Part shown: positions 1 through 64,000 of the stretch, piece by piece | How positions within the stretch are numbered: the stretch's first letter is position 1 | Layout of the letters: every line of letters begins with the position of its first letter | Origin: Halapricum desulfuricans | GTDB lineage: Archaea > Halobacteriota > Halobacteria > Halobacteriales > Haloarculaceae | Reading direction: 5' to 3' | DNA length: 64,000 nt | Assembly (NCBI RefSeq): GCF_017094525.1 | Contig: NZ_CP064788.1 | Span: 434,001 to 498,000, forward strand | Position numbers and translations under genes: made by a program | Notes under the pieces: generated by a model | What the model was told of the DNA's origin: nothing | Database searches by the model: none | The model's input: the letters and a program-made list of their open reading frames with translations, nothing else

Positions 1-1394
1 GTCCAGTGATCGACGCGCAACGGCAAGGAGTCGAGAAGCTGGCCGAGACAGTCGAACTCGCCGGCGTACTCGACGACCGTCTCGAGACGATGCAGGAAGT
101 CGAAGTCGGCGGGACGCCTGCTGACGTCGTCTACGAGGAGAACAAGCTCGAACTCCTCCACTACGATCCCGAAGCGGCGGGTATCGATGTCCCCGAAGAA
201 GAGCGCGAGGACGTTCCGATCCTCGTCGTCTACGCGCTCATCAACAAGCCTTACATCCTCGATTTGCAGCCCGATCGGTCGGTCGTCCGGCGGTTGCTCG
301 AGGCTGGACACGATGTCTACCTGATCGACTGGAACGAACCCTCGCGTCTCGACCAGCATCTGACTCTCGACGACTACGTCAACCGCTACATCGACAACTG
401 CGTCGACGTCGTGCGCGAGCGCTCCGAACAGGAGCAGATCAACGTCCTCGGCTACTGCATGGGCGGGACGATGAGCACGATGTACACGGCGCTGCACGCC
501 GAGAAGGTCAACGCCCTCGGGTTGATGGCCACCGGGCTGTACTTCGAGGAGACCGGCGGCGTCCTCGAGCGCTGGGGCGACGAGGAGTACTACGACCCCT
601 CGACCGTGATCGAGGCGTTCGGCAACGTCCCGGCGGAGTTCCTCGACGAGGGGTTCGCGCTGATGGACCCCGTCCAGAACTACGTTACGAAGTACGTCCA
701 GTTCTTCGAGAACCTCGACAACGAGGCGTTCGTCAAGAACTTCAGCCGGATGGAGCAGTGGCTCGAAGAAGGGGTCGACGTCGCCGGCGCGACCTACGAG
801 CAGTTCCTTGAGGACATCTATCAGGGTAACAAGCTCTACAACAACGAGCTCGAACTCGACGGCACGCACGTCGACATCGAGAACATCGACATGCCCGTCC
901 TCCAGATCCTGGGCGAATACGATCACCTCGTCCCGCCGTCGGCGAGCAAGCCGTTCAACGACGTGATTCCGAGCGAGGACACCCGCATCATCGAGTACTC
1001 GACGGGACACGTCGGCCTCGCCGTCTCCTCGAGCACCCACGAGGACGTCTGGCCCGAGGTCGCCGACTGGTTCATCGAGCGCTCCCGCGAGCAGGAAGCC
1101 GTGGAAACCGCGGCTGGGGAAGAGAATGCAGACGAGACGGCCGACGAGGCGGCTGCAGACGAAACGACCGACGAGGTAACTGCAGACGAAACGACTGCCG
1201 AGGAGAGTGCAGACGGGGCGGCTGGCTCCGACGTCGAGACTGTCGAGGGCATCGGCCCGACCTACGCCGACCGTCTTCGCGCGGCCGGCATCGAGACCGT
1301 CGGAGACCTGGCTGGATCGGATCCCGAGGCGGTCGCCGAGGCCGCCGACGCGCCGCTCGGTCGCGTCGAAGACTGGTTCGAACAGGTCGCCTGA
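1..1394 (+). CDS. phaC: Class III poly(3-hydroxyalkanoate) synthase, PhaC subunit (5' end off window)
   Basis: Polymerises hydroxyacyl-CoA into PHA granules, normally with PhaE. The first in-window start is GTG at 6, but the frame is open to the window edge and the family usually has some residues before this point, so the gene is probably 5'-truncated here. Counting from that GTG, the lipase-like box GYCMGG places the catalytic Cys at residue 151; Asp306 (in GEYDHLVPP) and His335 (in STGHVGL) complete the triad. After residue 365 comes an Ala/Asp/Glu/Thr-rich repetitive linker ([15 protein letters not shown]), then a helix-hairpin-helix-like tail ([16 protein letters not shown]) of about 50 residues. 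A phasin-like gene lies 2 kb downstream on the other strand. Confidence 0.93.
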
Positions 1395-1468
1395 TCCGGG
1401 CCGTCTTCTACACGTCTCGTTGCTACCGAGTCGGAACCGTGAAGGTACCGACAGGAGAGTGCAAAACC

Positions 1469-1750
1469 ATGAGTCCGACTGTCCACGAGGTTCGGAACGC
1501 GATTCGAGTAGCGACAGGTCGCTTCGAACGGGAGGTCGAGGCGTCGTTCACGAAGGAGGAGTTGCAGGCGATCTGTCAGGCGCTCGAGATAGGTACCGGG
1601 ACGGAGCGGCCGTCGACAACGCGTATGCGCCGACTGATTCGAGCGCAGGTCGGCATCGCGGAGTCGCCGGAGACAGCGGACGACTCCACGTTCCGAAAGG
1701 CCGACCTCCAAGCGATTGCGGCGGCGATCGGGGCGTCGTTCGAATCGTAG
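1469..1750 (+). CDS. Small haloarchaeal protein of unknown function
   Basis: 93-residue soluble protein starting MSPTVHEVRN. The ATG at 1469 is preferred over the GTG at 1439 because a purine-rich GGAGAG lies about 8 nt upstream of it. Two similar halves are visible: EASFTKEELQAICQALEIG and DSTFRKADLQAIAAAIGAS, each a short helix-turn motif of the form (S/T)F.K.(E/D)LQAI..A. This suggests an internal duplication. No catalytic motif is seen. It follows phaC by 75 bp on the same strand and may be cotranscribed with it. Confidence 0.7.
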   Translation: MSPTVHEVRNAIRVATGRFEREVEASFTKEELQAICQALEIGTGTERPSTTRMRRLIRAQVGIAESPETADDSTFRKADLQAIAAAIGASFES

Positions 1751-1984
1751 CCGCCAGTTGCCCGAGCAGTTTACCTGCTATGATTCCCGATCCGATACTC
1801 TCGAAGGAGCGGATTTCCTGCCGACCGACTTGCGCCGTGTCCGCAACCGTTTTTCCACCTACGTTCCGTTCTTTGTCAGAATCGGCGGTAGATGCAATCG
1901 GTTGGCCGATCCTAGACAGCTGGTGTATCTCCCTGCGGAGCCATGTTGAGATAACCCGACTGGAGTCGTGAGGGGTTAGACTTT

Positions 1985-2998
1985 CTACTCGCCTGTCGTG
2001 TCTTGCTCCTCGGTCATGGTCTCTTTGGCGGTGCCGAACCATCCGTCGATATTCTCGGCAACGAAATCTTGGCCCCCTAGACCGACAGCGATGCCGATGC
2101 CAAGTGCCAGCGCCAGCGCCAGCGCACCGAAGAACGCCACCACGAATGTCGTAAACAAACTCGTTAGTGGCGACGCGTTAATCCCGATTGTGGACAACAC
2201 AATCGTGATCGTGAGGTAATAAATAAAGACCTTGACTGCCAGACTGGCCACCAAGATAGGTCGACTATCCCCTCCTTCAGTGACGAGGTCTGCGACCCGT
2301 TCGGCCAACCAGATGCCGACCAACAACACGATGAAGCCAGCAGCCAACGCCGGTAGATAGCCGGCAAAGTCGCCGAGTAAACTCGAAAGGGCGTCTATGC
2401 GGAGAATATCTGCGACTGTCAAGATTGTCAGGAAATAGATGTAGTACGTGACCAGTTTGCCAACGATACCTCCCAATTCGCCTTCGCCCTCCCCGAACTG
2501 TTCGAGTGGGGTTTCTCGCAGCAACTCTCCGAGGTTGAACCCGTCAACCACGCCGGACACGATGTCTCCGATAATCCGCGCCACGATGAATCCGACCACG
2601 AGGACGAACAATGCACTGAGAATTATCGGGAGGAAGACTCCGATATCGGCCAGCATATCGGTGAGTTCGCTGATACCCAACACACTCGCTGCAGCGACTA
2701 TCGCGACAAAGTAGACGTAGTACGCGACAATCTTCCCCAAAACATTTGCAATGGCGTCACCATCGCCGTCCCCGAGTTCTTCGACCGCGGTATCTTCGGC
2801 ATAGCTGTCAACACCGAGACGACGAATGACCCGGGTGACTATCCCTCCAAGTATGCGACCAACTATATACCCGATAACGAGTATGAGCAGCGCACCGAGT
2901 AGAACCGGAACGAATTCAATGACGTCAGCTATGGTCTGATCGATTGTATCGCTGAATGGCACTTGCAATGGGGATGCTAAATTACTATGATTTAACAT
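1985..2998 (-). CDS. MscS-type conserved-TM-helix membrane protein
   Basis: 337-residue integral membrane protein with about eight hydrophobic segments. A module of the form FxPxxLxALxxLVxGxIVxRIxG is repeated near residues 30-60, 120-150 and 215-245, which is the conserved TM-helix repeat of small-conductance mechanosensitive channel relatives. The last membrane segment ends GIGIAVGLGGQDFVAENIDG, matching the pore-helix end of MscS proteins. The beta and C-terminal cytoplasmic domains of true MscS are missing and only a short acidic tail follows. A role in membrane tension or ion leak is inferred from the family. The gene is visibly less GC-rich than its neighbours. Confidence 0.82.
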   Translation of the reverse strand: MLNHSNLASPLQVPFSDTIDQTIADVIEFVPVLLGALLILVIGYIVGRILGGIVTRVIRRLGVDSYAEDTAVEELGDGDGDAIANVLGKIVAYYVYFVAIVAAASVLGISELTDMLADIGVFLPIILSALFVLVVGFIVARIIGDIVSGVVDGFNLGELLRETPLEQFGEGEGELGGIVGKLVTYYIYFLTILTVADILRIDALSSLLGDFAGYLPALAAGFIVLLVGIWLAERVADLVTEGGDSRPILVASLAVKVFIYYLTITIVLSTIGINASPLTSLFTTFVVAFFGALALALALGIGIAVGLGGQDFVAENIDGWFGTAKETMTEEQDTTGE

Positions 2999-3174
2999 AG
3001 ATGTAACAATTCACAGGCGACGAGAATAGTTATCAACGAATTATCGACTAGTATGGGCTGCTTATGATGCGATGTTGCGCGTGTGTCCAAAGTCGAAAGA
3101 TATCGTCCAGCAGTGCGGTGACAGGGATGTAGGCACGATAGCTGTCGGTCACCCCGAAAACATCCGCGTGAACC

Positions 3175-3197
3175 GCCTCGGGGTCAAGCTCCGAGGC
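3175..3197 (-). repeat. Orphan IS1341-type end hairpin
   Basis: A 23-nt stem-loop, GCCTCGG with CCGAGGC around a GGTCAAGCT loop. It is the reverse complement, with one mismatch, of the end hairpin that closes the tnpB relic at 54337-54359. No tnpB tail is attached here. It marks a vanished TnpB element in minus orientation. Confidence 0.65.
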
Positions 3198-3225
3198 ACT
3201 CGGCCTGCTCCGCCTGCAAATATCC

Positions 3226-3416
3226 CACCGCTTGCGGTGCGGTCCGGGAATCCTCGCCGTCGTCGGGTGGTTCGAGAGAGCGAAGCTCTCTCGTCATCTG
3301 CTCACGGCGCTTTGCGCCGTTCGCAGGTTCGTGGGACTGGTCCCACGCTCATCACGAAAGGCGCTCGCGCCTTTCGAACGACTACGCCCGACTGCCCGAG
3401 GGATCTTCGATCCTTC
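3226..3416. repeat. Array of micro-hairpins (cassette cluster A)
   Basis: Six short palindromes lie in tandem: CACCGC/GCGGTG (3226-3239); CGAGAGAGC/GCTCTCTCG (3273-3293, loop GAA); ACGGCGC/GCGCCGT (3304-3320, loop TTT); GTGGGAC/GTCCCAC (3331-3346, loop TG); CGAAAGGCGC/GCGCCTTTCG (3355-3376, loop TC); GAGGGATC/GATCCTTC (3398-3416, one G-T pair). Linkers contain TCATC or CTCATCA. Each stem has a different sequence. The rest of 2999-3553 has no convincing gene; the long plus-strand frame across it is only open because of the hairpins. Confidence 0.75.
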
Positions 3417-3553
3417 TCCGTTTACGGCGAGGAGGTCCCAGAGAACAACGATACCGAGACACACTATCTGGACAACTATATGACTGATAAGGACTACTCG
3501 TTCGATCGAGCGGAGAGAACTCGGGCCGGACAGTCACAAAGGGGCCGGCAGTG

Positions 3554-4120
3554 CTACTCTTCGATCTCGACGTCAACGGCCTCGGTGGCCTGCTGCTGGA
3601 CGTCCTGGATCTGTGCCTGGATCTCTTCAGTCTGGTCCTTGAAGTCCTCGAACAGATCGGCCATCTGCTCGGTGGCATCGACGGACTGGGACTGGAGATC
3701 CTCGTGGGCCTCGGCGAACATCTCGACCTGCTGGTCGAGCGTCTCGACGTAGTCCTCGGAGAGCTCGTCGTAGGTTTCGACGCCGTCGGCGACCTCCGAC
3801 TCGATGGTCTCGAAGACGTCCTCGTGGTTCTCCAGCAGGAAGTCAATCTGCTCGTCGACCGTCTCGCGCAGCTGCTCGACGGTCGTCTCGCTACCGGGGA
3901 CGCTCTCCTCGACGGCGTCGAAGTAACTGTGGAACATCGTCCGGCTCAGCTCGACACCGCGGCGCTGGGCCGACGCCTGGCTCTCCACGCTGTCGAGCAT
4001 CGCCTGACTCATTCGCTGCTGGAACTGCAGGCCCTGTTCGAACGCCTGCTGGCTGTTCTCGAGCGCGCGTCGCTGCAACTCGAACGCGGTCGTGACGGGG
4101 GTCGTGTACGAATCACTCAT
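3554..4120 (-). CDS. Phasin-like coiled-coil protein
   Basis: 188-residue protein that is almost entirely helical, acidic and Gln/Glu-rich, with no Cys and no membrane segment. The start at 4120 (MSDSYTTPVTTAFELQRRAL) is preferred over one 17 codons upstream because the longer N-terminus is atypical and GGGAGTGAG precedes the inner ATG. The N-terminal amphipathic part (AFELQRRALENSQQAFEQGLQFQQ) resembles granule-binding phasins, and the C-terminal third is a heptad coiled coil. Proximity to phaC supports a PHA-granule surface role, but this is inference. Confidence 0.75.
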   Translation of the reverse strand: MSDSYTTPVTTAFELQRRALENSQQAFEQGLQFQQRMSQAMLDSVESQASAQRRGVELSRTMFHSYFDAVEESVPGSETTVEQLRETVDEQIDFLLENHEDVFETIESEVADGVETYDELSEDYVETLDQQVEMFAEAHEDLQSQSVDATEQMADLFEDFKDQTEEIQAQIQDVQQQATEAVDVEIEE

Positions 4121-4320
4121 CTCACTCCCATCTACAACCTTCGGACTGATAAAGGTTCCGTTTGTAACCATTAGATGGTTTCATATACCACTCAATGTCT
4201 TCCATCGAAGGAGCGGGCTGGCGGGCAGCGATAGTATCGTGGTTGCAGCGGTTCGAAGGACGCGTTGCTCACAATCGTCGTGACACAGATGCCGCCAGCG
4301 AACCAGGTATTGCCGACAGG

Positions 4321-4740
4321 TCAGATGTCGCCGATCGTGACGACGCGGTCGTCGTCTTCTCGTAGCTCCCGGGTGACTGTCCCCTCACGTCGCTCGTGGG
4401 TCTGGCCGCGCTCGCCGAGCACGATGAGATCGGCCCCGATCTCGTCGGCGTGCGCTTCGATCGTCTCTTCGGGGATCCCGTGACAGCAGGTCGTCTTCAC
4501 GGAGACGCCGCGCCGCCCGGCGGCCTCGGCGACCGCCGAGAGCACTTTCCGACCCCGGTCTTCCTCCTCGGCGACGATGACCTCGGTGCTGCTCAGGGCC
4601 GGCTCCCCAAACTCGTCGGTGTCCACGACGTACAGGGCGTGTAGCGTTGCGCCCTCGCGTTCGGCCAGCGCGATCGCGTACGCGGCCGCGCGCTGTCCGT
4701 GTTCGCTCCCGTCTGTCGGAATCAGAATCGTCTCGACCAT
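4321..4740 (-). CDS. UspA-family universal stress protein
   Basis: 139 residues with the single Usp fold: beta-1 ILIPTDGSE near residue 5, HALYVVD near 40, and the late segment ADLIVLGERGQ near 105. The nucleotide-binding G-2x-G-9x-G(S/T) motif is only partly kept (GERGQTHERREGTVT), so ATP binding is uncertain. It is monocistronic, and a TATATA-like element lies about 10-15 nt upstream of the start. Usp proteins respond to stress, but the partner is not evident here. Confidence 0.88.
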   Translation of the reverse strand: MVETILIPTDGSEHGQRAAAYAIALAEREGATLHALYVVDTDEFGEPALSSTEVIVAEEEDRGRKVLSAVAEAAGRRGVSVKTTCCHGIPEETIEAHADEIGADLIVLGERGQTHERREGTVTRELREDDDRVVTIGDI

Positions 4741-4849
4741 TGTGACCGATATATAGCGTCTCCAACAGGAAATAATGTGTGATCGGTTCCCACACGCTGA
4801 TAAAATTGCCGCCGTAACGGTTTGCTGAAGCCGATAGAGGGATGGTGGC

Positions 4850-6370
4850 CTACTCGAGCAGGCTCTCGCCGGTCATCTCATCGGGCTTGTCGATGGCCAT
4901 GAGTTCGAGCATCGTCGGCGCGATGTCGGCGAGCGTGCCGCCGCCTCGCACAGACCGGCTGCCGTCTGTGCCGTTCTCGTCGAGGTAGATGATCGGGACG
5001 TCGTTGAGTGTGTGGGCCGTGTGGGGGTCGTCCTCGGTGCCCAGATCGTCGGCGTTGCCGTGGTCGGCAGTGATCAGCAGGTCGCCACCGGCGGCCATGA
5101 CCGCCTCGGCGAGCCGACCCAGCTGTTCGTCGACCGCCTCGACGGCCGCGACCGCGGCGTCGAAGTCCCCGGTGTGGCCGACCATGTCCGGGTTCGCGTA
5201 ATTGAGGACCATCATGTCGGGGTCATCGCTTTCGATGTATTCGAGGGCCGTATCGGTCACCTCCGCACAGGACATCTCGGGCTGGTGGTCGTAGGTCGGC
5301 ACGTCCGGACTCTGGACGATCTCGCGCATCTCGCCCTCGAACTCGATCTCGCGGCCGCCGTTGAGGAAGTACGTCACGTGGGGGTACTTCTCGGATTCCG
5401 CGAGCCGAAGCTGGGTCTTGCCGGCCTCGGAGACGACCTCGCCGATCGTGTTGACGGGCTGGTTCGGCCCGTAAGCCACCGGCACGTCGAAGGTTTTGTC
5501 GTACTGGGTCATCGTGACATAGTACGTCTCCGGCGGCTCCAGGTCGTACTCCCAGTCTTCGGGGCGGATGCTGTTGAGCATCCGGGTGAGCTGGCGGGCA
5601 CGATCCGACCGGAAGTTGAAGAAGATCACGGCGTCGCCGTCCTCGAGGGCTTCGCCGCCCTCGATGGTCGTCGGCTCGATGAACTCGTCGGTCGTGTCGC
5701 GCTCGTAGGATTCGGTGGCCGCTTCGACGGCAGTCTCTGCGTGGTGGTCGCCCTCTCGGTCGACGATAGCGTCGTAGGCCCGTTTCGTGCGCTCCCAGTT
5801 CTGATCGCGGTCCATCGCGTAGTACCGGCCGGTCACGGTCGCGACGTCGCCGGTGCCGTTCTCGTCGATGACCGCCTGGAGCTCTGTCAGGTAGCCCTCG
5901 CCGCCGGTCGGTGAGGTGTCCCGGCCGTCCATGAACGCGTGGGTGACAGCCTCAACGCCGCGGTCGGCCGCCATCTCGATCAGCGCGTGCAGGTGCGTCT
6001 GGCGGGAGTGGACCCCGCCGTCCGAGACCAGCCCCATGAGGTGAACGGCCCCGTCGTGCTCGTCGGCGTAGTCCATCGCCGCGACGAGTTCGTCGTTCTC
6101 GAAGAACGTGCCGTCCTCGATGTCGTCGGTGATCCGGGTGGTGTCCTGCTTGACCACGCGGCCGGCCCCGATGTTCAGGTGGCCGACCTCGGAGTTGCCC
6201 ATCTGGCCCTCCGGCAGCCCGACGCGCCGGCCCGAGACCTCCAGGCGGTTGTGTGCACCGGCGTCCCAGTACGTCTCGAAGTTCGGCGTGTCCGCGGCGC
6301 GCACGGCGTCGCGGGCAGTTTCGTCGTCGTTCAGTCCCCAGCCGTCGAGGATTACGAGTCCGACGTCCAT
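4850..6370 (-). CDS. gpmI: 2,3-bisphosphoglycerate-independent phosphoglycerate mutase
   Basis: Interconverts 3- and 2-phosphoglycerate in glycolysis and gluconeogenesis using two Mn ions. 506 residues, the standard family length. Visible motifs are LVILDGWGL at residues 4-12, the phosphoserine region QMGNSEVGHLNIGAGR near residue 58, HAFMDGRDTSPTGG near 145, and the metal ligands ADHGNAD and HTAHTLNDVP near 440-460. The protein is highly acidic. It stands alone on the minus strand. Confidence 0.96.
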   Translation of the reverse strand: MDVGLVILDGWGLNDDETARDAVRAADTPNFETYWDAGAHNRLEVSGRRVGLPEGQMGNSEVGHLNIGAGRVVKQDTTRITDDIEDGTFFENDELVAAMDYADEHDGAVHLMGLVSDGGVHSRQTHLHALIEMAADRGVEAVTHAFMDGRDTSPTGGEGYLTELQAVIDENGTGDVATVTGRYYAMDRDQNWERTKRAYDAIVDREGDHHAETAVEAATESYERDTTDEFIEPTTIEGGEALEDGDAVIFFNFRSDRARQLTRMLNSIRPEDWEYDLEPPETYYVTMTQYDKTFDVPVAYGPNQPVNTIGEVVSEAGKTQLRLAESEKYPHVTYFLNGGREIEFEGEMREIVQSPDVPTYDHQPEMSCAEVTDTALEYIESDDPDMMVLNYANPDMVGHTGDFDAAVAAVEAVDEQLGRLAEAVMAAGGDLLITADHGNADDLGTEDDPHTAHTLNDVPIIYLDENGTDGSRSVRGGGTLADIAPTMLELMAIDKPDEMTGESLLE

Positions 6371-6537
6371 GCGAGAAAAGTTGACTCGCCAGCGTAATAG
6401 TTCTTCATATCTCTCCGGATCGCCGAAACGGGGCGTCGGGGGCGACTGTCCTCATCTGCCGTGACGGCGTTTCGGACGACTCCGGGCGACCGAGAACGTC
6501 GACTATCTTTATGAACGTATGGCGAGCAGTATGACGT

Positions 6538-6942
6538 ATGACAGAGATCCTCTCGGAGACGCTGGCCGACGAACTCGTCTCGATCGCGCGCACGGCGACC
6601 GGCGACAGCCTGCGCTCGGTGACGTATTTCAACCGGTCGAACTTCGAGCAGTTGTATCTCCGCAGCGACCTCGAACGCGACGCCGATCTCGACACGTTCG
6701 TCGGCCACGAGTGGCGCGGCTACCGCGACACCACCAACGCCTATCAGGCGACCGAGACCGAACTCGGCGCCTACCGGTACACCATTCGGGCGTTCGAGAA
6801 CGGCTACCTGCTGCGGGTCGGCACCGAGCGCTCGAGCGTCCTGCTGACGACCGACGACGTCACCATGCAGGAGTTCGAGGAAGTGGCCGAAGCCGTCAGT
6901 CGCAGTCTGGAATCCCATTCCGAGTCGAGCGATCACGAGTAA
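6538..6942 (+). CDS. Haloarchaeal protein of unknown function
   Basis: 134-residue soluble protein, MTEILSETLADELVSIART. It has a predicted alpha+beta pattern, with strands around SLRSVTYFNR, LYLRSDLE and YLLRVGTERSSVLLTTDD. An ATG-preceding TATA-like CTATCTTTATG lies about 30 nt upstream. The last residues (ESHSESSDHE) are a charged tail. It lies 66 bp before mutS in the same direction, so it may be cotranscribed with it. No functional motif is recognised. Confidence 0.75.
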   Translation: MTEILSETLADELVSIARTATGDSLRSVTYFNRSNFEQLYLRSDLERDADLDTFVGHEWRGYRDTTNAYQATETELGAYRYTIRAFENGYLLRVGTERSSVLLTTDDVTMQEFEEVAEAVSRSLESHSESSDHE

Positions 6943-7008
6943 CGCGACAGCGGCCGACCAGCGGGGCAACCGAGACACATATGCGTCGCGAGGGCCAGTC
7001 ACTCGGGC

Positions 7009-9639
7009 ATGGACGCGGCACTCGGAGCGCCGGAGAAGATGGCCGAACGGGCCGACGACCTGACGCCGATGATGGCCCAGTACTTCGAGTTGACCCGCGA
7101 GTACGACGACTCGCTCGTTCTCTTTCAGGTCGGTGACTTCTATGAGGCCTTCTGTGGGGCCGCCGAGCGAGTCGCCAGGCTCTGTGAGATCACGCTCACG
7201 AAACGCGAGGACTCGACCGGCGAGTACCCGATGGCCGGCATCCCGATCGACAACGCCGAGAGTTACGTCGAAACGCTGCTCGACGCCGGCTATCGCGTCG
7301 CCATTGCCGATCAGGTCGAGGATCCGGACGAGGTGAGCGGCGTCGTCGAGCGAGCGGTCACCCGGATCATCACCCCCGGGACGCTCACCGAGGACGAACT
7401 GCTGGGCGGGGCCGCGAACAACTACGTCGCCGCGCTGGCCCGCGAGAACGACCGCTACGGGCTGGCGATGGTCGACGTCTCGACCGGCGACGCCTACGCG
7501 ACCGGCAGCGACTCGCTGGCGACGATCGAGGACGAGCTCGGCCGGTTCGATCCCTCGGAAGCGATCGTCGGGCCCGACGCGCCGACCGACCCCTTCGAGT
7601 GTATGGTCACGCCGTACGACGAGCGCGCCTTCACCGCCGAGCGGGCACGCGAGCGGGTCGGCCGGTATTTCGGTCCGCCGGAGCGACTGCTCGCCAGCGC
7701 CGCGGAAGTGCGGGCCTGCGGCGCGCTGCTGGCATACGCCGAGTACACTCGCGGCGGCACCGGCGTCGGTGAGGACGGCCAACTGGCGTATCTCAACCAC
7801 CTCACACGGTACGATCCCCGCGAGTACATGGTCCTGGATTCGGTCGCGCTGGAGAGCCTGGAGGTGTTCGGCCGCCGGTCGGTCCGGAGTTCGGAGGGGC
7901 TGACGCTGGCCGAGGCCGTCGACGAGACCGCCTGCGCGATGGGACGGCGAGAGTTGACCGACTGGCTGCGCCGCCCGCTGATCGAGCGCGACCGGATCGA
8001 GGCCCGCCACGAGGCCGTCGCGGAACTCGTCGGCGCGGTCCGGACTCGCGAGCGCCTGCACGAGCGCCTGCGTGAGGTCTACGATCTCGAACGGCTGATC
8101 TCGCGCGTCTCGCGCGGCCGGGCGAACGCCCGTGACCTCAATTCGCTCGGCTCGACGCTGGCGGTCGTCCCCGACATACGGGCGGCGATCGAGGACAGCG
8201 ACAGCCGGAAACTCCGGGCGTTGCACGACCGGCTTGACGACCTGCCGGAGGTCCGGTCGCTGCTCTCGGAGGCGATCGCCGACGATCCGCCGCCGGAACT
8301 CACCGAAGGCGGCGTCATCGCGTCCGGGTACGACGAGACGCTCGACGAGCTGCGCGAGACCGAACGCTCGGGCAAGGCCTGGGTCGAGCGACTCGAGGCG
8401 CGCGAGCGCGACCGGACCGGCATCGACTCGCTGAAGGTCGGCCACAACTCGGTGCACGGCTATTACATCGAGGTGACCGACGCCAACCTCGATCGGGTCC
8501 CCGAGGACTATCAGCGCCGCCAGACGCTGAAAAACAGCGAGCGCTACTACACGCCGGAACTCAAAGAGCGCGAAGACGAGATCGTCAGGGCCGAACAGCG
8601 GGCCGACGACCGCGAGTACGAGCTGTTCGTCGAGGTGCGCGAGACCGTCGCCGCCGAGTCCGAACGCGTCCAGCGGCTGGCGGACGCCCTGGCGCAGCTC
8701 GACGTCCTCGTCTCCTTCGCGACCGTCGCCGCGGAGTTCGACTACGCCCGCCCGGAGATCGTCTCCGAGGGCATCGATATCGAAGCCGGTCGCCATCCGG
8801 TCGTCGAGCGGACCGAGGACGCGTTCGTCCCGAACGGTGCCAGCCTCGACCGTGACGACCGCGTGATGATCGTCACCGGGCCCAACATGAGCGGCAAGTC
8901 GACCTACATGCGCCAGATCGCGCTCACGGCGCTGCTCGCCCAGGCCGGGAGTTTCGTCCCCGCGGAACGCGCGCGCTTGCGTCTCGTCGATCGGATCTTC
9001 ACTCGCGTCGGCGCCAGCGACGACATCGCAGGCGGGCGATCGACGTTCATGATCGAGATGACCGAACTCGCCGAGATACTCGAGCACGCCACCGAGGACT
9101 CGCTGGTCCTGCTCGATGAGGTCGGACGCGGCACCTCGACGACGGACGGGCTCGCCATCGCACGCGCGGTGACGGAGTTCATCCACGACGAGGTGGGCGC
9201 GACGACGCTGTTCGCGACCCACCACCACGAACTCACCGACGTCGCCGAGCAACTCCCGGCGGTCCGCAACCGGCACTTCGAGACCAGTCGCGAGGACGGC
9301 GAGGTCGTCTTCGAGCACGAGGTCGCGCCCGGCGCGGCCGAGGCGTCCTACGGCGTCGAGGTCGCCGGCGTCGCCGGCGTTCCCCGGCCGGTCGTCGAGC
9401 GCGCGGCCGAACTGCTCGAAGACAGCGAGACGGTCCCCTTGGCGGACGAGGGCGGCGTCCCGGCTCGAACGAACGGGAGCGGGGACGCCGAGCGGGGTCA
9501 CGAACATTCGGACTCGATGGCAGCGACTGAAACTGACGCGATCCGCGAGCGCCTGCGCGAGGTATCGATCGCCGAGACGACGCCGCTGGAGGCGCTGCGG
9601 CTGCTCGCCGAGTTGCAATCGAAACTCGAAGCGGAGTAG
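7009..9639 (+). CDS. mutS: DNA mismatch repair protein MutS (first paralogue)
   Basis: Mismatch-recognition ATPase. 876 residues with all MutS1 domains: mismatch reader [11 protein letters not shown] (Phe-x-Glu wedge) near residue 40, connector, lever and clamp, then the ATPase. The Walker A motif is [13 protein letters not shown] near residue 625, Walker B is [13 protein letters not shown] near 700, and ATHHHELTD follows. The linker after residue 810 is low-complexity. A second MutS1-type gene lies at 59526. No mutL is present in the window. Confidence 0.95.
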
Positions 9640-9669
9640 CGACCTGCGACGCGACCGCGCTCGGTCCGG

Positions 9670-11568
9670 CTACTGGTCGTGCGGGAGCGACGCGGAACTC
9701 TGCAGGTCGGCGTCGAGCTCGGCCTCGGCCATCTTCTCGATCAGCGACTCGAGGACCGTCTCGCGCTTGCCGCGGACGAACTTGATCGAACCGACGACGA
9801 GGTGACCGCCGCCGCTGACGCCCGCGCCGGGGTGCTCCTCGCGGAGCTGTTCGACCATCTCGGGGATGTCCAGCCGCACGCCGTCGCTGCGGAGCACGGC
9901 GAAGTCGGGGCCGTACCCGATCGTGATGACCGGCTCGCCGGTCTCCTCGACTTTCCGGTCGTGGACCGCGCCGGTCGTCTTGCCCGGGGCGGGGTAGCTG
10001 AACCGCCGGACGTGGTTCTCGACGTCGATCTTGTAGAGGTGGGCGTCGTTCGCCAGTCGCTCGTGCTCGAGGTGGTCGCTCGCGTACCCGAGCTGTTTCT
10101 GGACGTCCCGCTCGGAGCGGTCGGACAGAAACGCGACGAGTTCCTCGTGGCGGTCGCGGTCGTCACAATCGACGTTGAGCACGTCGGTGATCAGCGGCCC
10201 GCCGTCGTCATATCGGAGGTAGTTGGTCGCGTAGTCCAGCGCTTCACCGATCTCCCGTAGTTGCTCGCGGTCGTACCCCTCCTCGCTCGCCAGTTCGAGG
10301 TAATCGGCCATCGCCTCGGCTTCCGAGCGATCGGAAAGGCCGGCCACGGCCGGCACGTGCCGGAGGTCGTCGGTCAGCTCGGGGGCGATCATCCGGGCGA
10401 GCTCGACCGAGAGCATGCCCGTGGTGATCCGGTAGTCCTCGCCGTGGAGGTACGGGTTGACGTGGGCCTCCAGCAGCGGTTCGACGGCCTCTGGATCGGG
10501 ATGGTGGTGATCGACGACGACGATCGGGATGTCGTAGTGCGCGAGGTTCTCGTAGGCCGGGACGTCCTCCTCGGTCGAGCCGTTGTCGAGCATGAGCACG
10601 AGCGGGAGTTTCTGGCCGTTTCGGCTCCGGTCTTCCAGCGCGAAGTTGAGGTCCCGGGTGACGTCCTCCAGTTCGTAGAAGGGGGCCTTGCTCGGCAGGC
10701 GCTTGAGCATGTGTCGGGCCGCATCGGGATCCTCGTAGACCTCCTCGACGAACCGCTCCAGCGCGAGTTGCAACGGGACGCTCGCGCAGATCCCGTCGCC
10801 GTCGGCGTGGTGACGCATCCGGATCGGTCGCCCCTCGAGGATCGTCCGGCGCAGCAGGTGCGCGACGTCTTTCAGGTCCTCGTACAGCGGTTCGAACGCC
10901 GACCACTCGACGAGCGGGTCGACGTCGTGTGGCTGTGCGACCTCTTCGAGCGCCTCATCGAGTCGGTCCCGGAACTGCTCGGCGGTCGCGCCGTCGAGTC
11001 GGTCGAGCGATTCGACCTCGAGCTGGACGCCGCCGTTTCGCTCCTCGACGTGTCCGGTCAGTCGGACCACGTCGTCGAGTTCAATCTCCGGGTAGGCGCG
11101 GACCCCGGCGTCCTCGAAGGCCGCACACGGGACGATCCCGGTGCCGTCACGCACCTGGAAGATCGTCGGCCCGCCGGTCTGGTTGATGCCGACGACCGTT
11201 CCGTCGAGATGGACGGTCGAGCCGACGTGGTCGTCGAGTTCCGCGACGGTCGTGCCGGCGCCGTACTCGACGGCCTCGGTCGTGTAGGACGCCGGCGCGC
11301 GCTCGACGAAGCTCAGGTCGCCGTTGTCGCGCTCGTCGTCGAGTTCGACGATGAGCTTGTCGTCGACCTCGTAGTCGCCGAGCAGGTTCGATTCGTGGAC
11401 CAGTCCCGACACCTGATCTGAGATGTCGACGAAGACGCCGTACTCGACGACGCCGTTGACAGTCGCGTGATAGAGTTCGCCGGCCTCGACCGCCTCGCGG
11501 TCGCATCGAGGATCGAGATCGTAGACCGTCGGCCCGGAATCCCCGGGCTCGGAATCGGATGCCGTCAT
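9670..11568 (-). CDS. DHH-family (RecJ/GAN-like) nuclease with S1 and OB domains
   Basis: 632 residues from the ATG at 11568 (MTASDSEPGDSG); upstream codons form an atypical basic extension, so this start is chosen. Domains in order are an S1 RNA-binding fold (GELYHATVNGVVEYGVFVDI, about 30-80), an OB-fold nucleic-acid-binding domain (TTVAELDDHVGSTVHLDGTV, about 110-190), a DHH phosphoesterase (RMRHHADGDGI, then VVVDHHHPDP, about 250-400), and DHHA1 near the C-terminus (GVSGGGHLVVGSIKF). The family includes archaeal RecJ-like exonucleases associated with GINS, and this multidomain form is common in haloarchaea. The exact substrate is not shown by the sequence. Confidence 0.88.
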   Translation of the reverse strand: MTASDSEPGDSGPTVYDLDPRCDREAVEAGELYHATVNGVVEYGVFVDISDQVSGLVHESNLLGDYEVDDKLIVELDDERDNGDLSFVERAPASYTTEAVEYGAGTTVAELDDHVGSTVHLDGTVVGINQTGGPTIFQVRDGTGIVPCAAFEDAGVRAYPEIELDDVVRLTGHVEERNGGVQLEVESLDRLDGATAEQFRDRLDEALEEVAQPHDVDPLVEWSAFEPLYEDLKDVAHLLRRTILEGRPIRMRHHADGDGICASVPLQLALERFVEEVYEDPDAARHMLKRLPSKAPFYELEDVTRDLNFALEDRSRNGQKLPLVLMLDNGSTEEDVPAYENLAHYDIPIVVVDHHHPDPEAVEPLLEAHVNPYLHGEDYRITTGMLSVELARMIAPELTDDLRHVPAVAGLSDRSEAEAMADYLELASEEGYDREQLREIGEALDYATNYLRYDDGGPLITDVLNVDCDDRDRHEELVAFLSDRSERDVQKQLGYASDHLEHERLANDAHLYKIDVENHVRRFSYPAPGKTTGAVHDRKVEETGEPVITIGYGPDFAVLRSDGVRLDIPEMVEQLREEHPGAGVSGGGHLVVGSIKFVRGKRETVLESLIEKMAEAELDADLQSSASLPHDQ

Positions 11569-11691
11569 ATTGGAAGGGACTCGGCTCTGTCGGGGTTTTA
11601 ACCTTTGGAAACGGTCGTCGTGGACGCAACTCCAGGTACGGCCCCAGTTCGGCTCGAAGACTTTAGAAGGGGCCATCCCTCAGATAGAGGT

Positions 11692-12207
11692 ATGCGGCTG
11701 TTCCGTAACTCGGGGATCATCGGCATCGCCGAGTCAGCACTCACGTTCGCGCTCGAGGCCTCCCGGGACAGTCATCCCAACGAGTACATGGGGCTGCTCC
11801 GGGGGGAAGACGCCCGCAAACTCGGCCTCGAAGAGTCGGGGACGGTCCTGACGGACGTGCTGATCATCCCCGGGACGGAATCGAACCCCGTTAGCGCGAC
11901 AGTCAAGACGAGCATGGTTCCCAACGACATGCGCGCGGCGGGATCGGTCCACTCCCATCCCAACGGCGTCCTCCGGCCCAGCGACGCCGACCTCGCCACC
12001 TTCACCAAGGGCGACGTCCACATCATCGTCGGCGCGCCCTACGAACGCGACGACTGGCAGGCGTTCGATCGGGAGGGCGAGCCGATCGATCTGCCGGTGC
12101 TTGACGTCGACCCGCCCGAAGAGGAGTTCTTCGATTTCACCCAGGAGGACATCGACCGCGAGCTGCTGCCCAGCGAAGAGGACGACCGCGGCGGGTGGTT
12201 GTTTTGA
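11692..12207 (+). CDS. JAMM/MPN-domain metalloprotease, desampylase-like
   Basis: 171 residues from the ATG at 11692. It has the complete zinc-protease JAMM motif: Glu31 (NEYMGLL), His87-x-His89-Pro, Ser97 and Asp100 ([14 protein letters not shown]). In Haloferax the homologous family removes SAMP ubiquitin-like modifiers from proteins. The C-terminus is acidic. The end overlaps the next gene (ribL) by 4 nt, so the two are cotranscribed. The substrate is inferred from the family. Confidence 0.85.
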
Positions 12208-12632
12208 CGCGAGTCGTCGCTCAGGGCACTTTCGACATCCTCCATCCCGGCCACCTGCACTACCTCCGGGAGGCGGCCTCGTTCGGCTCCGAGTTGCACG
12301 TCATCGTCGCGCGCCGGGAGAACATCACCCACAAAGACCCGCCGATCGTCCCGGACCGCCAGCGACAGGCGATGGTCGAAGCGCTCGACCCCGTCGACGA
12401 GGCGCGTCTCGGCCACACCGAGGACATCTTCGTGCCGATCGAGCGGATCGATCCCGACGTGATCGTTCTCGGTCACGACCAGCATCACGACGAAGCCGCC
12501 ATCGCGGACGCGCTCGCGATCCGCGGGATCGACTGTACGGTCGAACGGGCGAGCGCGCTCGAATCCACTGACGACGAGCGACTTCTCTCTACGGGTCAGA
12601 TCATCGACCGGATCCTCGAGCAGCGGTGTTGA
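12204..12632 (+). CDS. ribL: Archaeal FAD synthase (FMN adenylyltransferase), RibL type
   Basis: 142-residue nucleotidyltransferase that adenylylates FMN to FAD. The HxGH signature is present as [14 protein letters not shown] at residues 8-21, and a substrate region [12 protein letters not shown] follows near residue 53. I chose the TTG at 12204, which overlaps the JAMM stop by 4 nt, because the protein then begins [11 protein letters not shown], as is typical. A GTG three codons upstream is the alternative. The family also includes glycerol-phosphate cytidylyltransferases, but the archaeal pattern fits RibL best. Confidence 0.87.
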
Positions 12633-12722
12633 TCGACTCCCCTCGTACAACGCTGTCGGAGTCGGACCGGAAGACTCAGATTCCCGCGTGACAACAGGTC
12701 ACTCGCCGATTGCGAGATCGGC

Positions 12723-12772
12723 ATAAAGGGGAAGAGAGGTCTGTCAGAGGCACATCGTCTCCTCCCCTTTAT
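12723..12772. terminator. Stem-loop downstream of ribL
   Basis: ATAAAGGGGA at 12723-12732 pairs perfectly with TCCCCTTTAT at 12763-12772. Part of an adjoining AGAGA/TCTC segment extends the stem. It could be a terminator or part of a small RNA. A second 11-bp inverted repeat, GTGACTGCTGT at 12844-12854 with ACAGCAGTCAC at 12909-12919, follows in the same gene-free 350-nt stretch before tRNA-Arg. No ORF is supported there. Confidence 0.4.
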
Positions 12773-12982
12773 CCCACTCATCTATGCCTATCGGACGCAC
12801 AATAAAACTACCCTCTGGTGGTGCGTACTTCGTCGCTGTGATCGTGACTGCTGTCCGTCCCTTCCGGATCGATCGTCCGATGGTAGCCGATCGCAGCGAT
12901 ACATCGCTACAGCAGTCACACTGTCTCGCGGAGATACCCGAACCGTAACCCCTTTAGTTGCCACCGGAGTACGGGTAGGTGA

Positions 12983-13055
12983 GTCCGGGTAGGGTAGTGG
13001 ACTATCCTCTTGGCTTGCGGAGCCAGGGACCGGAGTTCAAATCTCCGTCCGGACG
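12983..13055 (+). tRNA. tRNA-Arg (anticodon GCG)
   Basis: 73 nt without an encoded CCA. The acceptor stem GTCCGGG pairs with TCCGGAC at 13048-13054, followed by discriminator G. The anticodon stem TTGGC/GCCAG encloses loop TTGCGGA, giving anticodon GCG, which reads CGC/CGU. The T arm is CGGAG-TTCAAAT-CTCCG. No intron is seen. Its 3' half is duplicated downstream (13165-13187 and 13239 onward), which is typical of a tRNA used as an integration site. Confidence 0.93.
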
Positions 13056-13297
13056 TTTCTGTCGACGCAACTCGCCGAGCGACAGCGAGGCGACTGCGTC
13101 GACGAAACTCTGCGAGGAGATTTGAGCAGACCGGGAACGCGCAGCGAAGCGAGCATTTCCGGGCGAGTTCAAATCTCCGTCCGGACGCTCACTTCGTTCA
13201 CGTCCGACGTGCCCTGCGCTCCCCACGCTCGCGCAGGACTCCGTCCGGACGTTTCTGTCGACGCAACTCGCCGAGCGACAGCGAGGCGACCGCGTCG
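13043..13297. repeat. Tandem duplications of the tRNA-Arg 3' end (att-like)
   Basis: A 59-bp segment beginning in the tRNA T-stem (13043-13101) recurs at 13239-13297 with a single mismatch, a 196-bp spacing. Between them, GAGTTCAAATCTCCGTCCGG and three more bases (13165-13187) exactly copy tRNA positions 13033-13055. The first copy also contains an inverted repeat, GTCGACGCA with TGCGTCGAC. The interval 13056-13383 has no credible gene. This looks like attL/attR-type debris left by integration and excision at the tRNA, with no integrase left in the window. Confidence 0.7.
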
Positions 13298-13428
13298 CTT
13301 CTGTGACCAGACGATATTCCGTGGTCAGAAGATGTTTTCAGCGAGGTGGGGGAACGCGTCCAGAGAGCGACTACGGAACAACTGTGACCGACGAAAGCGC
13401 CATTGGCGTCGAACGCAAACGCGGGCAC

Positions 13429-14145
13429 ATGGACGCACATCTCCGGGCCGGGATCGCGATCTACAACGAGGGGTACTACCACGCCGCCCACGACGCTTGG
13501 GAGGAACACTGGCTGACGTTGTCGACGGGCCCGGACAAGGACTTCCTGCAGGGGTTGATCCAGTACACGGCCGCGGTCTATCACACGACGACCGGCAACT
13601 GGCTCGGGACACGGAAGCTTGCGAGGAAGGCACAGACCTATCTCGAGGGGCTCGGAGAGCGGTATCGGGGCGTCGACCTGCGGTCGGTCCGGTTGCATCT
13701 CCGCGCGCTCGAACGGGAGCCCGAGCGGGTCGGCCGCGAGTCGCCGCCGGCGATCGAACACGAGGGTCGAGCGCTCGGTTTCGAGGTGCTCGGCTTCGAG
13801 GCGACCGCCGTCGCGGCGACAGTGCTCGCCGAGGAGTGGGGATACGACGAGGACGCCTTCGAGCGGGCCGCCGAGTACGCCCGCAGCGACGTCGAGAGCG
13901 GCTACGAGACGAGCCCGTTTGTGGCGTTACTGTTCGATTTTGTACGCGAGGGCGACCGCAGGGAGCCCTCGGATAGAGCGAGCGGTGAAACCGCGAGCCG
14001 CGAGGGCGACCGCAGGGAGCCCTCGGACGGTGCGGGCGATGCCGGCGCCGAGCAGGTGGACCACCGAGACATCATCGCACAGCGGCTCGGCGAACACGTC
14101 GATCGTCGCGGAAGTCGCGAAAGCGACGTCAGCGGATTGTTCTAG
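13429..14145 (+). CDS. DUF309 family protein with hairpin-derived C-terminal repeat
   Basis: 238 residues from the ATG at 13429 (MDAHLRAGIAIYN). A GTG at 13384 would add 15 residues. The core HAAHDAWEEHW (residues 19-29) and FLQGLIQYTAAVYH are signatures of DUF309, an all-helical family of unknown activity. After residue 170 the sequence EGDRREPSD occurs twice with a 54-nt period (13947 and 14001). Each copy is a DNA hairpin, CGAGGGC/GCCCTCG, separated by GCGGT-GAA-ACCGC. The tail therefore looks like an in-frame palindrome insertion rather than conserved protein. The final part is Arg/Asp/Ser-rich. Confidence 0.82.
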   Translation: MDAHLRAGIAIYNEGYYHAAHDAWEEHWLTLSTGPDKDFLQGLIQYTAAVYHTTTGNWLGTRKLARKAQTYLEGLGERYRGVDLRSVRLHLRALEREPERVGRESPPAIEHEGRALGFEVLGFEATAVAATVLAEEWGYDEDAFERAAEYARSDVESGYETSPFVALLFDFVREGDRREPSDRASGETASREGDRREPSDGAGDAGAEQVDHRDIIAQRLGEHVDRRGSRESDVSGLF

Positions 14146-14160
14146 ACGTTGTGTGCCGGC

Positions 14161-14907
14161 CTACGTGTCGAGCGCGACCGACACGTCGGCGTCGTCCAGT
14201 TCGGACGCGAACGCCTCGTGGTCGGTTTCCAGTGCCGCGAAAGTGTTGTAGTGGATCGGGACGACCAGTTCGGGGTCCAGCTCGACGGCGAGTGTTGCGG
14301 CCTCGGAGCGATCCATCGTGAACGCCCCGCCGATCGGCGGGAGGAACACGTCGACTTCGAGCTCGGCGTGGCCGTCAAGCACGTCGGTGTCGCCGGGCCA
14401 GCAGACGCGAGTCCCGTCGATCGAGAGCAGGAAGCCACAGCCCCGCCCCTCCGGATGGAACGGCGAGCCGTCGGGGCGGGTGTGCGGGCCGTCGGGTTCG
14501 TTGTAGGCGGGGAGCGTCCAGATCGGTACGCCAGCCACGACGAGATCGGACTCGGCGTCGACGGTCCGAACCTCGTACTCGAGATCGGCCAGCCGCGGGA
14601 GGTCGCGCCGCGACCCCCGGACGTCCATCCCCTCGAAGGCGATGACTGTGGCGTCCTCGTCCGCGACCCGGTCGATCCCGTCCGGGTCGTAGTGATGGAC
14701 GTGCGTGACACAGACGATGTCGCCGTCCTCGGGTCGGTAGTCGCGGCTCGGCGGGTGGGCCACACCCGGCGTGTCCGGCTCCCAGTCGCCGGTGAGCACG
14801 CCGTAGCGACCGGGATCGAGATAGACGACCGTCCCGTCTTTCGATTCGAGCCGTACCGTCGCGTACCCGAGCCACTCGATGGTGAGTCCGTCGTGGGTGA
14901 CTGGCAT
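14161..14907 (-). CDS. MBL-fold metal-dependent hydrolase (UlaG-like)
   Basis: 248 residues from the ATG at 14907 (MPVTHDGLTIEWLGYATVRLE); the longer frame adds an unlikely basic leader. The metal-binding HxHxxD-type motif is THVHHYDPDGI near residue 72. Further ligands are likely in CWPGDTDVLDGH and in the C-terminal PIHYNTFAALE. The opening WLGYATVRLE...VYLDPGRY is typical of the UlaG/RNase Z-like subgroup. Its substrate is unknown. The gene ends 16 bp from the DUF309 stop in convergent orientation. Confidence 0.87.
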   Translation of the reverse strand: MPVTHDGLTIEWLGYATVRLESKDGTVVYLDPGRYGVLTGDWEPDTPGVAHPPSRDYRPEDGDIVCVTHVHHYDPDGIDRVADEDATVIAFEGMDVRGSRRDLPRLADLEYEVRTVDAESDLVVAGVPIWTLPAYNEPDGPHTRPDGSPFHPEGRGCGFLLSIDGTRVCWPGDTDVLDGHAELEVDVFLPPIGGAFTMDRSEAATLAVELDPELVVPIHYNTFAALETDHEAFASELDDADVSVALDT

Positions 14908-14962
14908 GTGTCCAGATACGTCGGAATCAGCAAAAGTCCCGCGCTGGGGCCGTCCCGATACG

Positions 14963-16612
14963 CTACTGTGCGTCGGCAAGTCGCCGGACGCGATCGAGCG
15001 TGTCGGCGTCCTCGGGGGCTTTGTCCTCGCGGACGCCGAGAAACCGGGGGAACCGCAGTGCGTAGCCCGAGTCGTATGTGTTCGAGGCCTGCAACTCCTC
15101 GTAGCCGACCTCGAAGACGACCGCGGGTTCGAGATCGACTGCGACGCCGTCCTCGCTTCGAACGTGGGGTTCGAGGCGCTCGGTCAGCGCTTCGAGTCGC
15201 TCGTCGGTGATTCCCGTCGCGACGTTGCCGACCGGCGCGTAGCCGTCGGGCGTGCGAACCGAGACCTCGAACGTGCCGAGCAGTTCCGCGCGGCGACCTT
15301 CGCCCCACTCCGCGCCCGTCACGACCAGATCGAGCGTCTCCACGTCGGGTTTGCGCTTGCGCCAGTGTTTGCCCCGACGGCCCGGCGAATACGTCGATTC
15401 GGGGTCTTTGAGCATGATCCCCTCGTGACCCGCCTCCAGGGTTTCGGCCTCGATGTCGGCGATCGCTTCGGCGTCGTCGGCGAGCCACCACTCCGAGACT
15501 CCCGACCCGAGCACCGTTTCGAGCCGATCCCGGCGGTCCCGGAGCGGCGCGTCGAGCAGGTCCGCCCCGTCTGCGTGCAGGCAGTCGAACGCCCGCAGTC
15601 GAACCGTGACGTCCTCGCGGGCCCTGGCGACGTCGTGTTTCCGGCGGAAGCGCCGAAGCACCTCCTGAAAGGGGAGCGGGTCGCCGTCCTCGTCGACCGC
15701 GACGACCTCGCCGTCGAGGATCGCCGGAGCGTCCAGTTCGCGTTCGAGGAAGGCGACGACTTCCGGAAGCGGGTCGGTCACCTCCTCCATGTTTCGCGAG
15801 AACAGCCGGACGCTCTCGCCGTCGTAGTGTACCTGGACGCGCGCCCCGTCGTATTTGACTTCGACCGCGGCCGTCCCCCAGTCCTCCAGCGCGCCGGTGA
15901 CCGTTCCGGTCTGTGCGAGCATCGCCTGCACGGGCCGGCCGATCTCGAGGCCCAGTGTTTCGAGCCCGTCGTCGCCGTCCTCGCGTGCGATGTCGGCGAC
16001 GAGCCCGTAGTCGTTGGTGACCTGTAGCGCCCGCTCGACCGCCTCGACCGACACGTCGAAGGCCCCGGCGATGGCGTCCCGGACCGTCCCGCCGCCGACG
16101 CCGATCCGCATCTCTCCGAGGACGAGCCGCGCGAGATAGCGCGCCTCCTCGGGGCTCGAACGGTTGAACAGCCCGAACAGGAGATCGCGCTTGGTGTCCC
16201 GGCTGCCGTCGCCCGTCGCGGCGGCGACCGCACGGAGGTCCTCGTCCACCTCGGCGACGGTCAGCCCGCCGTCGTCGCTGCCGGTGAAGGCCCCCAGCCC
16301 CTGCTGGCCGCCGAAGTCGTAGCTTGCCGCGACGGCCCCGATCTCGCCGCGGTCGGCGAGTCTCGATTCGACGTCCTCGGCGGCGACGTTCCGCCCGGCC
16401 GCCCGGGCGATCGCCTCGTAACACAGCGCGGGCCCGATATCGAGCGTTCGGGAGTCGTGAGCGGGAAACATCCGGCCCTGCAGGAAGCGGACGACTATCG
16501 GCAACTCCGAGCCGGCGTCGGCCAGCAGTTCGCCGACGCGTTCGGTGATCACCGTGTCGGCGCTTTCGGCTTCGATCGCTGCTGCCCGGTCGGCGAACGC
16601 GGCGAAGTCCAT
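14963..16612 (-). CDS. lig: ATP-dependent DNA ligase
   Basis: Seals nicks in replication and repair. 549 residues, the usual archaeal DNA ligase I length. Domains are a helical DNA-binding region (1-210), a nucleotidyltransferase with adenylated lysine in EVKYDGARVQVH near residue 250, motif III-like LRAFDCLHADGADLL, motif IV EGIMLKDPESTYSPGRRGKHW (E of EGIM) and an OB domain with motif V WRKRKPD. The C-terminus RFLGVREDKAPEDADT is also typical. It lies 55 bp downstream of the MBL gene start on the same strand. Confidence 0.95.
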   Translation of the reverse strand: MDFAAFADRAAAIEAESADTVITERVGELLADAGSELPIVVRFLQGRMFPAHDSRTLDIGPALCYEAIARAAGRNVAAEDVESRLADRGEIGAVAASYDFGGQQGLGAFTGSDDGGLTVAEVDEDLRAVAAATGDGSRDTKRDLLFGLFNRSSPEEARYLARLVLGEMRIGVGGGTVRDAIAGAFDVSVEAVERALQVTNDYGLVADIAREDGDDGLETLGLEIGRPVQAMLAQTGTVTGALEDWGTAAVEVKYDGARVQVHYDGESVRLFSRNMEEVTDPLPEVVAFLERELDAPAILDGEVVAVDEDGDPLPFQEVLRRFRRKHDVARAREDVTVRLRAFDCLHADGADLLDAPLRDRRDRLETVLGSGVSEWWLADDAEAIADIEAETLEAGHEGIMLKDPESTYSPGRRGKHWRKRKPDVETLDLVVTGAEWGEGRRAELLGTFEVSVRTPDGYAPVGNVATGITDERLEALTERLEPHVRSEDGVAVDLEPAVVFEVGYEELQASNTYDSGYALRFPRFLGVREDKAPEDADTLDRVRRLADAQ

Positions 16613-16680
16613 CGCCCGCGAGTTGCCCGCTCGGGCACCTAATACTGTCGGGACGCGAACGACGTGGTCGTGACAGGCGG

Positions 16681-19239
16681 CTAGCCGGGGACGCCGCCGC
16701 CCGCCGACGTGATCGCTCGTGCAGGCGGTGCGAGGCGACTGCCCCGGAGCGCATTCGCCGTGCTGTCGTCGGTCGCGTTCAGGTTCGTGAGCGTCGCCTC
16801 GACCGACACCTGATAGCTGCCCGCCGGGTACGGACGGTCGGTGCTGTTGCCGGTATAGTCGAACCGTTGGTTGTCGTTGGTGTCCAGATAGGGGATCGCA
16901 ACGACTTCGAGTTCCGTCCTGTCGGGCGGATCGTCGAGGGGGATGACGACATCGCGGTGGGTTCCCGGCGGGAGATACGCCGTGCGCCCGAGCAGTTCGC
17001 GGTCCTCGTCGTCCAGATAGACGGCGACGAACCCGCCGTCGGACATCGAGATGGACTCGACGGAGACCTGCTCGCCGTCCGTCGCGGGCTGGGCCCCGAA
17101 GTTGATCGACGCGACCGGCGACGACAGCAGCAGGAACGCCACGTACGCGATGGCGAGCATTCCCGCGGCGTGTTTCGCGCCGTCTTTGAGCGTCCCCTCA
17201 CCGAGCTGGCCGGCGATGAACCCCGAGAACACCGCCTGAACCAGCGCCGTGTGGAAGAACACGAGCGCGTAGGCGGCCTTGTCCACCTCGCCCAGTCGGG
17301 CGAACTGCTCGGCGTTGACCCCCAGCCGGTTCGGCCCCTCGGGCGTCTGTACCGACTCGGGCAGTGCCGGGATCAGCACTTCCTGGACGGCGATGATGAT
17401 CACGAGAAAGACGAAAAACGAGATGTAGATGACGACGAGATAGGTGAACATCTGCTGGCGTCGCCGGCGTCGCATCCGCAGGTCCGAGCGTGACTGGGTG
17501 GCGGCGATCCGCAGGACCGGACCGATCTTGCCGCTGGCGTGCATCGCGTTGGTCAGAAGCGTCACGACGCGGGCGATCGAGGTCGTCCGGACGCGCCGTC
17601 CGAACCGGATCAGCGCCGCCTGGACGTTCGCGCCCATCTCCACGTCGCTCCAGATCCGATCGACCTCGTCGCTCAGTGCCCCGAGATCGCTGTCCCGAAC
17701 GCGATCGAGGCTCTCGACGACGGACATCCCGGCCTCGTTGAGGCTCGCGAGCCGTTCGAGCAACTCGGGCGTTGCGGCCTCGATCCGGTCGATCCGGCGC
17801 TTGTAGATCTCCCTGACGACCGCGAAGGTCCCGAGCACGAACAGCCCGGCCTGAATGAGCACGTCGTCGAGAACGCGAACGCTGATGCCGGATCCGGCCA
17901 GCACGTCGGGCATTCGGAACACGACCCACAGCAGCGCGAGCGGGACGGTCACGTACAGTAGGTGTGTTGGGTGCCAGACGATCGTCTGCAGCGGGGCCGC
18001 GAATATCTCCTTGAGACGGCTCGCACGGTCGTACAGCCGCAGCTGTGCGAGGTTCGACCGGACCGCGGCGTTCGCGCCGCCGTCGGCGCTCGCCGTCGGC
18101 GTCTCGGGGACGGCCTTGCTCCGGGGCTTGCCCGCGCTGGACGCCTCGAGGGCCCTCGTGCTTTCGTCGTCGGATTCGAGCTGTGCGACGCCGCTCTCGC
18201 GGGCGATCCCGAGCTGTTCGAGTTTCTGCATCAGAAAGAGCATGAACCCGGCGTTGGCCAGCGGGATGATCAGGTACGCGATCATCTTGATGAACGGAAG
18301 CGTGTCGGTCGTCGTCAGCCCGAACACCAGCAGGATCGTCACCAGAAAGAGCATCCCGGCGACCAGCACCGTCACGTACGCCTCGGCGATCGTCGCAAGT
18401 AGTTCGAGGATTTCGTTCTGGCGCTGTTCGGCTTCCTCCTGGTAGCGCTCGTACTGTGACTGCAGGAACGTCGGCAGGCTTTGGCCGCTCTGGAGGATGC
18501 TGGCGAGGTTCTCCGTGAAGGTCTTCCACTTCTCGCTCGGGGTGCGATACGCGATCCGCCTGAGCACCGAGATCACGTCGACGTTGAACAGGTCCATCTG
18601 CCGGACGCCGACCTCGATCTCGGCGGCGGCATCGCCGTAGATCTCCTCGTTGTTCCCCAGCGTTCGCATCACCGTCGGGAAGGTCGTCCCGCCGCGCGAG
18701 AGGGCGTACATGAACGCGACCGTCCGCGGGAGCGCCTCGTTGATCCCGCGCCGGCGGACCTCGGCGTCGCTCTGTGGAATCTGCCAGCGGAAGACGTACG
18801 CGAGCGTCGCGGCCAGCGACCCGACGGCGATCCCGCCGCCGGCGTACAGCAGGTCTCTCGCCAGCGGCGAGAGCTCGATCACGAGGTTCGGATCGCCCAG
18901 CGCCTCGCCCATGACAGAGGGGAGTTGCGCCAGCGTGGCCGCCACAGCTGGCAACACGACGAGCGTTCCGGCGACGAGATAGACGCCGACCGTCCCGCCG
19001 ACCAGTCCGGCGACCAGCACGTACAGATACGTCCGCGTAGCGTAGATCCGGTAGGTCTGATCGACGTGTGCGGCCTCCAGCGACCGCTTTCGTTCCGCCG
19101 AGTCGACGACGAATCGGTCGAACGCCAGCCGCGAGACCCGCGAGAGAAAGCCGCTCACGCCGCTGCTGACGAACACGAGCGAGACCAGCCCGACGAGGGC
19201 CGTGACGATCCCGAGCGGCAGCAGTTGGATCGGCTCCAT
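16681..19239 (-). CDS. Type II secretion/archaellum-type membrane assembly protein (duplicated GspF/TadC domain)
   Basis: 852-residue polytopic membrane protein with two GspF-like cytoplasmic helical modules. One is at about 165-290 (NEALPRTVAFMYALSRGGTTFPTVM...FTENLASILQSG) and one at about 480-590 (RIEAATPELLERLASLNEAG...TLLTNAMHASGKIGP). Each is followed by paired TM helices. A further TM pair near 690-720 precedes a roughly 140-residue extracellular beta-rich domain. It starts 1 nt after the stop of the ATPase gene, so the two form one assembly platform-motor pair as in haloarchaeal type IV pili. No pilin gene is adjacent, so the cargo is unknown. Confidence 0.88.
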   Translation of the reverse strand: MEPIQLLPLGIVTALVGLVSLVFVSSGVSGFLSRVSRLAFDRFVVDSAERKRSLEAAHVDQTYRIYATRTYLYVLVAGLVGGTVGVYLVAGTLVVLPAVAATLAQLPSVMGEALGDPNLVIELSPLARDLLYAGGGIAVGSLAATLAYVFRWQIPQSDAEVRRRGINEALPRTVAFMYALSRGGTTFPTVMRTLGNNEEIYGDAAAEIEVGVRQMDLFNVDVISVLRRIAYRTPSEKWKTFTENLASILQSGQSLPTFLQSQYERYQEEAEQRQNEILELLATIAEAYVTVLVAGMLFLVTILLVFGLTTTDTLPFIKMIAYLIIPLANAGFMLFLMQKLEQLGIARESGVAQLESDDESTRALEASSAGKPRSKAVPETPTASADGGANAAVRSNLAQLRLYDRASRLKEIFAAPLQTIVWHPTHLLYVTVPLALLWVVFRMPDVLAGSGISVRVLDDVLIQAGLFVLGTFAVVREIYKRRIDRIEAATPELLERLASLNEAGMSVVESLDRVRDSDLGALSDEVDRIWSDVEMGANVQAALIRFGRRVRTTSIARVVTLLTNAMHASGKIGPVLRIAATQSRSDLRMRRRRRQQMFTYLVVIYISFFVFLVIIIAVQEVLIPALPESVQTPEGPNRLGVNAEQFARLGEVDKAAYALVFFHTALVQAVFSGFIAGQLGEGTLKDGAKHAAGMLAIAYVAFLLLSSPVASINFGAQPATDGEQVSVESISMSDGGFVAVYLDDEDRELLGRTAYLPPGTHRDVVIPLDDPPDRTELEVVAIPYLDTNDNQRFDYTGNSTDRPYPAGSYQVSVEATLTNLNATDDSTANALRGSRLAPPARAITSAGGGVPG

Positions 19240-19240
19240 G

Positions 19241-20869
19241 TCACTCGACCGTCGTGATGTCGCTTGCCTGTATGTCGTCCATGACAGCGTCCTTGTCGGC
19301 GTAGTAGCGGTTGACCCACGCAGTGAAACGCCGGTAGTCGGTCACGTCCTCTTCCCAGAGATACGAGAGCACAGCGCGGCGGTCGTCGAGTTCGCCAAGC
19401 AGCTCCGAGCGGGTCCAGCCACGGTCCTCCTGAATCTCCTCGAGCAGGTCGGAGTTGCGTCGCCGGAAGCTGTCGTCGCTGGCGTCCCAGGCGAACGTGT
19501 TCGAGTAGTCGAGCTCGCCGGTCCGCTGGTCGATGCCCTCGATCTCGGCGACGGTGTCGATCCGGCGCACGCGCCTGTCGTCGTGGCGAGTCAGCACCTG
19601 CACACAGAGCAGGTCGAGACTGGCGACCATCGGGCGGGGCACGTTGATCGGCTCGTTTTCGAGCCGGTTGATCACCGTCTGGACCGAGTCGGCGTGCATC
19701 GTCGAGTAGGTCGTATGGCCGGTGTTCATCGCCTGAAAGAGCGTGACTGCCTCCTGACCGCGGACCTCGCCGACGATGATGTACTCGGGCCGGTGGCGCA
19801 GCGCCGACCGCAGCAGGTCGTACATCGTGATGTCGTCCTCGTCGAACCGCTCTCGCGTCACCGAGGAGAGCCAGTTGTCGTGATACAGCGACAGTTCCCG
19901 GGTGTCCTCAATCGTCAGCATCTTCGATCGCGGCGGGACGAACATCGACATCGCGTTCATGCTCGTCGTCTTGCCGGCTGCGGTCCCGCCCGCGAAGATC
20001 AGCGACTTGTTCGACTCGATCGCGAGCCACAGGAAGGCGAGCATGTCCAGATCGACCGTGCCGAACTCCAGCAGATCGACCGGCGTGAACGGCTCTTCGG
20101 CGTACTTGCGGATCGTGAACGCCGACCCGCGCGGCGTGACCTCCTCACCGAGTGCGAGTTCGATCCGCGACCCGTCAGGCAGGGTCGTCGAGACGACCGG
20201 GTCGGACACGGAGATGTGTCGCCCCGAGCGCTGTGCGAGCTGGATGACGAAGTTCCGGAGTTCCTGGCGGCCGAAGGTGACGTTGGTCTCGATGTCCGTG
20301 TACTCCTCGTGGTAGGCGAAGATCGGCAGGTCGACCCCGTCACAGGAGATGTCCTCGATCGCCGGATCGTGCATCAGCGGATCGATCTTGCCGTAGCCCT
20401 GGAACTGCCGGTAGAGGTAGTAGAACAGCCGATAGAAGGCCTCTGGGTCGATCACGACGCCGTAGGCTTCCAGCCGGGCCTCGAGTTCCTCCATCAGTGC
20501 CGTCTCGGGATCGTCCTGAATGTCGTCACGATAAAGCAGCGGTGTCCGGATGTCCTCGAACAGCCGTTCGAGCAGTTCCCGTTCGAGTTCGTCAAGGGTC
20601 GGCTCGACGACGTGATAGCGGTGCTCGTTTTCCTCGCGGTCGTAGTTGATCGAGACGAACGCGTAGGGGGCGTTCAGCCAGTAGCGTTCGACCTCGTCCA
20701 TGCCGGCCAGTCCGTCGAAGGTGACCAGCGGGTCGTGCTCGTCGGGGTCGTACGCCTCGACCTCGACCGACGAGCCCGTGACGATCCGCACCGAACGGGC
20801 CAGTCGCGCCTTCGCGCCGCTCAACAGCCCGTCCGACTCGTCGCTCCCGTTGCCTTGTGAGTTCGCCAT
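19241..20869 (-). CDS. Type II/IV secretion system ATPase (PilB/TadA-VirB11 family)
   Basis: 542-residue hexameric motor ATPase. The N-terminal region carries FRLFYYLYRQFQGYGKIDPL-type sequence near 165-190. Walker A is FAGGTAAGKTTSMN near 305, the Asp box is MLTIEDTREL near 335, Walker B is YIIVGEVRGQEA near 380, and the His box is NTGHTTYSTMHADS near 400. It drives assembly of pilus or secreted filament subunits through the 852-residue membrane partner directly downstream. Archaellum FlaI and pilus ATPases are close relatives; the absence of flagellin genes points to a pilus-type or secretion role. Confidence 0.93.
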   Translation of the reverse strand: MANSQGNGSDESDGLLSGAKARLARSVRIVTGSSVEVEAYDPDEHDPLVTFDGLAGMDEVERYWLNAPYAFVSINYDREENEHRYHVVEPTLDELERELLERLFEDIRTPLLYRDDIQDDPETALMEELEARLEAYGVVIDPEAFYRLFYYLYRQFQGYGKIDPLMHDPAIEDISCDGVDLPIFAYHEEYTDIETNVTFGRQELRNFVIQLAQRSGRHISVSDPVVSTTLPDGSRIELALGEEVTPRGSAFTIRKYAEEPFTPVDLLEFGTVDLDMLAFLWLAIESNKSLIFAGGTAAGKTTSMNAMSMFVPPRSKMLTIEDTRELSLYHDNWLSSVTRERFDEDDITMYDLLRSALRHRPEYIIVGEVRGQEAVTLFQAMNTGHTTYSTMHADSVQTVINRLENEPINVPRPMVASLDLLCVQVLTRHDDRRVRRIDTVAEIEGIDQRTGELDYSNTFAWDASDDSFRRRNSDLLEEIQEDRGWTRSELLGELDDRRAVLSYLWEEDVTDYRRFTAWVNRYYADKDAVMDDIQASDITTVE

Positions 20870-20985
20870 GGCGCTGGTCTGTCGCCCCCTGCAGCGACTC
20901 TTGCTGTGGGTTTAGCACCCATGCACTTAAATTCGGCACCCCGGTTATCGTTCGTCGAAACGCGAGACGGCGGCGAGCGGTCTCG

Positions 20986-21561
20986 TCACCGATGCTCGGC
21001 GCGAAGCACTGCAGCCGCCAGCGCGCCCATGATGAGGGTTCCGATCGGGACCGGCACGCCGGCGAGGTCCTGCTCGAGGAAATAGAGGGCCGACGCGATT
21101 GCGGTTGCGACGGTCGCGGCGGCCAGCGCCCAGCCGATCACGCGGGCCGGATCGACGGGGCTGCGCTCGGTCACTGCCTCCTCGCGGAGATAGAACGCGA
21201 GACTGAACGCGAACGCCCCGACCAGCACGAGCGCGCCGATCGCCCACGCGATACTCCCCAGTCGCATGGCCCCGTCGTAGTGGCCGATCGACCCGATCGG
21301 CGAGGCCACGAACAGCCCGGACACGAGTTGCGTGCCGGGATACTGTGCCGCCAGGGCGTTGGCCGCGGTGACGAGCTGTTCGCCGACCGCGAGCACGACC
21401 GGGAACCGGATCTGCAACTCGATGACCGAAAACCGGACGAACACGACGGTACTGTCCAGCGGCGCGTTCGGATAGTAGACCACGTTCCAGGGCAGTACCA
21501 TCGCCAGCCACGCCGAGAGGACGGCGAACTCGCCGGCGTATTCCGATCGGACCCAGGCCAT
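20986..21561 (-). CDS. Haloarchaeal membrane protein of unknown function
   Basis: 191 residues from the ATG at 21561 (MAWVRSEYAGEFAV); a GTG five codons upstream is the alternative. There are four hydrophobic segments: near 10-25 (FAVLSAWLAMVLPW), 90-115 (IAWAIGALVLVGAFAFSLAF), 130-150 (VIGWALAAATVATAIASAL) and 165-185. A roughly 70-residue loop follows the first. No enzymatic motif is seen. It is separated by about 115 bp from the secretion ATPase gene, which lies downstream on the same strand. Confidence 0.75.
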   Translation of the reverse strand: MAWVRSEYAGEFAVLSAWLAMVLPWNVVYYPNAPLDSTVVFVRFSVIELQIRFPVVLAVGEQLVTAANALAAQYPGTQLVSGLFVASPIGSIGHYDGAMRLGSIAWAIGALVLVGAFAFSLAFYLREEAVTERSPVDPARVIGWALAAATVATAIASALYFLEQDLAGVPVPIGTLIMGALAAAVLRAEHR

Positions 21562-21683
21562 CGTCAGAGTTGCCACGGGCCGGGAGCCTAAAGATGTCGT
21601 TCGCCGGCGGCAGTACGTCGGTTATCTCCTTCGCCGGCGGCGTTACGTTCTTTGGGAGTCGTCCCGTACGCTTGAGCAAGTAA

Positions 21684-22106
21684 ATGCGGCGAGAAGAGTT
21701 CACGACGAACGTCGACACCGACGACCGAATCCCCCGGCTGACCGCCCGCTTCGAGGGTACGCCCGAGGTTCTCCGGAATCGATTAGCCGAGCACGGCCAG
21801 GCCCCGGACGCCTCCGACCTCGACGTCTCGTATCGGCACACGTCCGCGGACGAACCCGGTGTACTCGCCGTGTCACACCGGCTCACCGGTGAGTTCGCCT
21901 TCGAGGCTCCGCTGGAGCCGTCGGCGCTTCGCTCGCTCGTCGCCGCAACGAGCCGCCGCGATGAGGGCGATCGAAACTACTGTCTTCGGGTCGAGCCGGG
22001 CGACGGCGATCCCGTCGAGTTCGAGAAGGCGACGCTTCTGGTCTACGACGCAGACGGGAACCTCGACCGCGAGCACAGCCTCATTCCCGGCGGCGTCGAG
22101 CTGTAG
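21684..22106 (+). CDS. DUF5793-type haloarchaeal protein
   Basis: 140-residue acidic soluble protein, MRREEFTTNVDTDDRIPRL. The pattern of short strands around DLDVSYRHTS, GVLAVSHRLTGEF and NYCLRVEPGDGDPVEFEKATLLVYDADGNL recalls the haloarchaeal DUF5793 family, but the name is from memory and not verified. No catalytic residues are evident. It is convergent with the Sir2 gene, 34 bp apart. Confidence 0.72.
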   Translation: MRREEFTTNVDTDDRIPRLTARFEGTPEVLRNRLAEHGQAPDASDLDVSYRHTSADEPGVLAVSHRLTGEFAFEAPLEPSALRSLVAATSRRDEGDRNYCLRVEPGDGDPVEFEKATLLVYDADGNLDREHSLIPGGVEL

Positions 22107-22140
22107 GATCGCTGTTCCTCGGAATTGTGGCTCGACGGTC

Positions 22141-22911
22141 TCACCCGACCGCCTCGACCAGCGCCGGCAACGCCTCCGTCACGTCCGCCCGGAGGTCGTA
22201 CTCGGCCCGGTCGCTGACCGGCGTCGCTTCGAGGTTGACGACCGCGAGCGTCGCACCTGACCGCTGGGCGCGTGCGGGCAACCCGGCCGCGGGCTGGACC
22301 TGCAGCGACGACCCGATCGCCAGAAAGAGGTCGCTTCGCCCGGCCAGTTCGTGGGCCCGGATCGTCGGCCCGTCGGGCATCGATTCGCCGAACAGCACGA
22401 CCGCCGGCTTCAGCACGCCGCCACACCCCTCACATCGGGGCGGCAGTTCGCCCTCGGCGGCCCGGTCGAACGCCGCTTCGACCGGGAGTCTGTGGCCGCA
22501 CTCGACGCATTCGACCTCGCGGTTCGTCCCGTGGAGTTCGACCACGGTCTCGGAGCCGGCGGCCCGATGCAATCCGTCGACGTTCTGAGTGACGACGGCG
22601 TCGAGATGGCCGCCCCGCTCCAGGTCGGCCAGCGCCCGATGAGCGGCGTTCGGCTCGGTTTCGCCGCCCCCGTAGAAGGCCTCCCGGAGGTCGAGCCGGT
22701 CGCGCCAGAACCCCTCCGGATCGGCCTCGAATCGTCGGTAGTGGAAGTCACGCTGATCGAACTGTTCCCAGATCCCGCCGTCGCCGCGAAACGAGGGGAT
22801 GCCCGAGGCGGTCGAGACGCCTGCACCGGTCAGCGCGACGACTGTTTCCGCGTCGGCGATGGCAGCCGCCAGCGATTCGGTAGCCGCTTCGATCGAATCG
22901 ATGCCGCTCAT
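22141..22911 (-). CDS. cobB: NAD-dependent protein deacylase, Sir2 family
   Basis: Removes acyl groups from lysines using NAD. 256 residues from the ATG at 22911 (MSGIDSIEAATES). NAD-binding motifs are ALTGAGVSTASGIPSFRG near residue 25 and VTQNVDGLHRAAG near 105; the catalytic His is in VVELHG. A four-Cys zinc site is CVECG and CEGCGG. The sequence QFDQRDFHYRRFEADPEGFWRDR is typical of class U/III archaeal-bacterial sirtuins. A TATA-like region lies between it and the divergent regulator gene. Confidence 0.93.
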   Translation of the reverse strand: MSGIDSIEAATESLAAAIADAETVVALTGAGVSTASGIPSFRGDGGIWEQFDQRDFHYRRFEADPEGFWRDRLDLREAFYGGGETEPNAAHRALADLERGGHLDAVVTQNVDGLHRAAGSETVVELHGTNREVECVECGHRLPVEAAFDRAAEGELPPRCEGCGGVLKPAVVLFGESMPDGPTIRAHELAGRSDLFLAIGSSLQVQPAAGLPARAQRSGATLAVVNLEATPVSDRAEYDLRADVTEALPALVEAVG

Positions 22912-23014
22912 ACCTGATTGCAGATGCCGAACCAATAGACCTGCTTCGATATCGAAACTCGCCATCCGGAAGATACTTTACTGTTTCTCTATAATCTATA
23001 ATCAGGGCGGATCA

Positions 23015-23614
23015 ATGTCACGTACTTCGAACCGGGACGACGGCGACGTCGTCCGGGACTTCCTCTCAATCGCGGACCTGCTTGAGGAGCCACAGCTGGC
23101 ACAATTATACGGATATCTCGCTCGCGAAGGGGACGCAACTGTCCGGGATATCATCGATGCCCTCGGATTCCCCCAGGGGACCGCCTACACCTACGTCAAT
23201 CGGCTCGTCGATGCCGGCGTTCTCGAAGTCACTCGCGACGAGCAGCCTCGCCGCTACGCCGCCTGCGAAATCGATCTAACGGTCACGGCGGACGACGGGG
23301 CGCGTACGTACACTATCACGCCGGCATTGGTCGACGCCGTCGGACGGCGCGAAACCGACGACGACATCGACACATACATCGACCGCCACGGGATCGCTGG
23401 TCTCGCGACAGCGCTCACCTACGCGGTCGCACGCGAGCGAGGCGACGTGACCCACCGGCTGATGGCGAAGGATCTCGACATCTCGCCGCTGGCCGCCGAG
23501 ATGATTCTTCAGGCCCTTCGTCCCATCGTTCACGCACACGACGAGATCAAGGTGTCTGGTGCGTCGATCGACGATTTGGATTTCGACGACACTGATGCGG
23601 CCGACAGCGTATGA
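23015..23614 (+). CDS. HTH regulator/antitoxin-like partner of the PIN gene
   Basis: 199 residues from the ATG at 23015; the region upstream is non-coding and AT-rich with CTATAATCTATAATCA as a likely promoter. The N-terminal winged helix (LAQLYGYLAREGDATVRDIIDALGFPQGTAYTYVNRLVDAGVLEVT cut into helix-turn-helix-wing, residues 27-75) resembles TrmB/ArsR-like DNA-binding domains. The C-terminal part (ATALTYAVARERGDVTHRLMAKDLDISPLAAEMILQ, read in segments) is helical. Its stop overlaps the PIN-domain start as ATGA, so the pair resembles a toxin-antitoxin operon with the regulator first. Confidence 0.8.
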   Translation: MSRTSNRDDGDVVRDFLSIADLLEEPQLAQLYGYLAREGDATVRDIIDALGFPQGTAYTYVNRLVDAGVLEVTRDEQPRRYAACEIDLTVTADDGARTYTITPALVDAVGRRETDDDIDTYIDRHGIAGLATALTYAVARERGDVTHRLMAKDLDISPLAAEMILQALRPIVHAHDEIKVSGASIDDLDFDDTDAADSV

Positions 23615-23896
23615 GCAGGCTTCATATCGCCGACACTGGGTTGTTCGTCGCGGTGGGACAACCATCGAACAGTCGGTATCGGGCCCTTCGTCGGTTTGCT
23701 CGCCGCAATGAGGTTGTCTTCGTCTTGCCGAAACGCGTCTACGACGAATTGACTCCGTCTGATCCGAATATCGAGACGCCGCCCGTCGATACCGCGATTG
23801 ATGACGGTTGGGCGACGGTCGCGGAGCCGCTCGATTTTTCGGACCCGATCGTTTCGCGGACGATGGACAGCGTTCAGCGGTGAACGCACCCCGGGG

Positions 23897-25189
23897 TCAA
23901 GTGGTTCGAGAGACTCCGTCTCTCGTCATCACGGAAGACGACGTCTTCCGTACGACCCCGGGGCTTCCTGCTTCAACGACGCGCTTTGCATCCACAGCCT
24001 CTCGCTGAGGTGTGAACGTAGGGAGCGCAGTCTGCACAGGCGTTGATTCGGAGCGTCCCGCCCCTAACTGCTTGAGTCCTCGATGAAGAATATTCTTCGC
24101 CGCGTTGAGGTCGCGGTCGTCTGTATGGCCGCACGCCGGGCATGAATGTTCGCGCACCCAGATTGGCTTGGCCGTCTCGACACCACACACAGCGCACTCT
24201 TTCGTCGTGCCTTCCGGCTTCACCTTTTCGACGTGCGTGCCGTGTAGGTCAGCCTTGTATTCCAGTAGGTCAAGAAACCGCGACCACGCCGCGTCTTGCT
24301 TGTTTTTGCCGTTCTGACTGGTTTCCAGCATCGGCTTCACGTCCAAGTCTTCGACGGCCACAACATCGTACTCTGTGACCAGCCACGTCGTCAACTTGTG
24401 CTGATAGTCCAGCACCTTCCGCTTGATTGTCCGTTTCGCTTGTGCTACTTTTCGGCGTTGTTTCTCCCAGTTGGCAGAGCCGTGTTCTTTCCGGTCGAGT
24501 TTTCGCTGCTCGCGTGCATAGCGGTCGTACTCGTCGGACAGGTCAAGCGTATCCACGGACAGATTTTCAGACGTGTGGATGTAACTGGTAATGCCAAGGT
24601 CAACACCAACACAATCTTCGGGTTCGATCTCACTCAATGGCGGTCTCTCGGGTGTGTCTTCCACAGTAGTCACGAGTGAGACGTACCACTCGCCAGTTGT
24701 CTCTTTCTTGAGAATAACCTCGTCAATGTCGTCTGCTGGCGGTACGTCACGTTCTGCGCGAATCTTGAACCAGCCAATCTTTTCGAGTCGGAGTCGTATG
24801 AATCGGTCGTCGCCCGTGTTGTAATCCACGTTCCAGCGACAGGGTTGATTGTACGACACTGACCGAAATTCGCCTGCACCCTGCCACCGCAACCGCCCAA
24901 CATCGTAGCCTTCGTTTCGGCGTTCTTGCAGTGTCTCAAGGTCGTCGTGAATCTGGCTTATTGCCTGTTGTGCGGCGTGTTGTGACGGGTCGGCAAAGGT
25001 CGGCCATTTGTCAGTCCACTCTGTGAGCTTGTCATGTTGGTCGTAGTCAGATGTCTGGTCGTTGTATTCACTGCGGTAGTAGTCTCGGACAGCGTGATTG
25101 CGAATCTGCCGGAGAATGTCGATGTGCTGCCACGCTTCGCTGGCCACGTCATCGGGCAGGTACGCACGGAAGCGAAGCGTGTGTTTCAT
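23897..25189 (-). CDS. tnpB: TnpB RNA-guided nuclease (RuvC/OrfB_Zn_ribbon)
   Basis: 430 residues with all key residues present. The RuvC triad is Asp197 (CVGVDLGITS), Glu280 (VAVEDLDVKP) and Asp360 (DDRDLNAAKN). The zinc ribbon is Cys332/335 (CAVC) and Cys350/353 (CPAC). TnpB nucleases use a guide (omega) RNA made from the element's 3' end, here the left side around 23880-24000, and cut DNA to favour element retention. The C-terminal 20 residues after EAGSP are encoded by the hairpin cassette in the end stem-loop and are atypical: related tails end GA-stop at this point. It starts 5 nt after the AbrB-type gene stop. Confidence 0.92.
   Translation of the reverse strand: MKHTLRFRAYLPDDVASEAWQHIDILRQIRNHAVRDYYRSEYNDQTSDYDQHDKLTEWTDKWPTFADPSQHAAQQAISQIHDDLETLQERRNEGYDVGRLRWQGAGEFRSVSYNQPCRWNVDYNTGDDRFIRLRLEKIGWFKIRAERDVPPADDIDEVILKKETTGEWYVSLVTTVEDTPERPPLSEIEPEDCVGVDLGITSYIHTSENLSVDTLDLSDEYDRYAREQRKLDRKEHGSANWEKQRRKVAQAKRTIKRKVLDYQHKLTTWLVTEYDVVAVEDLDVKPMLETSQNGKNKQDAAWSRFLDLLEYKADLHGTHVEKVKPEGTTKECAVCGVETAKPIWVREHSCPACGHTDDRDLNAAKNILHRGLKQLGAGRSESTPVQTALPTFTPQREAVDAKRVVEAGSPGVVRKTSSSVMTRDGVSRTT
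23901..23953. repeat. Micro-hairpin cassette in the TnpB element end-loop (cassette C)
   Basis: Two perfect palindromes: CGAGAGAC-TCC-GTCTCTCG (23907-23925) and ACGGAAGAC-GAC-GTCTTCCGT (23931-23951), joined by TCATC. They occupy the loop of the element's terminal stem. The equivalent loop at 54346-54350 is only CTTGA, so this is an insertion of about 53 bp. It displaces the tnpB reading frame end, and the stop TGA at 23897-23899 is on the far side. Confidence 0.8.
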
Positions 25190-25194
25190 AATTG

Positions 25195-25314
25195 TTAGTC
25201 GAGTTTTTCGACGGTGAGTTTCAACTGGTCACCTTCCTCCAGATTAAGCCCCTCTCGGACTTCTTCTGGAATTGTCACTTGCCCACGTTCTCTGAGTTTC
25301 GGGTAACATTCCAT
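25195..25314 (-). CDS. AbrB/MazE-type swapped-hairpin DNA-binding protein, 39 aa
   Basis: Tiny gene: MECYPKLRERGQVTIPEEVR then EGLNLEEGDQLKLTVEKLD. The pattern RGQVTIPxEVRExLxLxEGDxL is the classic AbrB/SpoVT/MazE swapped-hairpin fold, in full. A strong Shine-Dalgarno AAGGAG sits 4 nt upstream of its ATG (around 25319-25324 on the reverse strand). It ends 5 nt before the tnpB start, so the two are translationally close. Such small AbrB-like genes travel with some haloarchaeal TnpB elements. A role in repressing tnpB or the element promoter is inferred. Confidence 0.85.
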   Translation of the reverse strand: MECYPKLRERGQVTIPEEVREGLNLEEGDQLKLTVEKLD

Positions 25315-25742
25315 CGAACTCCTTATGATTAATCCGTACTCAATCGTAATAAAGATTGTGTGTTGTCGGCTTTACCCCCCCCGGGCAGTCGCCTTGTGCC
25401 GCCTGTACATCGCGAACGCCGACGATCGTCCGGCTGACGAGGTCGAACGGGCTGATGCCGCCCTCGCCGCCCTCGCTGCACAGCGCCTCAGCCAGGCTGC
25501 GGCGACCGAGGTGTACATTTATACGACTGATATCGCTGCCGGTGAGGGGGCCGAAACTGCCCTTGCCAGTGAAGGCTATGGCGATTCGGTGATGTTCGTC
25601 GACGGCTTCCAGTTCGTCGAAGACCTCCTCACAGACGAGTAGGCCAGCAGACAGTCGGTACGCGTACCGAGAGTTCGGGTCGGTTCTCGAGTGTGCCGGA
25701 AGACCGGGATTTAAGCGCGCGCCGCTCCCCTGTGTGAGTGAC

Positions 25743-26927
25743 ATGCGATTGCACGAATACCAGGCCAAGGAGGTCTTCGCGGACGCCGGGATCCCGACGC
25801 CGGACTCGCAACTGGCCGGGACCGTCGAGGAGGCCGTCGAGGCGGCCGCGTCGATCGGCTATCCGGTCGCGGTCAAGGCACAGGTACACGTCGGGGGCCG
25901 GGGCAAGGCCGGCGGGATCGAACTCGCCGACTCCGAGTCGGAACTCAGAGACGCCGCCGACGCGATCCTCGGGATGGATCTGAAGGGCTACCGCGTCGAG
26001 CGCGTGCTCGTCGAGGCGGCGGTCGACTTCGTCGACGAACTGTACGTCGGCGTGACGATGGACCGCGGGCGGGGCCGTCCCGTCGCGATGGTCTCGACGC
26101 GCGGCGGGGTCGACATCGAGGAAGTCGCCGCGGAGGACCCCGACGCCATCGCCCGCGAGCACGTCGATCCGGCCTTCGGGATGCACCCGTTTCAGGCCCG
26201 GAAGGCCGTCTACGAGGCCGGCGTCGACCGCGACGTGGCCGGCGACGTGGCCTCGATCCTGCGGACGCTCTACCAGCTGTGGGACGAGCGCGACGGGTCG
26301 GACGCCGAGATCAACCCGCTGATGATAACGAGCGCGGAGCGCGACGCCGCGGACAGCGCGAGCGACGAACGCGAGGTGATCGCCGCCGACGCCGTGTTCA
26401 ACGTCGACGAGGACGCCCTCTTTCGCCAGCCGGAACTCGCCGAGATGGAGGACGAAGCCGGCACTGGCGACGAACTCGAACGGAAGGCCGACGAGTACGG
26501 TTTCGATTACGTCCGGCTCGACGGCGACGTCGGTATCATCGGCAACGGGGCTGGCCTGGTGATGACCACGCTGGATCTGGTCGACTACTACGGTGGCGAC
26601 CCCGCGAACTTCCTCGACGTCGGCGGCGGTGCGAAGGCCCAGCGGATCGCCAACGCCCTTGACATGGTCTTCTCCGACGACAACGTCGAGTCGGTCGTGT
26701 TCAACATCTTCGGCGGCATCACCCGCGGCGACGAGGTCGCGACCGGGATCAACCAGGCGCTCGAACAGTTCGATGAGATCCCCAAGCCGGTCGTCGTCCG
26801 GCTGGCCGGAACCAACGCCGAGGAGGGGATGGCGATCCTCAACGAGGAGCTGGTCACGGTCGAGGACACGCTGGAGGAGGCCGTAAAGCGTGCAGTCGAG
26901 TACGCGACAACGGAGGCGGAAGCGTAA
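25743..26927 (+). CDS. sucC: Succinate-CoA ligase (ADP-forming), beta subunit
   Basis: Citric-acid-cycle enzyme subunit. 394 residues from the ATG at 25743 ([20 protein letters not shown]); the GTG three codons upstream is less likely. The ATP-grasp domain includes [15 protein letters not shown] near residue 48. The C-terminal ligase domain has [18 protein letters not shown] near residue 320. The stop overlaps the sucD start by 1 nt (TAATG). Confidence 0.96.
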
Positions 26928-27799
26928 TGTCCGTACTCGTCGACGAGGACACGCGCGTCGTCGTGCAGGGGATCACCGGCGGCGAGGGCCGGTTCCACAC
27001 CGAACAGATGCTCGAGTACGGCACGAACGTCGTCGCCGGCGCGGTGCCGGGCAAGGGCGGCCAGGAGGTCGCCGGCGTCCCGGTCTACGATACGGTTCAA
27101 GGTGCCGTCCGCGAGGCAGACGCCGACGCCTCGGTCGTGTTCGTCCCGCCGGCGTTCGCCGCGGACGCCGTCTTCGAGGCGCTCGACGCCGACGGGCTGG
27201 AGCTGGTCGTCGCCATCACCGAGGGGATCCCGACGCAGGACATGAGCCGGGTCTATCGCAAACTCGAAGAGACCGACACCCACCTCGTCGGCCCGAACTG
27301 CCCGGGCGTCATCACGCCGGGGGCCGCGAAACTGGGGATCCTGCCCGGGAACGTCTTCTCGGCGGGTCGGGTCGGCGTCGTCTCCCGGTCGGGAACGCTG
27401 ACCTACCAGGTCGTGGACAACCTCACCCAGCGCGGGATCGGGCAGACGACCGCGATCGGCATCGGCGGCGATCCCATCATCGGGACGGATTTCGTCGACG
27501 CCCTGGCGCTGTTCGAGGCCGATCCCGAGACCGACGCTGTCGTTATGTGCGGCGAGATCGGCGGGGAAGACGAGGAAGAGGCCGCTCGCTACATCGGCGA
27601 GCACATGGACACGCCCGTCGCCGGGTTCATCGCCGGTCGCACGGCCCCGCCGGGCAAGCGCATGGGGCATGCTGGCGCGATCGTCTCCGGGAGCGGGACG
27701 GGGACGGCACAGTCGAAGATCGCCGCACTGGAAGACAACGGTGTCCCGGTCGGTGACACGCCCGAGGAAGTCGCCGACCGCGTCGAAGACCTGCTGTAG
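26927..27799 (+). CDS. sucD: Succinate-CoA ligase (ADP-forming), alpha subunit
   Basis: 290 residues. The CoA-binding Rossmann domain begins [19 protein letters not shown], with [15 protein letters not shown] following. The phosphorylated histidine lies in [19 protein letters not shown] near residue 245, and [18 protein letters not shown] is a family signature. Acts as a heterodimer or tetramer with SucC encoded just upstream, with one-base overlap of start and stop. Confidence 0.96.
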
Positions 27800-27887
27800 G
27801 ACCTCGAACGGGAGCCCTGATGTTCCGGTCGCGGTGTCAGCGCGACAACGCCCCCGACACGAACTTTGATACTAGCGAGCACACAAC

Positions 27888-29267
27888 ATGCAACCGATGA
27901 CAGACACAGAGCCGATACGCGTGTTGCACGTCGACAGCGACGACGACTTGCTCGAGGTGGTGGCGGCACACCTCGAGTCCGAGGCGCCGGCTCTGGACGT
28001 CGAGGGCGTGACTGACCCCGAGACGGCGCTGGATCGACTCGACGACGGCTCGATCGACTGTGTCGTCAGCGACTATCGGCCGACCGGGATCGACGGGCTG
28101 GACCTGCTCGAACGCGTCCGTGAGCGCGACCCGGGGATGCCGTTTGTCCTCTACACCAGCCACGGTAGCGAAGAGATCGCCAGCGAGACCATCTCGGCGG
28201 GGGTCACCGAATACATGCAAAAGGAGACCGGGACCGACCAGTACGCCGTGCTCGCGAACACGATCGCCAACGCGGTCGAGCACGCCCGCACGGAGGCCGC
28301 GCTCGCGGAGAGCGAACAGCGCTACCGGACGCTCGTCGAGCAGAGCCACGACGGGATCTTCATCTATCAGCACGGTACGTTCGAGTTCGTCAACGAGCGC
28401 CTCTGTGAGATCACTGGCTACGCGGAGTCCGAACTGTTCGGGATGGACGTCTTCGAACTCATTCATCCCGAGGACCGTGACCGGGTTCGGCGAATCAGTC
28501 AAAAACGACAGTCAGGTGACGGGTATCCGAGCAGATACGAGGCCCGGGTCGTCACCGCCGACGGCGAGACGCGGCCGCTGTCGCTCAACGTCCACTCGAT
28601 CACCTACGACGGCGAACCTGCCGAGATGGGATCGGTTCGGGACATCACCGATCGCTACCGGAGCGACGAACGACTCGAGGAGTTCGCCAGCGTCGTCGCC
28701 CACGACCTCCGCAATCCGCTGAACGTGCTGGCCGGCCGGCTGGACCTCGCCCGCGAGACCGGCGACGACGTTCACTTCGACGCGATCGAACGGTCGATCG
28801 ACACGATGGAGGTGCTGCTCGAGGACATGCGCGACCTCGCCCGCGCCGGACTGCCGGTCCGCGATCCCGCCGTCGTCGACGTCGCCGACGCGGCCCGCGC
28901 GGGCCGGGAGTCGGTCGACGCCGAACTCGACCTGACGCTCGCGGACGGCCTGCCGACGGTCGAGGCCGACGGCGATCGCCTCGAAGACGTCTTCACCGAG
29001 TGTTTCGAGAACGTCGCGGTCCACACCGACGGCGAATCGGTCCGCGTCGAGCCGGCCGACGGCGGCTTTGCGATCGAAGACGACGGGCCCGGCATTCCCG
29101 AAGGCGAACGCGGGCGCGTCTTCGAGGCCGGGTACACGACCGACCCCGACCGGACCGGGTTCGGGCTGGCGATCGTCGAGTGGATCGGGGACGCCCACGG
29201 CTGGTCGGTCACCGCCGAAGCGTCGTCGTCTGGCGGGACGCGGATCGTCGTCACGGACGTCGAGTAG
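27888..29267 (+). CDS. Hybrid sensor histidine kinase (receiver-PAS-HisKA-HATPase)
   Basis: 459-residue soluble kinase typical of haloarchaeal HTR kinases. Domains: receiver at 6-125 with phospho-acceptor Asp in CVVSDYRPTGIDGLDLL and Lys in YMQKETG; PAS at 145-260 (YRTLVEQSHDGIFIY); H box ASVVAHDLRNPLNVLAGR near 270; N-box-like FENVAVHT near 380; G boxes IEDDGPGIP and GFGLAIVEWIGDAHG. No membrane segment, so a cytoplasmic signal is expected. No cognate regulator is adjacent. A second ATG three codons downstream (27897) is an alternative start. Confidence 0.9.
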   Translation: MQPMTDTEPIRVLHVDSDDDLLEVVAAHLESEAPALDVEGVTDPETALDRLDDGSIDCVVSDYRPTGIDGLDLLERVRERDPGMPFVLYTSHGSEEIASETISAGVTEYMQKETGTDQYAVLANTIANAVEHARTEAALAESEQRYRTLVEQSHDGIFIYQHGTFEFVNERLCEITGYAESELFGMDVFELIHPEDRDRVRRISQKRQSGDGYPSRYEARVVTADGETRPLSLNVHSITYDGEPAEMGSVRDITDRYRSDERLEEFASVVAHDLRNPLNVLAGRLDLARETGDDVHFDAIERSIDTMEVLLEDMRDLARAGLPVRDPAVVDVADAARAGRESVDAELDLTLADGLPTVEADGDRLEDVFTECFENVAVHTDGESVRVEPADGGFAIEDDGPGIPEGERGRVFEAGYTTDPDRTGFGLAIVEWIGDAHGWSVTAEASSSGGTRIVVTDVE

Positions 29268-29349
29268 TCGCACGACCGGTCACGCCGAGATATCACTGCC
29301 GATACTGCGAGGCAACCTATACGTGTAGCCGGCCAATAGGGGGAGACGA

Positions 29350-30258
29350 ATGATCGAGGTCCGCGACCTTCGCAAGGAGTACGGCGGGTTCCCGGCTGTC
29401 GAGGGAAGCACGTTCTCGGTCGCATCCGGCGAAGTGTTCGGGATCGTCGGCCCGAACGGGGCCGGCAAGACCACGACGCTGAAGATGCTCGCTGGGCTGA
29501 TCGAGCCGACCAGCGGGAGCGCCTCTGTCGCCGGCCACGACGCGGGTGACGCCGAGATGCGACGCCGACTCGGTTTTCTCCCCGAGGAGTCGCCGCTGTA
29601 CGAGGAGATGACCGCGAACACCTACCTGCACTTCTTCGCGGATCTCTACGACGTCCCCGAAGACGTCGCCGCCCGGCGGATCGACGAGACCCTCTCGGAA
29701 CTCGACCTCGAACACCGGGACAGACAGCTCGGAGACGTCTCGAAGGGCATGAAACGGAAGGTGGCGATCGCCCGGTCGCTGATCAACGATCCGGACGTGT
29801 TGATCTACGACGAGCCGGCCAGCGGGCTCGACCCGCTGACGACGAACTACATCATCGAGTTCACCAGCCGGCTGGCCGATGAGGGCAAGACGATCGTCTT
29901 CAGCGCGCACAACCTCTATCACGTCGAGTCGATCTGCGATCGCGTGGCGATCATGAACGAGGGGGAAATCGTCGCCCGCGGCGACCTCGACCAGCTACAG
30001 GCCGAGCACGGCGAGACCGTCTATCAGGTCTACACGACGGTCGAGGTTCCCGACAGCGTCGCGAAAAACGGCCGGTACGTCCGGACCGTCGAATCGATGG
30101 ACGCAGTCGAGGCGACGCGCGAGGCGGCGAGCGAGGCCGGCGGCGAGGTCGTCGACATCCGGACCGACCAGTCCAGTCTGGAGGAGGTCTTTCTCAACGT
30201 GGCCGACGGTCGATCGGACGACAGACGAACGGCGGGCGAGTCGAGCCCGGAGGCCTGA
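29350..30258 (+). CDS. ABC transporter ATP-binding protein (ABC-2/NatA type)
   Basis: 302 residues. Walker A GPNGAGKTTTLKML near residue 37, Q-loop LGFLPEESPLY, signature DVSKGMKRKVAIARSL (a VSKGMKRK variant of LSGGQ), Walker B VLIYDEPASGLDP, and H-switch FSAHNLYHVE. The C-terminal 80 residues form the regulatory extension usual in NatA-like exporters. It is followed by two permease genes at 2-nt spacing and then overlap, giving a complete exporter operon. Confidence 0.94.
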   Translation: MIEVRDLRKEYGGFPAVEGSTFSVASGEVFGIVGPNGAGKTTTLKMLAGLIEPTSGSASVAGHDAGDAEMRRRLGFLPEESPLYEEMTANTYLHFFADLYDVPEDVAARRIDETLSELDLEHRDRQLGDVSKGMKRKVAIARSLINDPDVLIYDEPASGLDPLTTNYIIEFTSRLADEGKTIVFSAHNLYHVESICDRVAIMNEGEIVARGDLDQLQAEHGETVYQVYTTVEVPDSVAKNGRYVRTVESMDAVEATREAASEAGGEVVDIRTDQSSLEEVFLNVADGRSDDRRTAGESSPEA

Positions 30259-30260
30259 CC

Positions 30261-32153
30261 GTGCGACCGCGCAAGGTCCTGCGGATCGGTCGCTGGGAAG
30301 TGACGAAAAACGCCGGCGGGATCGACCGCAAGACCGCCGTGATCGTCGCCGCGGCGCTGCTCGTGCTCGGGGCGGCCGTCCCGATCGTGCTCGCTCAGGG
30401 CGGCGTGACCCTCGACGAGGGCTTTTACCGAGTGGGTGTCGAGGAGGAGAGCCCGCTCTATCCGGTCGTCGAGAGCGATCCGACCTTTGCGGTTCGGGAT
30501 TCCGACGCGGAACTGGGCTCCGAGATCGACCTGCGGATCGTCGGCTCGCAGGTGGTCGCCAGTGACTCCCGGAAGGGGGAGTCGGCGCTGGCGGAGTTAC
30601 GCAACAGCGTCGACTCGTACAACGACCGCGTGATGGCCGACGAGCCAAATCAGTCGGCCGCGTTCCCGGTCACAGTGTCGCTCACCTACGCCGAGCGCAA
30701 CCTCTCGGTCGGGCCTGCGGACGGGACGGGCAACGGCGGGACAGACGGCACGACTGGTGGTGGAACGGGCGACGGAGACACGGACGGAACAACGGGCGAC
30801 AACGGAACGGGCGACGGCGACACAGACGGAACAACGGGTGATGGGACAGGCGACGGTGGTACGGACGGGACAGGCGACGGTGACACAGACGGAACAACGG
30901 GCGCCGGTGGAGCTGGCGGCGACGTCGGCTCGATCGCTCGCGGTCTCACGGGCAGCGACGGGATGTCGGGAACGCCCTCGGAGATCTCCCCGCCGTTTCC
31001 CTTCCAGTCGCTGATCCTGGCGTTCCTGTTCATCATTCCGCTGAACTTCGTCATCCAGGCGTACGGGTCGACGATGCTGAGCGAGCGACTCAACCGTCGC
31101 GGGGAACTCATGCTCGTCACGCCGGTCAGTCGCTGGGACATCATCGCCGGCAAGACCCTGCCGTATTTCCTCGGTGCGATGGCCTTCGAGGGGGCGATCG
31201 CGGGCGCAGTCATCGCGCTCGAGCCCAGGTCCGGCAGCGGCGCGTACGCGATGCTCGCGGTCGTCCCGCTGGTGTTGCTGTTCCTGTCGGCGACGTTCCT
31301 CGGGGCGATGTTCGCTCGGTCGTTCAAGGAACTCACCTTTGTCACTGTCACGATCACCGTCGGGCTGACGGCCTACGCGTTCGTCCCGGCGATCTTCACC
31401 GACGTGACGCCGATCGCGCTCGTCTCGCCGCTGACCGTCGTCGTCCGCGATATCCAGGGCGTCGCGATCGAACCGATCGAGATGGCGATCTCGACGGTTC
31501 CACCGCTGTTCACCGCGACGCTGTTTTTCGTCCTCGGCGCGGGCCTCTATCGCGAGGAGGACATGTTCACCCAGCGGTCGATCCCGCTGAAGGTGCTTGA
31601 CTCGCTGGCCGGCCGGATCAGACGGCGGCGCAGCGTCGCGCTGATGGTCGTGTTGCTCATGCCGCTGGTCATCCTCGCCGAACTGGTCGCCGTGGCCGCG
31701 ATCTATCCGATCTCGCTCGGGTTGCCCCAGCCGCTGTGGCTCGGGGCGATCCTGCTTGCGATCGTCACGATCGAGGAACTGGCCAAGAGCCTGCCGGCCT
31801 ACGCGGGGTTCGTCCACAGCCGCTACGACCGGACGGTCCGATCGGCGCTGGTCGTCGGCGCACTGGCCGGTCTCGGGTTTTTCGTCGCCGAGAAGGGGTT
31901 GCTCGCCGTCCAGTTGCTGGGCGGACTGCCGGAGGTCCAGCAGGCGGCGGTCGTCTCGGCCGGCCCGACCGCCGGGATCGACCCGCTTGTCGGGCTGGGG
32001 CTGTTGCTCGCGCCGCTTGCGCTGCACGTCGTCACTGCGGCGACTTCGGCGGTCGGAATGCGATCGGGACGGCAGGGGTACGCCGTCGGACTCACCGCGG
32101 CGATCGCGATCCACTTCGCCTACAACTACGCGGTGGTGATGCTCGTTGTTTGA
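30261..32153 (+). CDS. ABC-2 permease fused to a PrsW-like intramembrane protease domain
   Basis: 630 residues starting at GTG. Residues 1-450: ABC-2 permease with one TM near 27-48, an extracellular domain, a Gly/Thr/Asp repeat (TDGTTG-type, about residues 154-218, nt 30720-30915), then five TMs. Residues 455-630: a second membrane domain with Glu505-Glu506-x-x-Lys509 (IEELAKS), Phe540/Phe541 and Glu544 (GFFVAEKG), His589 (ALHVVTAAT) and His618 (IHFAYNY). These match the EExxK, FxxxE and His motifs of PrsW glutamic proteases. Fusion of an exporter permease with such a domain is unusual. The next gene starts by 8-nt overlap. Confidence 0.85.
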   Translation: MRPRKVLRIGRWEVTKNAGGIDRKTAVIVAAALLVLGAAVPIVLAQGGVTLDEGFYRVGVEEESPLYPVVESDPTFAVRDSDAELGSEIDLRIVGSQVVASDSRKGESALAELRNSVDSYNDRVMADEPNQSAAFPVTVSLTYAERNLSVGPADGTGNGGTDGTTGGGTGDGDTDGTTGDNGTGDGDTDGTTGDGTGDGGTDGTGDGDTDGTTGAGGAGGDVGSIARGLTGSDGMSGTPSEISPPFPFQSLILAFLFIIPLNFVIQAYGSTMLSERLNRRGELMLVTPVSRWDIIAGKTLPYFLGAMAFEGAIAGAVIALEPRSGSGAYAMLAVVPLVLLFLSATFLGAMFARSFKELTFVTVTITVGLTAYAFVPAIFTDVTPIALVSPLTVVVRDIQGVAIEPIEMAISTVPPLFTATLFFVLGAGLYREEDMFTQRSIPLKVLDSLAGRIRRRRSVALMVVLLMPLVILAELVAVAAIYPISLGLPQPLWLGAILLAIVTIEELAKSLPAYAGFVHSRYDRTVRSALVVGALAGLGFFVAEKGLLAVQLLGGLPEVQQAAVVSAGPTAGIDPLVGLGLLLAPLALHVVTAATSAVGMRSGRQGYAVGLTAAIAIHFAYNYAVVMLVV

Positions 32154-33195
32154 CGACGTTCGAGTCGCCATCGCGCGACGCGACATCGCGAGCCTCTCGC
32201 GGGAACGGACGATCGTCCTCGCGCTGGCGATACAGGTCTTCATCGCGGCCTTCTCGTCGTTTCTGGTCGTCGGCCTCACCTCGATGTACGATCCCGGAAG
32301 CGTCGAGTCCGGCGAACTCACCTTCGGGGTCTCCGGGGAGACTCGCGACGAACTCGAACGGGCGGCCGGGTCGGCCGGCGTCGAGACCGAACACTACCCG
32401 ACGCGCGAGGCTGCGATGGACGCCTTCCGGCGCGGGGAGGTAGTCGGTGTCTTCCACGCCGAATCGGTCGACCGGCGGATATCCGTGACGGCGACCGTCC
32501 CCGACGGGAGCGTGCAGTCGACGCTCGCCGTGGTGAAAGCCCGCGACGTCCTGGAGGCGCTCGAACGCGACGAGCGCACGCGCCGGGCCGCGTATCTCCA
32601 GACCCGGCCCGTGTCGCCCCCGCCGGAGGGCGACGGCGGTTCGTACTTCGGGTTCTCCTACACGGTGCTCGTCCCGCTGTTGTTGTTCCTGCCGCCGTTC
32701 ATCAGCGGCTCGGTCACCGTCGACGTCCTGACCGAGGAAATCGAGCGCGGGACCCTGGAACTGTTGCAGGTCGCGCCCGTCACGATGACGGACATCTTCG
32801 ACGGGAAAGCGCTGGGAATGGCGGTGCTGGCCCCCGCCCAGGCGTTGCTGTGGATCGCGCTGCTGGTCGTTAACGGGATCACGGTCGCGAACGTCGTCCC
32901 GCTGTTGGCGTTGGTCTCGGCGGTCACGCTGCTGGTCGTCGTGCTCGGGGCGGTCCTCGGACTCCTGCTGGGCCAGCGCCGACAGGCCCAGTTGCTGTAC
33001 TCGATCATCGCGCTTGGCCTGTTCGGCGCGGCCGCGCTCCTGCCGGAACACCCCGCGACCGTGGCCGCGAAACTCGCAGTCGGCAGCGAGACGACCGTCT
33101 CGATTGCGACGGTCCTCGCGCTCTCGGTGCTTGCCGTCGCCCTGTACGTCGCGACTCGCCGGTACGTTGGCACGATCGATCCCGAGCGGTACTAG
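32146..33195 (+). CDS. ABC-2 family permease
   Basis: 349 residues from a TTG start that overlaps the previous stop by 8 nt; no better start lies nearby. One TM near 25-45, then an extracellular domain to about 170, then five TMs (VLVPLLLFLPPFISG, AVLAPAQALLWIALLVV, VVPLLALVSAVTLLVVV and two more). The region LTEEIERGTLELLQVAPVTMTDIFDGKALG is the cytoplasmic coupling motif of ABC-2 permeases. Together with the ATPase and the PrsW-fused permease it forms a heteromeric exporter of unknown substrate. Confidence 0.9.
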   Translation: MFDDVRVAIARRDIASLSRERTIVLALAIQVFIAAFSSFLVVGLTSMYDPGSVESGELTFGVSGETRDELERAAGSAGVETEHYPTREAAMDAFRRGEVVGVFHAESVDRRISVTATVPDGSVQSTLAVVKARDVLEALERDERTRRAAYLQTRPVSPPPEGDGGSYFGFSYTVLVPLLLFLPPFISGSVTVDVLTEEIERGTLELLQVAPVTMTDIFDGKALGMAVLAPAQALLWIALLVVNGITVANVVPLLALVSAVTLLVVVLGAVLGLLLGQRRQAQLLYSIIALGLFGAAALLPEHPATVAAKLAVGSETTVSIATVLALSVLAVALYVATRRYVGTIDPERY

Positions 33196-33269
33196 CCGCT
33201 GTCGTGGGCTTTCCGGAACGACCAACCACCAGCGGTACGAAAATCGCCCCGACCTGTTTCACCGGCAGA

Positions 33270-34093
33270 TCACTCGCTTTCGACGGTCGCGCCGACGCCG
33301 CGCAACGCGCCCGCTTTCAGTTCGCGCGCTTTCGCCTCGAGTTTCTCGGCGGTCACGGCGACCGGTTGTCCGCTCTCGTGGCCCTCGGCGACGATATCGA
33401 CCAGCGCCGAGCCGACGATGACGCCGTCCGCGCCTGCGCGGACGATCCGCTCGGCGTGCTCGCCGGTCTTGATCCCGAACCCGACGGCTTTGGGGACCGC
33501 CCAGTGGCTGATCCGGTCGAGCGTCTCGGCCGTCTGGTCGCTCACGTCGTCTCGCGCCCCCGTCACGCCGGTCCGGGCCTGGACGTAGACGTATCCCGAG
33601 ACGCGCTCGCGCATGCTCGCGAGCCGGTCGTCGGTCGTCGTCGGCGCGACGATGAAGACCAGGTCCAGCCCGAACTCGTCACAGGCCGCCCGCAGCGGGT
33701 CGGCCTCCTCGGCGGGGAGATCGACGACGACGAACCCGGAGATGCCGGCCTCGGCGGCCCGTTCGACGAACGCCCGGGGGCCGGCTTCACCTCCGTACTG
33801 GAAGATGAGGTTGTAGTAGGTCATACAGACGATCGGCACGTCCACGTCGACGTCTTCGACGAACTCGAAGTACCGCTCGGGCGTCATGCCCGCCTTCAGC
33901 GCCCGGACGATCGCGCTCTGGATGGTCGACCCCTCGGCGATCGGCTCGGAGAAGGGCAGGCCGAGTTCGATCACGTCCGCACCCCCTCGCTCCAGCGCCT
34001 CGACGTACGCCATCGAGGCCTCGTAGGAGGGATCGCCGGCAGCGAGATACGGGACGAAAGCCGGCTCGTCGGTGTCGAAAACTGCGTCGAGGC

Positions 34094-34097
<4 letters not shown>
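33270..34097 (-). CDS. trpA: Tryptophan synthase alpha chain
   Basis: Cleaves indole-3-glycerol phosphate to indole. 275 residues, TIM barrel. Catalytic Glu is in [16 protein letters not shown] near residue 42 and the second acid in [11 protein letters not shown] near 125. Other motifs are [15 protein letters not shown] and [13 protein letters not shown]. The start overlaps the trpB stop (ATGA), so the gene is translationally coupled and is last in the trpCBA operon. Confidence 0.96.
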
Positions 34098-35370
<1,273 letters not shown>

Positions 35371-35374
<4 letters not shown>

Positions 35375-36138
35375 AGATTCGTTAGTCGCTCCGTGTTCTG
35401 TCGCACGTCGCCGTCCATGATCGCCGAGCCGATCAGGCAGGCATCCGCCCCCGCCGTGCGCATCCGCGTCACGTCTCCGGGCGTCGCTATGCCGCTCTCG
35501 GCAATGAGCGTGATGCCCTCGGGGACCGACGGGGCGACCGTCTCGAACGTCGAGAGGTCGACCGCCAGTTCCGTCAGGTCGCGGTTGTTGATCCCGATAA
35601 CCTCCGCCCCGGCCGCCAGCGCCGTCTCGACTTCCGCTTCGGTGTGAGTCTCGACGAGCACCTGAAAGCCCCGGTCGCGAGCGGCCGCGATCAGTTCGCC
35701 GAGGTCGTCGGTTCCGTCCTCCCGGAGAAAGCGCGCGATCAACAGCACGACGTCGGCCTCGACGACGTCCAGTTGCGCCTCGTAGAGCAGGAAGTCCTTC
35801 CGGAGGACGGGCACGTCGACGGCCGCTCGAACGCGTTCGAGCGTTGCGGGCGAACCGCCGAAGTGCTCCGGCTCTGTGAGCACCGACAGTGCAGCCGCCC
35901 CGCCCCGGATCATCTCCCCGGCCAGCTCGACCGGGTCGTCCGTCCGTTCGCCGTCGGTCGTCGGGCTGGTCGGCTTGACCTCCGCGATCACGGGGACGCG
36001 ACCCTCGTCTTCGGCCCGGTCGAACGCCGCCGTCAGCGACCGGCCGTCGACCGAGAGGCGCTCGTCGCCGCCACCCCGGTCGCGGGCCGCCGACAGGATC
36101 GATTCGACCGCTGGCGCGATCTCACCACTAGTCTCCAT
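35371..36138 (-). CDS. trpC: Indole-3-glycerol phosphate synthase
   Basis: 255 residues, first gene of trpCBA. Motifs: [14 protein letters not shown] (residues 40-53), [25 protein letters not shown] in segments around 110, and [15 protein letters not shown] near 180. The transcript is probably leaderless: a TTTATG TATA-like box (36166-36171, reverse strand) is about 30 nt from the ATG, and a palindromic operator fills the gap between them. The other trp genes (E, G, D, F) are not in the window. Confidence 0.95.
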
Positions 36139-36139
36139 T

Positions 36140-36159
36140 ACTGTACACTAACGTACAGT
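36140..36159 (-). promoter_or_regulatory. Palindromic operator of trpCBA with TGTACA box
   Basis: ACTGTAC and GTACAGT form a 7-bp inverted repeat around a 6-nt spacer, immediately upstream of the trpC ATG and downstream of its TATA box. It contains TGTACA (36142-36147), which is the TRP-box sequence bound by TrpY in Methanothermobacter, plus a CGTACA half-site. Tryptophan-responsive repression by steric block is inferred. Confidence 0.7.
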
Positions 36160-36279
36160 GTTGGACATAAACCTTGCGTAACGCTTCCGGGGCCAACGGC
36201 TGCGCGGCGCGGGTTGTTCGAGCGAAAAGCAAGCAGTTCGGAGACGATGTCTCGACTCGTGACGCCGCAGCGAGACGAG

Positions 36280-36450
36280 CTACCGCCACTCGGGCAGAGT
36301 CGCGGCGTCCTGAAGGGGAGCCGTCACGTAGGCGTCGTCGCGAGTGATATCGGCGAGGATGAAGGTCTCGCCAGCGGGGCCGGTTTCGACCGAGGCCATG
36401 ACCTCGGCGTCCTCAGCAACGGCCGCGACCGCGTCCGTCTCCTGCGACAT
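36280..36450 (-). CDS. Small acidic haloarchaeal protein
   Basis: 56 residues, MSQETDAVAAVAEDAEVMAS then VETGPAGETFILADITRDDA. It is acidic and soluble, probably a small beta-rich domain (ETFILADITRDDAYVTAPL). The start at 36450 is preferred because a TATA-like box and a palindrome lie just upstream. No motif of known function. It lies upstream of trpC on the same strand but has its own promoter. Confidence 0.7.
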   Translation of the reverse strand: MSQETDAVAAVAEDAEVMASVETGPAGETFILADITRDDAYVTAPLQDAATLPEWR

Positions 36451-36453
36451 GCT

Positions 36454-36468
36454 TGTTACTCTGTAACA
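36454..36468 (-). promoter_or_regulatory. Palindromic operator candidate upstream of the 56-aa gene
   Basis: TGTTAC-TCT-GTAACA is a perfect 6-bp inverted repeat 3 nt from the ATG (36450). A CGTACA half-site (36469-36474) and a TTTATG TATA-like box (36475-36480) are directly upstream. The layout copies that of trpC, 300 bp away. Confidence 0.5.
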
Positions 36469-36645
36469 CGTACACATAAACGTGCCGGAACCGGGACGGG
36501 ACTCCGGAATGGAACGTCACATCTGTGACAGGAGCGGCGAAATGCGGTGTCCGGCTGCCGACCACGCCTCGAACGGCGGCGGAACGGTCACGAGCCGATC
36601 CAATGTGTAAGGTCTTAGTAGATGGACGCGGGAGTAGTTGGCATA

Positions 36646-37494
36646 ATGAACGTCGCAGACGCCATGACGCCGCGCGAGGACGTGGTGACGGTGTCGGTTC
36701 CCGGCACCAGAGACGACGTCCTCGAGTACCTCCAGGAGCGGTCGTTCTCCTCGGTACCGGTGATCAAAGAGACCGACGACGGCGAACAGTTCCGCGGGAT
36801 CGTCTCCCGAGACTCGCTGATCAACCACCCTGACGAGGACCAGCTCGCACTGCTGGTCGAGGAGGTTCCGACGGTCGCCGCCGACGCGACGATCGAAGCG
36901 GTCGCCCGTCTCATCGTCGAGGAGGGCGAACGCCGGATCCCGGTCGTCGACGGCCGTCTGGAGGGCATCGTCACGGTCACCGACGTCATCCGCGCGATCG
37001 CGGAGGGTGCGGTCGAGGGTGACGTGTCGGTGGGCGAACTGGCTCGCGAGGACGTCAACTGTGTCTACACCGGGACGCCGCTGCCGGTCGCCGAGCGGGA
37101 GCTGGCCTACGCCGACGTTCCCTACGGAGTCGCTCTCGACGACGACGGCGATCTCGCCGGCATGCTCACCGAAGTCGACATCATCCAGGTCGCCGAGGTC
37201 GTCGAGGGCGAGGCCGACACCGGCGAGTCCATCGCCAATCAGGACGACGAGTGGATGTGGGAAGGCATCAAGGCCGTCGGGAACAGCTACATGCCCACTC
37301 GCAACGTCGAGATCCCGAACGCGCCGGTCAGCGAGTTTATGACCGCGGACCTGCTGACCGTCGGCAAGCGCCGGACGGCCCGCGAGGTCGCACAGATGAT
37401 GCTCAACAACGACATCGAGCAGATCCCGCTTTTGAGCGGCGACTCGCTCGTGGGCATCGTCCGGGACGTCGATCTGCTGGAGGCGCTCGTATGA
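36646..37494 (+). CDS. Protein with four CBS domains
   Basis: 282 residues from the ATG at 36646 (MNVADAMTPREDVV); the longer start is not preceded by better signals. Four CBS units begin near residues 4, 70, 135 and 228 (VADAMTPRE, PTVAADATIEAVARL, REDVNCVYTGTPLPVAERE, SEFMTADLLTVGKRRTA), forming two Bateman modules that usually bind adenosine nucleotides. There is no attached enzyme domain. The stop overlaps glyS by 4 nt (ATGA), so it may sense energy or adenylates in coordination with the synthetase; this is inference. Confidence 0.88.
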   Translation: MNVADAMTPREDVVTVSVPGTRDDVLEYLQERSFSSVPVIKETDDGEQFRGIVSRDSLINHPDEDQLALLVEEVPTVAADATIEAVARLIVEEGERRIPVVDGRLEGIVTVTDVIRAIAEGAVEGDVSVGELAREDVNCVYTGTPLPVAERELAYADVPYGVALDDDGDLAGMLTEVDIIQVAEVVEGEADTGESIANQDDEWMWEGIKAVGNSYMPTRNVEIPNAPVSEFMTADLLTVGKRRTAREVAQMMLNNDIEQIPLLSGDSLVGIVRDVDLLEALV

Positions 37495-39263
37495 GCGAGG
37501 GGAACCCGATCGTCGAACTGGCAAAGCGACGCGGGTTCTTCCTCCAGTCGGCCGATGCCTACGGCGGCGTCTCCGGCTTCTACACGTTCGGCCCGGAGGG
37601 CGCGGCGCTCAAGCAGAACATCGAGGACACCTGGCGCGAGCGGTTCACGATCCAGGAGGGCAACATGGAGGTCGACGCCCCGACGGTGATGCCCGAACCC
37701 GTTTTCGAGGCCTCGGGCCACCTGGAGGGGTTCGACGACATGCTGATCGAGTGTCCCGAGTGTGGCGACTCTCACCGGGCCGATCACATCGTCGAGGACA
37801 ACACCGACATCGAGGATGCCGAGTCGATGGCGATCGAGCGCGTCGAGGAGATCGTCGCCGAGTACGAGCTGACCTGCCCGACCTGCGGGGCGGGGCTGGC
37901 CGGACAGGCGATCCAGCAGTTCAACCTGATGTTCGAGACAAACATCGGTCCGGGATCGTCATCGCCGGGCTACCTGCGGCCCGAAACGGCCCAGGGGATC
38001 TTCGTGGAGTTCCCCCAGCTGGCCGAATACGCCCGCAACCAGTTGCCCTTCGGCGTCACCCAGATCGGGCGCGCCTACCGCAACGAGATCAGTCCCCGCA
38101 AGTCTCTGCTGCGCGTCCGTGAGTTCACCCAGGCCGAACTCGAGCTGTTCATCGACCCGGAGGAGGACGAACCCGATCTCGAACGCGTCGCGGACGTGAC
38201 GGCACCGTTCTATCCCGCCGACGAGCAGCAATCCGACGACGGTGAAATCGTCGAGGCGACCGTCGGCGAGGTCGTCGAGGAGGGGATCGTCGCCGATCCC
38301 TGGATCGCCTACTATCTGGGGATCGCAAAGCGGTGGTACGAGTCGATCGGCGTCGACATGGACCGGTTCCGTTTTCGCCAGCACCTGCCCGGCGAACTCG
38401 CGCACTACGCCGCCGACTGCTGGGACGCCGAGGCCGAGGTCGACGGCGACTGGATCGAGCTCGCCGGCTTCGCCTACCGGGGCGACTACGACCTCAGCAA
38501 GCACGCGGCCCACTCCGAGGAGGAGTTCACGGTCTTCAAGCAGTACGACGAGCCGGTCACCGTCGAACGGCCGACGGTCGATCCGGACATGAGTTATCTC
38601 GGGCCGGAGTTCGGCGGCGACGCCGCGGCCGTCGCCGACGCGCTGGAAACGCTGGCCGAGCGCGATCCCGACGCGTTCCGGGACGCGCAGGCCGACGGCG
38701 GGGCCGTCACCGTCGAAATCGACGGGCAGGCGTACGCGGTCCCGGTCGAGAAGACCGGCTTCGAGATCGAGGAGGTCACCGAGAGCGGCGAGCACATCAC
38801 GCCCCACGTGGTCGAGCCCTCGCTGGGGATCGACCGGGCGCTGTACACCGTCCTCGATCACTCCTACCGCGAGGACGAGATCGACGGCGAGATCCGACGG
38901 GTGCTCGAACTGCCGCCGGAAGTCGCGCCGACGACGGTCGGCGTGTTCCCGCTGATGGACCGGGACGGGCTGGCCGATCGCGCCCGCGAGGTCGTCGATC
39001 GGTTGCGCGACGCCGGACTGGCGGTCACCTACGACGACTCGGGCGCGATCGGGCGACGCTACCGCCGTCAGGACGAGGTCGGGACGCCGTTCTGTGTCAC
39101 CGTCGATTACGAGACGCTGGGCGAGGGCGACGACTCCGATCTGGAGGGGACGGTCACGCTTCGCGAACGGGACACGACCGAACAGAAGCGCGTCCCGATT
39201 TCGGACCTGGCCGAAACGCTGACCGAACTGCGCGACGGCGATATCGAGTTCACCGACCTGTAG
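37491..39263 (+). CDS. glyS: Glycyl-tRNA synthetase
   Basis: 590 residues, class II, homodimeric archaeal-eukaryal type. Motif 1 region FYTFGPEGAALKQNIEDTWRE (read in part), a zinc-ribbon-like insertion (ECPECGDSHRADH and LTCPTCGAGLAG), motif 2 YRNEISPRKSLLRVREFTQ near 200, motif 3 PSLGIDRALYTVL near 445, and an anticodon-binding domain to the end (TVGVFPLMDRDGLADRA). Overlaps the CBS gene start-to-stop and is followed after 2 nt by the dolichol-kinase-like gene. Confidence 0.96.
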   Translation: MSEGNPIVELAKRRGFFLQSADAYGGVSGFYTFGPEGAALKQNIEDTWRERFTIQEGNMEVDAPTVMPEPVFEASGHLEGFDDMLIECPECGDSHRADHIVEDNTDIEDAESMAIERVEEIVAEYELTCPTCGAGLAGQAIQQFNLMFETNIGPGSSSPGYLRPETAQGIFVEFPQLAEYARNQLPFGVTQIGRAYRNEISPRKSLLRVREFTQAELELFIDPEEDEPDLERVADVTAPFYPADEQQSDDGEIVEATVGEVVEEGIVADPWIAYYLGIAKRWYESIGVDMDRFRFRQHLPGELAHYAADCWDAEAEVDGDWIELAGFAYRGDYDLSKHAAHSEEEFTVFKQYDEPVTVERPTVDPDMSYLGPEFGGDAAAVADALETLAERDPDAFRDAQADGGAVTVEIDGQAYAVPVEKTGFEIEEVTESGEHITPHVVEPSLGIDRALYTVLDHSYREDEIDGEIRRVLELPPEVAPTTVGVFPLMDRDGLADRAREVVDRLRDAGLAVTYDDSGAIGRRYRRQDEVGTPFCVTVDYETLGEGDDSDLEGTVTLRERDTTEQKRVPISDLAETLTELRDGDIEFTDL

Positions 39264-39265
39264 CC

Positions 39266-39880
39266 GTGCACTCACTCGTCGGCGGTCTGGGATCGGAGGT
39301 CGCTCGTCGCGGTGTCCACGTCAGCGGCAGCGCCCTCCCGCTGGCGTACGTCGTCAATGTCCTCACCTGGGGGCAGGTGCAGGCGATCCTCGTCGCCGCG
39401 CTCGCGGCCGTGATCGTTCTGGAGGTCATCAGACTCGGGATCGGCCTGGACTGGTGGATCTACGAGTATCTCACCCGGGAGTACGAACAGGACAACCTCG
39501 CGGGCTACGCGCTGGCGGTCATCAGCGCGACCGCGGTCGTGTTGATCGCGCCGCCGCCGATCGCCGTGCCGGCCCTGCTCATGCTCACGCTCGGCGACCC
39601 GATCAGCGGACTGCTGGCCTCCGGGCGGATCCAGTCGGTCGGGGACGGCCGGTATCTGGAGTTGATCCTCAAGGCCCCGCGGGCGCTGGCGGTGACATTC
39701 GTCGTCTGCACGACGATCGGACTGGCCTTCGTCGCGCCCGTCGCGGCGCTGTTCGGCGGGTTCGCCGCGACCGTCGCCGACGGCGTCAAGCCCGTCATTG
39801 CCACGTACGTGATCGACGACAACCTCACGATCCCGCTGGCGTCGGCCGCGGGTATCGCGCTCGGACTCGCGATCGTCTAA
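39266..39880 (+). CDS. Dolichol-kinase-like CTP-dependent lipid kinase
   Basis: 204-residue polytopic membrane protein from the GTG at 39266. It has about six TM segments. The conserved kinase region is LTLGDPISGLLASGR near residue 108, comparable to the GD-x-x-x motif of SEC59/DgkA-like CTP kinases, and VADGVKPVIATYVIDDNLTIPL near 170. Probably phosphorylates dolichol for glycan or lipid carriers; this is family inference. Cotranscribed with glyS. Confidence 0.8.
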   Translation: MHSLVGGLGSEVARRGVHVSGSALPLAYVVNVLTWGQVQAILVAALAAVIVLEVIRLGIGLDWWIYEYLTREYEQDNLAGYALAVISATAVVLIAPPPIAVPALLMLTLGDPISGLLASGRIQSVGDGRYLELILKAPRALAVTFVVCTTIGLAFVAPVAALFGGFAATVADGVKPVIATYVIDDNLTIPLASAAGIALGLAIV

Positions 39881-39949
39881 GTGGCGTCTTCGAGAACAAG
39901 ATTGTATATAAAAATAGTATTTTCGAGACTTCTCGGCTTGAGGAACTGT

Positions 39950-40640
39950 CTAGTTCAGCACCACCTCAGCTGGAGGCGAGCCATCTAACGCTTGGTTCGG
40001 TCGATTGCGGTTATAGTAGTGTCTGAAGCGTCTGAGGTAGCGTTTTGCGCTTGACTGACTGCCCGCCAGAATGGGTGGCTGCGGTCGATCCGCATGGTAA
40101 CAGTCTGGAACTACTTTTCCATATGGTTCTGGTTGTGGTAGTTGAGATGACCGCTCAAATCGTGACGAGAGAGCAGTTAGATAGCCACCAGCATCGACGC
40201 GAAACCCGGTGTTGGCGACGTCATATCTCTCGCTGAGACGATGCAGGAACGCCGTCCTCAGAAATCAGAGATCTCTGATGTGCGAACGAGAGCGTCGCTC
40301 TCGTTAACGTCGCGGGGTCGGTCTCGCGGCGGCTGAACACGTCTGCTTCCAGCAGGAGCTTTGGCTCTGTGTCGATGGCAGCGTAAAGCCACTTCTTTTC
40401 GCCGCCTACTTCGGTTTGTCTCTTATCGGTCGTGACCCGCAACGGCGACGCCGTCGGCGGGTCAATCTGTGTTTCAACAAGCGTTTTTTCCAGTACCAGA
40501 TTCCATGGTGACAGCGGTCGACACCCAACCAGTCTAAGACAGCCTCGATTTCATGTAACGACAACCCCATCGAGTGAAGTCGAACCGCGAAATAACGGAC
40601 GGATGTCGGTGTACGCTCGTTCTTCCAAGTGTCTTGATTA
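39950..40640 (-). pseudogene. IS6-type transposase relic, multiply frameshifted
   Basis: Reading right to left on the minus strand: ERTPTSVRYFAVRLHSMGLS and HEIEAVLDWLGVDRCHHGIW (about 40520-40620), then LRVTTDKRQTEVGGEKKWLY and AAIDTEPKLLLEADVFSRRE (about 40325-40440), and finally RRFRHYYNRNRPNQALDGSP plus PAEVVLN-stop (39950-40030). The order and motifs (WLYAAID, YYNxNRPNQALDG) are those of IS6-group DDE transposases. Frames are broken and the central region is displaced by the micro-hairpin cassette at 40264-40305. Confidence 0.8.
40264..40305. repeat. Micro-hairpin cassette in the IS6 relic (cassette D)
   Basis: ATCAGAGATCTCTGAT (40264-40279, no loop) and AACGAGAGCG-T-CGCTCTCGTT (40285-40305), linked by GTGCG. 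Same two-palindrome build as the cassettes at 23.9, 56.6 and 57.65 kb, with unrelated stem sequences. It interrupts the transposase reading frame after VFSRRETDPA. Confidence 0.72.
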
Positions 40641-41090
40641 TGCGCGTCTAAGCCATCCGTCTTTAGCTAATACTCAGAGTAATACTACTCAGCCGTGATT
40701 TTTGGTCAGATCTCATCTGTACACTCGCTAAATTGCGGGAAATACCGGTTTGCAGCATCGTTTATCGACTAATTCCACTATGAACAGCGTCTCACCTCTT
40801 GAAATCCATTTATCTAGTATCAGTAATAATTTCTCACTCAATAATCACCATCAGGCTTAGTTAAAGACGAATGGCACGTCTAAGCGTTCTTTATGGAGAT
40901 CTACGAGTTCCATAACCAGCTCTCGCTACGACCTCCTCGTTTCTCAATCTCTCAACTAGACAGTGTCGGTCCAGTGAGTCTGAAATCGAACTGTGCGGAG
41001 CTAAGCGGTTGTAGTGACGATGGTAGAAGTGACACAAAATCTTAAATACTTATATTACTTTAGATAATAATGTTATATGTCGAACGCGGG

Positions 41091-41358
41091 ATGACTTCGG
41101 AAAATGGCCGCCTGCTGGAGACAGGCGAACCGTATTTCTCTGGAGTGAGAAGTAATACCACGTACTACCGCGGAGCAAAAAGGAGTACTGCCTGAAAATG
41201 ACGGAGCAGAAAAAGTCGGCGAACACCACGTCATGCGGAAAAGTCAGTGGGTTCCCTGGCAGCACCCCGAGCCCCACAAACAGGATGAAACCCGAAAGGG
41301 ATACACCGAGAACTACTTGGAATGCGTTGATTGCGGCGTAGAGGTGCTGAACAAATAG
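41091..41358 (+). pseudogene. Frameshifted small zinc-site protein
   Basis: Frame 1 reads MTSENGRLLETGEPYFSGVR then SNTTYYRGA and runs to a stop at 41193. The adjacent frame continues ENDGAEKVGEHHVMRKSQWV, then PWQHPEPHKQDETRKGYTEN and YLECVDCGVEVLNK, ending at 41356-41358. Joined by one frameshift near 41170 they give a protein of about 89 residues with a C-terminal CVDCG half zinc site, like small haloarchaeal proteins common near plasmid genes. It is the only supportable content of 40965-41506 apart from AT-rich DNA. Confidence 0.5.
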
Positions 41359-41506
41359 ACTTCCCATCCGAGTGTGATAGTGGATTCCAGTAGGCACAGG
41401 AGCTATGCCGTCAGGTCTCTGAAATAGCTCCAAACAACGGGTGGAACCAGTTGAAACTGCGCGCTGAGGAACAAGCTTGAATAACCCTCCTCTTAAACGG
41501 CGTAAC

Positions 41507-41737
41507 ATGGCGCTCAGCGTAAAAGATAGTACGTTTTATCTCGTCCACCTGCCAGACGAGAAAACACTACATAACGAAGAAGATGAAGCAATCGATTACT
41601 TACGCAGCCAGTCTGAGGATGTTGACCCTGAGTCAGATGATGTCAGCGTTGTTCGTGTCGAAGTAGAGGGGGAAGACTGGACCATTGCGGAAATGTCGTG
41701 GCAGACAATCGCCCTCCGCCTTATGGGCAGTGATTAA
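41507..41737 (+). CDS. Small acidic protein, first gene of the ParB-like run
   Basis: 76 residues from the ATG at 41507 (MALSVKDSTFYLVHLPDEKT). It contains strongly acidic stretches (NEEDEAIDYL, EDVDPESDDVSVV) and ends in EGEDWTIAEMSWQTIALRLM, a predicted helix. No known motif. The stop is 1 nt before the ATG of the first ParB-like gene, so they are cotranscribed. Codon use is less GC-rich than core genes, as expected for plasmid or viral origin. Confidence 0.72.
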   Translation: MALSVKDSTFYLVHLPDEKTLHNEEDEAIDYLRSQSEDVDPESDDVSVVRVEVEGEDWTIAEMSWQTIALRLMGSD

Positions 41738-41738
41738 A

Positions 41739-42638
41739 ATGGAAGTTAGAGAAGTTGACCCATCCGAACTGGAAATTGACCCGCTCAATGAGCGAAATGA
41801 GAACGTTGGGCCTCACAAAGATGATGAGTCGCTTGAAGAGAGTATTGAAAAGCAGGGTATAATCCAACCACCTGTCGCAAGGCCTGACAACGGAGATCTT
41901 CGAGTTGTAGTTGGGCAAAGACGGACTCTCGCAGCCCAATCCGTCGGACTTGATAATATCCCAGTCATCGTCATGGACTGGGACGATTCAGAAGCACTTG
42001 AAGCAAGCATCACTGAAAATATCGAGGCGTTTGAAAAGGGGGTATCCCGGAGTGACCGTGCCGCTGCTGTTCAAAAGTTGATGGAGATTAATAACTGGGC
42101 CCCACCAGACATCGCAGATGAGTTGGGGATATCGAACCGGAGTGTGCAATACTGGCTTGAACGTACTCGGGATGAATGGGAAAGTACGTCTGTCCATGTT
42201 GATTCAAGTGATGAAGATGACGAAGAGACAGATGTAGAAGTTGAGACACATGATTCAAACTCTTTTGAAATAAATAAAGAACAGGTTGATGAAATCCCGG
42301 ACAGGGATTTGGCAACGATTCGAACAGGTGCAGATTCCGCTGAAGAAAGAGAAGAGGTGGTACAGAAAGTAGCCAAAAACGACCTGTCTAGCGAGGAAGT
42401 ACGAGAAGCAAAGAAGCGAGCAGACAGGGGCGAACAGTCTTTTGTTGAAACAGTCGAGGAAGTTAGTAAAGAGAAAGAAGAGCAGCGGGAGGGTGATATG
42501 AAAGTTAGGACGGAGACTACTTTCACCGGCGACTACGCTGTTGGGCTAAAAAGAGCAGCGCGGGATTATGGTACCTCCGAGGAACAGCTCGTGAGAAAAG
42601 CCATTGAAGCATTCCTGATGGACGAAGGATATCTCTAA
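41739..42638 (+). CDS. ParB/Srx-fold protein with C-terminal RHH-like tail (ParB-like 1)
   Basis: 299 residues from the ATG at 41739 (MEVREVDPSELEIDPLNERN). The ParB N-terminal domain spans residues 3-95: LEESIEKQGIIQPPVARP, then the nucleotide-binding segment VVVGQRRTLAAQSVGL (GQRR in place of GERR). An HTH follows (WAPPDIADELGISNRSVQYWLERT, in parts, about 112-138). An acidic linker (SSDEDDEETDVEVE) leads to a last 45 residues, VRTETTFTGDYAVGLKRAAR onward, with ribbon-helix-helix character. It could be a centromere-binding or regulatory protein. No ParA is nearby. Confidence 0.82.
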   Translation: MEVREVDPSELEIDPLNERNENVGPHKDDESLEESIEKQGIIQPPVARPDNGDLRVVVGQRRTLAAQSVGLDNIPVIVMDWDDSEALEASITENIEAFEKGVSRSDRAAAVQKLMEINNWAPPDIADELGISNRSVQYWLERTRDEWESTSVHVDSSDEDDEETDVEVETHDSNSFEINKEQVDEIPDRDLATIRTGADSAEEREEVVQKVAKNDLSSEEVREAKKRADRGEQSFVETVEEVSKEKEEQREGDMKVRTETTFTGDYAVGLKRAARDYGTSEEQLVRKAIEAFLMDEGYL

Positions 42639-42672
42639 CTTCATATTCAGTCTCTACCACACTTTTTTGTCG

Positions 42673-43596
42673 ATGGCAAACGTCTGTTTAGATACGACGG
42701 TAAACATGACTGATGACGTTCCTTACAAGGCCCTTAAACCTCTCGTCACAGATAAGTTTATAGACAAAAGACAGAAGAAAGAAAACACGAAACGTTATGT
42801 CCCTTATAGCTTTACTCAAGGGCTTCGGAAGGCAATGGCTCACCTCAATGCTGATAATATTCAACAACTTGATGCAAATCGCTCATTCAATACTGAGCGA
42901 GAAAGTATAGATTCGATTTTGTCTTCCGATGTTTCGGACATAATGGAAGGGGATGTGGTCAAGAGAAAGCAATTCGAACTGGAATTCGACCGCGCAGAGG
43001 ACGGTGATTTTCCTTGGCTGGACATTCAGTCTGTACTCGGGCAATCATCTACTGTCTATGACTTGCCTGTACGGCGTTTGGTAGTCCGTTTTGAGGATGA
43101 TGAATTTGAGAATGAATGGCGAGACGCTATCAGAGAGGCTCTCGACATGAATAATCCTCCTCTCTCTTGGATTGAATCACCCTTTTATGCGGTATTGGAG
43201 TCTTCTGACCCTGGAGAAGGAGATGCGCGGGACCGTGTACGAGAAGTTCACGAGGATTTCTATTTCAAGCCGATGTTCGAAGCTGAGGCAGACTATGAGG
43301 GGATGGACTGGCCAATTAGAACGTTGGACCTCCAATCTGTTTGGTCATATCAAGCTTTCATTAACAGGGCGCAAGCTATTCACACGGTACGTAAGGATGA
43401 CCGACAGTATGATTGGACTCCCCGAAAGCTTGAGAAGTATATAATGAACTATTTCCAGCCATCTGAGGACTATACAGGCGTAATCCGTAGCAGTGATTTC
43501 GCCGGGTTGTGGCGTAGGGTGTATTCTCGCGATATCACATCTACAAAGGTGTTCGAGTGGGAGGAAGACGAAGAGTGGGTGCAGACTGAGGCATAA
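42673..43596 (+). CDS. Unknown protein between two ParB-like genes
   Basis: 307 residues from the ATG at 42673; another ATG at 42706 (MTDDVPYKALKPLVTDKFID) is equally possible. Soluble, mixed charge, with KRQKKENTKRY near the N-terminus and aromatic-rich segments YDWTPRKLEKYIMNYFQPSE and FAGLWRRVYSRDI near the C-terminus. No recognised domain. Its stop is 1 nt from the start of the second ParB-like gene, so it is in the same operon. AT-rich codon use points to recent acquisition. Confidence 0.72.
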   Translation: MANVCLDTTVNMTDDVPYKALKPLVTDKFIDKRQKKENTKRYVPYSFTQGLRKAMAHLNADNIQQLDANRSFNTERESIDSILSSDVSDIMEGDVVKRKQFELEFDRAEDGDFPWLDIQSVLGQSSTVYDLPVRRLVVRFEDDEFENEWRDAIREALDMNNPPLSWIESPFYAVLESSDPGEGDARDRVREVHEDFYFKPMFEAEADYEGMDWPIRTLDLQSVWSYQAFINRAQAIHTVRKDDRQYDWTPRKLEKYIMNYFQPSEDYTGVIRSSDFAGLWRRVYSRDITSTKVFEWEEDEEWVQTEA

Positions 43597-43597
43597 A

Positions 43598-44638
43598 ATG
43601 GCGGAAACGGTAAATGATGGTGCCGAATCTGGTTTTAGGCACCACGATGCTGAGTTAAAATATGTCGCCCCAGGTAACGTTGAGGTGGACGAGTTCAATG
43701 AACGGCAAACTGGAGTGGGTCCCGAAACCGACTTGGGCGATTTGGAGCAGTCTATTAAGGAAAATGGTATAGAAGACCCTCCGCAGGCTCGGCCCAGTGA
43801 TGACGGGGAAGGTTACAAGGTATTTGCCGGACAGAGGCGACTGATGGCAGCTAAAGCCGTTGGCCTTTCTGAAATACCACTCATAGTCAAAGATCTTGAT
43901 GACATGGAGGCTCTTGCAGCTTCGGTAAACGAAAATAACGAGCATCTTGATAAGGACGTTTCTCGTAAAGACCGAGCTGAAGCACTCGAAGAATTAGTTG
44001 ACGACTGGGGTATTGAGAAAGTAGCTGACCAGCTTGGTATAGATACTCAGACCGTTCGACTTCGACTGGAGCCAACAGATGATTTCTGGAGTGGCACAAT
44101 TTTTGACCCCGATGTTGATGCTGACGTTGATACTGAATATCTCGCTGACGATATAGTACCTAAGTTACGTAGAGTGACCGGCGACAGTGAGTTAGCCGAA
44201 AGATTTGCAAAGAAAATAATAGAAAAGAACGTACCTCCTGGTGCGGTGAGGAGTGCGGCAGAAGTTGCAGACGGGCCAGAGGGATTCTGGGACGAAATTG
44301 TGGAGCAGTGGAACGCCAAAGTCAAAGGGGAGGATAGGATTCGTCCTCGAATCACCCTCACTGGAGATGATGTTAAGCAATTACGTGCGTGGGCTAAGGA
44401 CCGCGGGCTGAATGAAAAAAAAGCAGTGAAACAGATTGTTTTAGAACGACTTGAACAAGAGCAAACCGGAAATGTCGACTTGCCCGAGTTAGATGAGGAA
44501 TTAGCTAACGATCTACGCGACCTCTGTGATGAGCACGATATGGATATGAGTGAAGCCGTAGAACGTGCGCTTGATGAGTGGTTATACTATCTTACTGAGT
44601 ATGAAATTGACCGATTGAGTGTCTTCGATGACAAATAA
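43598..44638 (+). CDS. ParB/Srx-fold protein with two RHH-like tails (ParB-like 2)
   Basis: 346 residues from the ATG at 43598 (MAETVNDGAESGFRHHDAEL). ParB domain at about 20-115: LEQSIKENGIEDPPQARP, then VFAGQRRLMAAKAVGLSEIP with the same GQRR motif. HTH near 135-160 (WGIEKVADQLGIDTQTVRLRL, read in parts). The C-terminal 100 residues contain two similar helical units, ITLTGDDVKQLRAWAKDRGL and DEELANDLRDLCDEHDMDMS, both ribbon-helix-helix-like. It is paralogous to ParB-like 1, about 1 kb upstream, but diverged and longer. Confidence 0.82.
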   Translation: MAETVNDGAESGFRHHDAELKYVAPGNVEVDEFNERQTGVGPETDLGDLEQSIKENGIEDPPQARPSDDGEGYKVFAGQRRLMAAKAVGLSEIPLIVKDLDDMEALAASVNENNEHLDKDVSRKDRAEALEELVDDWGIEKVADQLGIDTQTVRLRLEPTDDFWSGTIFDPDVDADVDTEYLADDIVPKLRRVTGDSELAERFAKKIIEKNVPPGAVRSAAEVADGPEGFWDEIVEQWNAKVKGEDRIRPRITLTGDDVKQLRAWAKDRGLNEKKAVKQIVLERLEQEQTGNVDLPELDEELANDLRDLCDEHDMDMSEAVERALDEWLYYLTEYEIDRLSVFDDK

Positions 44639-44652
44639 ATAATATTATATAG

Positions 44653-45393
44653 GTGTTTATTATTTTGGATTATATTAATGCTATTGGCAGATTCTATAAC
44701 CTACTCAATACTCTTGAACGGCAAGTCAGTGGGAAACGAAAGCTCAAAGATTGTACTGGATACATGGACTGGCCCGACCGAGGCGTCTACTTCTTCCTCG
44801 AACCGGGCGAAGCACGAGGCTTAACTGACCAGATGCGCGTCACCCGTGTCGGGACACATGCGGTGTCTGAGGGGAGCAGCACATCTCTCTGGGATAGACT
44901 CAAGCAACACTACGGAACGGGCAGTGGCAGCAGCAATCACCCTCACGGTGGCAATCACCGTGGGTCGGTGTATCGGAAGCGCGTCGGTGAGGCGATTATC
45001 GAGAAACACGCCCTCCACGACGACTACCCCGACTGGGACAAACGCTGGTCGAGCATTGACCGCGACCGGTCGGAGGTTCGTGACGAGGAGTACATATTGG
45101 AACGGCGTGTGAGCACGTACATCCGCGAGCAGCCATTTCTGTGGGTCGACGTCGCCGATGAGCCAAGCGCAGACAGTGACCGAGCGTCCATCGAGCAGAA
45201 CGCTATTGCCCTCCTCAGCAATTTCGAAGGCCAGACGATTGACCCGCGAGACGACGGATGGCTCGGAAAATACAGTCAGAGTCAAGAGATTCGAGAATCG
45301 GGCCTTTGGAACGTGAACCACGTCGAGGAGGAATACGACCCTGACTTTTTGGACCTGCTGGAGAACGCCGTCGGCGATACGACTCCACCTTGA
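44653..45393 (+). CDS. GIY-YIG-superfamily-like nuclease
   Basis: 246 residues from GTG 44653; an ATG at 44764 (MDWPDRGVYFFLEPGEARGL) may be the real start because the nuclease core begins there. The opening GVYFFLEPGE, followed by RVTRVGTHAVSEGSSTSLWD and RLKQHYGTG, then HRGSVYRKRVGEAI, follows the GIY...YVG...R...E pattern of a widespread bacterial and archaeal family. Glu near the C-terminal side (VRDEEYILERRV) could be the metal ligand. It follows ParB-like 2 by 14 nt, the last gene of the run. From about 44.76 kb the DNA is more GC-rich than the ParB genes, so it may have a separate history. Confidence 0.72.
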   Translation: MFIILDYINAIGRFYNLLNTLERQVSGKRKLKDCTGYMDWPDRGVYFFLEPGEARGLTDQMRVTRVGTHAVSEGSSTSLWDRLKQHYGTGSGSSNHPHGGNHRGSVYRKRVGEAIIEKHALHDDYPDWDKRWSSIDRDRSEVRDEEYILERRVSTYIREQPFLWVDVADEPSADSDRASIEQNAIALLSNFEGQTIDPRDDGWLGKYSQSQEIRESGLWNVNHVEEEYDPDFLDLLENAVGDTTPP

Positions 45394-45410
45394 CGGTCAG
45401 GCGCAGTCCG

Positions 45411-45449
45411 ATTCTGTGAGGGTCAGTGTCAATTCTGTGAGGGACAGTG
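45411..45449 (+). repeat. 18-bp direct repeat pair
   Basis: ATTCTGTGAGGGTCAGTG at 45411-45428 and ATTCTGTGAGGGACAGTG at 45432-45449, one mismatch, 21-nt period. They follow the GIY-YIG-like gene stop. The remaining gene-free DNA to 45771 shows no further feature beyond a palindromic GCAGTGCTG...CAGCACTGC near 45710. Confidence 0.55.
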
Positions 45450-45771
45450 CCTGAGGTATGTGGTTGTGGTTGTTGAACGACTGCCATCGATTGTGGCGGC
45501 TCTTAGATAAAGAGTTAGTCACTCATTGGCCTGGATTGCCTTGTTCAGTAGAACAAATATCTGGAAACATCTCCAGAGTCTCAAGATGACGAAGAAGAAC
45601 GCAAGGACAGCTGTATAAGCAAATCCGAGCTTGCGTACTTCCAAGCGAAGTGTGAATCTGAGTCAGCTGTTTATGAGTGAGTGCTGAAAAGTCAGGGTCG
45701 AACCGTTGCAGTGCTGGTCAGCAGCACTGCTATCTTTCAGTTTTTTGGGAGAATGGTGCGGTTAGTTTGGT

Positions 45772-46968
45772 GTGTCGACAAACGCCGCACCAACTGGATG
45801 TATCGCACCAACCAATGATTCTCTTTCGGTTCTGTTTCTCCGTGAACCGCGGTGTCCTGAGTGTGGTGCAGCCGATATTGCGAAGAATGGTACCTACGAG
45901 CGGCACCCGCACGGCCGCCAGGGCGTGCGGGTGCAGCGATACTGCTGTGAGCTCTGTGGTTCGTTCTCACCGAGCCATCCGTCGGTCAAAGATGACCACC
46001 GCTATCCACGAGCAGTCACACAACTCGCTGACGCCATCGATGCCTTCGCCGATGCCTCCTTGGAAGCTATCCAAGACATCCTCACCGTTCACTACGGTGT
46101 TCGCCCTGCTGACCAGCAAATCCACAACTGGCAGACCGAACCGACGGCGGAGATCGTCGAGAACGATCTCCCCGTCTATTCCGGCGTCTACACCTACGAC
46201 GAACAGTATCTCACGATCAACGGCAACCGCGCGTATCGACTTACCGTCTACGACGAGTTGATGCGTGCGCCGGTCGCCGAGGCAATCGTCCGTGAGTGCA
46301 CCAAAGAGACCGTCCGGACGTTTCTCACAACCGCACTTGCGGAGAAACCTACCGCCGTCATCACGACTGACGGACGCTCAGACTACCCAGAAATCGTCGA
46401 AGACGATCTCGACGCATTCCACCACCGCTGTCGCTTCCACTTCATCAAAAACGGGGAGAAGAAGCTTCGAAGAACCGTTTTCCAGAGTGTTCGGTACTCT
46501 GACACGGAGAAGTTACGCGGTGCGATCGTCTGGAGCGAGTTCAAGAGCGTCTTCGCCGCGCCGTCGTACGAGACCGGTCTCCGTCGGTTCGAGGCGGTGC
46601 TCGACAAGATCGAGCACCTGCCGAGTGAACTCCGGACCTACGTCGAGCAGGTCATGGGGAACTTCGACCGATTCGCCGTCCATCTCCGTGATGAAGCAGT
46701 CCCGAGCACGACAAACAACCTCGAACGCTACTACGGACACACGAAACCGACGCGCATCAAGCGTCGGTTTCGCTCACTCCAGCACGCACGGGCGTTTCTG
46801 AAACGGCAGATGCGCGTGCGTACGATCAAACAGGGGCTGATCTCACGGGAACGGTCACTCTCGCTGGGGCGAGAGTTGTTCCCGTCGCTGTCACGGGAGC
46901 AACTCGAACCGCTGTTTACGGACGCCAAACAGCGCTATCTCTCTTGGCGTGATCGTGACGTAGATTGA
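45772..46968 (+). CDS. DDE transposase with N-terminal zinc ribbon
   Basis: 398 residues from GTG 45772. The N-terminal zinc ribbon is CPECG near 28 and CELCG near 60, followed by a helical HTH-like domain (ASLEAIQDILTVHYGVRPA). The catalytic core has candidate acids in YTYDEQYLTI (Asp near 143), ITTDGRSDYPE (near 207) and TTNNLERYYGH (Glu near 320), a DDE pattern. The IS family is not assigned; it is neither IS6 nor IS200. I could not find matching terminal inverted repeats. It may be intact. Confidence 0.8.
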   Translation: MSTNAAPTGCIAPTNDSLSVLFLREPRCPECGAADIAKNGTYERHPHGRQGVRVQRYCCELCGSFSPSHPSVKDDHRYPRAVTQLADAIDAFADASLEAIQDILTVHYGVRPADQQIHNWQTEPTAEIVENDLPVYSGVYTYDEQYLTINGNRAYRLTVYDELMRAPVAEAIVRECTKETVRTFLTTALAEKPTAVITTDGRSDYPEIVEDDLDAFHHRCRFHFIKNGEKKLRRTVFQSVRYSDTEKLRGAIVWSEFKSVFAAPSYETGLRRFEAVLDKIEHLPSELRTYVEQVMGNFDRFAVHLRDEAVPSTTNNLERYYGHTKPTRIKRRFRSLQHARAFLKRQMRVRTIKQGLISRERSLSLGRELFPSLSREQLEPLFTDAKQRYLSWRDRDVD

Positions 46969-46977
46969 CGAGAGAGC

Positions 46978-47015
46978 GACAGCGCTGGCCGCCCTACCGG
47001 AGCGGCAGCGCTGTC
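46978..47015 (+). terminator. Strong stem-loop after the DDE transposase
   Basis: GACAGCGCT (46978-46986) pairs with AGCGCTGTC (47007-47015), and inner GGCCGC/GCGGC bases extend the stem. It starts 10 nt after the transposase stop. It may be a terminator or one end of the element. 47016-47143 holds nothing else that I can identify. Confidence 0.5.
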
Positions 47016-47143
47016 ATCCTCTGTTTGTCTCGCCGTGAGACTATCAGAAGAAATCTCAGTCTTGTCTCCTCCTAAATTCATTCTGTCACGTCTCCCGCAG
47101 CGGAATCACTTCATTATCGTATCCTGAGAGAAAAGACGACGAG

Positions 47144-47590
47144 CTATACGCAATCACACTTCACTTGGATGGGGCCGAGCTTGGCTGTGCTACCGAATAG
47201 GGTGTGAAGCTCGAATACTGTAATGCTGAATGTGTAAATCCATGTAAGTCCAATAACGGCGATTGAGATAGTGAATACTGAAATCACTTCATCAAACTTC
47301 CCGACACGGTTCAGTTCTTTGATTGCTGGATTCCCATCTCTGAACCCGAACGTGTAGATGATTGCTAATACCGGGAATAGTAGACCAAGGATTGTCGTGA
47401 TTGTTCGGTTTACTGCATCGATATTCTCCAACGCTATGAGCGGGATTCCTACGAAGTATAGCCCTACAGAAGCCGCTACAGAGAGAACTATTGCATACAA
47501 CGTATCTCGCTTTAGGTCACCGACTGGGCCAGACGCCATGAAATCGCGCTTTGTCAGTATCGCGGGACCGAATTCCTGGAATTTTTTCAT
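47144..47590 (-). CDS. Small membrane protein (three TM), second gene of a two-gene operon
   Basis: 148 residues. Three strong TM segments lie near 31-52 (LYAIVLSVAASVGLYFVGIPL), 63-83 (TITTILGLLFPVLAIIYTFGF in parts) and 102-125 (ISVFTISIAVIGLTWIYTFS). The N-terminal 28 residues are cytoplasmic-like and basic (MKKFQEFGPAILTKRDF). No enzyme motif. Its start is 2 nt beyond the stop of the upstream 296-aa gene. The pairing of soluble protein with membrane protein, next to a transposase in an accessory island, resembles sensor-effector defence pairs, but this is inference. Confidence 0.72.
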   Translation of the reverse strand: MKKFQEFGPAILTKRDFMASGPVGDLKRDTLYAIVLSVAASVGLYFVGIPLIALENIDAVNRTITTILGLLFPVLAIIYTFGFRDGNPAIKELNRVGKFDEVISVFTISIAVIGLTWIYTFSITVFELHTLFGSTAKLGPIQVKCDCV

Positions 47591-47592
47591 CG

Positions 47593-48483
47593 TTACAGAC
47601 GGTCACAGAGTTCCTGTCCCAAGTTTTGGTCGAACAGTTCGTAGCCGGTCGTGTCGATTTCCTCTTTCTTGACGATGTCTGCGAGGTTATCCTCAACTTC
47701 TTCCTCATCCGACTCTACGCCCTCGATACGGAAAGTGTGCATGATTCTGGGGAAATCTATCTTGGTAATTGATTCCTCCGCAGTATCCGCATCGATGCCT
47801 AACAGCGAACTGAAGTGGCTGACAAACTCATCAACCCGTGATTCCTCGGCCTCCTTATCTTGATGAAGGCTCGCCTCAAATTTCAGCCTATAACTATCGT
47901 CAATTAGTGTCCGAATTGCTTGGTCAGTGTCCAGTTCAGAGTATGTTTGTGGGTTTTTCTTGAAACTGATTTCGACCTTTTTGAGATTGCTATCGAGTAG
48001 CCGGGTGAGTTTTTCATCATCAATATCTCTAACGTCAGTCTCGTGCTCAATATCATACTCTTCATCGCACTCAATATGCTCGTCCAGATAATCTTTGATG
48101 ACACCTATCCCCGGTGTTTGGAACCCGACTTCGATTAACAAATCTATTTTCCCGCTGGTAGTCTGCGTGGCAAAATTGACATAATCGAAGTCCATATCGC
48201 CAGCCTCTCCCTCATCTTCGGTGGCCTCTGATAAACGGACTATTTCGTCCTCATGGGTAAGTCTGACAAAATCGTCTTCGTCTTTTGTCCGGATTATAAC
48301 ACCGTGGTGTTGGTTAGTTCCCATGCCTCGAAACTGTGTACGGTAGTTCCTATCCTCGCCATTGGAGATTTGATAAATATCGGACGAGAAAACGTCGTCA
48401 ATAAGCATGTCCCCGGGATTGAGTCTTCTACCGTCTTCCCCTTCGAACCAGACGTTGTAGTGGTAGAATTTCGTGAGGCTCAT
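47593..48483 (-). CDS. Soluble protein of unknown function, first gene of a two-gene operon
   Basis: 296 residues, MSLTKFYHYNVWFEGEDGRR. The N-terminal half is beta-rich (NPGDMLIDDVFSSDIYQISN, THEDEIVRLSE), ending in KIDLLIEVGFQTPG. The C-terminal half is helical and charged (LDSNLKKVEISFKKNPQTYS), with LTDxxYRLKFEASL-type sequence near 190. No nuclease, ATPase or protease motif is visible. Tight spacing (2 nt) with the three-TM gene downstream means they act together. AT-richer than core genes. Kiwa-like pairs (KwaA membrane, KwaB soluble) are an architectural analogue only. Confidence 0.75.
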   Translation of the reverse strand: MSLTKFYHYNVWFEGEDGRRLNPGDMLIDDVFSSDIYQISNGEDRNYRTQFRGMGTNQHHGVIIRTKDEDDFVRLTHEDEIVRLSEATEDEGEAGDMDFDYVNFATQTTSGKIDLLIEVGFQTPGIGVIKDYLDEHIECDEEYDIEHETDVRDIDDEKLTRLLDSNLKKVEISFKKNPQTYSELDTDQAIRTLIDDSYRLKFEASLHQDKEAEESRVDEFVSHFSSLLGIDADTAEESITKIDFPRIMHTFRIEGVESDEEEVEDNLADIVKKEEIDTTGYELFDQNLGQELCDRL

Positions 48484-48645
48484 TGACAGGCTTTCCTCAG
48501 CCGTTCATTGTAAATCTTGGCGTCATATTTTTGATTATTAGATGAGAGTTAGCGTCTCAACTGTGGACACCACATCTGCACACTTCTGGGACGTGAACAC
48601 CCACGACTGACTCCGGTGAATTAATAGAAACTATTACTCAACCAA

Positions 48646-50454
48646 CTACTTCCCCCAGAAGGGGTCGCGCTCGCGATGGGTATCGAGATACTGCTTGAGG
48701 ACTTCCCGCTCGCCGGAGGTAATCTCCTCGCGGAGTTCCTGCTCGAGGATCTTGGCGTGTTTTTCCGGGATCTCGACCCACAGGCGTTCGCCCTCCTCGA
48801 TCTGTCGGCCGACGGTCGGCCCGTCGATCGAGACGGCGACGCGATCGCCGCGGGCCGCCTCGTCGACGTCCTCGCCCTCGTCCTGGATCGTCTTGAGGTG
48901 GCCGACGCGCTCGAACTCGCCGTCCGAAAAGCGACCGACAGCGACGTTTCGACGCAGTTTCCCGCCCAGCACTTCGATCCCGACCACGGCGGGGTCCGAC
49001 TGGCGGAACGTGTGATCGGGCAGGATCTCGAACCGCGCGGGCCGGGTGATGTTCTCGAGGATCTGGTCCTGCTGGGCCTCCTCGATAGCCGTGACGTGCT
49101 CGTCGTAGTCCTCGACGAGCTGGTAGATGACGTCGTCCTCGAAGATGTCGACGTCCTCCTGCTCGGCGAGCCGACGCGCGTCCTCAAGGACGTCCACGCC
49201 GAAGGCCAGGACCGCCTGGTGTTTCGGGTCGTCGGCGGTCGCGGCCATCCGGATATCGCGGGGCGCGACGTCGCCGACCTCGGCGTGCATGATCGGGATC
49301 TCCTCCTCTTCGAGCGTGCCGGAGATCGCCTCCAGCGAGCCCAGCGTGTCGGCCTTGACGGTGACGCCCTCCTCGTCGGTCCCGACCTCGAGATCGGCCA
49401 GTTCCGCCTGGACCTCCTCGATGACGGCCTCGAGGTCGCGGTCGCGGACCACTCTGATCGGCGCGCCGGCCATCGCGTCGTCCAGGTCGGGGGCGGCGAT
49501 CTTGATCCCGTCGGCGGCCGCGACCGCCTCGACCGTGTCGAACTGCTTCTCGGTGCGGATCTCCGAGAGGGGTTTGGGCTTGAGCAGCGCCCGCACCTCC
49601 GTGACGATCGGCTCGTTGACGCCGCCGACGACGATCCGGTCGTCCTCGCGGACGGTGCCGTCGTAGACGATCGCGTCCAGGGTCGTCCCGAACCCGCGCT
49701 CCTCGGTCACTTCGAGGACCGTCCCCGCGCCCCGACCGCCCACGTCGATCGACATCTCTTCTTTGAGATAGCGCTGAGACAGCCCCATCAGCACGGTGAG
49801 CAGGTCCGGAATCCCCTCCCCGGTCATCGCCGAGAGGGGGACGACGCCGATGTTGTTCTGGAAGTTCTGGACGCGCCAGTACATGTCCGCGGAGAAGCCC
49901 TCGTCGCTGAGTTCGCCGATGATCTCGTAGAGCCGTTCGTTGAGGTCCGATTCGACGCGGTCGGACTGGCGGTCGATCGCGGTCTGGATCGGCTCGGTCC
50001 CGTCGGGGTTCCAGCCTGGCAGCGTGTCGACCTTGTTGGCGGCGACGACGAACGGTGTCTGGGTGCGCTTGAGGATGTCAAGCGCCTCGATAGTCTGGGG
50101 CTGGAAGCCGTCGGTGACGTCGACGACGACGATGGCGATGTCGGCCAGCGCGCCGCCGCGGGAGCGCAGCGTCGAGAAGGAGTGGTGGCCGGGCGTGTCG
50201 ATGAACAGCAGACCGGGCAGGTCGAAGTCCTCGGGATCGACCAGCGACCCCGCGATGTCGCCGATCACGTCCAGCGGGACGGCCGTCGAGCCGATGTGCT
50301 GGGTGATCGCCCCGGCCTCGCCCTCCGTGACGGCCGACCCGCGGATCGTATCGAGCAGGGTCGTCTTGCCGTGGTCGACGTGTCCCAGTACGGCGACGAT
50401 CGGTGTGCGTAACTGTCCCGCGGTCGGTTCGGCGCTGGCGTCAGAATCAGACAT
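48646..50454 (-). CDS. infB: Translation initiation factor aIF5B (IF-2)
   Basis: 602 residues from the ATG at 50454 ([20 protein letters not shown]). GTPase motifs are G1 [14 protein letters not shown] (residues 22-35), G2 [11 protein letters not shown]3 [12 protein letters not shown] and G4 VVAANKVD near 135. Later domains include [21 protein letters not shown] and the C-terminal beta barrel. No long N-terminal bacterial extension is present, as expected for archaea. It promotes subunit joining and Met-tRNAi binding. Divergent from the PRC-barrel/nob1 operon, sharing a 130-bp promoter region. Confidence 0.96.
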
Positions 50455-50586
50455 ACGTACCACTCTCGAGCGACTGTTATCGAAATCCAGTCGAGCGGCG
50501 CATTTAAGTGCGTCGTCTGGGGGACGGGCGGTCGTTGCCGAACGCGGCCCGTGGCGTTTATGTAATCAGACTCGGTAAGAGCCTAC

Positions 50587-50826
50587 ATGGCCGACATACT
50601 CGCCGAGAACCTCTCGGGCAAAGCTGTCATGGGAACGGACGGAGCAGAACTGGGAATGCTGTACAACATCACGATGGATCTGGAGTCGGGTCGACTGTCG
50701 GATCTGATCATCGACCCCGACGAGCAGGTCAGAGACGTCGAGTTCGACCGCGACGAACAGGGTCGGCTCCTGGTACCGGTCGGTCGCGTCCAGGCCGTCA
50801 AGGATCACGTCATCATCGATCGCTAA
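50587..50826 (+). CDS. PRC-barrel domain protein
   Basis: 79 residues forming one PRC barrel: ADILAENLSGKAVMGTDGAE, LGMLYNITMDLESGRLSDLI, and the last strands FDRDEQGRLLVPVGRVQAVK. Haloarchaea keep this gene directly before nob1, and the stop and next start are adjacent with no gap (TAA then ATG). PRC barrels in RimM act in ribosome maturation, so a role with Nob1 in 16S rRNA processing is plausible. Confidence 0.88.
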   Translation: MADILAENLSGKAVMGTDGAELGMLYNITMDLESGRLSDLIIDPDEQVRDVEFDRDEQGRLLVPVGRVQAVKDHVIIDR

Positions 50827-51288
50827 ATGTACGTCCTCGATTCGTCGGCGTTTATCAACGAGTACCACACGGACGCCGAGATCGCGACGATCCCGCTCGT
50901 CCGAGAGGAGCTGACCGACGAGAGCGCCTACCGGTTCGACGCGCTCGAAGGGTCGGGGATGCATCTGCACATCCCCGACAGCGAAACCGTCGAGCGCGTC
51001 GAGCGAGCCGCTCGCGAGACTGGCGACCTCGAGACACTTTCCCGGACGGACATCCGGCTCGTCGCCGCGACCTTCGAACTCGACGGGACGCTCGTCACCG
51101 ACGACTACGCGATGCAGAACGTCGCCGACAAACTCGAAGTCGCCGTCGAGGTCATCGCCCAGGAGGGTATCGACGAGCAACGCGAGTGGCGATTCCAGTG
51201 TCAGGGCTGTGGTCGGGAGTTCGACGAGAACCACGACCGCTGCCCGATCTGTGGCAGCAACCTGTCGCGGAAGAACCCCGCCAGTTAG
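50827..51288 (+). CDS. nob1: Endoribonuclease Nob1 (PIN plus zinc ribbon)
   Basis: 153 residues. Cleaves the 3' end of 16S pre-rRNA. PIN domain 1-105: Asp5 in MYVLDSSAFINEY, Glu in ELTDESAYRF, Asp in SRTDIRLVAAT and Asp in LVTDDYAMQN. Zinc ribbon 118-150: CQGCG and CPICG. A family-typical KNPAS end follows. Cotranscribed with the PRC-barrel gene, spaced 0 nt. Confidence 0.93.
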   Translation: MYVLDSSAFINEYHTDAEIATIPLVREELTDESAYRFDALEGSGMHLHIPDSETVERVERAARETGDLETLSRTDIRLVAATFELDGTLVTDDYAMQNVADKLEVAVEVIAQEGIDEQREWRFQCQGCGREFDENHDRCPICGSNLSRKNPAS

Positions 51289-51374
51289 CACGACATCCGG
51301 AAACGCAAATGCCGACCGACGTGCTGCGATCCGCCAGTCACAAGTCTGCTCGCGGCGGGCGGTCGAACGCCCGA

Positions 51375-51530
51375 TCAGACTGTCTCGATGCCCTTTGATT
51401 CGACCGCATCGAGGCCGATGTCGAGCAACTGTCGCAACACCTCTTCCTCGGTGAGGTCGTTCTCGTGTGCCAGTCGTTCGACCGCCCGCGATAGATCGTC
51501 GTCACAGACGACAGTGTACCGGGTCGGCAT
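51375..51530 (-). CDS. Ribbon-helix-helix regulator, 51 aa
   Basis: MPTRYTVVCDDDLSRAVERL then AHENDLTEEEVLRQLLDIGL DAVESKG in sequence: a beta strand (RYTVVCDD) followed by two helices, the CopG/Arc RHH pattern. The start is the ATG at 51530, because a near-perfect palindrome and an AATAAA/TTTATT TATA box lie directly upstream. Probably autoregulatory. Its targets are unknown and no toxin gene is directly adjacent. Confidence 0.75.
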   Translation of the reverse strand: MPTRYTVVCDDDLSRAVERLAHENDLTEEEVLRQLLDIGLDAVESKGIETV

Positions 51531-51532
51531 AC

Positions 51533-51555
51533 TGTGTGGTAAGACTACCCACACA
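51533..51555 (-). promoter_or_regulatory. Palindromic operator of the RHH gene
   Basis: TGTGTGGTA (51533-51541) and TACCCACACA (51546-51555) form a near-perfect inverted repeat. It sits 2 nt upstream of the RHH ATG and overlaps the TATA-like TTTATT (51554-51560, reverse strand). This is the expected position for autorepression of a leaderless transcript. Confidence 0.6.
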
Positions 51556-51655
51556 ATAAACACCCGTCAGACGAACGTCCGACCGGGGGAGGCAGTGACC
51601 GTCGACAATCAGTTCCTGTCCGATCGCTCGGACGGGGGCGTTTCGAGCGGGCGCG

Positions 51656-51937
51656 TCACGCTCCGTCGTCGACTTCGACCTCGAAATCGTCGAGCGTTTT
51701 GCCCTGTCGGACGAGCTTCTCCGCGACGACGAGTTTCTCCATGCGACCGAGTCGCCCCCAGTCGAGTTCCGCCGGGGGCGACTCCTCGAACGCTTCGTAC
51801 TGTTCGAGGACCCCTCCGTGAACGAACCGCGCGAACTCGCCGCAGTTCGGACACCGGATCGAGAAGTGAGAGACGTCGTACTCGCGGGTCAGCGTGTGAT
51901 CGAGACAGTTCGTACAGCGATAGGTGACGGTCGGCAC
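51656..51937 (-). CDS. Zinc-ribbon haloarchaeal protein
   Basis: 93 residues from the GTG at 51937 (MPTVTYRCTNCLDHTLTREY). Four-Cys zinc ribbon: CTNC near 8 and CPNC near 29 with SHFSIRCPNCGEFARFVHGG. The C-terminal part is helical (LGRMEKLVVAEKLVRQGKTL) and acidic (DDFEVEVDDGA). Possibly nucleic-acid-binding. The function is unknown. It is followed on the other side by thiD-thiN on the same strand. Confidence 0.78.
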   Translation of the reverse strand: MPTVTYRCTNCLDHTLTREYDVSHFSIRCPNCGEFARFVHGGVLEQYEAFEESPPAELDWGRLGRMEKLVVAEKLVRQGKTLDDFEVEVDDGA

Positions 51938-52014
51938 TGATCGTGGTACGTACCGCAGACGTTTGATTCCAGCGGAGGGGACAGCGGCGCGAACCGGACG
52001 GCCGAGAGCAGTGG

Positions 52015-53316
52015 CTATTCGATCGTTTCGGCCAGCGTCACGACGCGTTCCCGCAGCGCGGGCGCGCGTTCGGCGAGGACGATCGTCGAGTCCGTTCGGT
52101 GATCGAGCAGTGCGACCGTCTCCGGGCCGAGCCGTTCCTCGACGCGGCCGGGACCGCCGTTGCGTTCGAGGACGACCGTCTCCCAGCCCAGTTCGTCGAG
52201 CGCCGTCTCGATCCGCGAACCGTTGCGACACCGGCAGGCAAAGGACAGGTCGGGCCGTTCCTCGCGGGCGTTGAGCAGGAGTTCGGCGGTCCGGCCGGAC
52301 GCGCCGAAGCGGACGCCGCGGTTCGGGCGCAGCCCCGACAGCGTCCGGGCGACCCGCCCCTCGACGGCGGCCACCTCGTGTTCGTGCTCGGCGTAGGGCG
52401 TTGCCCCGACCACGTCGAGCCCGGCCGAATCGACGACGGACGTGACGTCCCGGTCGATCAGCGCGGCGACGATCCCCTCGACGGTCTCGGCGGTCCGTTC
52501 GCGGGCGGCCCGGTCGCGCGCCTCGACGGTGTGATGCACCGCGCCCGGGCCTCCGCCGACGTCGAGGTTGTACCGGATCGCCCGCGAGAGCAGGTCGACC
52601 CCCGACTCGACGGCCGCCGTGAGGTCGTCGCCATGGGCCAGCCGCGTCGCGACCGCGCTCGAGAGCGTACAGCCCGAGCCGTGTGTCGCGTTCGTCTCGA
52701 CCCGTGGATGGCGGATCGTCGTCACGTCGTCGGCCGTGACCAGCACGTCGGTCACCTCGGGGATGGGGATGTGGCCGCCCTTGACCAGCGCGGCGTCGGA
52801 ACCGAGTTCCACGAGCTGTTCGCCCACCTCGCGGGCCTCGCCCTCGTTTTTGGGATTGATCCCCGTCAGGACGGCCGCCTCGTCGGCGTTGGGCGTCACG
52901 AGCGTGGACTCGGCGATCAATTCCTCGTAGACCTCTTCGGCGTCGGGTTCGAGCAGCCGGTCCCCGGAGGCGGCGACCATCACCGGATCGACTACGAGGT
53001 TCGGCAGGCGATCGGCGTAATCGACGACCGTCTCGATCACGTCCGCGGTCGCGAGCATCCCCGTCTTGACCGCCGCCACGTCGAAGTCCTCGAGCACGGC
53101 GTCGATCTGCGCCTCGATGTCTTCGATCGGGAGCAGATGCGAACCCCGGACACCCTGTGTGTTCTGTGCGGTGACGCTGGTGATCGCGCTCGTCCCGAAC
53201 GCGCCACCGGCCTCGATCGTCTTGAGATCGGCCTGAATCCCGGCCCCGCCGCCGGAGTCGCTGCCCGCGATCGTCAACACGACTGGCGGCGACACGGGTG
53301 CTTCGTCTCGTGCCAT
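52015..53316 (-). CDS. thiD: Bifunctional HMP/HMP-P kinase with ThiN thiamine-phosphate synthase domain
   Basis: 433 residues from the ATG at 53316 ([20 protein letters not shown]). ThiD domain 1-255: [56 protein letters not shown] and [16 protein letters not shown]. The ThiN domain 265-430: [38 protein letters not shown], then [20 protein letters not shown]. In archaea ThiN replaces bacterial ThiE, condensing HMP-PP with thiazole phosphate. No riboswitch is obvious upstream. Confidence 0.93.
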
Positions 53317-53393
53317 ACCTGTCTCTATTCTCGGGCGATACAAAGCGGTGGTGGAACGGTCGGCTTTTCGGTTCGGCGACCGTGTTCGCTCGC

Positions 53394-53495
53394 ATGGAGA
53401 CGTGGGACGACCTCTTCGAGCGCGCCCGGGCCTACGGGACGACGGTCGAGGCGATCCGTGAGGCGCTTGCTGCCCGGCGGGTGGACGATGACTGA
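53394..53495 (+). CDS. 33-aa protein overlapping a PIN-like gene
   Basis: METWDDLFERARAYGTTVEA then IREALAARRVDDD: a single helical, acidic mini-protein. The ATG at 53394 starts the unit that overlaps the next gene start (ATG at 53488) by 8 nt, so translation is coupled. It could be an antitoxin-like or chaperone partner for the PIN-like protein; this is inference from arrangement only. Confidence 0.6.
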   Translation: METWDDLFERARAYGTTVEAIREALAARRVDDD

Positions 53496-53958
53496 CGGAT
53501 CGCCGGCCCGGGTCGTCGCCGACGCGGACGTACTCGCGGCGGACCTGCTCGTCGGTGGCCCGGCCCGCGAGGCGCTCGATCACGTCCGTCGCCACTCCTG
53601 GATGACGCTGCTGGCTAGCGACCCACTTCTCGAGGACACCGAGGCGGTCGTGGCCGAACTCGCCGACCCGGCGCTCGGGGCCGTCCACCGCGAGCGACTG
53701 GCGGCGGCGACGGAGCGCGTCGACCATCCAGCGGACGACCACCCGGCGCTGGCGACGGCCTACCGGGGCGGTGCCGGGCAGTTGCTGAGTTACGACGAGT
53801 CGCTCCGATCGGCGAAGACGGGGATGTCCGTCCAGCCACACGCGAACCTGAGCGTCCGTCCCCCGGACGCGTTCGCCCGCCTGTTCGACCCCGAGAGCCT
53901 CTACGAACTGGTCGAGGGCGACTCGTATCCCGGCCCGGACAGCGATCCGCGCGCGTAG
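53488..53958 (+). CDS. PIN-like haloarchaeal protein
   Basis: 156 residues, MTDGSPARVVADADVLAADL. Acidic residues fall where PIN nucleases keep them: Asp12/Asp14 (VADADVLAADLL), Glu residues in LEDTEAVVAELAD, Asp in DDHPALATAY and Asp in LLSYDESL. Not all are conserved positions that I can check. The end FDPESLYELVEGDSYPGPDS is a family signature. Translationally coupled to the 33-aa gene upstream. Confidence 0.75.
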   Translation: MTDGSPARVVADADVLAADLLVGGPAREALDHVRRHSWMTLLASDPLLEDTEAVVAELADPALGAVHRERLAAATERVDHPADDHPALATAYRGGAGQLLSYDESLRSAKTGMSVQPHANLSVRPPDAFARLFDPESLYELVEGDSYPGPDSDPRA

Positions 53959-54091
53959 CGACCACCTCACGACGGCAAAACGTCTCCTGCCCACAGTACC
54001 AGATCTGATACTGCTGTGGTTCCGTTTCGAGACCGGGGCGCGCTCGGTCAGTCGGTTCGAGAAGGTATTTAGAGGCGGTTCGAGGCGAATG

Positions 54092-54112
54092 CCACGGGGC
54101 TTGACCCCGTGG
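54092..54112 (+). repeat. Orphan IS1341-type end hairpin
   Basis: CCACGGGG-CTTGA-CCCCGTGG. Same build and same CTTGA loop as the hairpin at 54337-54359, with a changed outer stem. It is followed by GATGAAGCCGACAGCTCGTG. No coding tail of tnpB is recognisable upstream, so it is a remnant, or the other end of a small deleted element. Confidence 0.6.
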
Positions 54113-54242
54113 ATGAAGCCGACAGCTCGTGAACCAAATCATTAAGTCGAACTACTTTAAACAGAGAAGTGTGACGGCACCCATCGCGTCTGGCTTAGAG
54201 TCCAAAAACACGGGCGGTCAGACGCTCTGTCGTCATCACCGA

Positions 54243-54359
54243 GTAGGTCAGGGAGGGGCCGAATCCACGCCTGCGGAGACTGCGCTCCCTGTGGATTCCC
54301 TTGTGGAATCTGTAAAGCGCGTCGTGGAAACAGGAAGCCTCGGGGCTTGACCCCGAGGC
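54243..54359 (+). pseudogene. tnpB: tnpB 3' relic with intact end hairpin
   Basis: Reads VGQGGAESTPAETALPVDSL then VESVKRVVETGSLGA-stop (54243-54350), the C-terminal tail of a TnpB; the intact copy at 23.9 kb reads AGRSESTPVQTALP and AKRVVEAGSPG. The stop TGA lies inside the loop of the end hairpin GCCTCGGGG-CTTGA-CCCCGAGGC (54337-54359). Everything upstream of the tail is missing. In TnpB elements this end specifies the guide-RNA scaffold, so a relic may still encode a scaffold. Confidence 0.78.
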
Positions 54360-54372
54360 ACTTCACACAGCC

Positions 54373-55458
54373 ATGCACGATTTCGTCGTCGTCGGAGCGG
54401 GACCGGCCGGCTCGCGGTTCGCACGCCGGGCTGCCGAGATTGGCCACGACGTGGTCGTCTTCGAGCAGGGGGCGATCGGCGAGCCGCTGGCGTGTTCGGG
54501 CCACGTCAGCACCGATATCTGGGCGTTCACGCCCGACGGTTCGCGCGACGCGCTGCTCCAGAACGAGATCTACGGCGCGCGGTTCCGGCTCGGCGGTCCC
54601 GACAGCGAGGCCTACCCCTTCTACAAGGAGTCGGTCGTCTCGAACGTCATCGACCGCGTCGGGCTCGATCGCCGCCTCGCCCAGGCCGCCCGCGGTGCAG
54701 GCGCGGACGTCCGAGACCACCACACGGTCACCGCAGTCGAAGAGCACCGCGACCGCGTCGAAGTCACGGTTCGCGGTCCCGACGGCGTCGAAACGCACGA
54801 GGCGCGGCTGGTCGCCGGCGCGGACGGCCCGCGCTCGAAAGTCCGGAGCGAACTCGGACTGCCCGAACCTGGGGAGACACTGCACGGCGTGCTGGGCTTC
54901 GAGGCGTCGCCCGACGACGCGGACTTCGTCGACGTGCACCTGACCGTCCCCGGGTTTTTCGCCTGGCGGATCCCCCGCGGCGAGGCCGGCGTCGAGTACG
55001 GTCTCGCGGCCAGCCCCGGCGCGGAGGTCGGCGAGTGGTTCGAGGCCTTTACCGACAGCTACGGCGCGACGACGACGAACCGCTGTTCGGGATTGATCCC
55101 GGTCGGCCCGCCCGAAACGGTCACGGGCGGGCGTGCGTTTCTGGTCGGCGACGCCGCCGCCCAGACCAAGCCGTTCACCGGCGGCGGAATCCGCTACGGC
55201 ATGCTCGCGGCCGATCGGGCCGCCGAGACGGTCGATCCCCACGACCCGGCAACGCTCGCGGACTACGAGTCGGCCTGGCGATCGGAACTGGGCCGGGAGA
55301 TCCGACTGGGGGCGTGGATCCGGCGTGGATACTCGCTTCCACAGGCTATCCAGCGGCTCGGGCTGGGTCTCTTTTCGGGCGAGATCGGCGTCCATATGGA
55401 CGAACCGTCGACGCTGTTCTCCCGCGAGCAACTGCGGGCGATGTTCTCGCGGTCGTGA
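54373..55458 (+). CDS. FAD-dependent geranylgeranyl reductase family protein
   Basis: 361 residues. Rossmann FAD motif VVVGAGPAGSRFARRAAE (residues 5-22), CSGHVSTDIW near 40, VAGADGPRSKVRSELGLP near 148, and FLVGDAAAQTKPFTGGGIRYG near 255. Family members saturate geranylgeranyl chains of archaeal lipids or prenyl quinones. The specific substrate is not given by the sequence. The ATG is 13 nt after the tnpB relic hairpin, so the promoter of this gene may lie within the relic. Confidence 0.9.
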   Translation: MHDFVVVGAGPAGSRFARRAAEIGHDVVVFEQGAIGEPLACSGHVSTDIWAFTPDGSRDALLQNEIYGARFRLGGPDSEAYPFYKESVVSNVIDRVGLDRRLAQAARGAGADVRDHHTVTAVEEHRDRVEVTVRGPDGVETHEARLVAGADGPRSKVRSELGLPEPGETLHGVLGFEASPDDADFVDVHLTVPGFFAWRIPRGEAGVEYGLAASPGAEVGEWFEAFTDSYGATTTNRCSGLIPVGPPETVTGGRAFLVGDAAAQTKPFTGGGIRYGMLAADRAAETVDPHDPATLADYESAWRSELGREIRLGAWIRRGYSLPQAIQRLGLGLFSGEIGVHMDEPSTLFSREQLRAMFSRS

Positions 55459-55497
55459 ACGGACGGGCGACTCACGATCGGCACCCGGTCGTCTCGG

Positions 55498-56496
55498 TCA
55501 CGTATCGGGAATCCGCCGTGACTGCTGTCCCCCTTCGACGAACGGCAGAGGCGTTTTCTCGACCGCTATTCGTCCGCCGTCGTGGGCTTCAACGGTCGTC
55601 GGCTCGCCCGCGACGACCGCGAAGGCGATCGGCTCGCCGAGCGTCGGACTCTCCAGTGCTCGCGTGACAGCTCCGATCGCATCTCCGTCCTCGTAGACGG
55701 TCGCACCGGCATCGGGCACGACGTCGGGCGCGAGTCCGATCAGCCGCCGTCCCTCCTCGTCGCCGTGCCGGGCGAGCACGGACGGAGCGTTGCCGTCCAG
55801 TTCCGTCTCGAACAGCGGCGTTCCGGCCTCCAGCGTCAGCGACTCCCAGGTCCGATAGCCGAACGGCGCGGCGTTGAGCCCCCGGTTGACCAGCGTGTCG
55901 AACACGCGCTCGGCGTCGTCGACCCCGCAGACGACCTCGTACCCCGCCTCGCCGGTCGGAGCGTCGCTCGCGATGACTGTCACGCCCTCGTCGCCCATCG
56001 ACCCTCGAACGAACGTGTGGGCCGGCTCCGGCGCGCCGCCGCCGGTCGAGAGGACGCTCGCGACCTTCTCGGTGGCCTGGCCGCCGTGGACGCCGAAGAT
56101 CGCCAGTTCGCCGGTCAGATCGGTACTCTCGACTCCTGTATCCGCCAACGCCCGATCGAACCGGTCGCCGCGGCCGGGCGCGAGCAGGGCCAGCAGCCGT
56201 TCGCCGGCGTTGTAGACGTGCGCGTCGGCGGCGATCGCCCCGTCGTTGAGGACGAACCCGTAACGGCCCTCCTCCTCCGACTGCGGCACGTCAGCGGTAA
56301 TCGCGCGCCCGACGGCTGCGATTCTGTCTGGGCCGGTCACCGCCCGGATGTCGTAGCCCATCTCGATCACGCCGGCGACGTTGCGAACCGCCCGGTGGGT
56401 CCGTTCCGGGCGGCCGTAGTCGGCGACGACTCGCTTGCCCCCGACCGATCGGAACGTCGCCCCGTGGTCCTCGTGGATGCCCTCGATGACGCTCAT
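55498..56496 (-). CDS. GcvT/YgfZ-family folate-binding protein
   Basis: 332 residues, MSVIEGIHEDHGATFRSVGG. The N-terminal RVVADYGRPERTHRAVRNVA replaces the GcvT catalytic region. LTGELAIFGVHGGQATEKVA and GYRTWESLTLEAGTPLFETEL match GcvT-fold segments. The YgfZ KGCYxGQ motif is absent. Glycine-cleavage T protein is one option, but the usual partners gcvH and gcvP are not in the window, so a tetrahydrofolate-dependent or iron-sulfur repair role is also open. Confidence 0.82.
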   Translation of the reverse strand: MSVIEGIHEDHGATFRSVGGKRVVADYGRPERTHRAVRNVAGVIEMGYDIRAVTGPDRIAAVGRAITADVPQSEEEGRYGFVLNDGAIAADAHVYNAGERLLALLAPGRGDRFDRALADTGVESTDLTGELAIFGVHGGQATEKVASVLSTGGGAPEPAHTFVRGSMGDEGVTVIASDAPTGEAGYEVVCGVDDAERVFDTLVNRGLNAAPFGYRTWESLTLEAGTPLFETELDGNAPSVLARHGDEEGRRLIGLAPDVVPDAGATVYEDGDAIGAVTRALESPTLGEPIAFAVVAGEPTTVEAHDGGRIAVEKTPLPFVEGGQQSRRIPDT

Positions 56497-56602
56497 GGCG
56501 GGTGGTGGGGCGGCGTGGAAAAGAAGGTTCGCAGACGCGCGACTGCTGTCATGGCGAATATCGTCAGGGATCTAAACGAAAGGCAGCGCGAGTTCCCCGC
56601 CC

Positions 56603-56658
56603 TTCCGAAAACCTACGGTTTTCGGCTTTCGCAAATCTTCGATTTGCGTCAACACCGT
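56603..56658. repeat. Micro-hairpin cassette in the IS200/IS605 left end (cassette E)
   Basis: CCGAAAACC-TAC-GGTTTTCGG (56605-56625) and CGCAAATC-TTC-GATTTGCG (56630-56648) lie inside the loop of the terminal stem CCCCGCCC/GGGCGGGG. The right end of the same element has only a 6-nt loop. Same architecture as the cassette at 23.9 kb, with different stem sequences. Confidence 0.78.
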
Positions 56659-56676
56659 GGGCGGGGGTGAAGCGCG

Positions 56677-57084
56677 TCACTCCGGCGCGTGTTCCGTCTC
56701 TTCAATATACCGTTCAACCACTTCCTCCGATACTGCTCCCGTCGTTCCCACGTAGTACCCAACCTTCCAGAATCCGCCACCCCAGAAATACGACTCCCTA
56801 ATTTCGGGATTCCGTTCCAGCAAGTGCTTACCCGAGTACGACTTGAATTGGCGAGCGATGTCCGCCGGACTGTGCTTCGGGTCACACTGGACGAACAGGT
56901 GTACGTGGTCGTCCGCAATCTCCAACGCCAGAATCTCGTGTCCGAAGTGGTCAGCAGTCTCACCAAACAACTCTCGCACATCGTCTTCCACTACACCAAG
57001 AACCGGGTGGCGGTACTTGGGACACCAGACGAAGTGATACTTACAGGAACTAACCAAATGCGCGTGACTGCGGTACTCTTCCAA
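56677..57084 (-). CDS. tnpA: IS200/IS605 family TnpA (Y1 HUH transposase)
   Basis: 135 residues from a TTG start (MEEYRSHAHLVSSCKYHFVW). The HUH metal motif is ADDHVHLFVQ near residue 60, and the catalytic Tyr is likely in WKVGYYVGTTG near 110. It transposes single-stranded circles with hairpin ends. It appears intact. Divergent from tnpB with about 45 bp between. Confidence 0.93.
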   Translation of the reverse strand: MEEYRSHAHLVSSCKYHFVWCPKYRHPVLGVVEDDVRELFGETADHFGHEILALEIADDHVHLFVQCDPKHSPADIARQFKSYSGKHLLERNPEIRESYFWGGGFWKVGYYVGTTGAVSEEVVERYIEETEHAPE

Positions 57085-57128
57085 CCCTAACCCCTACATT
57101 TATGACAGTCTGGAACGATTGTCAAAGT

Positions 57129-58486
57129 ATGGGTGAGGAAGCCACGAAAACCATTCAGACGCGCCTTCACATAGCGTCTGGTGAACGGTCGTGGCTTCAC
57201 GACGCCCGCCTCGCATCACGCGAGATATTCAACCAAACAATCCGCTTCAAACAACAAGGGTACAATCGAACCGAGATACAGAAGGAGGTTGACCGCGATG
57301 ATTTCTTGCGAAACAACAAGTGCGCGGTCGTCAGCAAAGCCCTCCAAACGTGGAAATCCTACCAGTCACTTCTTGACTGGTGGCGTGAACAGGATGACCC
57401 TGATGGCGGCAAGCCGACACCGCCAAGCACGGACAAATCTGGTTCGTACCCGCTCGTGATGGCGCACACGGAAGGCTACCGCCTTACCGTTGACGACGAC
57501 ACGAACCGCGTCCAAGTCCGCATCAGCCCGAAACCCTACAAGAAGGTGAAGGGCCATCTGCGCGGCGAGCCGGACGCGATGGACGAACTTCGAGACGCCA
57601 TCACGTCGGATGAGGTGGATGTGGGGCAGGCCGAACTCCTGTCTCGAAAATCGAAGATTTTCGACGAGTCATCGAAGTGCTCCGCACTTCGAGATACCGC
57701 GATGGCGTGTACTACCTACACGTCACGGTCACACGCGAGTTCGACGTGCCCGAACCCGACACCGCTGATACTGTGGTCGGCGTAGACATCAACGAGCGCA
57801 ACGTCGCACTTACCGCCCTTGACCGTGAGACGATGCGGACGAAAGGGACACTCGTCCTTGACTACGGGCGAGTGAAGCAGGAATGTCAACGCTACCACAC
57901 TATCACCACTCGCTGTCAGGAACACGGCAAGACGAGCATCCACCACAGACTCGGTGACAAGGAAGAGCGGTTCACCGAGTGGGTGTTGCATCGGCTCTCC
58001 CGTGCTGCCGTGGAGTTCGCAGAACAGTTCTCGAATCCGGTTATCGTGTTCGAGGATATGAGCGGCATCCGCGACGAAATCAAGTACGGGTCGTATATGA
58101 ACCGTCGATTGCACAAACTGCCGTTCCACAAGTTCGAAAAGTTCGTCTCGTACAAGGCGACGTGGCGAGAGATTCCCACGGACACGGTGGACGCCTATTA
58201 CAACTCGAAGACGTGTTCGTGCTGTGGTGAGCGTGGGTATCGTCAGGGACGGCGGTTTCGGTGTACGAACGACGAGTGTGACGTGGTGCAAGACCACGCC
58301 GACCGGAATGCGTCGGTGAACATCGCGTGGCGCGAGAAGGCAAAACTCGACGGCAACGAATCAGATTACCGGACTCACAAAACCCAGCCGCAAGTTCGGC
58401 TGGTGCGTCTGTCCGGGTCGGGGCGAGTAAGCCGCCCAACCTCATCCCGCTCGCTTGCCGAGCAGGGAGTGCTAGCGCACGGCTGA
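57129..58486 (+). pseudogene. tnpB: tnpB interrupted by a micro-hairpin insertion and frameshift
   Basis: Frame 1 runs from 57129 (MGEEATKTIQTRLHIASGER) to QAELLSR near 57650. The second frame resumes DGVYYLHVTVTREFDVPEPD near 57695 and ends at 58486. Between them lies a two-palindrome insertion. All catalytic parts are in the second half: VVGVDINERN, VIVFEDMSGIRD, zinc Cys pairs CSCCG and CTNDEC, and QDHADRNASVN. Without the insertion it would be a full RNA-guided nuclease of about 440 residues. It is now probably dead. Confidence 0.88.
57645..57691. repeat. Micro-hairpin cassette inside tnpB (cassette F)
   Basis: CGAAAATC-GAA-GATTTTCG (57645-57663) and CGAAGTGC-TCC-GCACTTCG (57673-57691), linked by ACGAGTCAT. 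It falls between the conserved tnpB segments GQAELL and RDGVYYLHV and shifts the frame. This is direct evidence that the cassette entered a formerly intact gene. Confidence 0.85.
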
Positions 58487-58548
58487 GGGAATTAGAAAAG
58501 CCTCGGGCCACCGCGCCCGAGGTTGTTTACTAACTTCTCGGGAGCGTA

Positions 58549-59373
58549 TCAGATTACGACTTCGACATCGATGAGGAACGTCTCCTTGGCTCGTTTGGCC
58601 TCCGGCCCCTCCGGGACGAGGCCGGGTGTCGACGGTTCGTCGTTGAACCGGTCCGGATCCGGGGAGAGATACTCCAGCACCTCCTTGAATGTCGATCCCT
58701 GTCTCCCGGTGATGTGTACGAACCCACCGTACTGGCGCTGCTCGAACGGGGTCGTGTCCGGGTCGGGAACGGCTTCTCGAATGCAGTCGATGTGCTCTCG
58801 AATGTATTTCGCGGCTTCGTGCTGTGAGTACTGGCAGTCGGCGTGGAGCTGTTCTTGTTCGTGCTCGTCGAGGTCGGCCTCGACGTGCTTGGAGGACTCG
58901 TAACTGACTGCGTCAGCGCTGAAATCGCCGGTGAGAAAGCTGAGGTTCACGGTGAAACTCTTCGGATATCGCAGGATCGCCAGGAAGAAGATCTGCTCGT
59001 CGACCGTGTAGCGCTCCTGCAGGCGATAGTAACACTCCAGATAGTACGCCGCGAGCGCCCCGATCCAGTCGTCGCGCTCGCCGTCGAGATACGCGGTCGC
59101 AACGTCGTAGTAGTCCTCGCCACCGACCTGTTGCAAGCGATGCTCGAAACTCTGTCTCATCTCGTGCAGCTCGTCTTCGTATGCTTCCGTGAGCGGCACG
59201 TCCGGGTCGTCGAGCAACGTGCTCTTTCGCTCGCCGGCCGCCGCGATTCTCATCATATTTTGGTGGAAGGACCGCTCGGCCTCCACGTCCGGGAGCGGAA
59301 TTCGAACTGCCTGTCGGCGCAGGATCTTCGAGCTGGCTTTCAGACGATCGCTCCAGTTGTTCACAGTACTCAA
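58549..59373 (-). CDS. Haloarchaeal protein of unknown function
   Basis: 274 residues, MSTVNNWSDRLKASSKILRR. N-terminal 130 residues are helical, with HEMRQSFEHRLQQVGGEDYY in the middle; then an aromatic region YYLECYYRLQERYTVDEQIF. The C-terminal half has FVHITGRQGSTFKEVLEYLS. It has no known motif, no Cys cluster and no TM. It lies beside the IS right end and may be part of the same accessory patch. The start is not certain. Confidence 0.72.
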   Translation of the reverse strand: MSTVNNWSDRLKASSKILRRQAVRIPLPDVEAERSFHQNMMRIAAAGERKSTLLDDPDVPLTEAYEDELHEMRQSFEHRLQQVGGEDYYDVATAYLDGERDDWIGALAAYYLECYYRLQERYTVDEQIFFLAILRYPKSFTVNLSFLTGDFSADAVSYESSKHVEADLDEHEQEQLHADCQYSQHEAAKYIREHIDCIREAVPDPDTTPFEQRQYGGFVHITGRQGSTFKEVLEYLSPDPDRFNDEPSTPGLVPEGPEAKRAKETFLIDVEVVI

Positions 59374-59525
59374 ACAGGGTACTTACACAACTAACTGTTT
59401 GAATTGCGGCAATCATTTCGGTCCGGGCACACGTCTCACACTTCCTCTCCTCGGAGCGATCAGTCGTGACCGCCGGGCGAGCCGAGTCCTAAGTGTTTTA
59501 GCCGATACCACACTCACCAGGGAGT

Positions 59526-62180
59526 ATGAGCGAGGCGACGGGAATCGTCGGGGAGTTCTTCGATCTGAAAGCCGAGACCGACGCGGACATACTCGCGATG
59601 CAGGTGGGCGACTTCTACGAGTTCTTCGACTCGGACGCCGAACTGGTCGCCGACGAACTCGACCTGAAGGTGAGCCAGAAGTCGAGCCACGGCTCCTCGT
59701 ATCCGATGGCCGGCGTTCCGGTCGACGAGTTGACGCCCTACCTGAAGGCACTGGTCGAGCGCGGCTACCGCGTCGCCGTCGCCGACCAGCGCGAGGCGGG
59801 CGACGGCCACGAGCGCGAGATCACTCGCGTCGTCTCGCCCGGGACCCTGCTGGAAGTCACCGACGCCGACGCGCGCTACCTCTTGACGATCGTCCACGAC
59901 GCGGTCTACGGCCTGGCGTTCACGGACGTCACGACCGGTCGGTTCCACGTCACGACTGCTGCCGACGCCGACGAACTGCTGACGACGATCTACCGGTTCG
60001 ATCCCGTCGAGATCCTGCCCGGACCCGACGTGCGCAACGACGACGACCTGCTGGAGCGCCTTCGAGGGCGGACCGACGCCGCCCTGACGCTGCACACGCC
60101 CGAGGCCTTCGCCCCCGGACGGGCGCGCCACCGCGTCCGCGAGCAGTTCGGCGAGGGGGCACTCGAAAGCGTCGGCGTCGAGGCCGACGCCGCCGTCCGC
60201 GCGGCCGGTGCGGTGTTGAGCTACGTCGAGGAGACCGGCCAGGGCGTGCTGGCCTCGATCACGCGATTGCAGGCCCACGGCGATGGCAATCACGTCGAAC
60301 TCGACGCGACGACGCAGCGCAACCTCGAACTCACCGAGACGATGCAGGGCGATCGGTCAGGATCGCTGTTCGAGACGATCGATCACACTGTCACCAGTGC
60401 CGGCGGCCGTCTGCTGAAAAGCTGGCTCCAGCGCCCTCGGCGTGATCGTGCGGAACTACAGCGTCGTCAGTCCGCCGTGGCTGCGCTGGCCGAGGCCGCG
60501 CTCGCCCGCGACCGGCTGCGGGAGGTGCTCGGCGACGCCTACGACCTCGAACGGCTGGCGAGCAAGGCAGCCTCCGGTAGCGCCGACGCCCGCGATCTGG
60601 TCGCCGCCCGCGAGACGCTCTCCCTGCTGCCGACGGTCCGGGAGATCGTCGCCGACACCGATCGGCTGGCTGACTCGACGCTCGGAGACGTGCTCGATCG
60701 GGCCAACCTCGATCGCGCTCGCGAGCTCCGGGAGACCCTTGAGGCCGCACTCGTCGAGGACCCGCCGGGGACGGTCACCCAGGGCGGGCTGATCCGGGAA
60801 GGATTCGACGAACAACTGGATGAGTTGATCGAGCGAAACGAAGCGATCGAGGCGTGGCTCGACGAACTCCCGAAACGCGAGAAGCGGCGCCACGGAATCA
60901 CGCACCTCTCGGTCGATCGCAACAAGACCGACGGCTACTACATCCAGGTCGGCAAGAGCGAGACCGACGCCGTCCCCGACAGCTACGAGCAGATCAAGAC
61001 GCTGAAGAACTCCGAGCGGTACACGATCGACGAACTCGAGGAACAAGAGCGGGAACTGCTACGGATCGAAGAACAGCGCCACGATCTCGAGCGCCGGCTG
61101 TTCGAGGAGATCCGCGAGGCGGTCGCCGCCCACGCCGAACTGTTGCAGGACGTGGGTCGCGCGCTCGCGGCGGTTGATGCCTTCGCGGGGCTCGCGACCC
61201 ACGCCGTCCGGGCCGACTGGACGCGCCCCGAACTGACAGACGGCGACGAGATAGCGATCGAGGCCGGTCGCCATCCCGTCGTCGAGCGGACGACCGAGTT
61301 CGTCCCCAACGACGTCCGCATGGACCGCGACCGGCGGTTCCTCGTCGTGACCGGGCCGAACATGAGCGGGAAGTCGACCTACATGCGCCAGACCGCACTG
61401 ATCACGCTGCTCGCGCAGGTGGGCAGTTTCGTGCCCGCCCGGCAAGCGCGGATCGGTCTCGTCGACGGCATCTACACCCGCGTCGGCGCGCTGGACGAAC
61501 TCGCGCAGGGCCGCTCGACGTTCATGGTCGAGATGCAGGAACTCTCGAACATTCTGCACTCCGCGAGCGACGAGTCGCTGGTGATCCTCGACGAGGTCGG
61601 GCGCGGGACGGCGACCTTCGACGGTATCTCGATCGCCTGGGCCGCCACGGAGTATCTGGTCAACGAGGTCGGCGCGAAGACGCTGTTTGCGACCCACTAC
61701 CACGAACTCACGGAGCTGGGCGACCAGCTTGATCCCGTCCGGAACGTCCACGTGGCGGTCGACGGCGATCCGGATTCGGACGGCGAAGAGGTGACGTTCC
61801 TGCGAACCGTCCGCGAGGGGCCGGCCGACCGATCTTACGGCGTTCACGTTGCCGACCTCGCGGGCGTACCACAACCAGTCGTCGAGCGCTCGCGCGAGGT
61901 GCTCGATCGGCTCCGCAACGACGAGGCGATCGACGTCCGCGGCGCCAGCAGCGGGACGACTCAGGCGGTGTTCGATCTCTCCTCGGGGCAGTTTCGCGGC
62001 GAGCGCGACGGATCGGCGAGCGCCGACGGTGGCTCAACGGAAGACTCGATCGCCGAGCAGTTCGGTGAGGACGCCGACGAGGTGCTAGAAGCGCTGTCCG
62101 ACCTCGACGTCGACGAGACGGCCCCGGTCGAGCTGCTGTCGAAGGTGCAGGGATGGCAGGACCGGCTTGAGGGTCCCTGA
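59526..62180 (+). CDS. mutS: DNA mismatch repair protein MutS (second paralogue)
   Basis: 884 residues, MSEATGIVGEFFDLKAETDA. Mismatch-binding MQVGDFYEFF (Phe-x-Glu kept) near residue 25, connector and clamp, Walker [17 protein letters not shown] near 615, Walker [17 protein letters not shown] near 690, and ATHYHELTELG. The C-terminus is a Ser/Asp-rich linker then a helical tail. Clearly paralogous to the MutS at 7009 but substantially diverged. The divergent 274-aa gene lies about 150 bp upstream. The stop codon directly abuts a 78-bp nested palindrome. Confidence 0.95.
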   Translation: MSEATGIVGEFFDLKAETDADILAMQVGDFYEFFDSDAELVADELDLKVSQKSSHGSSYPMAGVPVDELTPYLKALVERGYRVAVADQREAGDGHEREITRVVSPGTLLEVTDADARYLLTIVHDAVYGLAFTDVTTGRFHVTTAADADELLTTIYRFDPVEILPGPDVRNDDDLLERLRGRTDAALTLHTPEAFAPGRARHRVREQFGEGALESVGVEADAAVRAAGAVLSYVEETGQGVLASITRLQAHGDGNHVELDATTQRNLELTETMQGDRSGSLFETIDHTVTSAGGRLLKSWLQRPRRDRAELQRRQSAVAALAEAALARDRLREVLGDAYDLERLASKAASGSADARDLVAARETLSLLPTVREIVADTDRLADSTLGDVLDRANLDRARELRETLEAALVEDPPGTVTQGGLIREGFDEQLDELIERNEAIEAWLDELPKREKRRHGITHLSVDRNKTDGYYIQVGKSETDAVPDSYEQIKTLKNSERYTIDELEEQERELLRIEEQRHDLERRLFEEIREAVAAHAELLQDVGRALAAVDAFAGLATHAVRADWTRPELTDGDEIAIEAGRHPVVERTTEFVPNDVRMDRDRRFLVVTGPNMSGKSTYMRQTALITLLAQVGSFVPARQARIGLVDGIYTRVGALDELAQGRSTFMVEMQELSNILHSASDESLVILDEVGRGTATFDGISIAWAATEYLVNEVGAKTLFATHYHELTELGDQLDPVRNVHVAVDGDPDSDGEEVTFLRTVREGPADRSYGVHVADLAGVPQPVVERSREVLDRLRNDEAIDVRGASSGTTQAVFDLSSGQFRGERDGSASADGGSTEDSIAEQFGEDADEVLEALSDLDVDETAPVELLSKVQGWQDRLEGP

Positions 62181-62258
62181 TACTGCCGGCTGTAACAAAC
62201 TGAAGGAATTCGCCACCCCGGGGTGGCGAATATCTTTACGAACTTACAGCCGGCAGTA
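62181..62258. repeat. Nested double palindrome after mutS
   Basis: Outer arms TACTGCCGGCTGTAA (62181-62195) and TTACAGCCGGCAGTA (62244-62258) are a perfect 15-bp inverted repeat. In the interval sits a 24-bp perfect palindrome, ATTCGCCACCCC with GGGGTGGCGAAT (62208-62231). It starts 1 nt after the mutS stop, so it may terminate transcription, and it is 77 nt before the next gene start. This size and perfection suggest a cruciform or protein site. Confidence 0.8.
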
Positions 62259-62334
62259 TGAGCGCCGACGTCATGTAAGCAAACAGTTCGGTGTCTGACG
62301 GTATTTTATATCGTTGAGGGACAGATCTATGTGT

Positions 62335-62718
62335 ATGAGTAGCGAACCCGCAGATTCGAACCCCGAGTCACCGGGCGACGACGAGTCGAACTCACCCAGG
62401 CTGACCATCGCGCTGCCGGACGGGAGCACGAGCGTCTCGGACGCGATCGTGACCAACCGGGAGATGCTGCGCGAACCCCAGGAACACGGGCTGGCGACGC
62501 AGGAAGAGATCACGCACCTCTCGGAGGCGATCGAGGGGCTCTCGGAGAAGGCACAGACGGCGACCACCCAGTCCGAACAGACGCAGGCGAGCGTCGACGA
62601 ACTGCAGGCGGTCGTCGAACGGCAGCGCCGACAGATCGAGGAACTGCAGTCGATGGTTTCTTCGCTTGCCGACATCCTGGGGACGGAAGCGGAGTGGGAA
62701 ACCTTCGACGACGCGTAG
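62335..62718 (+). CDS. Small coiled-coil protein
   Basis: 127 residues from the ATG at 62335 (MSSEPADSNPESPGDDESNS). The first 30 residues are disordered and acidic, then LTIALPDGSTSVSDAIVTNR, then a helix from about 60 to 115 with heptad-like spacing (SEAIEGLSEKAQTATTQSEQ, VDELQAVVERQRRQIEELQS). A TATA-like ATTTTATATC (62303-62312) is about 25 nt upstream, so the transcript is probably leaderless. No partner is identified. Confidence 0.75.
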   Translation: MSSEPADSNPESPGDDESNSPRLTIALPDGSTSVSDAIVTNREMLREPQEHGLATQEEITHLSEAIEGLSEKAQTATTQSEQTQASVDELQAVVERQRRQIEELQSMVSSLADILGTEAEWETFDDA

Positions 62719-62873
62719 TCGGTCCGCGAGTTGCGGGCGATTCCCGTGCGCCGGACCTGGTGTGCCGAAACTGTGACCGAACAGCCGAGGCTACGGCTAC
62801 TCGATCGATCTCAGTAGAAGGCTCACTATCAGCCATTGCGACCAGAAGCACTTAAACGGCACCGAGATCAGGC

Positions 62874-64000
62874 CTACCGTCGACGCGACAGCGGCTCGCA
62901 GAGCCCCCACTCGTCGGTTCGGGGATCGAGGTTCGTCGGCTCGCTGCCGCGCTCGGTGAGGATGCCCGCGTGGAACAACATGGCCTTCAGCTGGAAGACC
63001 GTCGGCGAGTGGTAGCTCGCCCCCTCTTCGAGCACTGGCGTCCGGAGTTCGCCGTCGGCGGTCAGCGCACGCTCGCGCACGTCTTCGTCGCCTCGAAGGA
63101 AGAGCTCGACGGTGAAGGTCGGATGCTGCTCGTGGAGCCACGTGACGAGGTCGACCAGCGACGGACGGCCGAGGCCGTCGTCGTGCATCGTCTGCAGTTC
63201 GGTGACGAGCAACTCGGTAGCCGGATACTCGAAGACGACTCGTCGGGCGAGCTGGCCCCAGCGCGGCGCGAGGTCACGAAAGCGCTTGCGCGAGCGCTGC
63301 CACTGCTCGAAGGCGGCGAGCGCGTCGTCCAGAGCGGGATACTCCCGGAGCGCGAACCGGACGACCTCCTGCCCGAGCGAGGTGAGTCGGTAGCTCGCGC
63401 CGCGCTCGTCGATCAACCCCAGAAACGCCGCGCCGTCGATCGCGCCGTCGACCGCGCTGACGACGTGCGCCTCGAGCAACGCGCGGTGATCGCGGTCGTG
63501 AGCGAGCGCGAGCGGGACCGCCAGATAGTTCTTCGGGTGATTGAGACTGAAGTTGCGGTCGGCGACGCCCTGTGCGCTGGCCTGGAATCGGATCGCCGTG
63601 GCCTCCTCCGCGGTTCGGTTACCGACCACGCGCGGGCGTTCGAGTACCTCGATCGAACCGTCCGCTTCGACGCCGAGCACGCCGACGTTGAGCTGCCGGG
63701 CGAGCGTCCGGTCGGTCGCGGTGATCGCCCCGGCCGGCGCGCTGACGAACGCGACGTTGGCCTCGCCGAGCCGATCGTAGGCCTGGACGATGCCACGCTG
63801 GACGTCCACCCCGCCGCGCTTGCGGCCCTTGGCCTCGACGACGACCAGCGGCGGCTCGTCGCCGAGGCGATCGACCGCCAGGTACTCCGCCTCCAGTCTC
63901 CGGACGCCGATCAGATCCGGATAGCCCGAGCCGACCCGGACGTGATTAAAGGGCGCGAGAGCGGACGTGACCTCGGCGGCGATCTCGCGGTCCTCGACCC
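62874..64000 (-). CDS. PD-(D/E)XK nuclease-like protein (5' end beyond window)
   Basis: The minus-strand frame is open to the window edge. Upstream of the first GTG (63809) it continues VRVGSGYPDLIGVRRLEAEY and DEPPLVVVEAKGRKRGGVDV, which holds the nuclease core: Asp in GYPDLIG and Glu-x-Lys in VVEAKG. A helical C-terminal half follows (LGQEVVRFALREYPALDDAL). This resembles haloarchaeal proteins annotated as HTH/endonuclease-like, often of unknown function. It is at least 375 residues; the true start lies off the window. Confidence 0.8.
   Translation of the reverse strand, partial: VEDREIAAEVTSALAPFNHVRVGSGYPDLIGVRRLEAEYLAVDRLGDEPPLVVVEAKGRKRGGVDVQRGIVQAYDRLGEANVAFVSAPAGAITATDRTLARQLNVGVLGVEADGSIEVLERPRVVGNRTAEEATAIRFQASAQGVADRNFSLNHPKNYLAVPLALAHDRDHRALLEAHVVSAVDGAIDGAAFLGLIDERGASYRLTSLGQEVVRFALREYPALDDALAAFEQWQRSRKRFRDLAPRWGQLARRVVFEYPATELLVTELQTMHDDGLGRPSLVDLVTWLHEQHPTFTVELFLRGDEDVRERALTADGELRTPVLEEGASYHSPTVFQLKAMLFHAGILTERGSEPTNLDPRTDEWGLCEPLSRRR

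What the first reader, a model, noticed from the sequence alone, without database searches (positions are those of the whole stretch)
3226..57691. Family of sequence-diverse, structure-conserved paired micro-hairpin cassettes
At least five places carry the same build: two perfect palindromes, each with 7-10 bp arms and a 0-4 nt loop, spaced 5-10 bp, often with TCATC between (3273-3376 twice, 23907-23951, 40264-40305, 56605-56648, 57645-57691). The stems share no sequence with each other. Conserved shape without conserved sequence argues against a normal MITE and suggests DNA made by self-templating, such as fold-back synthesis, or a family recognised by structure. Three copies sit within IS200/IS605-type elements, one beside an orphan end hairpin of that type, and one in an IS6 relic. 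I know of no described element with these properties.
Basis: partly seen in the sequence, partly recalled or inferred. Interest (0 to 1): 0.9.

Follow-up and report, generated by a model that had tools for sequence, protein, structure and literature searches.

The report
Mobile double-hairpin DNA elements in haloarchaea
Salt-loving archaea carry tiny (about 50-115 base) DNA inserts made of two or four perfect hairpins, which lodge precisely in other mobile elements and whose hairpin tips are rewritten and flipped over evolution while staying perfectly paired.

Summary
The window has 8 paired perfect palindromes against 0.6 expected. Each reported site is a precise 50-114 bp insert, and empty alleles lacking the insert, or an uninserted copy of the same end hairpin, were found. 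They are not one sequence-free family. They are at least four sequence families (A-D), each with conserved linkers and variable, compensated hairpins. Family A (TGGTTCG[hp]CGTCATCACG[hp]CGWACGA) occurs in 127 of 196 genomes of the order, with zero reversed-pattern hits. Among 282 family-A hairpins, 97.5% of arm pairs are Watson-Crick with no G-U excess. C-G to G-C swaps occur at one shared insertion site. Loops form a reverse-complement-symmetric set, and homologous copies differ by exact loop inversion. That is the published signature of replication template switching between inverted-repeat arms. No target duplication is evident, and inserts prefer end hairpins of IS200/IS605 elements. These traits match the 'SMR-A' small mobile repeats of Haloquadratum walsbyi (2011, mobilisation 'enigmatic'), and mitochondrial double-hairpin elements are an analogue. 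New here: the order-wide spread, two-hairpin architecture, stem and loop turnover, and a nested four-hairpin form. Verdict: new variant of a known kind. Mobility is well supported, template-switch turnover is likely, and the enzyme is unknown; 35 of 60 genomes without a detectable Y1 transposase carry family A.

The parts
3268..3381 (+). Family A element, four-hairpin form (114 bp): TGGTTCG-hp1-CGTCATC-[TGCTC-hp3-TTCGCAGGTT-hp4-CTCATC]-ACG-hp2-CGAACGA, inserted in hairpin GTCGGG|CTACGCCCGAC
   Evidence: Sequence; own-genome two-hairpin copy L004 lacks the inner 55 bp; copies of the host hairpin with no cassette in L026, L040, L055; folds z=-6.8
3299..3353 (+). Inner hairpin pair (55 bp) absent from L004; flanked by TCATC direct repeats, so either a nested insertion/duplication or the segment deleted to make the common two-hairpin form
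   Evidence: Comparison with L004; four-hairpin core in 7 of 196 genomes against 127 for the two-hairpin form (the four-hairpin pattern was stricter)
23902..23955 (+). Family A element, two-hairpin form (54 bp), in the loop of the right-end hairpin of a tnpB element (CCCCGGGGTCAAG|CCCCGGGG)
   Evidence: 31 cassettes at the same site in 23 genomes and 17 genera; unoccupied end hairpin of the same type at window 54337-54359
40253..40309 (+). Family D element (about 55 bp), CGTCCYCAG-hp-CTGRTGTGCGAACG-hp-CGTYAACG, inside an IS6-type transposase relic
   Evidence: Absent from the IS6 copy of the same chromosome (G000:C1:936124, L270) and from L291, L292, L293, L295, L306
56603..56652 (-). Family C element (50 bp), TTGACGC..GCGAAAGCCG..CGGAA, in the loop of the left-end hairpin of an IS200/IS605 element
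   Evidence: Absent from the homologous left ends in Halobacterium GSL-19, Haloplanus and Natronorubrum plasmids; 14 copies in 9 genomes
57642..57694 (+). Family B element (53 bp), TCTCGA..TCGACGASTCNTCGA..TCGAGA, inside tnpB, which shifts its frame
   Evidence: Homologous tnpB genes in relatives and plasmids lack it; identical in same-genus G002; a 54-bp in-frame version in G171 and G205
56677..57084 (-). tnpA (Y1 transposase) of the host IS200/IS605 element
   Evidence: PF01797 1.5e-38
57102..58486 (+). tnpB of the host element, frame broken at the family B insert
   Evidence: TNB domain in the downstream part; ORFs
58365..58551 (+). tnpB 3' end / sense overlapping transcript (sot2652) and right end of the host element
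   Evidence: Rfam RF02657, 182 bits
23897..25189 (-). tnpB carrying the family A insert at its right end
   Evidence: PF07282, PF01385

Best explanation
They are very small non-autonomous mobile elements of haloarchaea, SMR-like, built of two (sometimes four) adjacent perfect hairpins joined by conserved linkers and ended by short inverted repeats. Shown: each is a discrete insert with no clear target duplication; several families are dispersed over the order; many copies sit in the loops or stem tips of end hairpins of IS200/IS605-type elements. Shown: the linkers are conserved while the hairpin tips differ between copies with both arms changed together and the loop often exactly inverted. 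Inferred: on single-stranded DNA (lagging strand, or the transposon ends while folded) the hairpins form, and DNA polymerase switches template between the arms; this repairs or rewrites an arm to a perfect match and flips the loop. Inferred and weaker: insertion also happens on folded single-stranded DNA, through an enzyme supplied in trans that has not been identified.
For: Excess over shuffles. Empty alleles or uninserted host copies for the window inserts. Family A in 127 of 196 genomes, reversed-pattern control 0; every palindromic match examined in genome contigs is haloarchaeal or an uncultured archaeon, while the bacterial hits are non-palindromic chance matches. Arms: 231 of 282 hairpins perfect, 63 mismatches in 2554 pairs, A.C 25, G.T 15, other 23, so no wobble excess on this strand. 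At one shared site, 31 cassettes show C-G to G-C swaps that stay paired. Copies with homologous flanks: 17 two-sided compensated changes against 5 one-sided and 1 unpaired. Loops: GAA 48/TTC 44, GGA 34/TCC 38, AAA 17/TTT 12. Of 10 homologous-flank pairs differing at all three loop bases, 6 are exact reverse complements, from three separate cases: L297/L299 AAA-TTT, L242 against others TTC-GAA, L282/L286 AGA-TCT; non-hairpin control slots differ at all three bases in 3 of 420 pairs. The own genome holds family C copies with loops GTA and TAC. Joined flanks form a perfect hairpin (arms >=7) at 23% of family A sites against 4% for shuffled flanks. Arm homogenisation plus spacer inversion is the published signature of template switching between inverted-repeat arms (PMC8604942; PMC8794818).
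Against: No transposition was observed, and close-strain presence/absence pairs were not examined beyond species level. The family searches fixed the linkers, which favours young copies and exaggerates the stem/linker contrast. Whole stems recur in different positions (for example CGAGACGCC, CGAGAGAGC), so exchange of hairpins between copies could produce part of the diversity. Loops in the wider set are near saturation, so only a few inversions can be placed between homologous pairs. Selection for C-GNA-G loops on either strand could keep the loop set symmetric. For family D a 2-4 bp target duplication (CG or CGTC/AACG) is not excluded.
Confidence: 0.7

Rival explanations
1. Structured RNA elements (for example part of the tnpB guide/sot RNA or terminators) whose stems covary through ordinary selection for RNA pairing.
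For: Several copies lie in tnpB 3' ends, which overlap sot/guide RNAs. The stems covary.
Against: Mismatches are not G-U rich on the scored strand (G.T 15 against A.C 25). Loops are reverse-complement symmetric, which no single RNA strand would prefer. Many copies lie outside tnpB, including in an IS6 relic and inside coding frames. No Rfam family matches the cassettes.
Confidence: 0.1
2. Stem diversity comes from shuffling of whole hairpins between copies (ectopic conversion through the shared linkers and feet), with selection for stable hairpins, and not from fold-back synthesis.
For: A limited vocabulary of stems recurs in both hairpin positions and in several families; L208 hp1 equals L180 hp2 exactly.
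Against: It does not explain exact loop inversion in copies with otherwise identical stems and flanks, or the excess of all-three-base loop changes. Family C keeps its stems constant in most copies while its loops vary.
Confidence: 0.25
3. REPIN-like elements mobilised by a Y1 (IS200/IS605 or RAYT-type) transposase.
For: Two hairpins with inverted termini, insertion without target duplication, close tie to IS200/IS605 ends. Family A counts correlate weakly with Y1 genes (rho 0.20, p 0.009).
Against: 133 family A cassettes lie in 35 of 60 genomes with no detectable Y1 gene, one (99% complete) with 18 copies. No GTAG or CGTC tag was recognised at an unpaired end by inspection. Stems and loops are freely variable, and no copy was seen to flank a Y1 gene of its own.
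Confidence: 0.2
4. Independent de novo origin of each paired palindrome by fold-back synthesis, with no mobile family.
For: Perfect arms and loop inversion point to fold-back synthesis acting on them.
Against: Long conserved linkers and ends in over 100 genomes, identical insertion coordinates relative to the element, and lineage-specific subfamilies.
Confidence: 0.03

Closest known systems
SMR-A small mobile repeats (HqIRS42, HqIRS43, HqIRS55) of Haloquadratum walsbyi (PMC3119063)
   Same: About 110 bp (the four-hairpin form here is 114 bp), inverted terminal repeats, no target duplication, several families without mutual sequence similarity, insertion into near-terminal palindromes of IS605-type elements and PATEs, unknown mobilisation.
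   Different: Mostly two-hairpin, 50-60 bp; found across the whole order; body made of perfect hairpins with variable compensated stems and inverting loops, which that paper's text does not describe; also in an IS6 relic and in coding sequence. HqIRS sequences could not be compared directly; the four-hairpin query finds only a 30-base match in a Haloquadratum genome.
Mitochondrial double-hairpin elements (DHE; Allomyces, Schizosaccharomyces) and repetitive hairpin-forming elements (PMC10085805, PMC2800124)
   Same: Two adjacent hairpins, potentially mobile, no flanking duplications reported for Allomyces.
   Different: Mitochondria of fungi and sponges, unrelated sequences, no tie to IS200/IS605 ends; several fission-yeast DHEs are identical between species.
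REP/REPIN super-families, GTAG- and CGTC-tagged (PMC3733652)
   Same: Short palindromes in dimers, sometimes inserted in palindromic targets or in frame in genes; CGTC type without known transposase.
   Different: Bacterial; defined by an unpaired GTAG or CGTC tag and family-specific stems and loops; the tag is not recognised here.
PATEs and MITEs of haloarchaea (PMC3119063)
   Same: Non-autonomous, near-terminal palindromes, no target duplication for PATEs.
   Different: PATEs appear to be deletion derivatives of IS605 elements and keep their ends; the cassettes are separate inserts inside those ends.
Rickettsia palindromic elements (reviewed in PMC10969869)
   Same: Palindromic insert carried in frame inside coding genes (the 54-bp family B version in tnpB of two genera).
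   Different: About 150 bp, bacterial, unrelated sequence; here mostly outside genes.

Membership tests
SMR-A small mobile repeats | Inverted terminal repeats unrelated to a known transposase element | tested here: inconclusive
   Inverted ends are present: family A TGGTTCG / CGWACGA, family B TCTCGA / TCGAGA. Relation to known transposon ends was not searched systematically
SMR-A small mobile repeats | No target duplication | tested here: met
   Families A, B and C: empty and filled alleles differ by the insert alone, at most 1 bp ambiguous. Family D ambiguous by 2-4 bp
SMR-A small mobile repeats | Insertion within near-terminal palindromes of IS605-type elements or PATEs | tested here: met
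   Window 23902 and 56603, and many family A sites; not all copies do so
SMR-A small mobile repeats | Length about 110 bp | tested here: inconclusive
   Four-hairpin form 114 bp; the common form is 50-60 bp
SMR-A small mobile repeats | Sequence similarity to HqIRS42/43/55 | not testable with these tools
   HqIRS sequences are in a supplement that is not held; only a 30-base match in a Haloquadratum genome
REP/REPIN (GTAG or CGTC tagged) | Unpaired GTAG or CGTC tag at one end of each hairpin | tested here: not met
   Family A-D consensus ends lack such a tag by inspection
REP/REPIN (GTAG or CGTC tagged) | RAYT gene flanked by the repeats (GTAG type) | not tested
   Only Y1_Tnp presence per genome was tested: absent from 35 genomes that carry family A
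Classical MITE | Target site duplication and conserved body derived from or matching a DDE element | tested here: not met
   No clear duplication for A-C; the body is variable hairpins
Template-switch-maintained inverted repeats | Arm homogenisation together with spacer inversion | tested here: met
   criteria from PMC8604942. A pattern match, not an observed event
Mitochondrial double-hairpin elements | Mitochondrial location and homologous sequence | tested here: not met
   Archaeal chromosomes and plasmids only

The most novel reading that the evidence does not exclude
An order-wide class of mobile elements that needs no dedicated transposase: hairpin DNA copied by fold-back template switching during replication both rewrites its own stems and is inserted into the loops of other hairpins, so insertion and sequence turnover are the same replication error.
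Probability: 0.15. Interest if true: 0.88.

Novelty: new variant of a known kind. Interest (0 to 1): 0.6.

Why it matters
Small mobile repeats that target IS605 elements in haloarchaea were described in 2011 with an 'enigmatic' mobilisation. This work gives elements of that kind a defined anatomy, an order-wide host range, exact ends, and a measurable turnover process. Hundreds of copies with conserved linkers form a natural experiment for measuring how often replication template switching creates, repairs and inverts hairpins. They also alter the ends and 3' RNAs of TnpB elements, and so may affect those guide RNAs.

Tried and rejected
Rfam search for a known RNA family at the cassettes: none, only sot2652 and a tRNA. 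Viral contigs with the family A pattern: 6 hits, none with palindromic stems. Dependence on a resident Y1 transposase: weak correlation only, many carriers without one. G-U enrichment as a sign of RNA selection: not seen. Testing exact-inverse loops against the saturated loop pool: the 12-base-context set gives 12 of 71 pairs after removing strand duplicates (one search counted both strands), which is not clearly above what the loop frequencies themselves would give, so I rely on homologous-flank pairs instead. Looking for the same elements in a Haloquadratum sample gave few pairs (4 against 1.3 expected) and did not recover a clear SMR-A equivalent.
Full report
Check of the observation. The five places were read directly. 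A scan for perfect palindromes (arms >=7, loop <=5, spacing <=15) finds 8 pairs in the window against a mean of 0.6 (maximum 2) in 40 dinucleotide shuffles. Seven of these belong to the reported sites; the eighth (35211-35264) lies in coding sequence and may be chance. In a spread sample of 400 kb of the same 2.89-Mb chromosome there are 3 pairs (1.2 expected with the settings used there), and at least two of them are relatives of the elements described below. The window is therefore locally rich, and core sequence does not carry the pattern. Single-strand DNA folding gives two clean hairpins per cassette in families A-C, with z-scores of -3 to -7 over all the pieces folded.

The pairs are insertions. 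(i) 57642-57694: homologous tnpB genes in relatives and in Halobacterium, Haloplanus and Natronorubrum plasmids lack exactly these 53 bp (CTCCTG|TACCGC); the same-genus genome G002 has them. (ii) 56603-56652: 50 bp in the loop of the left-end hairpin of the same IS200/IS605 element; L061 reads CCCCGCCCACGGTG|GGGCGGGG. (iii) 40253-40309: about 55 bp in an IS6-type relic, absent from an IS6 copy in the same chromosome and in other genomes. (iv) 23902-23955: 54 bp in the loop of a tnpB right-end hairpin CCCCGGGGTCAAG|CCCCGGGG; an unoccupied end hairpin of the same type stands at 54337-54359. (v) 3268-3381: 114 bp in the hairpin GTCGGG|CTACGCCCGAC, a hairpin that is unoccupied in L026, L040 and L055; a copy elsewhere in the same chromosome (L004) is near-identical in plan but lacks the inner 55 bp, which is bounded by TCATC repeats. 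Thus 3273-3376 is one four-hairpin element, and the two-hairpin form is either its deletion derivative or its parent. The two-hairpin form is far commoner (127 against 7 of 196 genomes, although the four-hairpin pattern was stricter).

Families. Linkers and ends are conserved and define at least four families. A: TGGTTCG[hp]CGTCATCACG[hp]CGWACGA. B: TCTCGA[..]TCGACGASTCNTCGA[..]TCGAGA. C: TTGACGC[..]GCGAAAGCCG[..]CGGAA. D: CGTCCYCAG[..]CTGRTGTGCGAACG[..]CGTYAACG. Family A is found in 127 of 196 genomes of the order, up to 28 copies in one genome, with no hit for the reversed pattern. Insertion of A is at G|C, with no duplication. Joined flanks form a perfect hairpin with arms >=7 at 23% of sites against 4% after shuffling flanks. 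Family C occurs in both the left-end and right-end hairpins of one IS in G006.

How the hairpins change. In 141 family A copies, 231 of 282 hairpins are perfect and 97.5% of 2554 arm pairs are Watson-Crick. Mismatches are A.C 25, G.T 15, other 23, so there is no G-U excess that would point to selection on an RNA of this strand. At a single insertion site (tnpB right end) 31 cassettes from 23 genomes and 17 genera keep identical linkers (fixed by the search) while stem positions switch between C-G and G-C and stay paired. Pairs of copies with homologous flanks show 17 two-sided compensated differences against 5 one-sided and 1 unpaired. Loops are three bases in most hairpins and form a set that is symmetric under reverse complement: GAA 48/TTC 44, GGA 34/TCC 38, AAA 17/TTT 12. 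Two thirds (187 of 282) are GNA or its complement TNC, counted from the table; C-GNA-G triloops are known as exceptionally stable DNA hairpins (from general knowledge, not tested here).

Loop inversion is seen at homologous places. Family C in the window's own chromosome has loops GTA and TAC in two copies. L297 and L299 (two species of the genus) differ AAA/TTT within a family D element with matching flanks. L282/L286 differ AGA/TCT, and L242 differs from four relatives TTC/GAA. Of 10 homologous pairs differing at all three loop bases, 6 are exact reverse complements, whereas three-base slots outside hairpins differ at all three bases in 3 of 420 pairs. Among the looser set of contexts the inversion count is not clearly above what the saturated loop frequencies give, so the case rests on the homologous pairs. 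Arm homogenisation with spacer inversion is the signature described for template switching between short inverted repeats (PMC8604942), and template switching has been argued to create and maintain hairpins (PMC8794818).

Mechanism. Shown: discrete insertion without a clear duplication (family D ambiguous by 2-4 bp), dispersal over the order, target preference for hairpins at IS200/IS605 ends, and compensated change of stem tips with loop inversion. Inferred with fair confidence: template switching between arms on single-stranded DNA. Inferred weakly: insertion on folded single-stranded DNA by a trans-acting enzyme. A resident Y1 transposase is not sufficient as an explanation, because 133 family A cassettes lie in 35 of 60 genomes without a detectable Y1 gene and the correlation of counts is weak (rho 0.20); past activity is not excluded. 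Recurrence of whole stems in different positions (L208 hp1 equals L180 hp2) suggests exchange between copies as a second source of diversity.

Effect on the host element. The window copy of family B breaks the tnpB frame (53 bp). In G171 and G205 the same site carries a 54-bp version that leaves tnpB open with 18 extra codons; the two versions differ in the tip of the second hairpin. So tip turnover can switch the reading frame, although the direction of that change was not established.

Comparison with what is known. Haloquadratum walsbyi SMR-A repeats (about 110 bp, inverted terminal repeats, no target duplication, insertion within near-terminal palindromes of IS605-type elements and PATEs, mobilisation 'enigmatic') are the closest match. 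Their sequences could not be compared here, and the text of that paper does not describe variable compensated hairpins. Mitochondrial double-hairpin elements are alike in shape and, for Allomyces, in lack of duplication. Bacterial GTAG/CGTC REPs share dimers and palindromic targets but are defined by tags that I do not find. I therefore call this a new variant of a known kind. The literature library holds only open-access papers, so an earlier description in a subscription journal cannot be ruled out.

Noticed in passing
L240 and L242 (G171, G205), tnpB: The family B insert is 54 bp there and keeps tnpB open with an 18-residue insert (SRKSKIFDESSKCHGTSR), while the window copy is 53 bp and shifts the frame.
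   Followed up: partly
window 58365-58551: Intact sot2652 sense-overlapping RNA at the 3' end of a tnpB whose reading frame is broken upstream.
   Followed up: no
L009 847-890 and 2700-2743; L251: One IS200/IS605 copy in G006 carries family C in both end hairpins with different loops; L251 joins the left flank of one type to the right flank of the other, as a core deletion between the two cassettes would.
   Followed up: no
all families, L001-L329: The 5' arm of nearly every hairpin is purine-rich and ends in C before the loop; a small vocabulary of tips (AAATC, GAGAGC, GACGC, GGCGC) recurs across families with different outer stems.
   Followed up: partly
L340 17157-17200 (Haloquadratum J07HQW1) and L282-L287: A family-A-like cassette and family D cassettes occupy nearly the same tnpB 3' position (GAATCAACG|CCTGTGCAGACTGCG) in different genomes; this position is empty in the window near 24040.
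   Followed up: no
L015, L016, L017, L019, L031, L051: Further clusters of two to five adjacent perfect hairpins, some with linkers unlike families A-D, so more families probably exist.
   Followed up: no
window 54092-54359: Remnant of an IS200/IS605-type element with two end hairpins and little between them, resembling a PATE.
   Followed up: no

Follow-up and report, generated by a model that had tools for sequence, protein, structure and literature searches.

A 53-nt two-hairpin insert in a haloarchaeal tnpB gene, probably a copy of a tiny and apparently mobile unit of IS200/IS605 transposons

The tnpB gene of an IS200/IS605 element in the haloarchaeon Halapricum desulfuricans (2.89-Mb genome, one contig) contains a 53-nt insert of two hairpins, which is probably a copy of a tiny, non-autonomous and apparently mobile unit that lives in haloarchaeal IS200/IS605 transposons, in this case (unit B) at a single site in tnpB. 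This reading comes from the comparison of sequences, and how such units enter and which enzyme moves them are steps that we infer. The insert (TCTCGAA...TTCGAGA) occupies positions 57642-57694, forward strand, of the window, i.e. the whole 64-kb stretch of DNA that was analysed, and about 40 related loci have the same site empty.

Host element, insertion site and reading frame

The host element extends from about 56571 to about 58530 (ends TCTAAACG... on the left and ...GTTGTTTAC on the right; no strand assigned) and has divergent tnpA and tnpB genes. Its boundaries were set where two near-identical copies at different genomic sites (L036 and L037) diverge, together with homologous left ends. 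tnpA (56677-57084, reverse strand) encodes an intact Y1 (HUH) transposase of 135 aa (PF01797, E 1.5e-38), and tnpB (57129-58486, forward strand), which is frameshifted by the 53-nt insert, a TnpB/Cas12f-like nuclease (PF07282 on its C-terminal part, E 3.8e-16) whose profile alignment matches solved TnpB/Cas12f chains. An omega-RNA gene of the sot2652 family (58365-58551, forward strand; RF02657, 182 bits, full-length match) covers both the right end of the element and the 3'-terminal part of tnpB. The presence of a Y1 transposase and TnpB, terminal hairpins, a right-end omega-RNA gene and no inverted termini places the element in IS200/IS605. Judging from its reading frames, the window copy has lost TnpB but retains tnpA, its IS ends and its omega-RNA gene. 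Elsewhere in the window, two hairpins with loop CTTGA (54092-54112 and 54337-54359), some 245 bp apart, resemble PATE-like empty right-end hairpins.

Homologous tnpB loci were collected from 148 genomes of the family (41 loci found with the C-terminal part of TnpB, plus homologues). In nearly all of those that span the site (~40) it is unfilled and reads CTCCTG|TACCGC, and alignment to these empty relatives, a check proposed in an earlier note on this DNA, gives the inserted bases with an ambiguity of 1 nt. Hairpin 1 (57644-57664, forward strand) has a 9-bp stem and the loop GAA (TCGAAAATC-gaa-GATTTTCGA; AAA in several other carriers), and hairpin 2 (57672-57692, forward strand) a 9-bp stem and the loop TCC (TCGAAGTGC-tcc-GCACTTCGA; TCCC, CACG or CGTG in carriers of a 54-nt form). 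Both stems are perfect, and the folding energy is far under that of shuffled sequences (z = -3.8; 0/200 shuffles as low). The termini TCTCGAA and TTCGAGA are inverted repeats, with a target duplication of at most 1 nt (possibly a single T). In a comparison with MITEs that concerns the host IS ends only, the ends of unit B differ from those of its host (TCTAAAC...TTTAC) and there is no duplication; the unit is also too short for much of the guide and linker sequence of a canonical IS608-type end. The earlier note had taken the interval for a two-palindrome cassette inserted into pre-existing sequence, and both parts of that view are borne out by the perfect hairpins, the exact 53-nt insert and the abundant empty alleles, which include an IS copy more than 99% identical to a filled one.

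Eight matches to unit B were found among 394 genomes, 8/8 at the one tnpB site, in seven genomes of six genera (G000, which is the present genome, G001, G274, G303, G406 with two copies, G417 and G429). The unit is 53 nt long only in G000 and G001, and 54 nt in G274, G303, G406, G417 and G429. The 54-nt form is stop-free and in frame, adding 18 residues to TnpB between QAELL and YRDGVYYLHV (peptide LL-SRKSKIFDESSKC(HGT/SRT/RGT)SR-YRDGVYY). The difference between the two forms is one base in the loop of the second hairpin, by which the 53-nt form shifts the frame: in the window, GQAELL... reads on to a stop at 57785, while RDGVYYLHV... lies in the frame of 57677-58486, which agrees with the earlier observation that tnpB coding is conserved on either side in different frames. 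The claim that the hairpin pair itself breaks tnpB does not hold as written, however, since homologous intact TnpB proteins with the same residues in frame, which the earlier note had named as the counter-evidence to look for, were looked for and found, open from start to stop (L077, L078, L076 and L080). Given these in-frame carriers and a length difference confined to the second loop, the hairpin pair is compatible with coding, and the break in the window is a matter of one base.

The window tnpB is otherwise open and its pairwise w against neighbours is ~0.08-0.11 (purifying selection in its history), so that the frame break is recent. The 53-nt copies of G000 and G001 belong to clearly different tnpB lineages (90% identity), the nearest relatives of each being without the unit; since the length of 53 nt recurs in a second lineage of the genus, this form may be the version that inserted in the genus. 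In the other 53-nt copy (L074/G001) there are more frameshifts, as well as a stop in tnpA. In the profile alignment with solved Cas12f/TnpB chains, the insertion point falls in a short turn that connects two strands and whose length already varies by a residue among the chains, and the site is thus predicted to be a beta-turn of TnpB. Modelled with AlphaFold, TnpB plus its insert gives a poor structure (pLDDT 42) and a weak hint, in line with that alignment, that the insert lies between the two strands.

A wider set of two-hairpin units

Unit B is one of several such units. Unit A (56603-56652, forward strand; 50 nt, TTCCGAAAACC-TAC-GGTTTTCGG-CTTT-CGCAAATC-TTC-GATTTGCG-TCAA) sits in the loop of the left-end hairpin of the same IS (CCCCGCCC|CACCGTGGGCGGGG), a loop that is empty in many relatives. 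It also occurs in IS elements of other types, whose flanks have little in common, and in the right-end loops of L083 and L086; the right-end hairpin of the window copy (GCCTCGGGC|CACCGCGCCCGAGG, 58501-58522, forward strand) is empty. Unit C (51 nt) lies in frame in tnpA, which is open in L044, L046, L051 and L061, and a different, 43-nt unit is found in tnpA of L012 and L092, a few bases from the unit C site. In L075 and L080 (G406) tnpA seems to hold more than one unit, where additional residues CRQSKIDCLQIRDLQ precede the unit C peptide, and with frame changes.

Type D units are constant in their ends and linker (TGGTTCG...CGTCATCACG...CGAACGA) and variable in their stems, which are self-complementary; they sit in right-end loops. 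Eighteen copies of equal length have 98.6% paired cells, with 25 double-change cells vs 6.9 in shuffles, i.e. the changes are compensatory. A second, unrelated tnpB in the window (23897-25189, reverse strand) has its right-end hairpin filled by a type D unit (23907-23951). The units also nest in each other: in L079, ~24 residues into tnpA, hairpin 2 of unit C contains a type D unit, and in an IS remnant of the window the linker of a type D unit (3265-3382, forward strand) holds a further two-hairpin unit, which makes four hairpins. The nested unit (within the array at 3273-3376) is 55 nt long and flanked by a 4-nt TCAT repeat, and a paralogue (G000:C1:1514725; L134:14665-14832) is without the inner 55 nt, which makes an empty/filled pair within one genome.

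In another TnpB family a 54-nt unit is in frame in L016 and L057 (18 residues); the two members of that family in the present genome (L127:2346-3671 and L128:1982-3304) have a unit after the HADLTA motif that is one base longer and frameshifted. In this genome the units that lie in coding sequence, i.e. unit B and those in the two genes of the other TnpB, are out of frame, 3/3, and across the units the in-frame excess is modest, the copies not being independent; both points weigh against the explanation preferred here. In L043 (1899-1976) a 55-nt unit (TCACCAG...CTGGTGA) directly follows the left-end hairpin, with TG on either side. Inverted termini are thus present in unit B, in this left-end unit of L043 and in type D (TGGTTCG/CGAACGA), and only partially in units A and C, while short flanking repeats (up to 4 nt) occur at some units other than B.

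Pairs of hairpins (stem of at least 7, loop of 2-4, spacer of at most 16) were counted in 464 kb of the genome, consisting of 400 kb of stretches and the 64-kb window, which gave 20 pairs against 1.2 expected. In this sample, all pairs with the loop signature (16/16) lie within TnpB (IS200/IS605) elements or their remnants. The remaining four (528862, 1115571 and, in the window, 35211 and 40264) have no loop signature, lie outside the IS200/IS605 elements detected, and were set aside as chance or unrelated; the one at 40264-40305 is outside every TnpB detected. The signature itself was derived from 38 distinct pairs (76 loops), in which three-base loops GNA, or the complement TNC, make up 57/76 (75%), against 24/152 (16%) in unpaired hairpins, and in which the closing base pair is C-G in all hairpins but one (75/76). 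In units A, B and C, homologous hairpins have either a given triplet or its reverse complement as their loop (TAC/GTA, TGC/GCA, CACG/CGTG), as if single hairpins inverted in place. DNA mini-hairpins of the C(GNA)G type are unusually stable, and this would suggest that it is the DNA strand, and not the RNA, that plays a role.

Movement of unit B and rival explanations

The clearest comparison comes from L036 (Natrialba SSL1, with the unit) and L037 (N. hulunbeirensis, without it), IS copies that are more than 99% identical in different genomic surroundings, and whose difference at the site is a clean presence or absence of 54 nt, with zero SNPs for ~400 nt upstream. On the tnpB tree unit B changes state six times, at least four of them on supported branches, and a single clade of all copies with the unit is rejected (p-AU 9.5e-13); on the same tree 7 changes are needed for unit A and 8 for unit C. 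Over the 49 positions of stems and linker the inserts differ at only 0-3, whereas the tnpB genes that hold them differ by 6-28% (identity down to 0.72). Taken together, these sequence data indicate that unit B is probably mobile, and repeated precise insertion, or some other precise movement, fits them best.

That all copies of unit B share exactly one site could also be the outcome of a single old insertion into an ancestral tnpB, followed by many precise losses, which would likewise scatter the unit on the tree. Palindromes are prone to deletion, and the in-frame 54-nt copies show that the insert is tolerated. Such a history is nevertheless rather unlikely, because inserts this uniform in genes up to 28% apart would imply extreme sequence constraint, which is itself improbable since the stems of the related type D units vary freely, and because precise loss is hard with a terminal direct repeat no longer than 1 nt. 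Spread among IS copies through homologous recombination or gene conversion, rather than by independent movement, would agree with the one site in homologous genes, with the plentiful IS copies and with the near-identity of L036 and L037 outside the unit, but has a low probability. No recombination or conversion tract was found by unit B: near-site identity of pairs that both have the unit is like that of pairs in which one has it, i.e. not clearly raised. In addition, the flanks of L076 and L080 cease to match a few bases from the insert, and unit A sits in end hairpins, left and right, of dissimilar IS types with almost no common flank.

The remaining two readings concern the frameshift. If the insert were a regulatory, bypass or intron-like element, skipped by ribosomes or removed from the RNA, TnpB would be made despite the shift; this would suit an otherwise open window copy with purifying selection in its history (w ~0.08-0.11), and IS200/IS605 transcripts do undergo RNA processing in haloarchaea (PMC12558985). 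It is very improbable, however, as most carriers are in frame without a stop and need no bypass, unit lengths drift by one base via the loops, and the 53-nt copy of L074 has decayed further, in tnpA as well. An assembly or sequencing artefact is conceivable insofar as hairpins are error-prone and the break amounts to a single base, but it is hardly credible and was rejected, since the identical 53 nt are present in the separately assembled genome G001 of the same genus, which argues against an assembly error in the window, and 54-nt forms are present in five other genomes.

For the mobile unit, the course of events might then be the following. The units would enter during transposition, when the intermediate of the host transposon is single-stranded; the C(GNA)G mini-hairpins would serve as the structure recognised, and an HUH/Y1-type enzyme would move the units in trans; the host transposons that survive would be those hit in hairpin loops or, in genes, in frame. 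The enzyme acting in trans is the weak step, and a doubtful one, because unit B has no room for canonical IS608-type guides. Going further, it is possible, and put forward here tentatively, that the units form a class of site-specific micro-elements not described before, ~50 nt long and built of two C(GNA)G mini-hairpins whose stems can be exchanged and whose loops flip. Such a class would enter only IS200/IS605, probably in single-stranded form, each type at one structural site (the loop of an end hairpin, a strand of tnpA, the turn of tnpB, another unit), often with the frame kept.

Such units would be parasites of parasites near the smallest size described, with ~50 bases, no gene and a fixed site in a transposon, and their lengths often keep the genes for an RNA-guided nuclease and a transposase readable. 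The clean empty/filled pairs (more than 99% identical between the Natrialba genomes, and one within the present genome) offer material for testing the movement of SMR-type repeats, which was called enigmatic in 2011. TnpB proteins in databases may also be flagged for an 18-residue insert encoded by a parasite.

Comparison with known systems

Rickettsia palindromic elements (Ogata et al. 2000), according to the summary in PMC10969869, are ~150 bp long and lie in frame in many unrelated genes. The present units share with that description the palindromic inserts in frame (51 nt in TnpA, and 54 nt both in TnpB and in the other TnpB), but differ from it in being 51-54 nt long in coding genes and in lying, within the 464-kb sample, in IS200/IS605 genes only. 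No account of palindromes inserted in frame into tnpA or tnpB of archaea was found in the literature covered, which consisted mostly of papers outside subscription.

REP sequences and REPINs are paired short hairpins as well, and are moved by RAYT (Y1) transposases, though they are extragenic and genome-wide (PMC3116915, PMC2817692). Compared by description, they share the paired short hairpins and the Y1 link with our units, which differ in their confinement to IS200/IS605, their flipping GNA loops and their fixed sites. The PATEs of haloarchaea are very short, palindromic, free of target duplication and linked to IS605, with 52-bp forms that consist of termini only (PMC3119063), all of which recalls the present units; PATEs, however, derive from IS ends and lie in host DNA, whereas these units are unlike the IS ends of their hosts and sit inside the elements.

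Closest are the SMR-A repeats of Haloquadratum walsbyi (HqIRS42/43/55), which have no transposase, inverted termini, no target duplication and an unknown mode of mobilisation, and whose insertion sites are palindromes near the termini of IS605-type transposons and PATEs, with a length of ~110 bp and a nearly uniform sequence (PMC3119063). The present units are likewise free of a transposase, cause no target duplication (B, A and D) and have inverted termini (B, the L043 unit and D), and units A and D lie in near-terminal palindromes; unit B is instead in the coding sequence of tnpB. The four-hairpin array of the window comes near the size of SMR-A, and two Haloquadratum genomes have matches to the type D frame. 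In contrast to SMR-A, the units are 50-59 nt long with two mini-hairpins, have variable stems (with compensatory changes in D), occur nested in each other and also in frame inside tnpA and tnpB, an in-frame habit not found described in PMC3119063. Because they depart from SMR-A in both size and uniformity, and with the HqIRS families compared by description, the units are placed here beside SMR-A, as SMR-like repeats of another kind.
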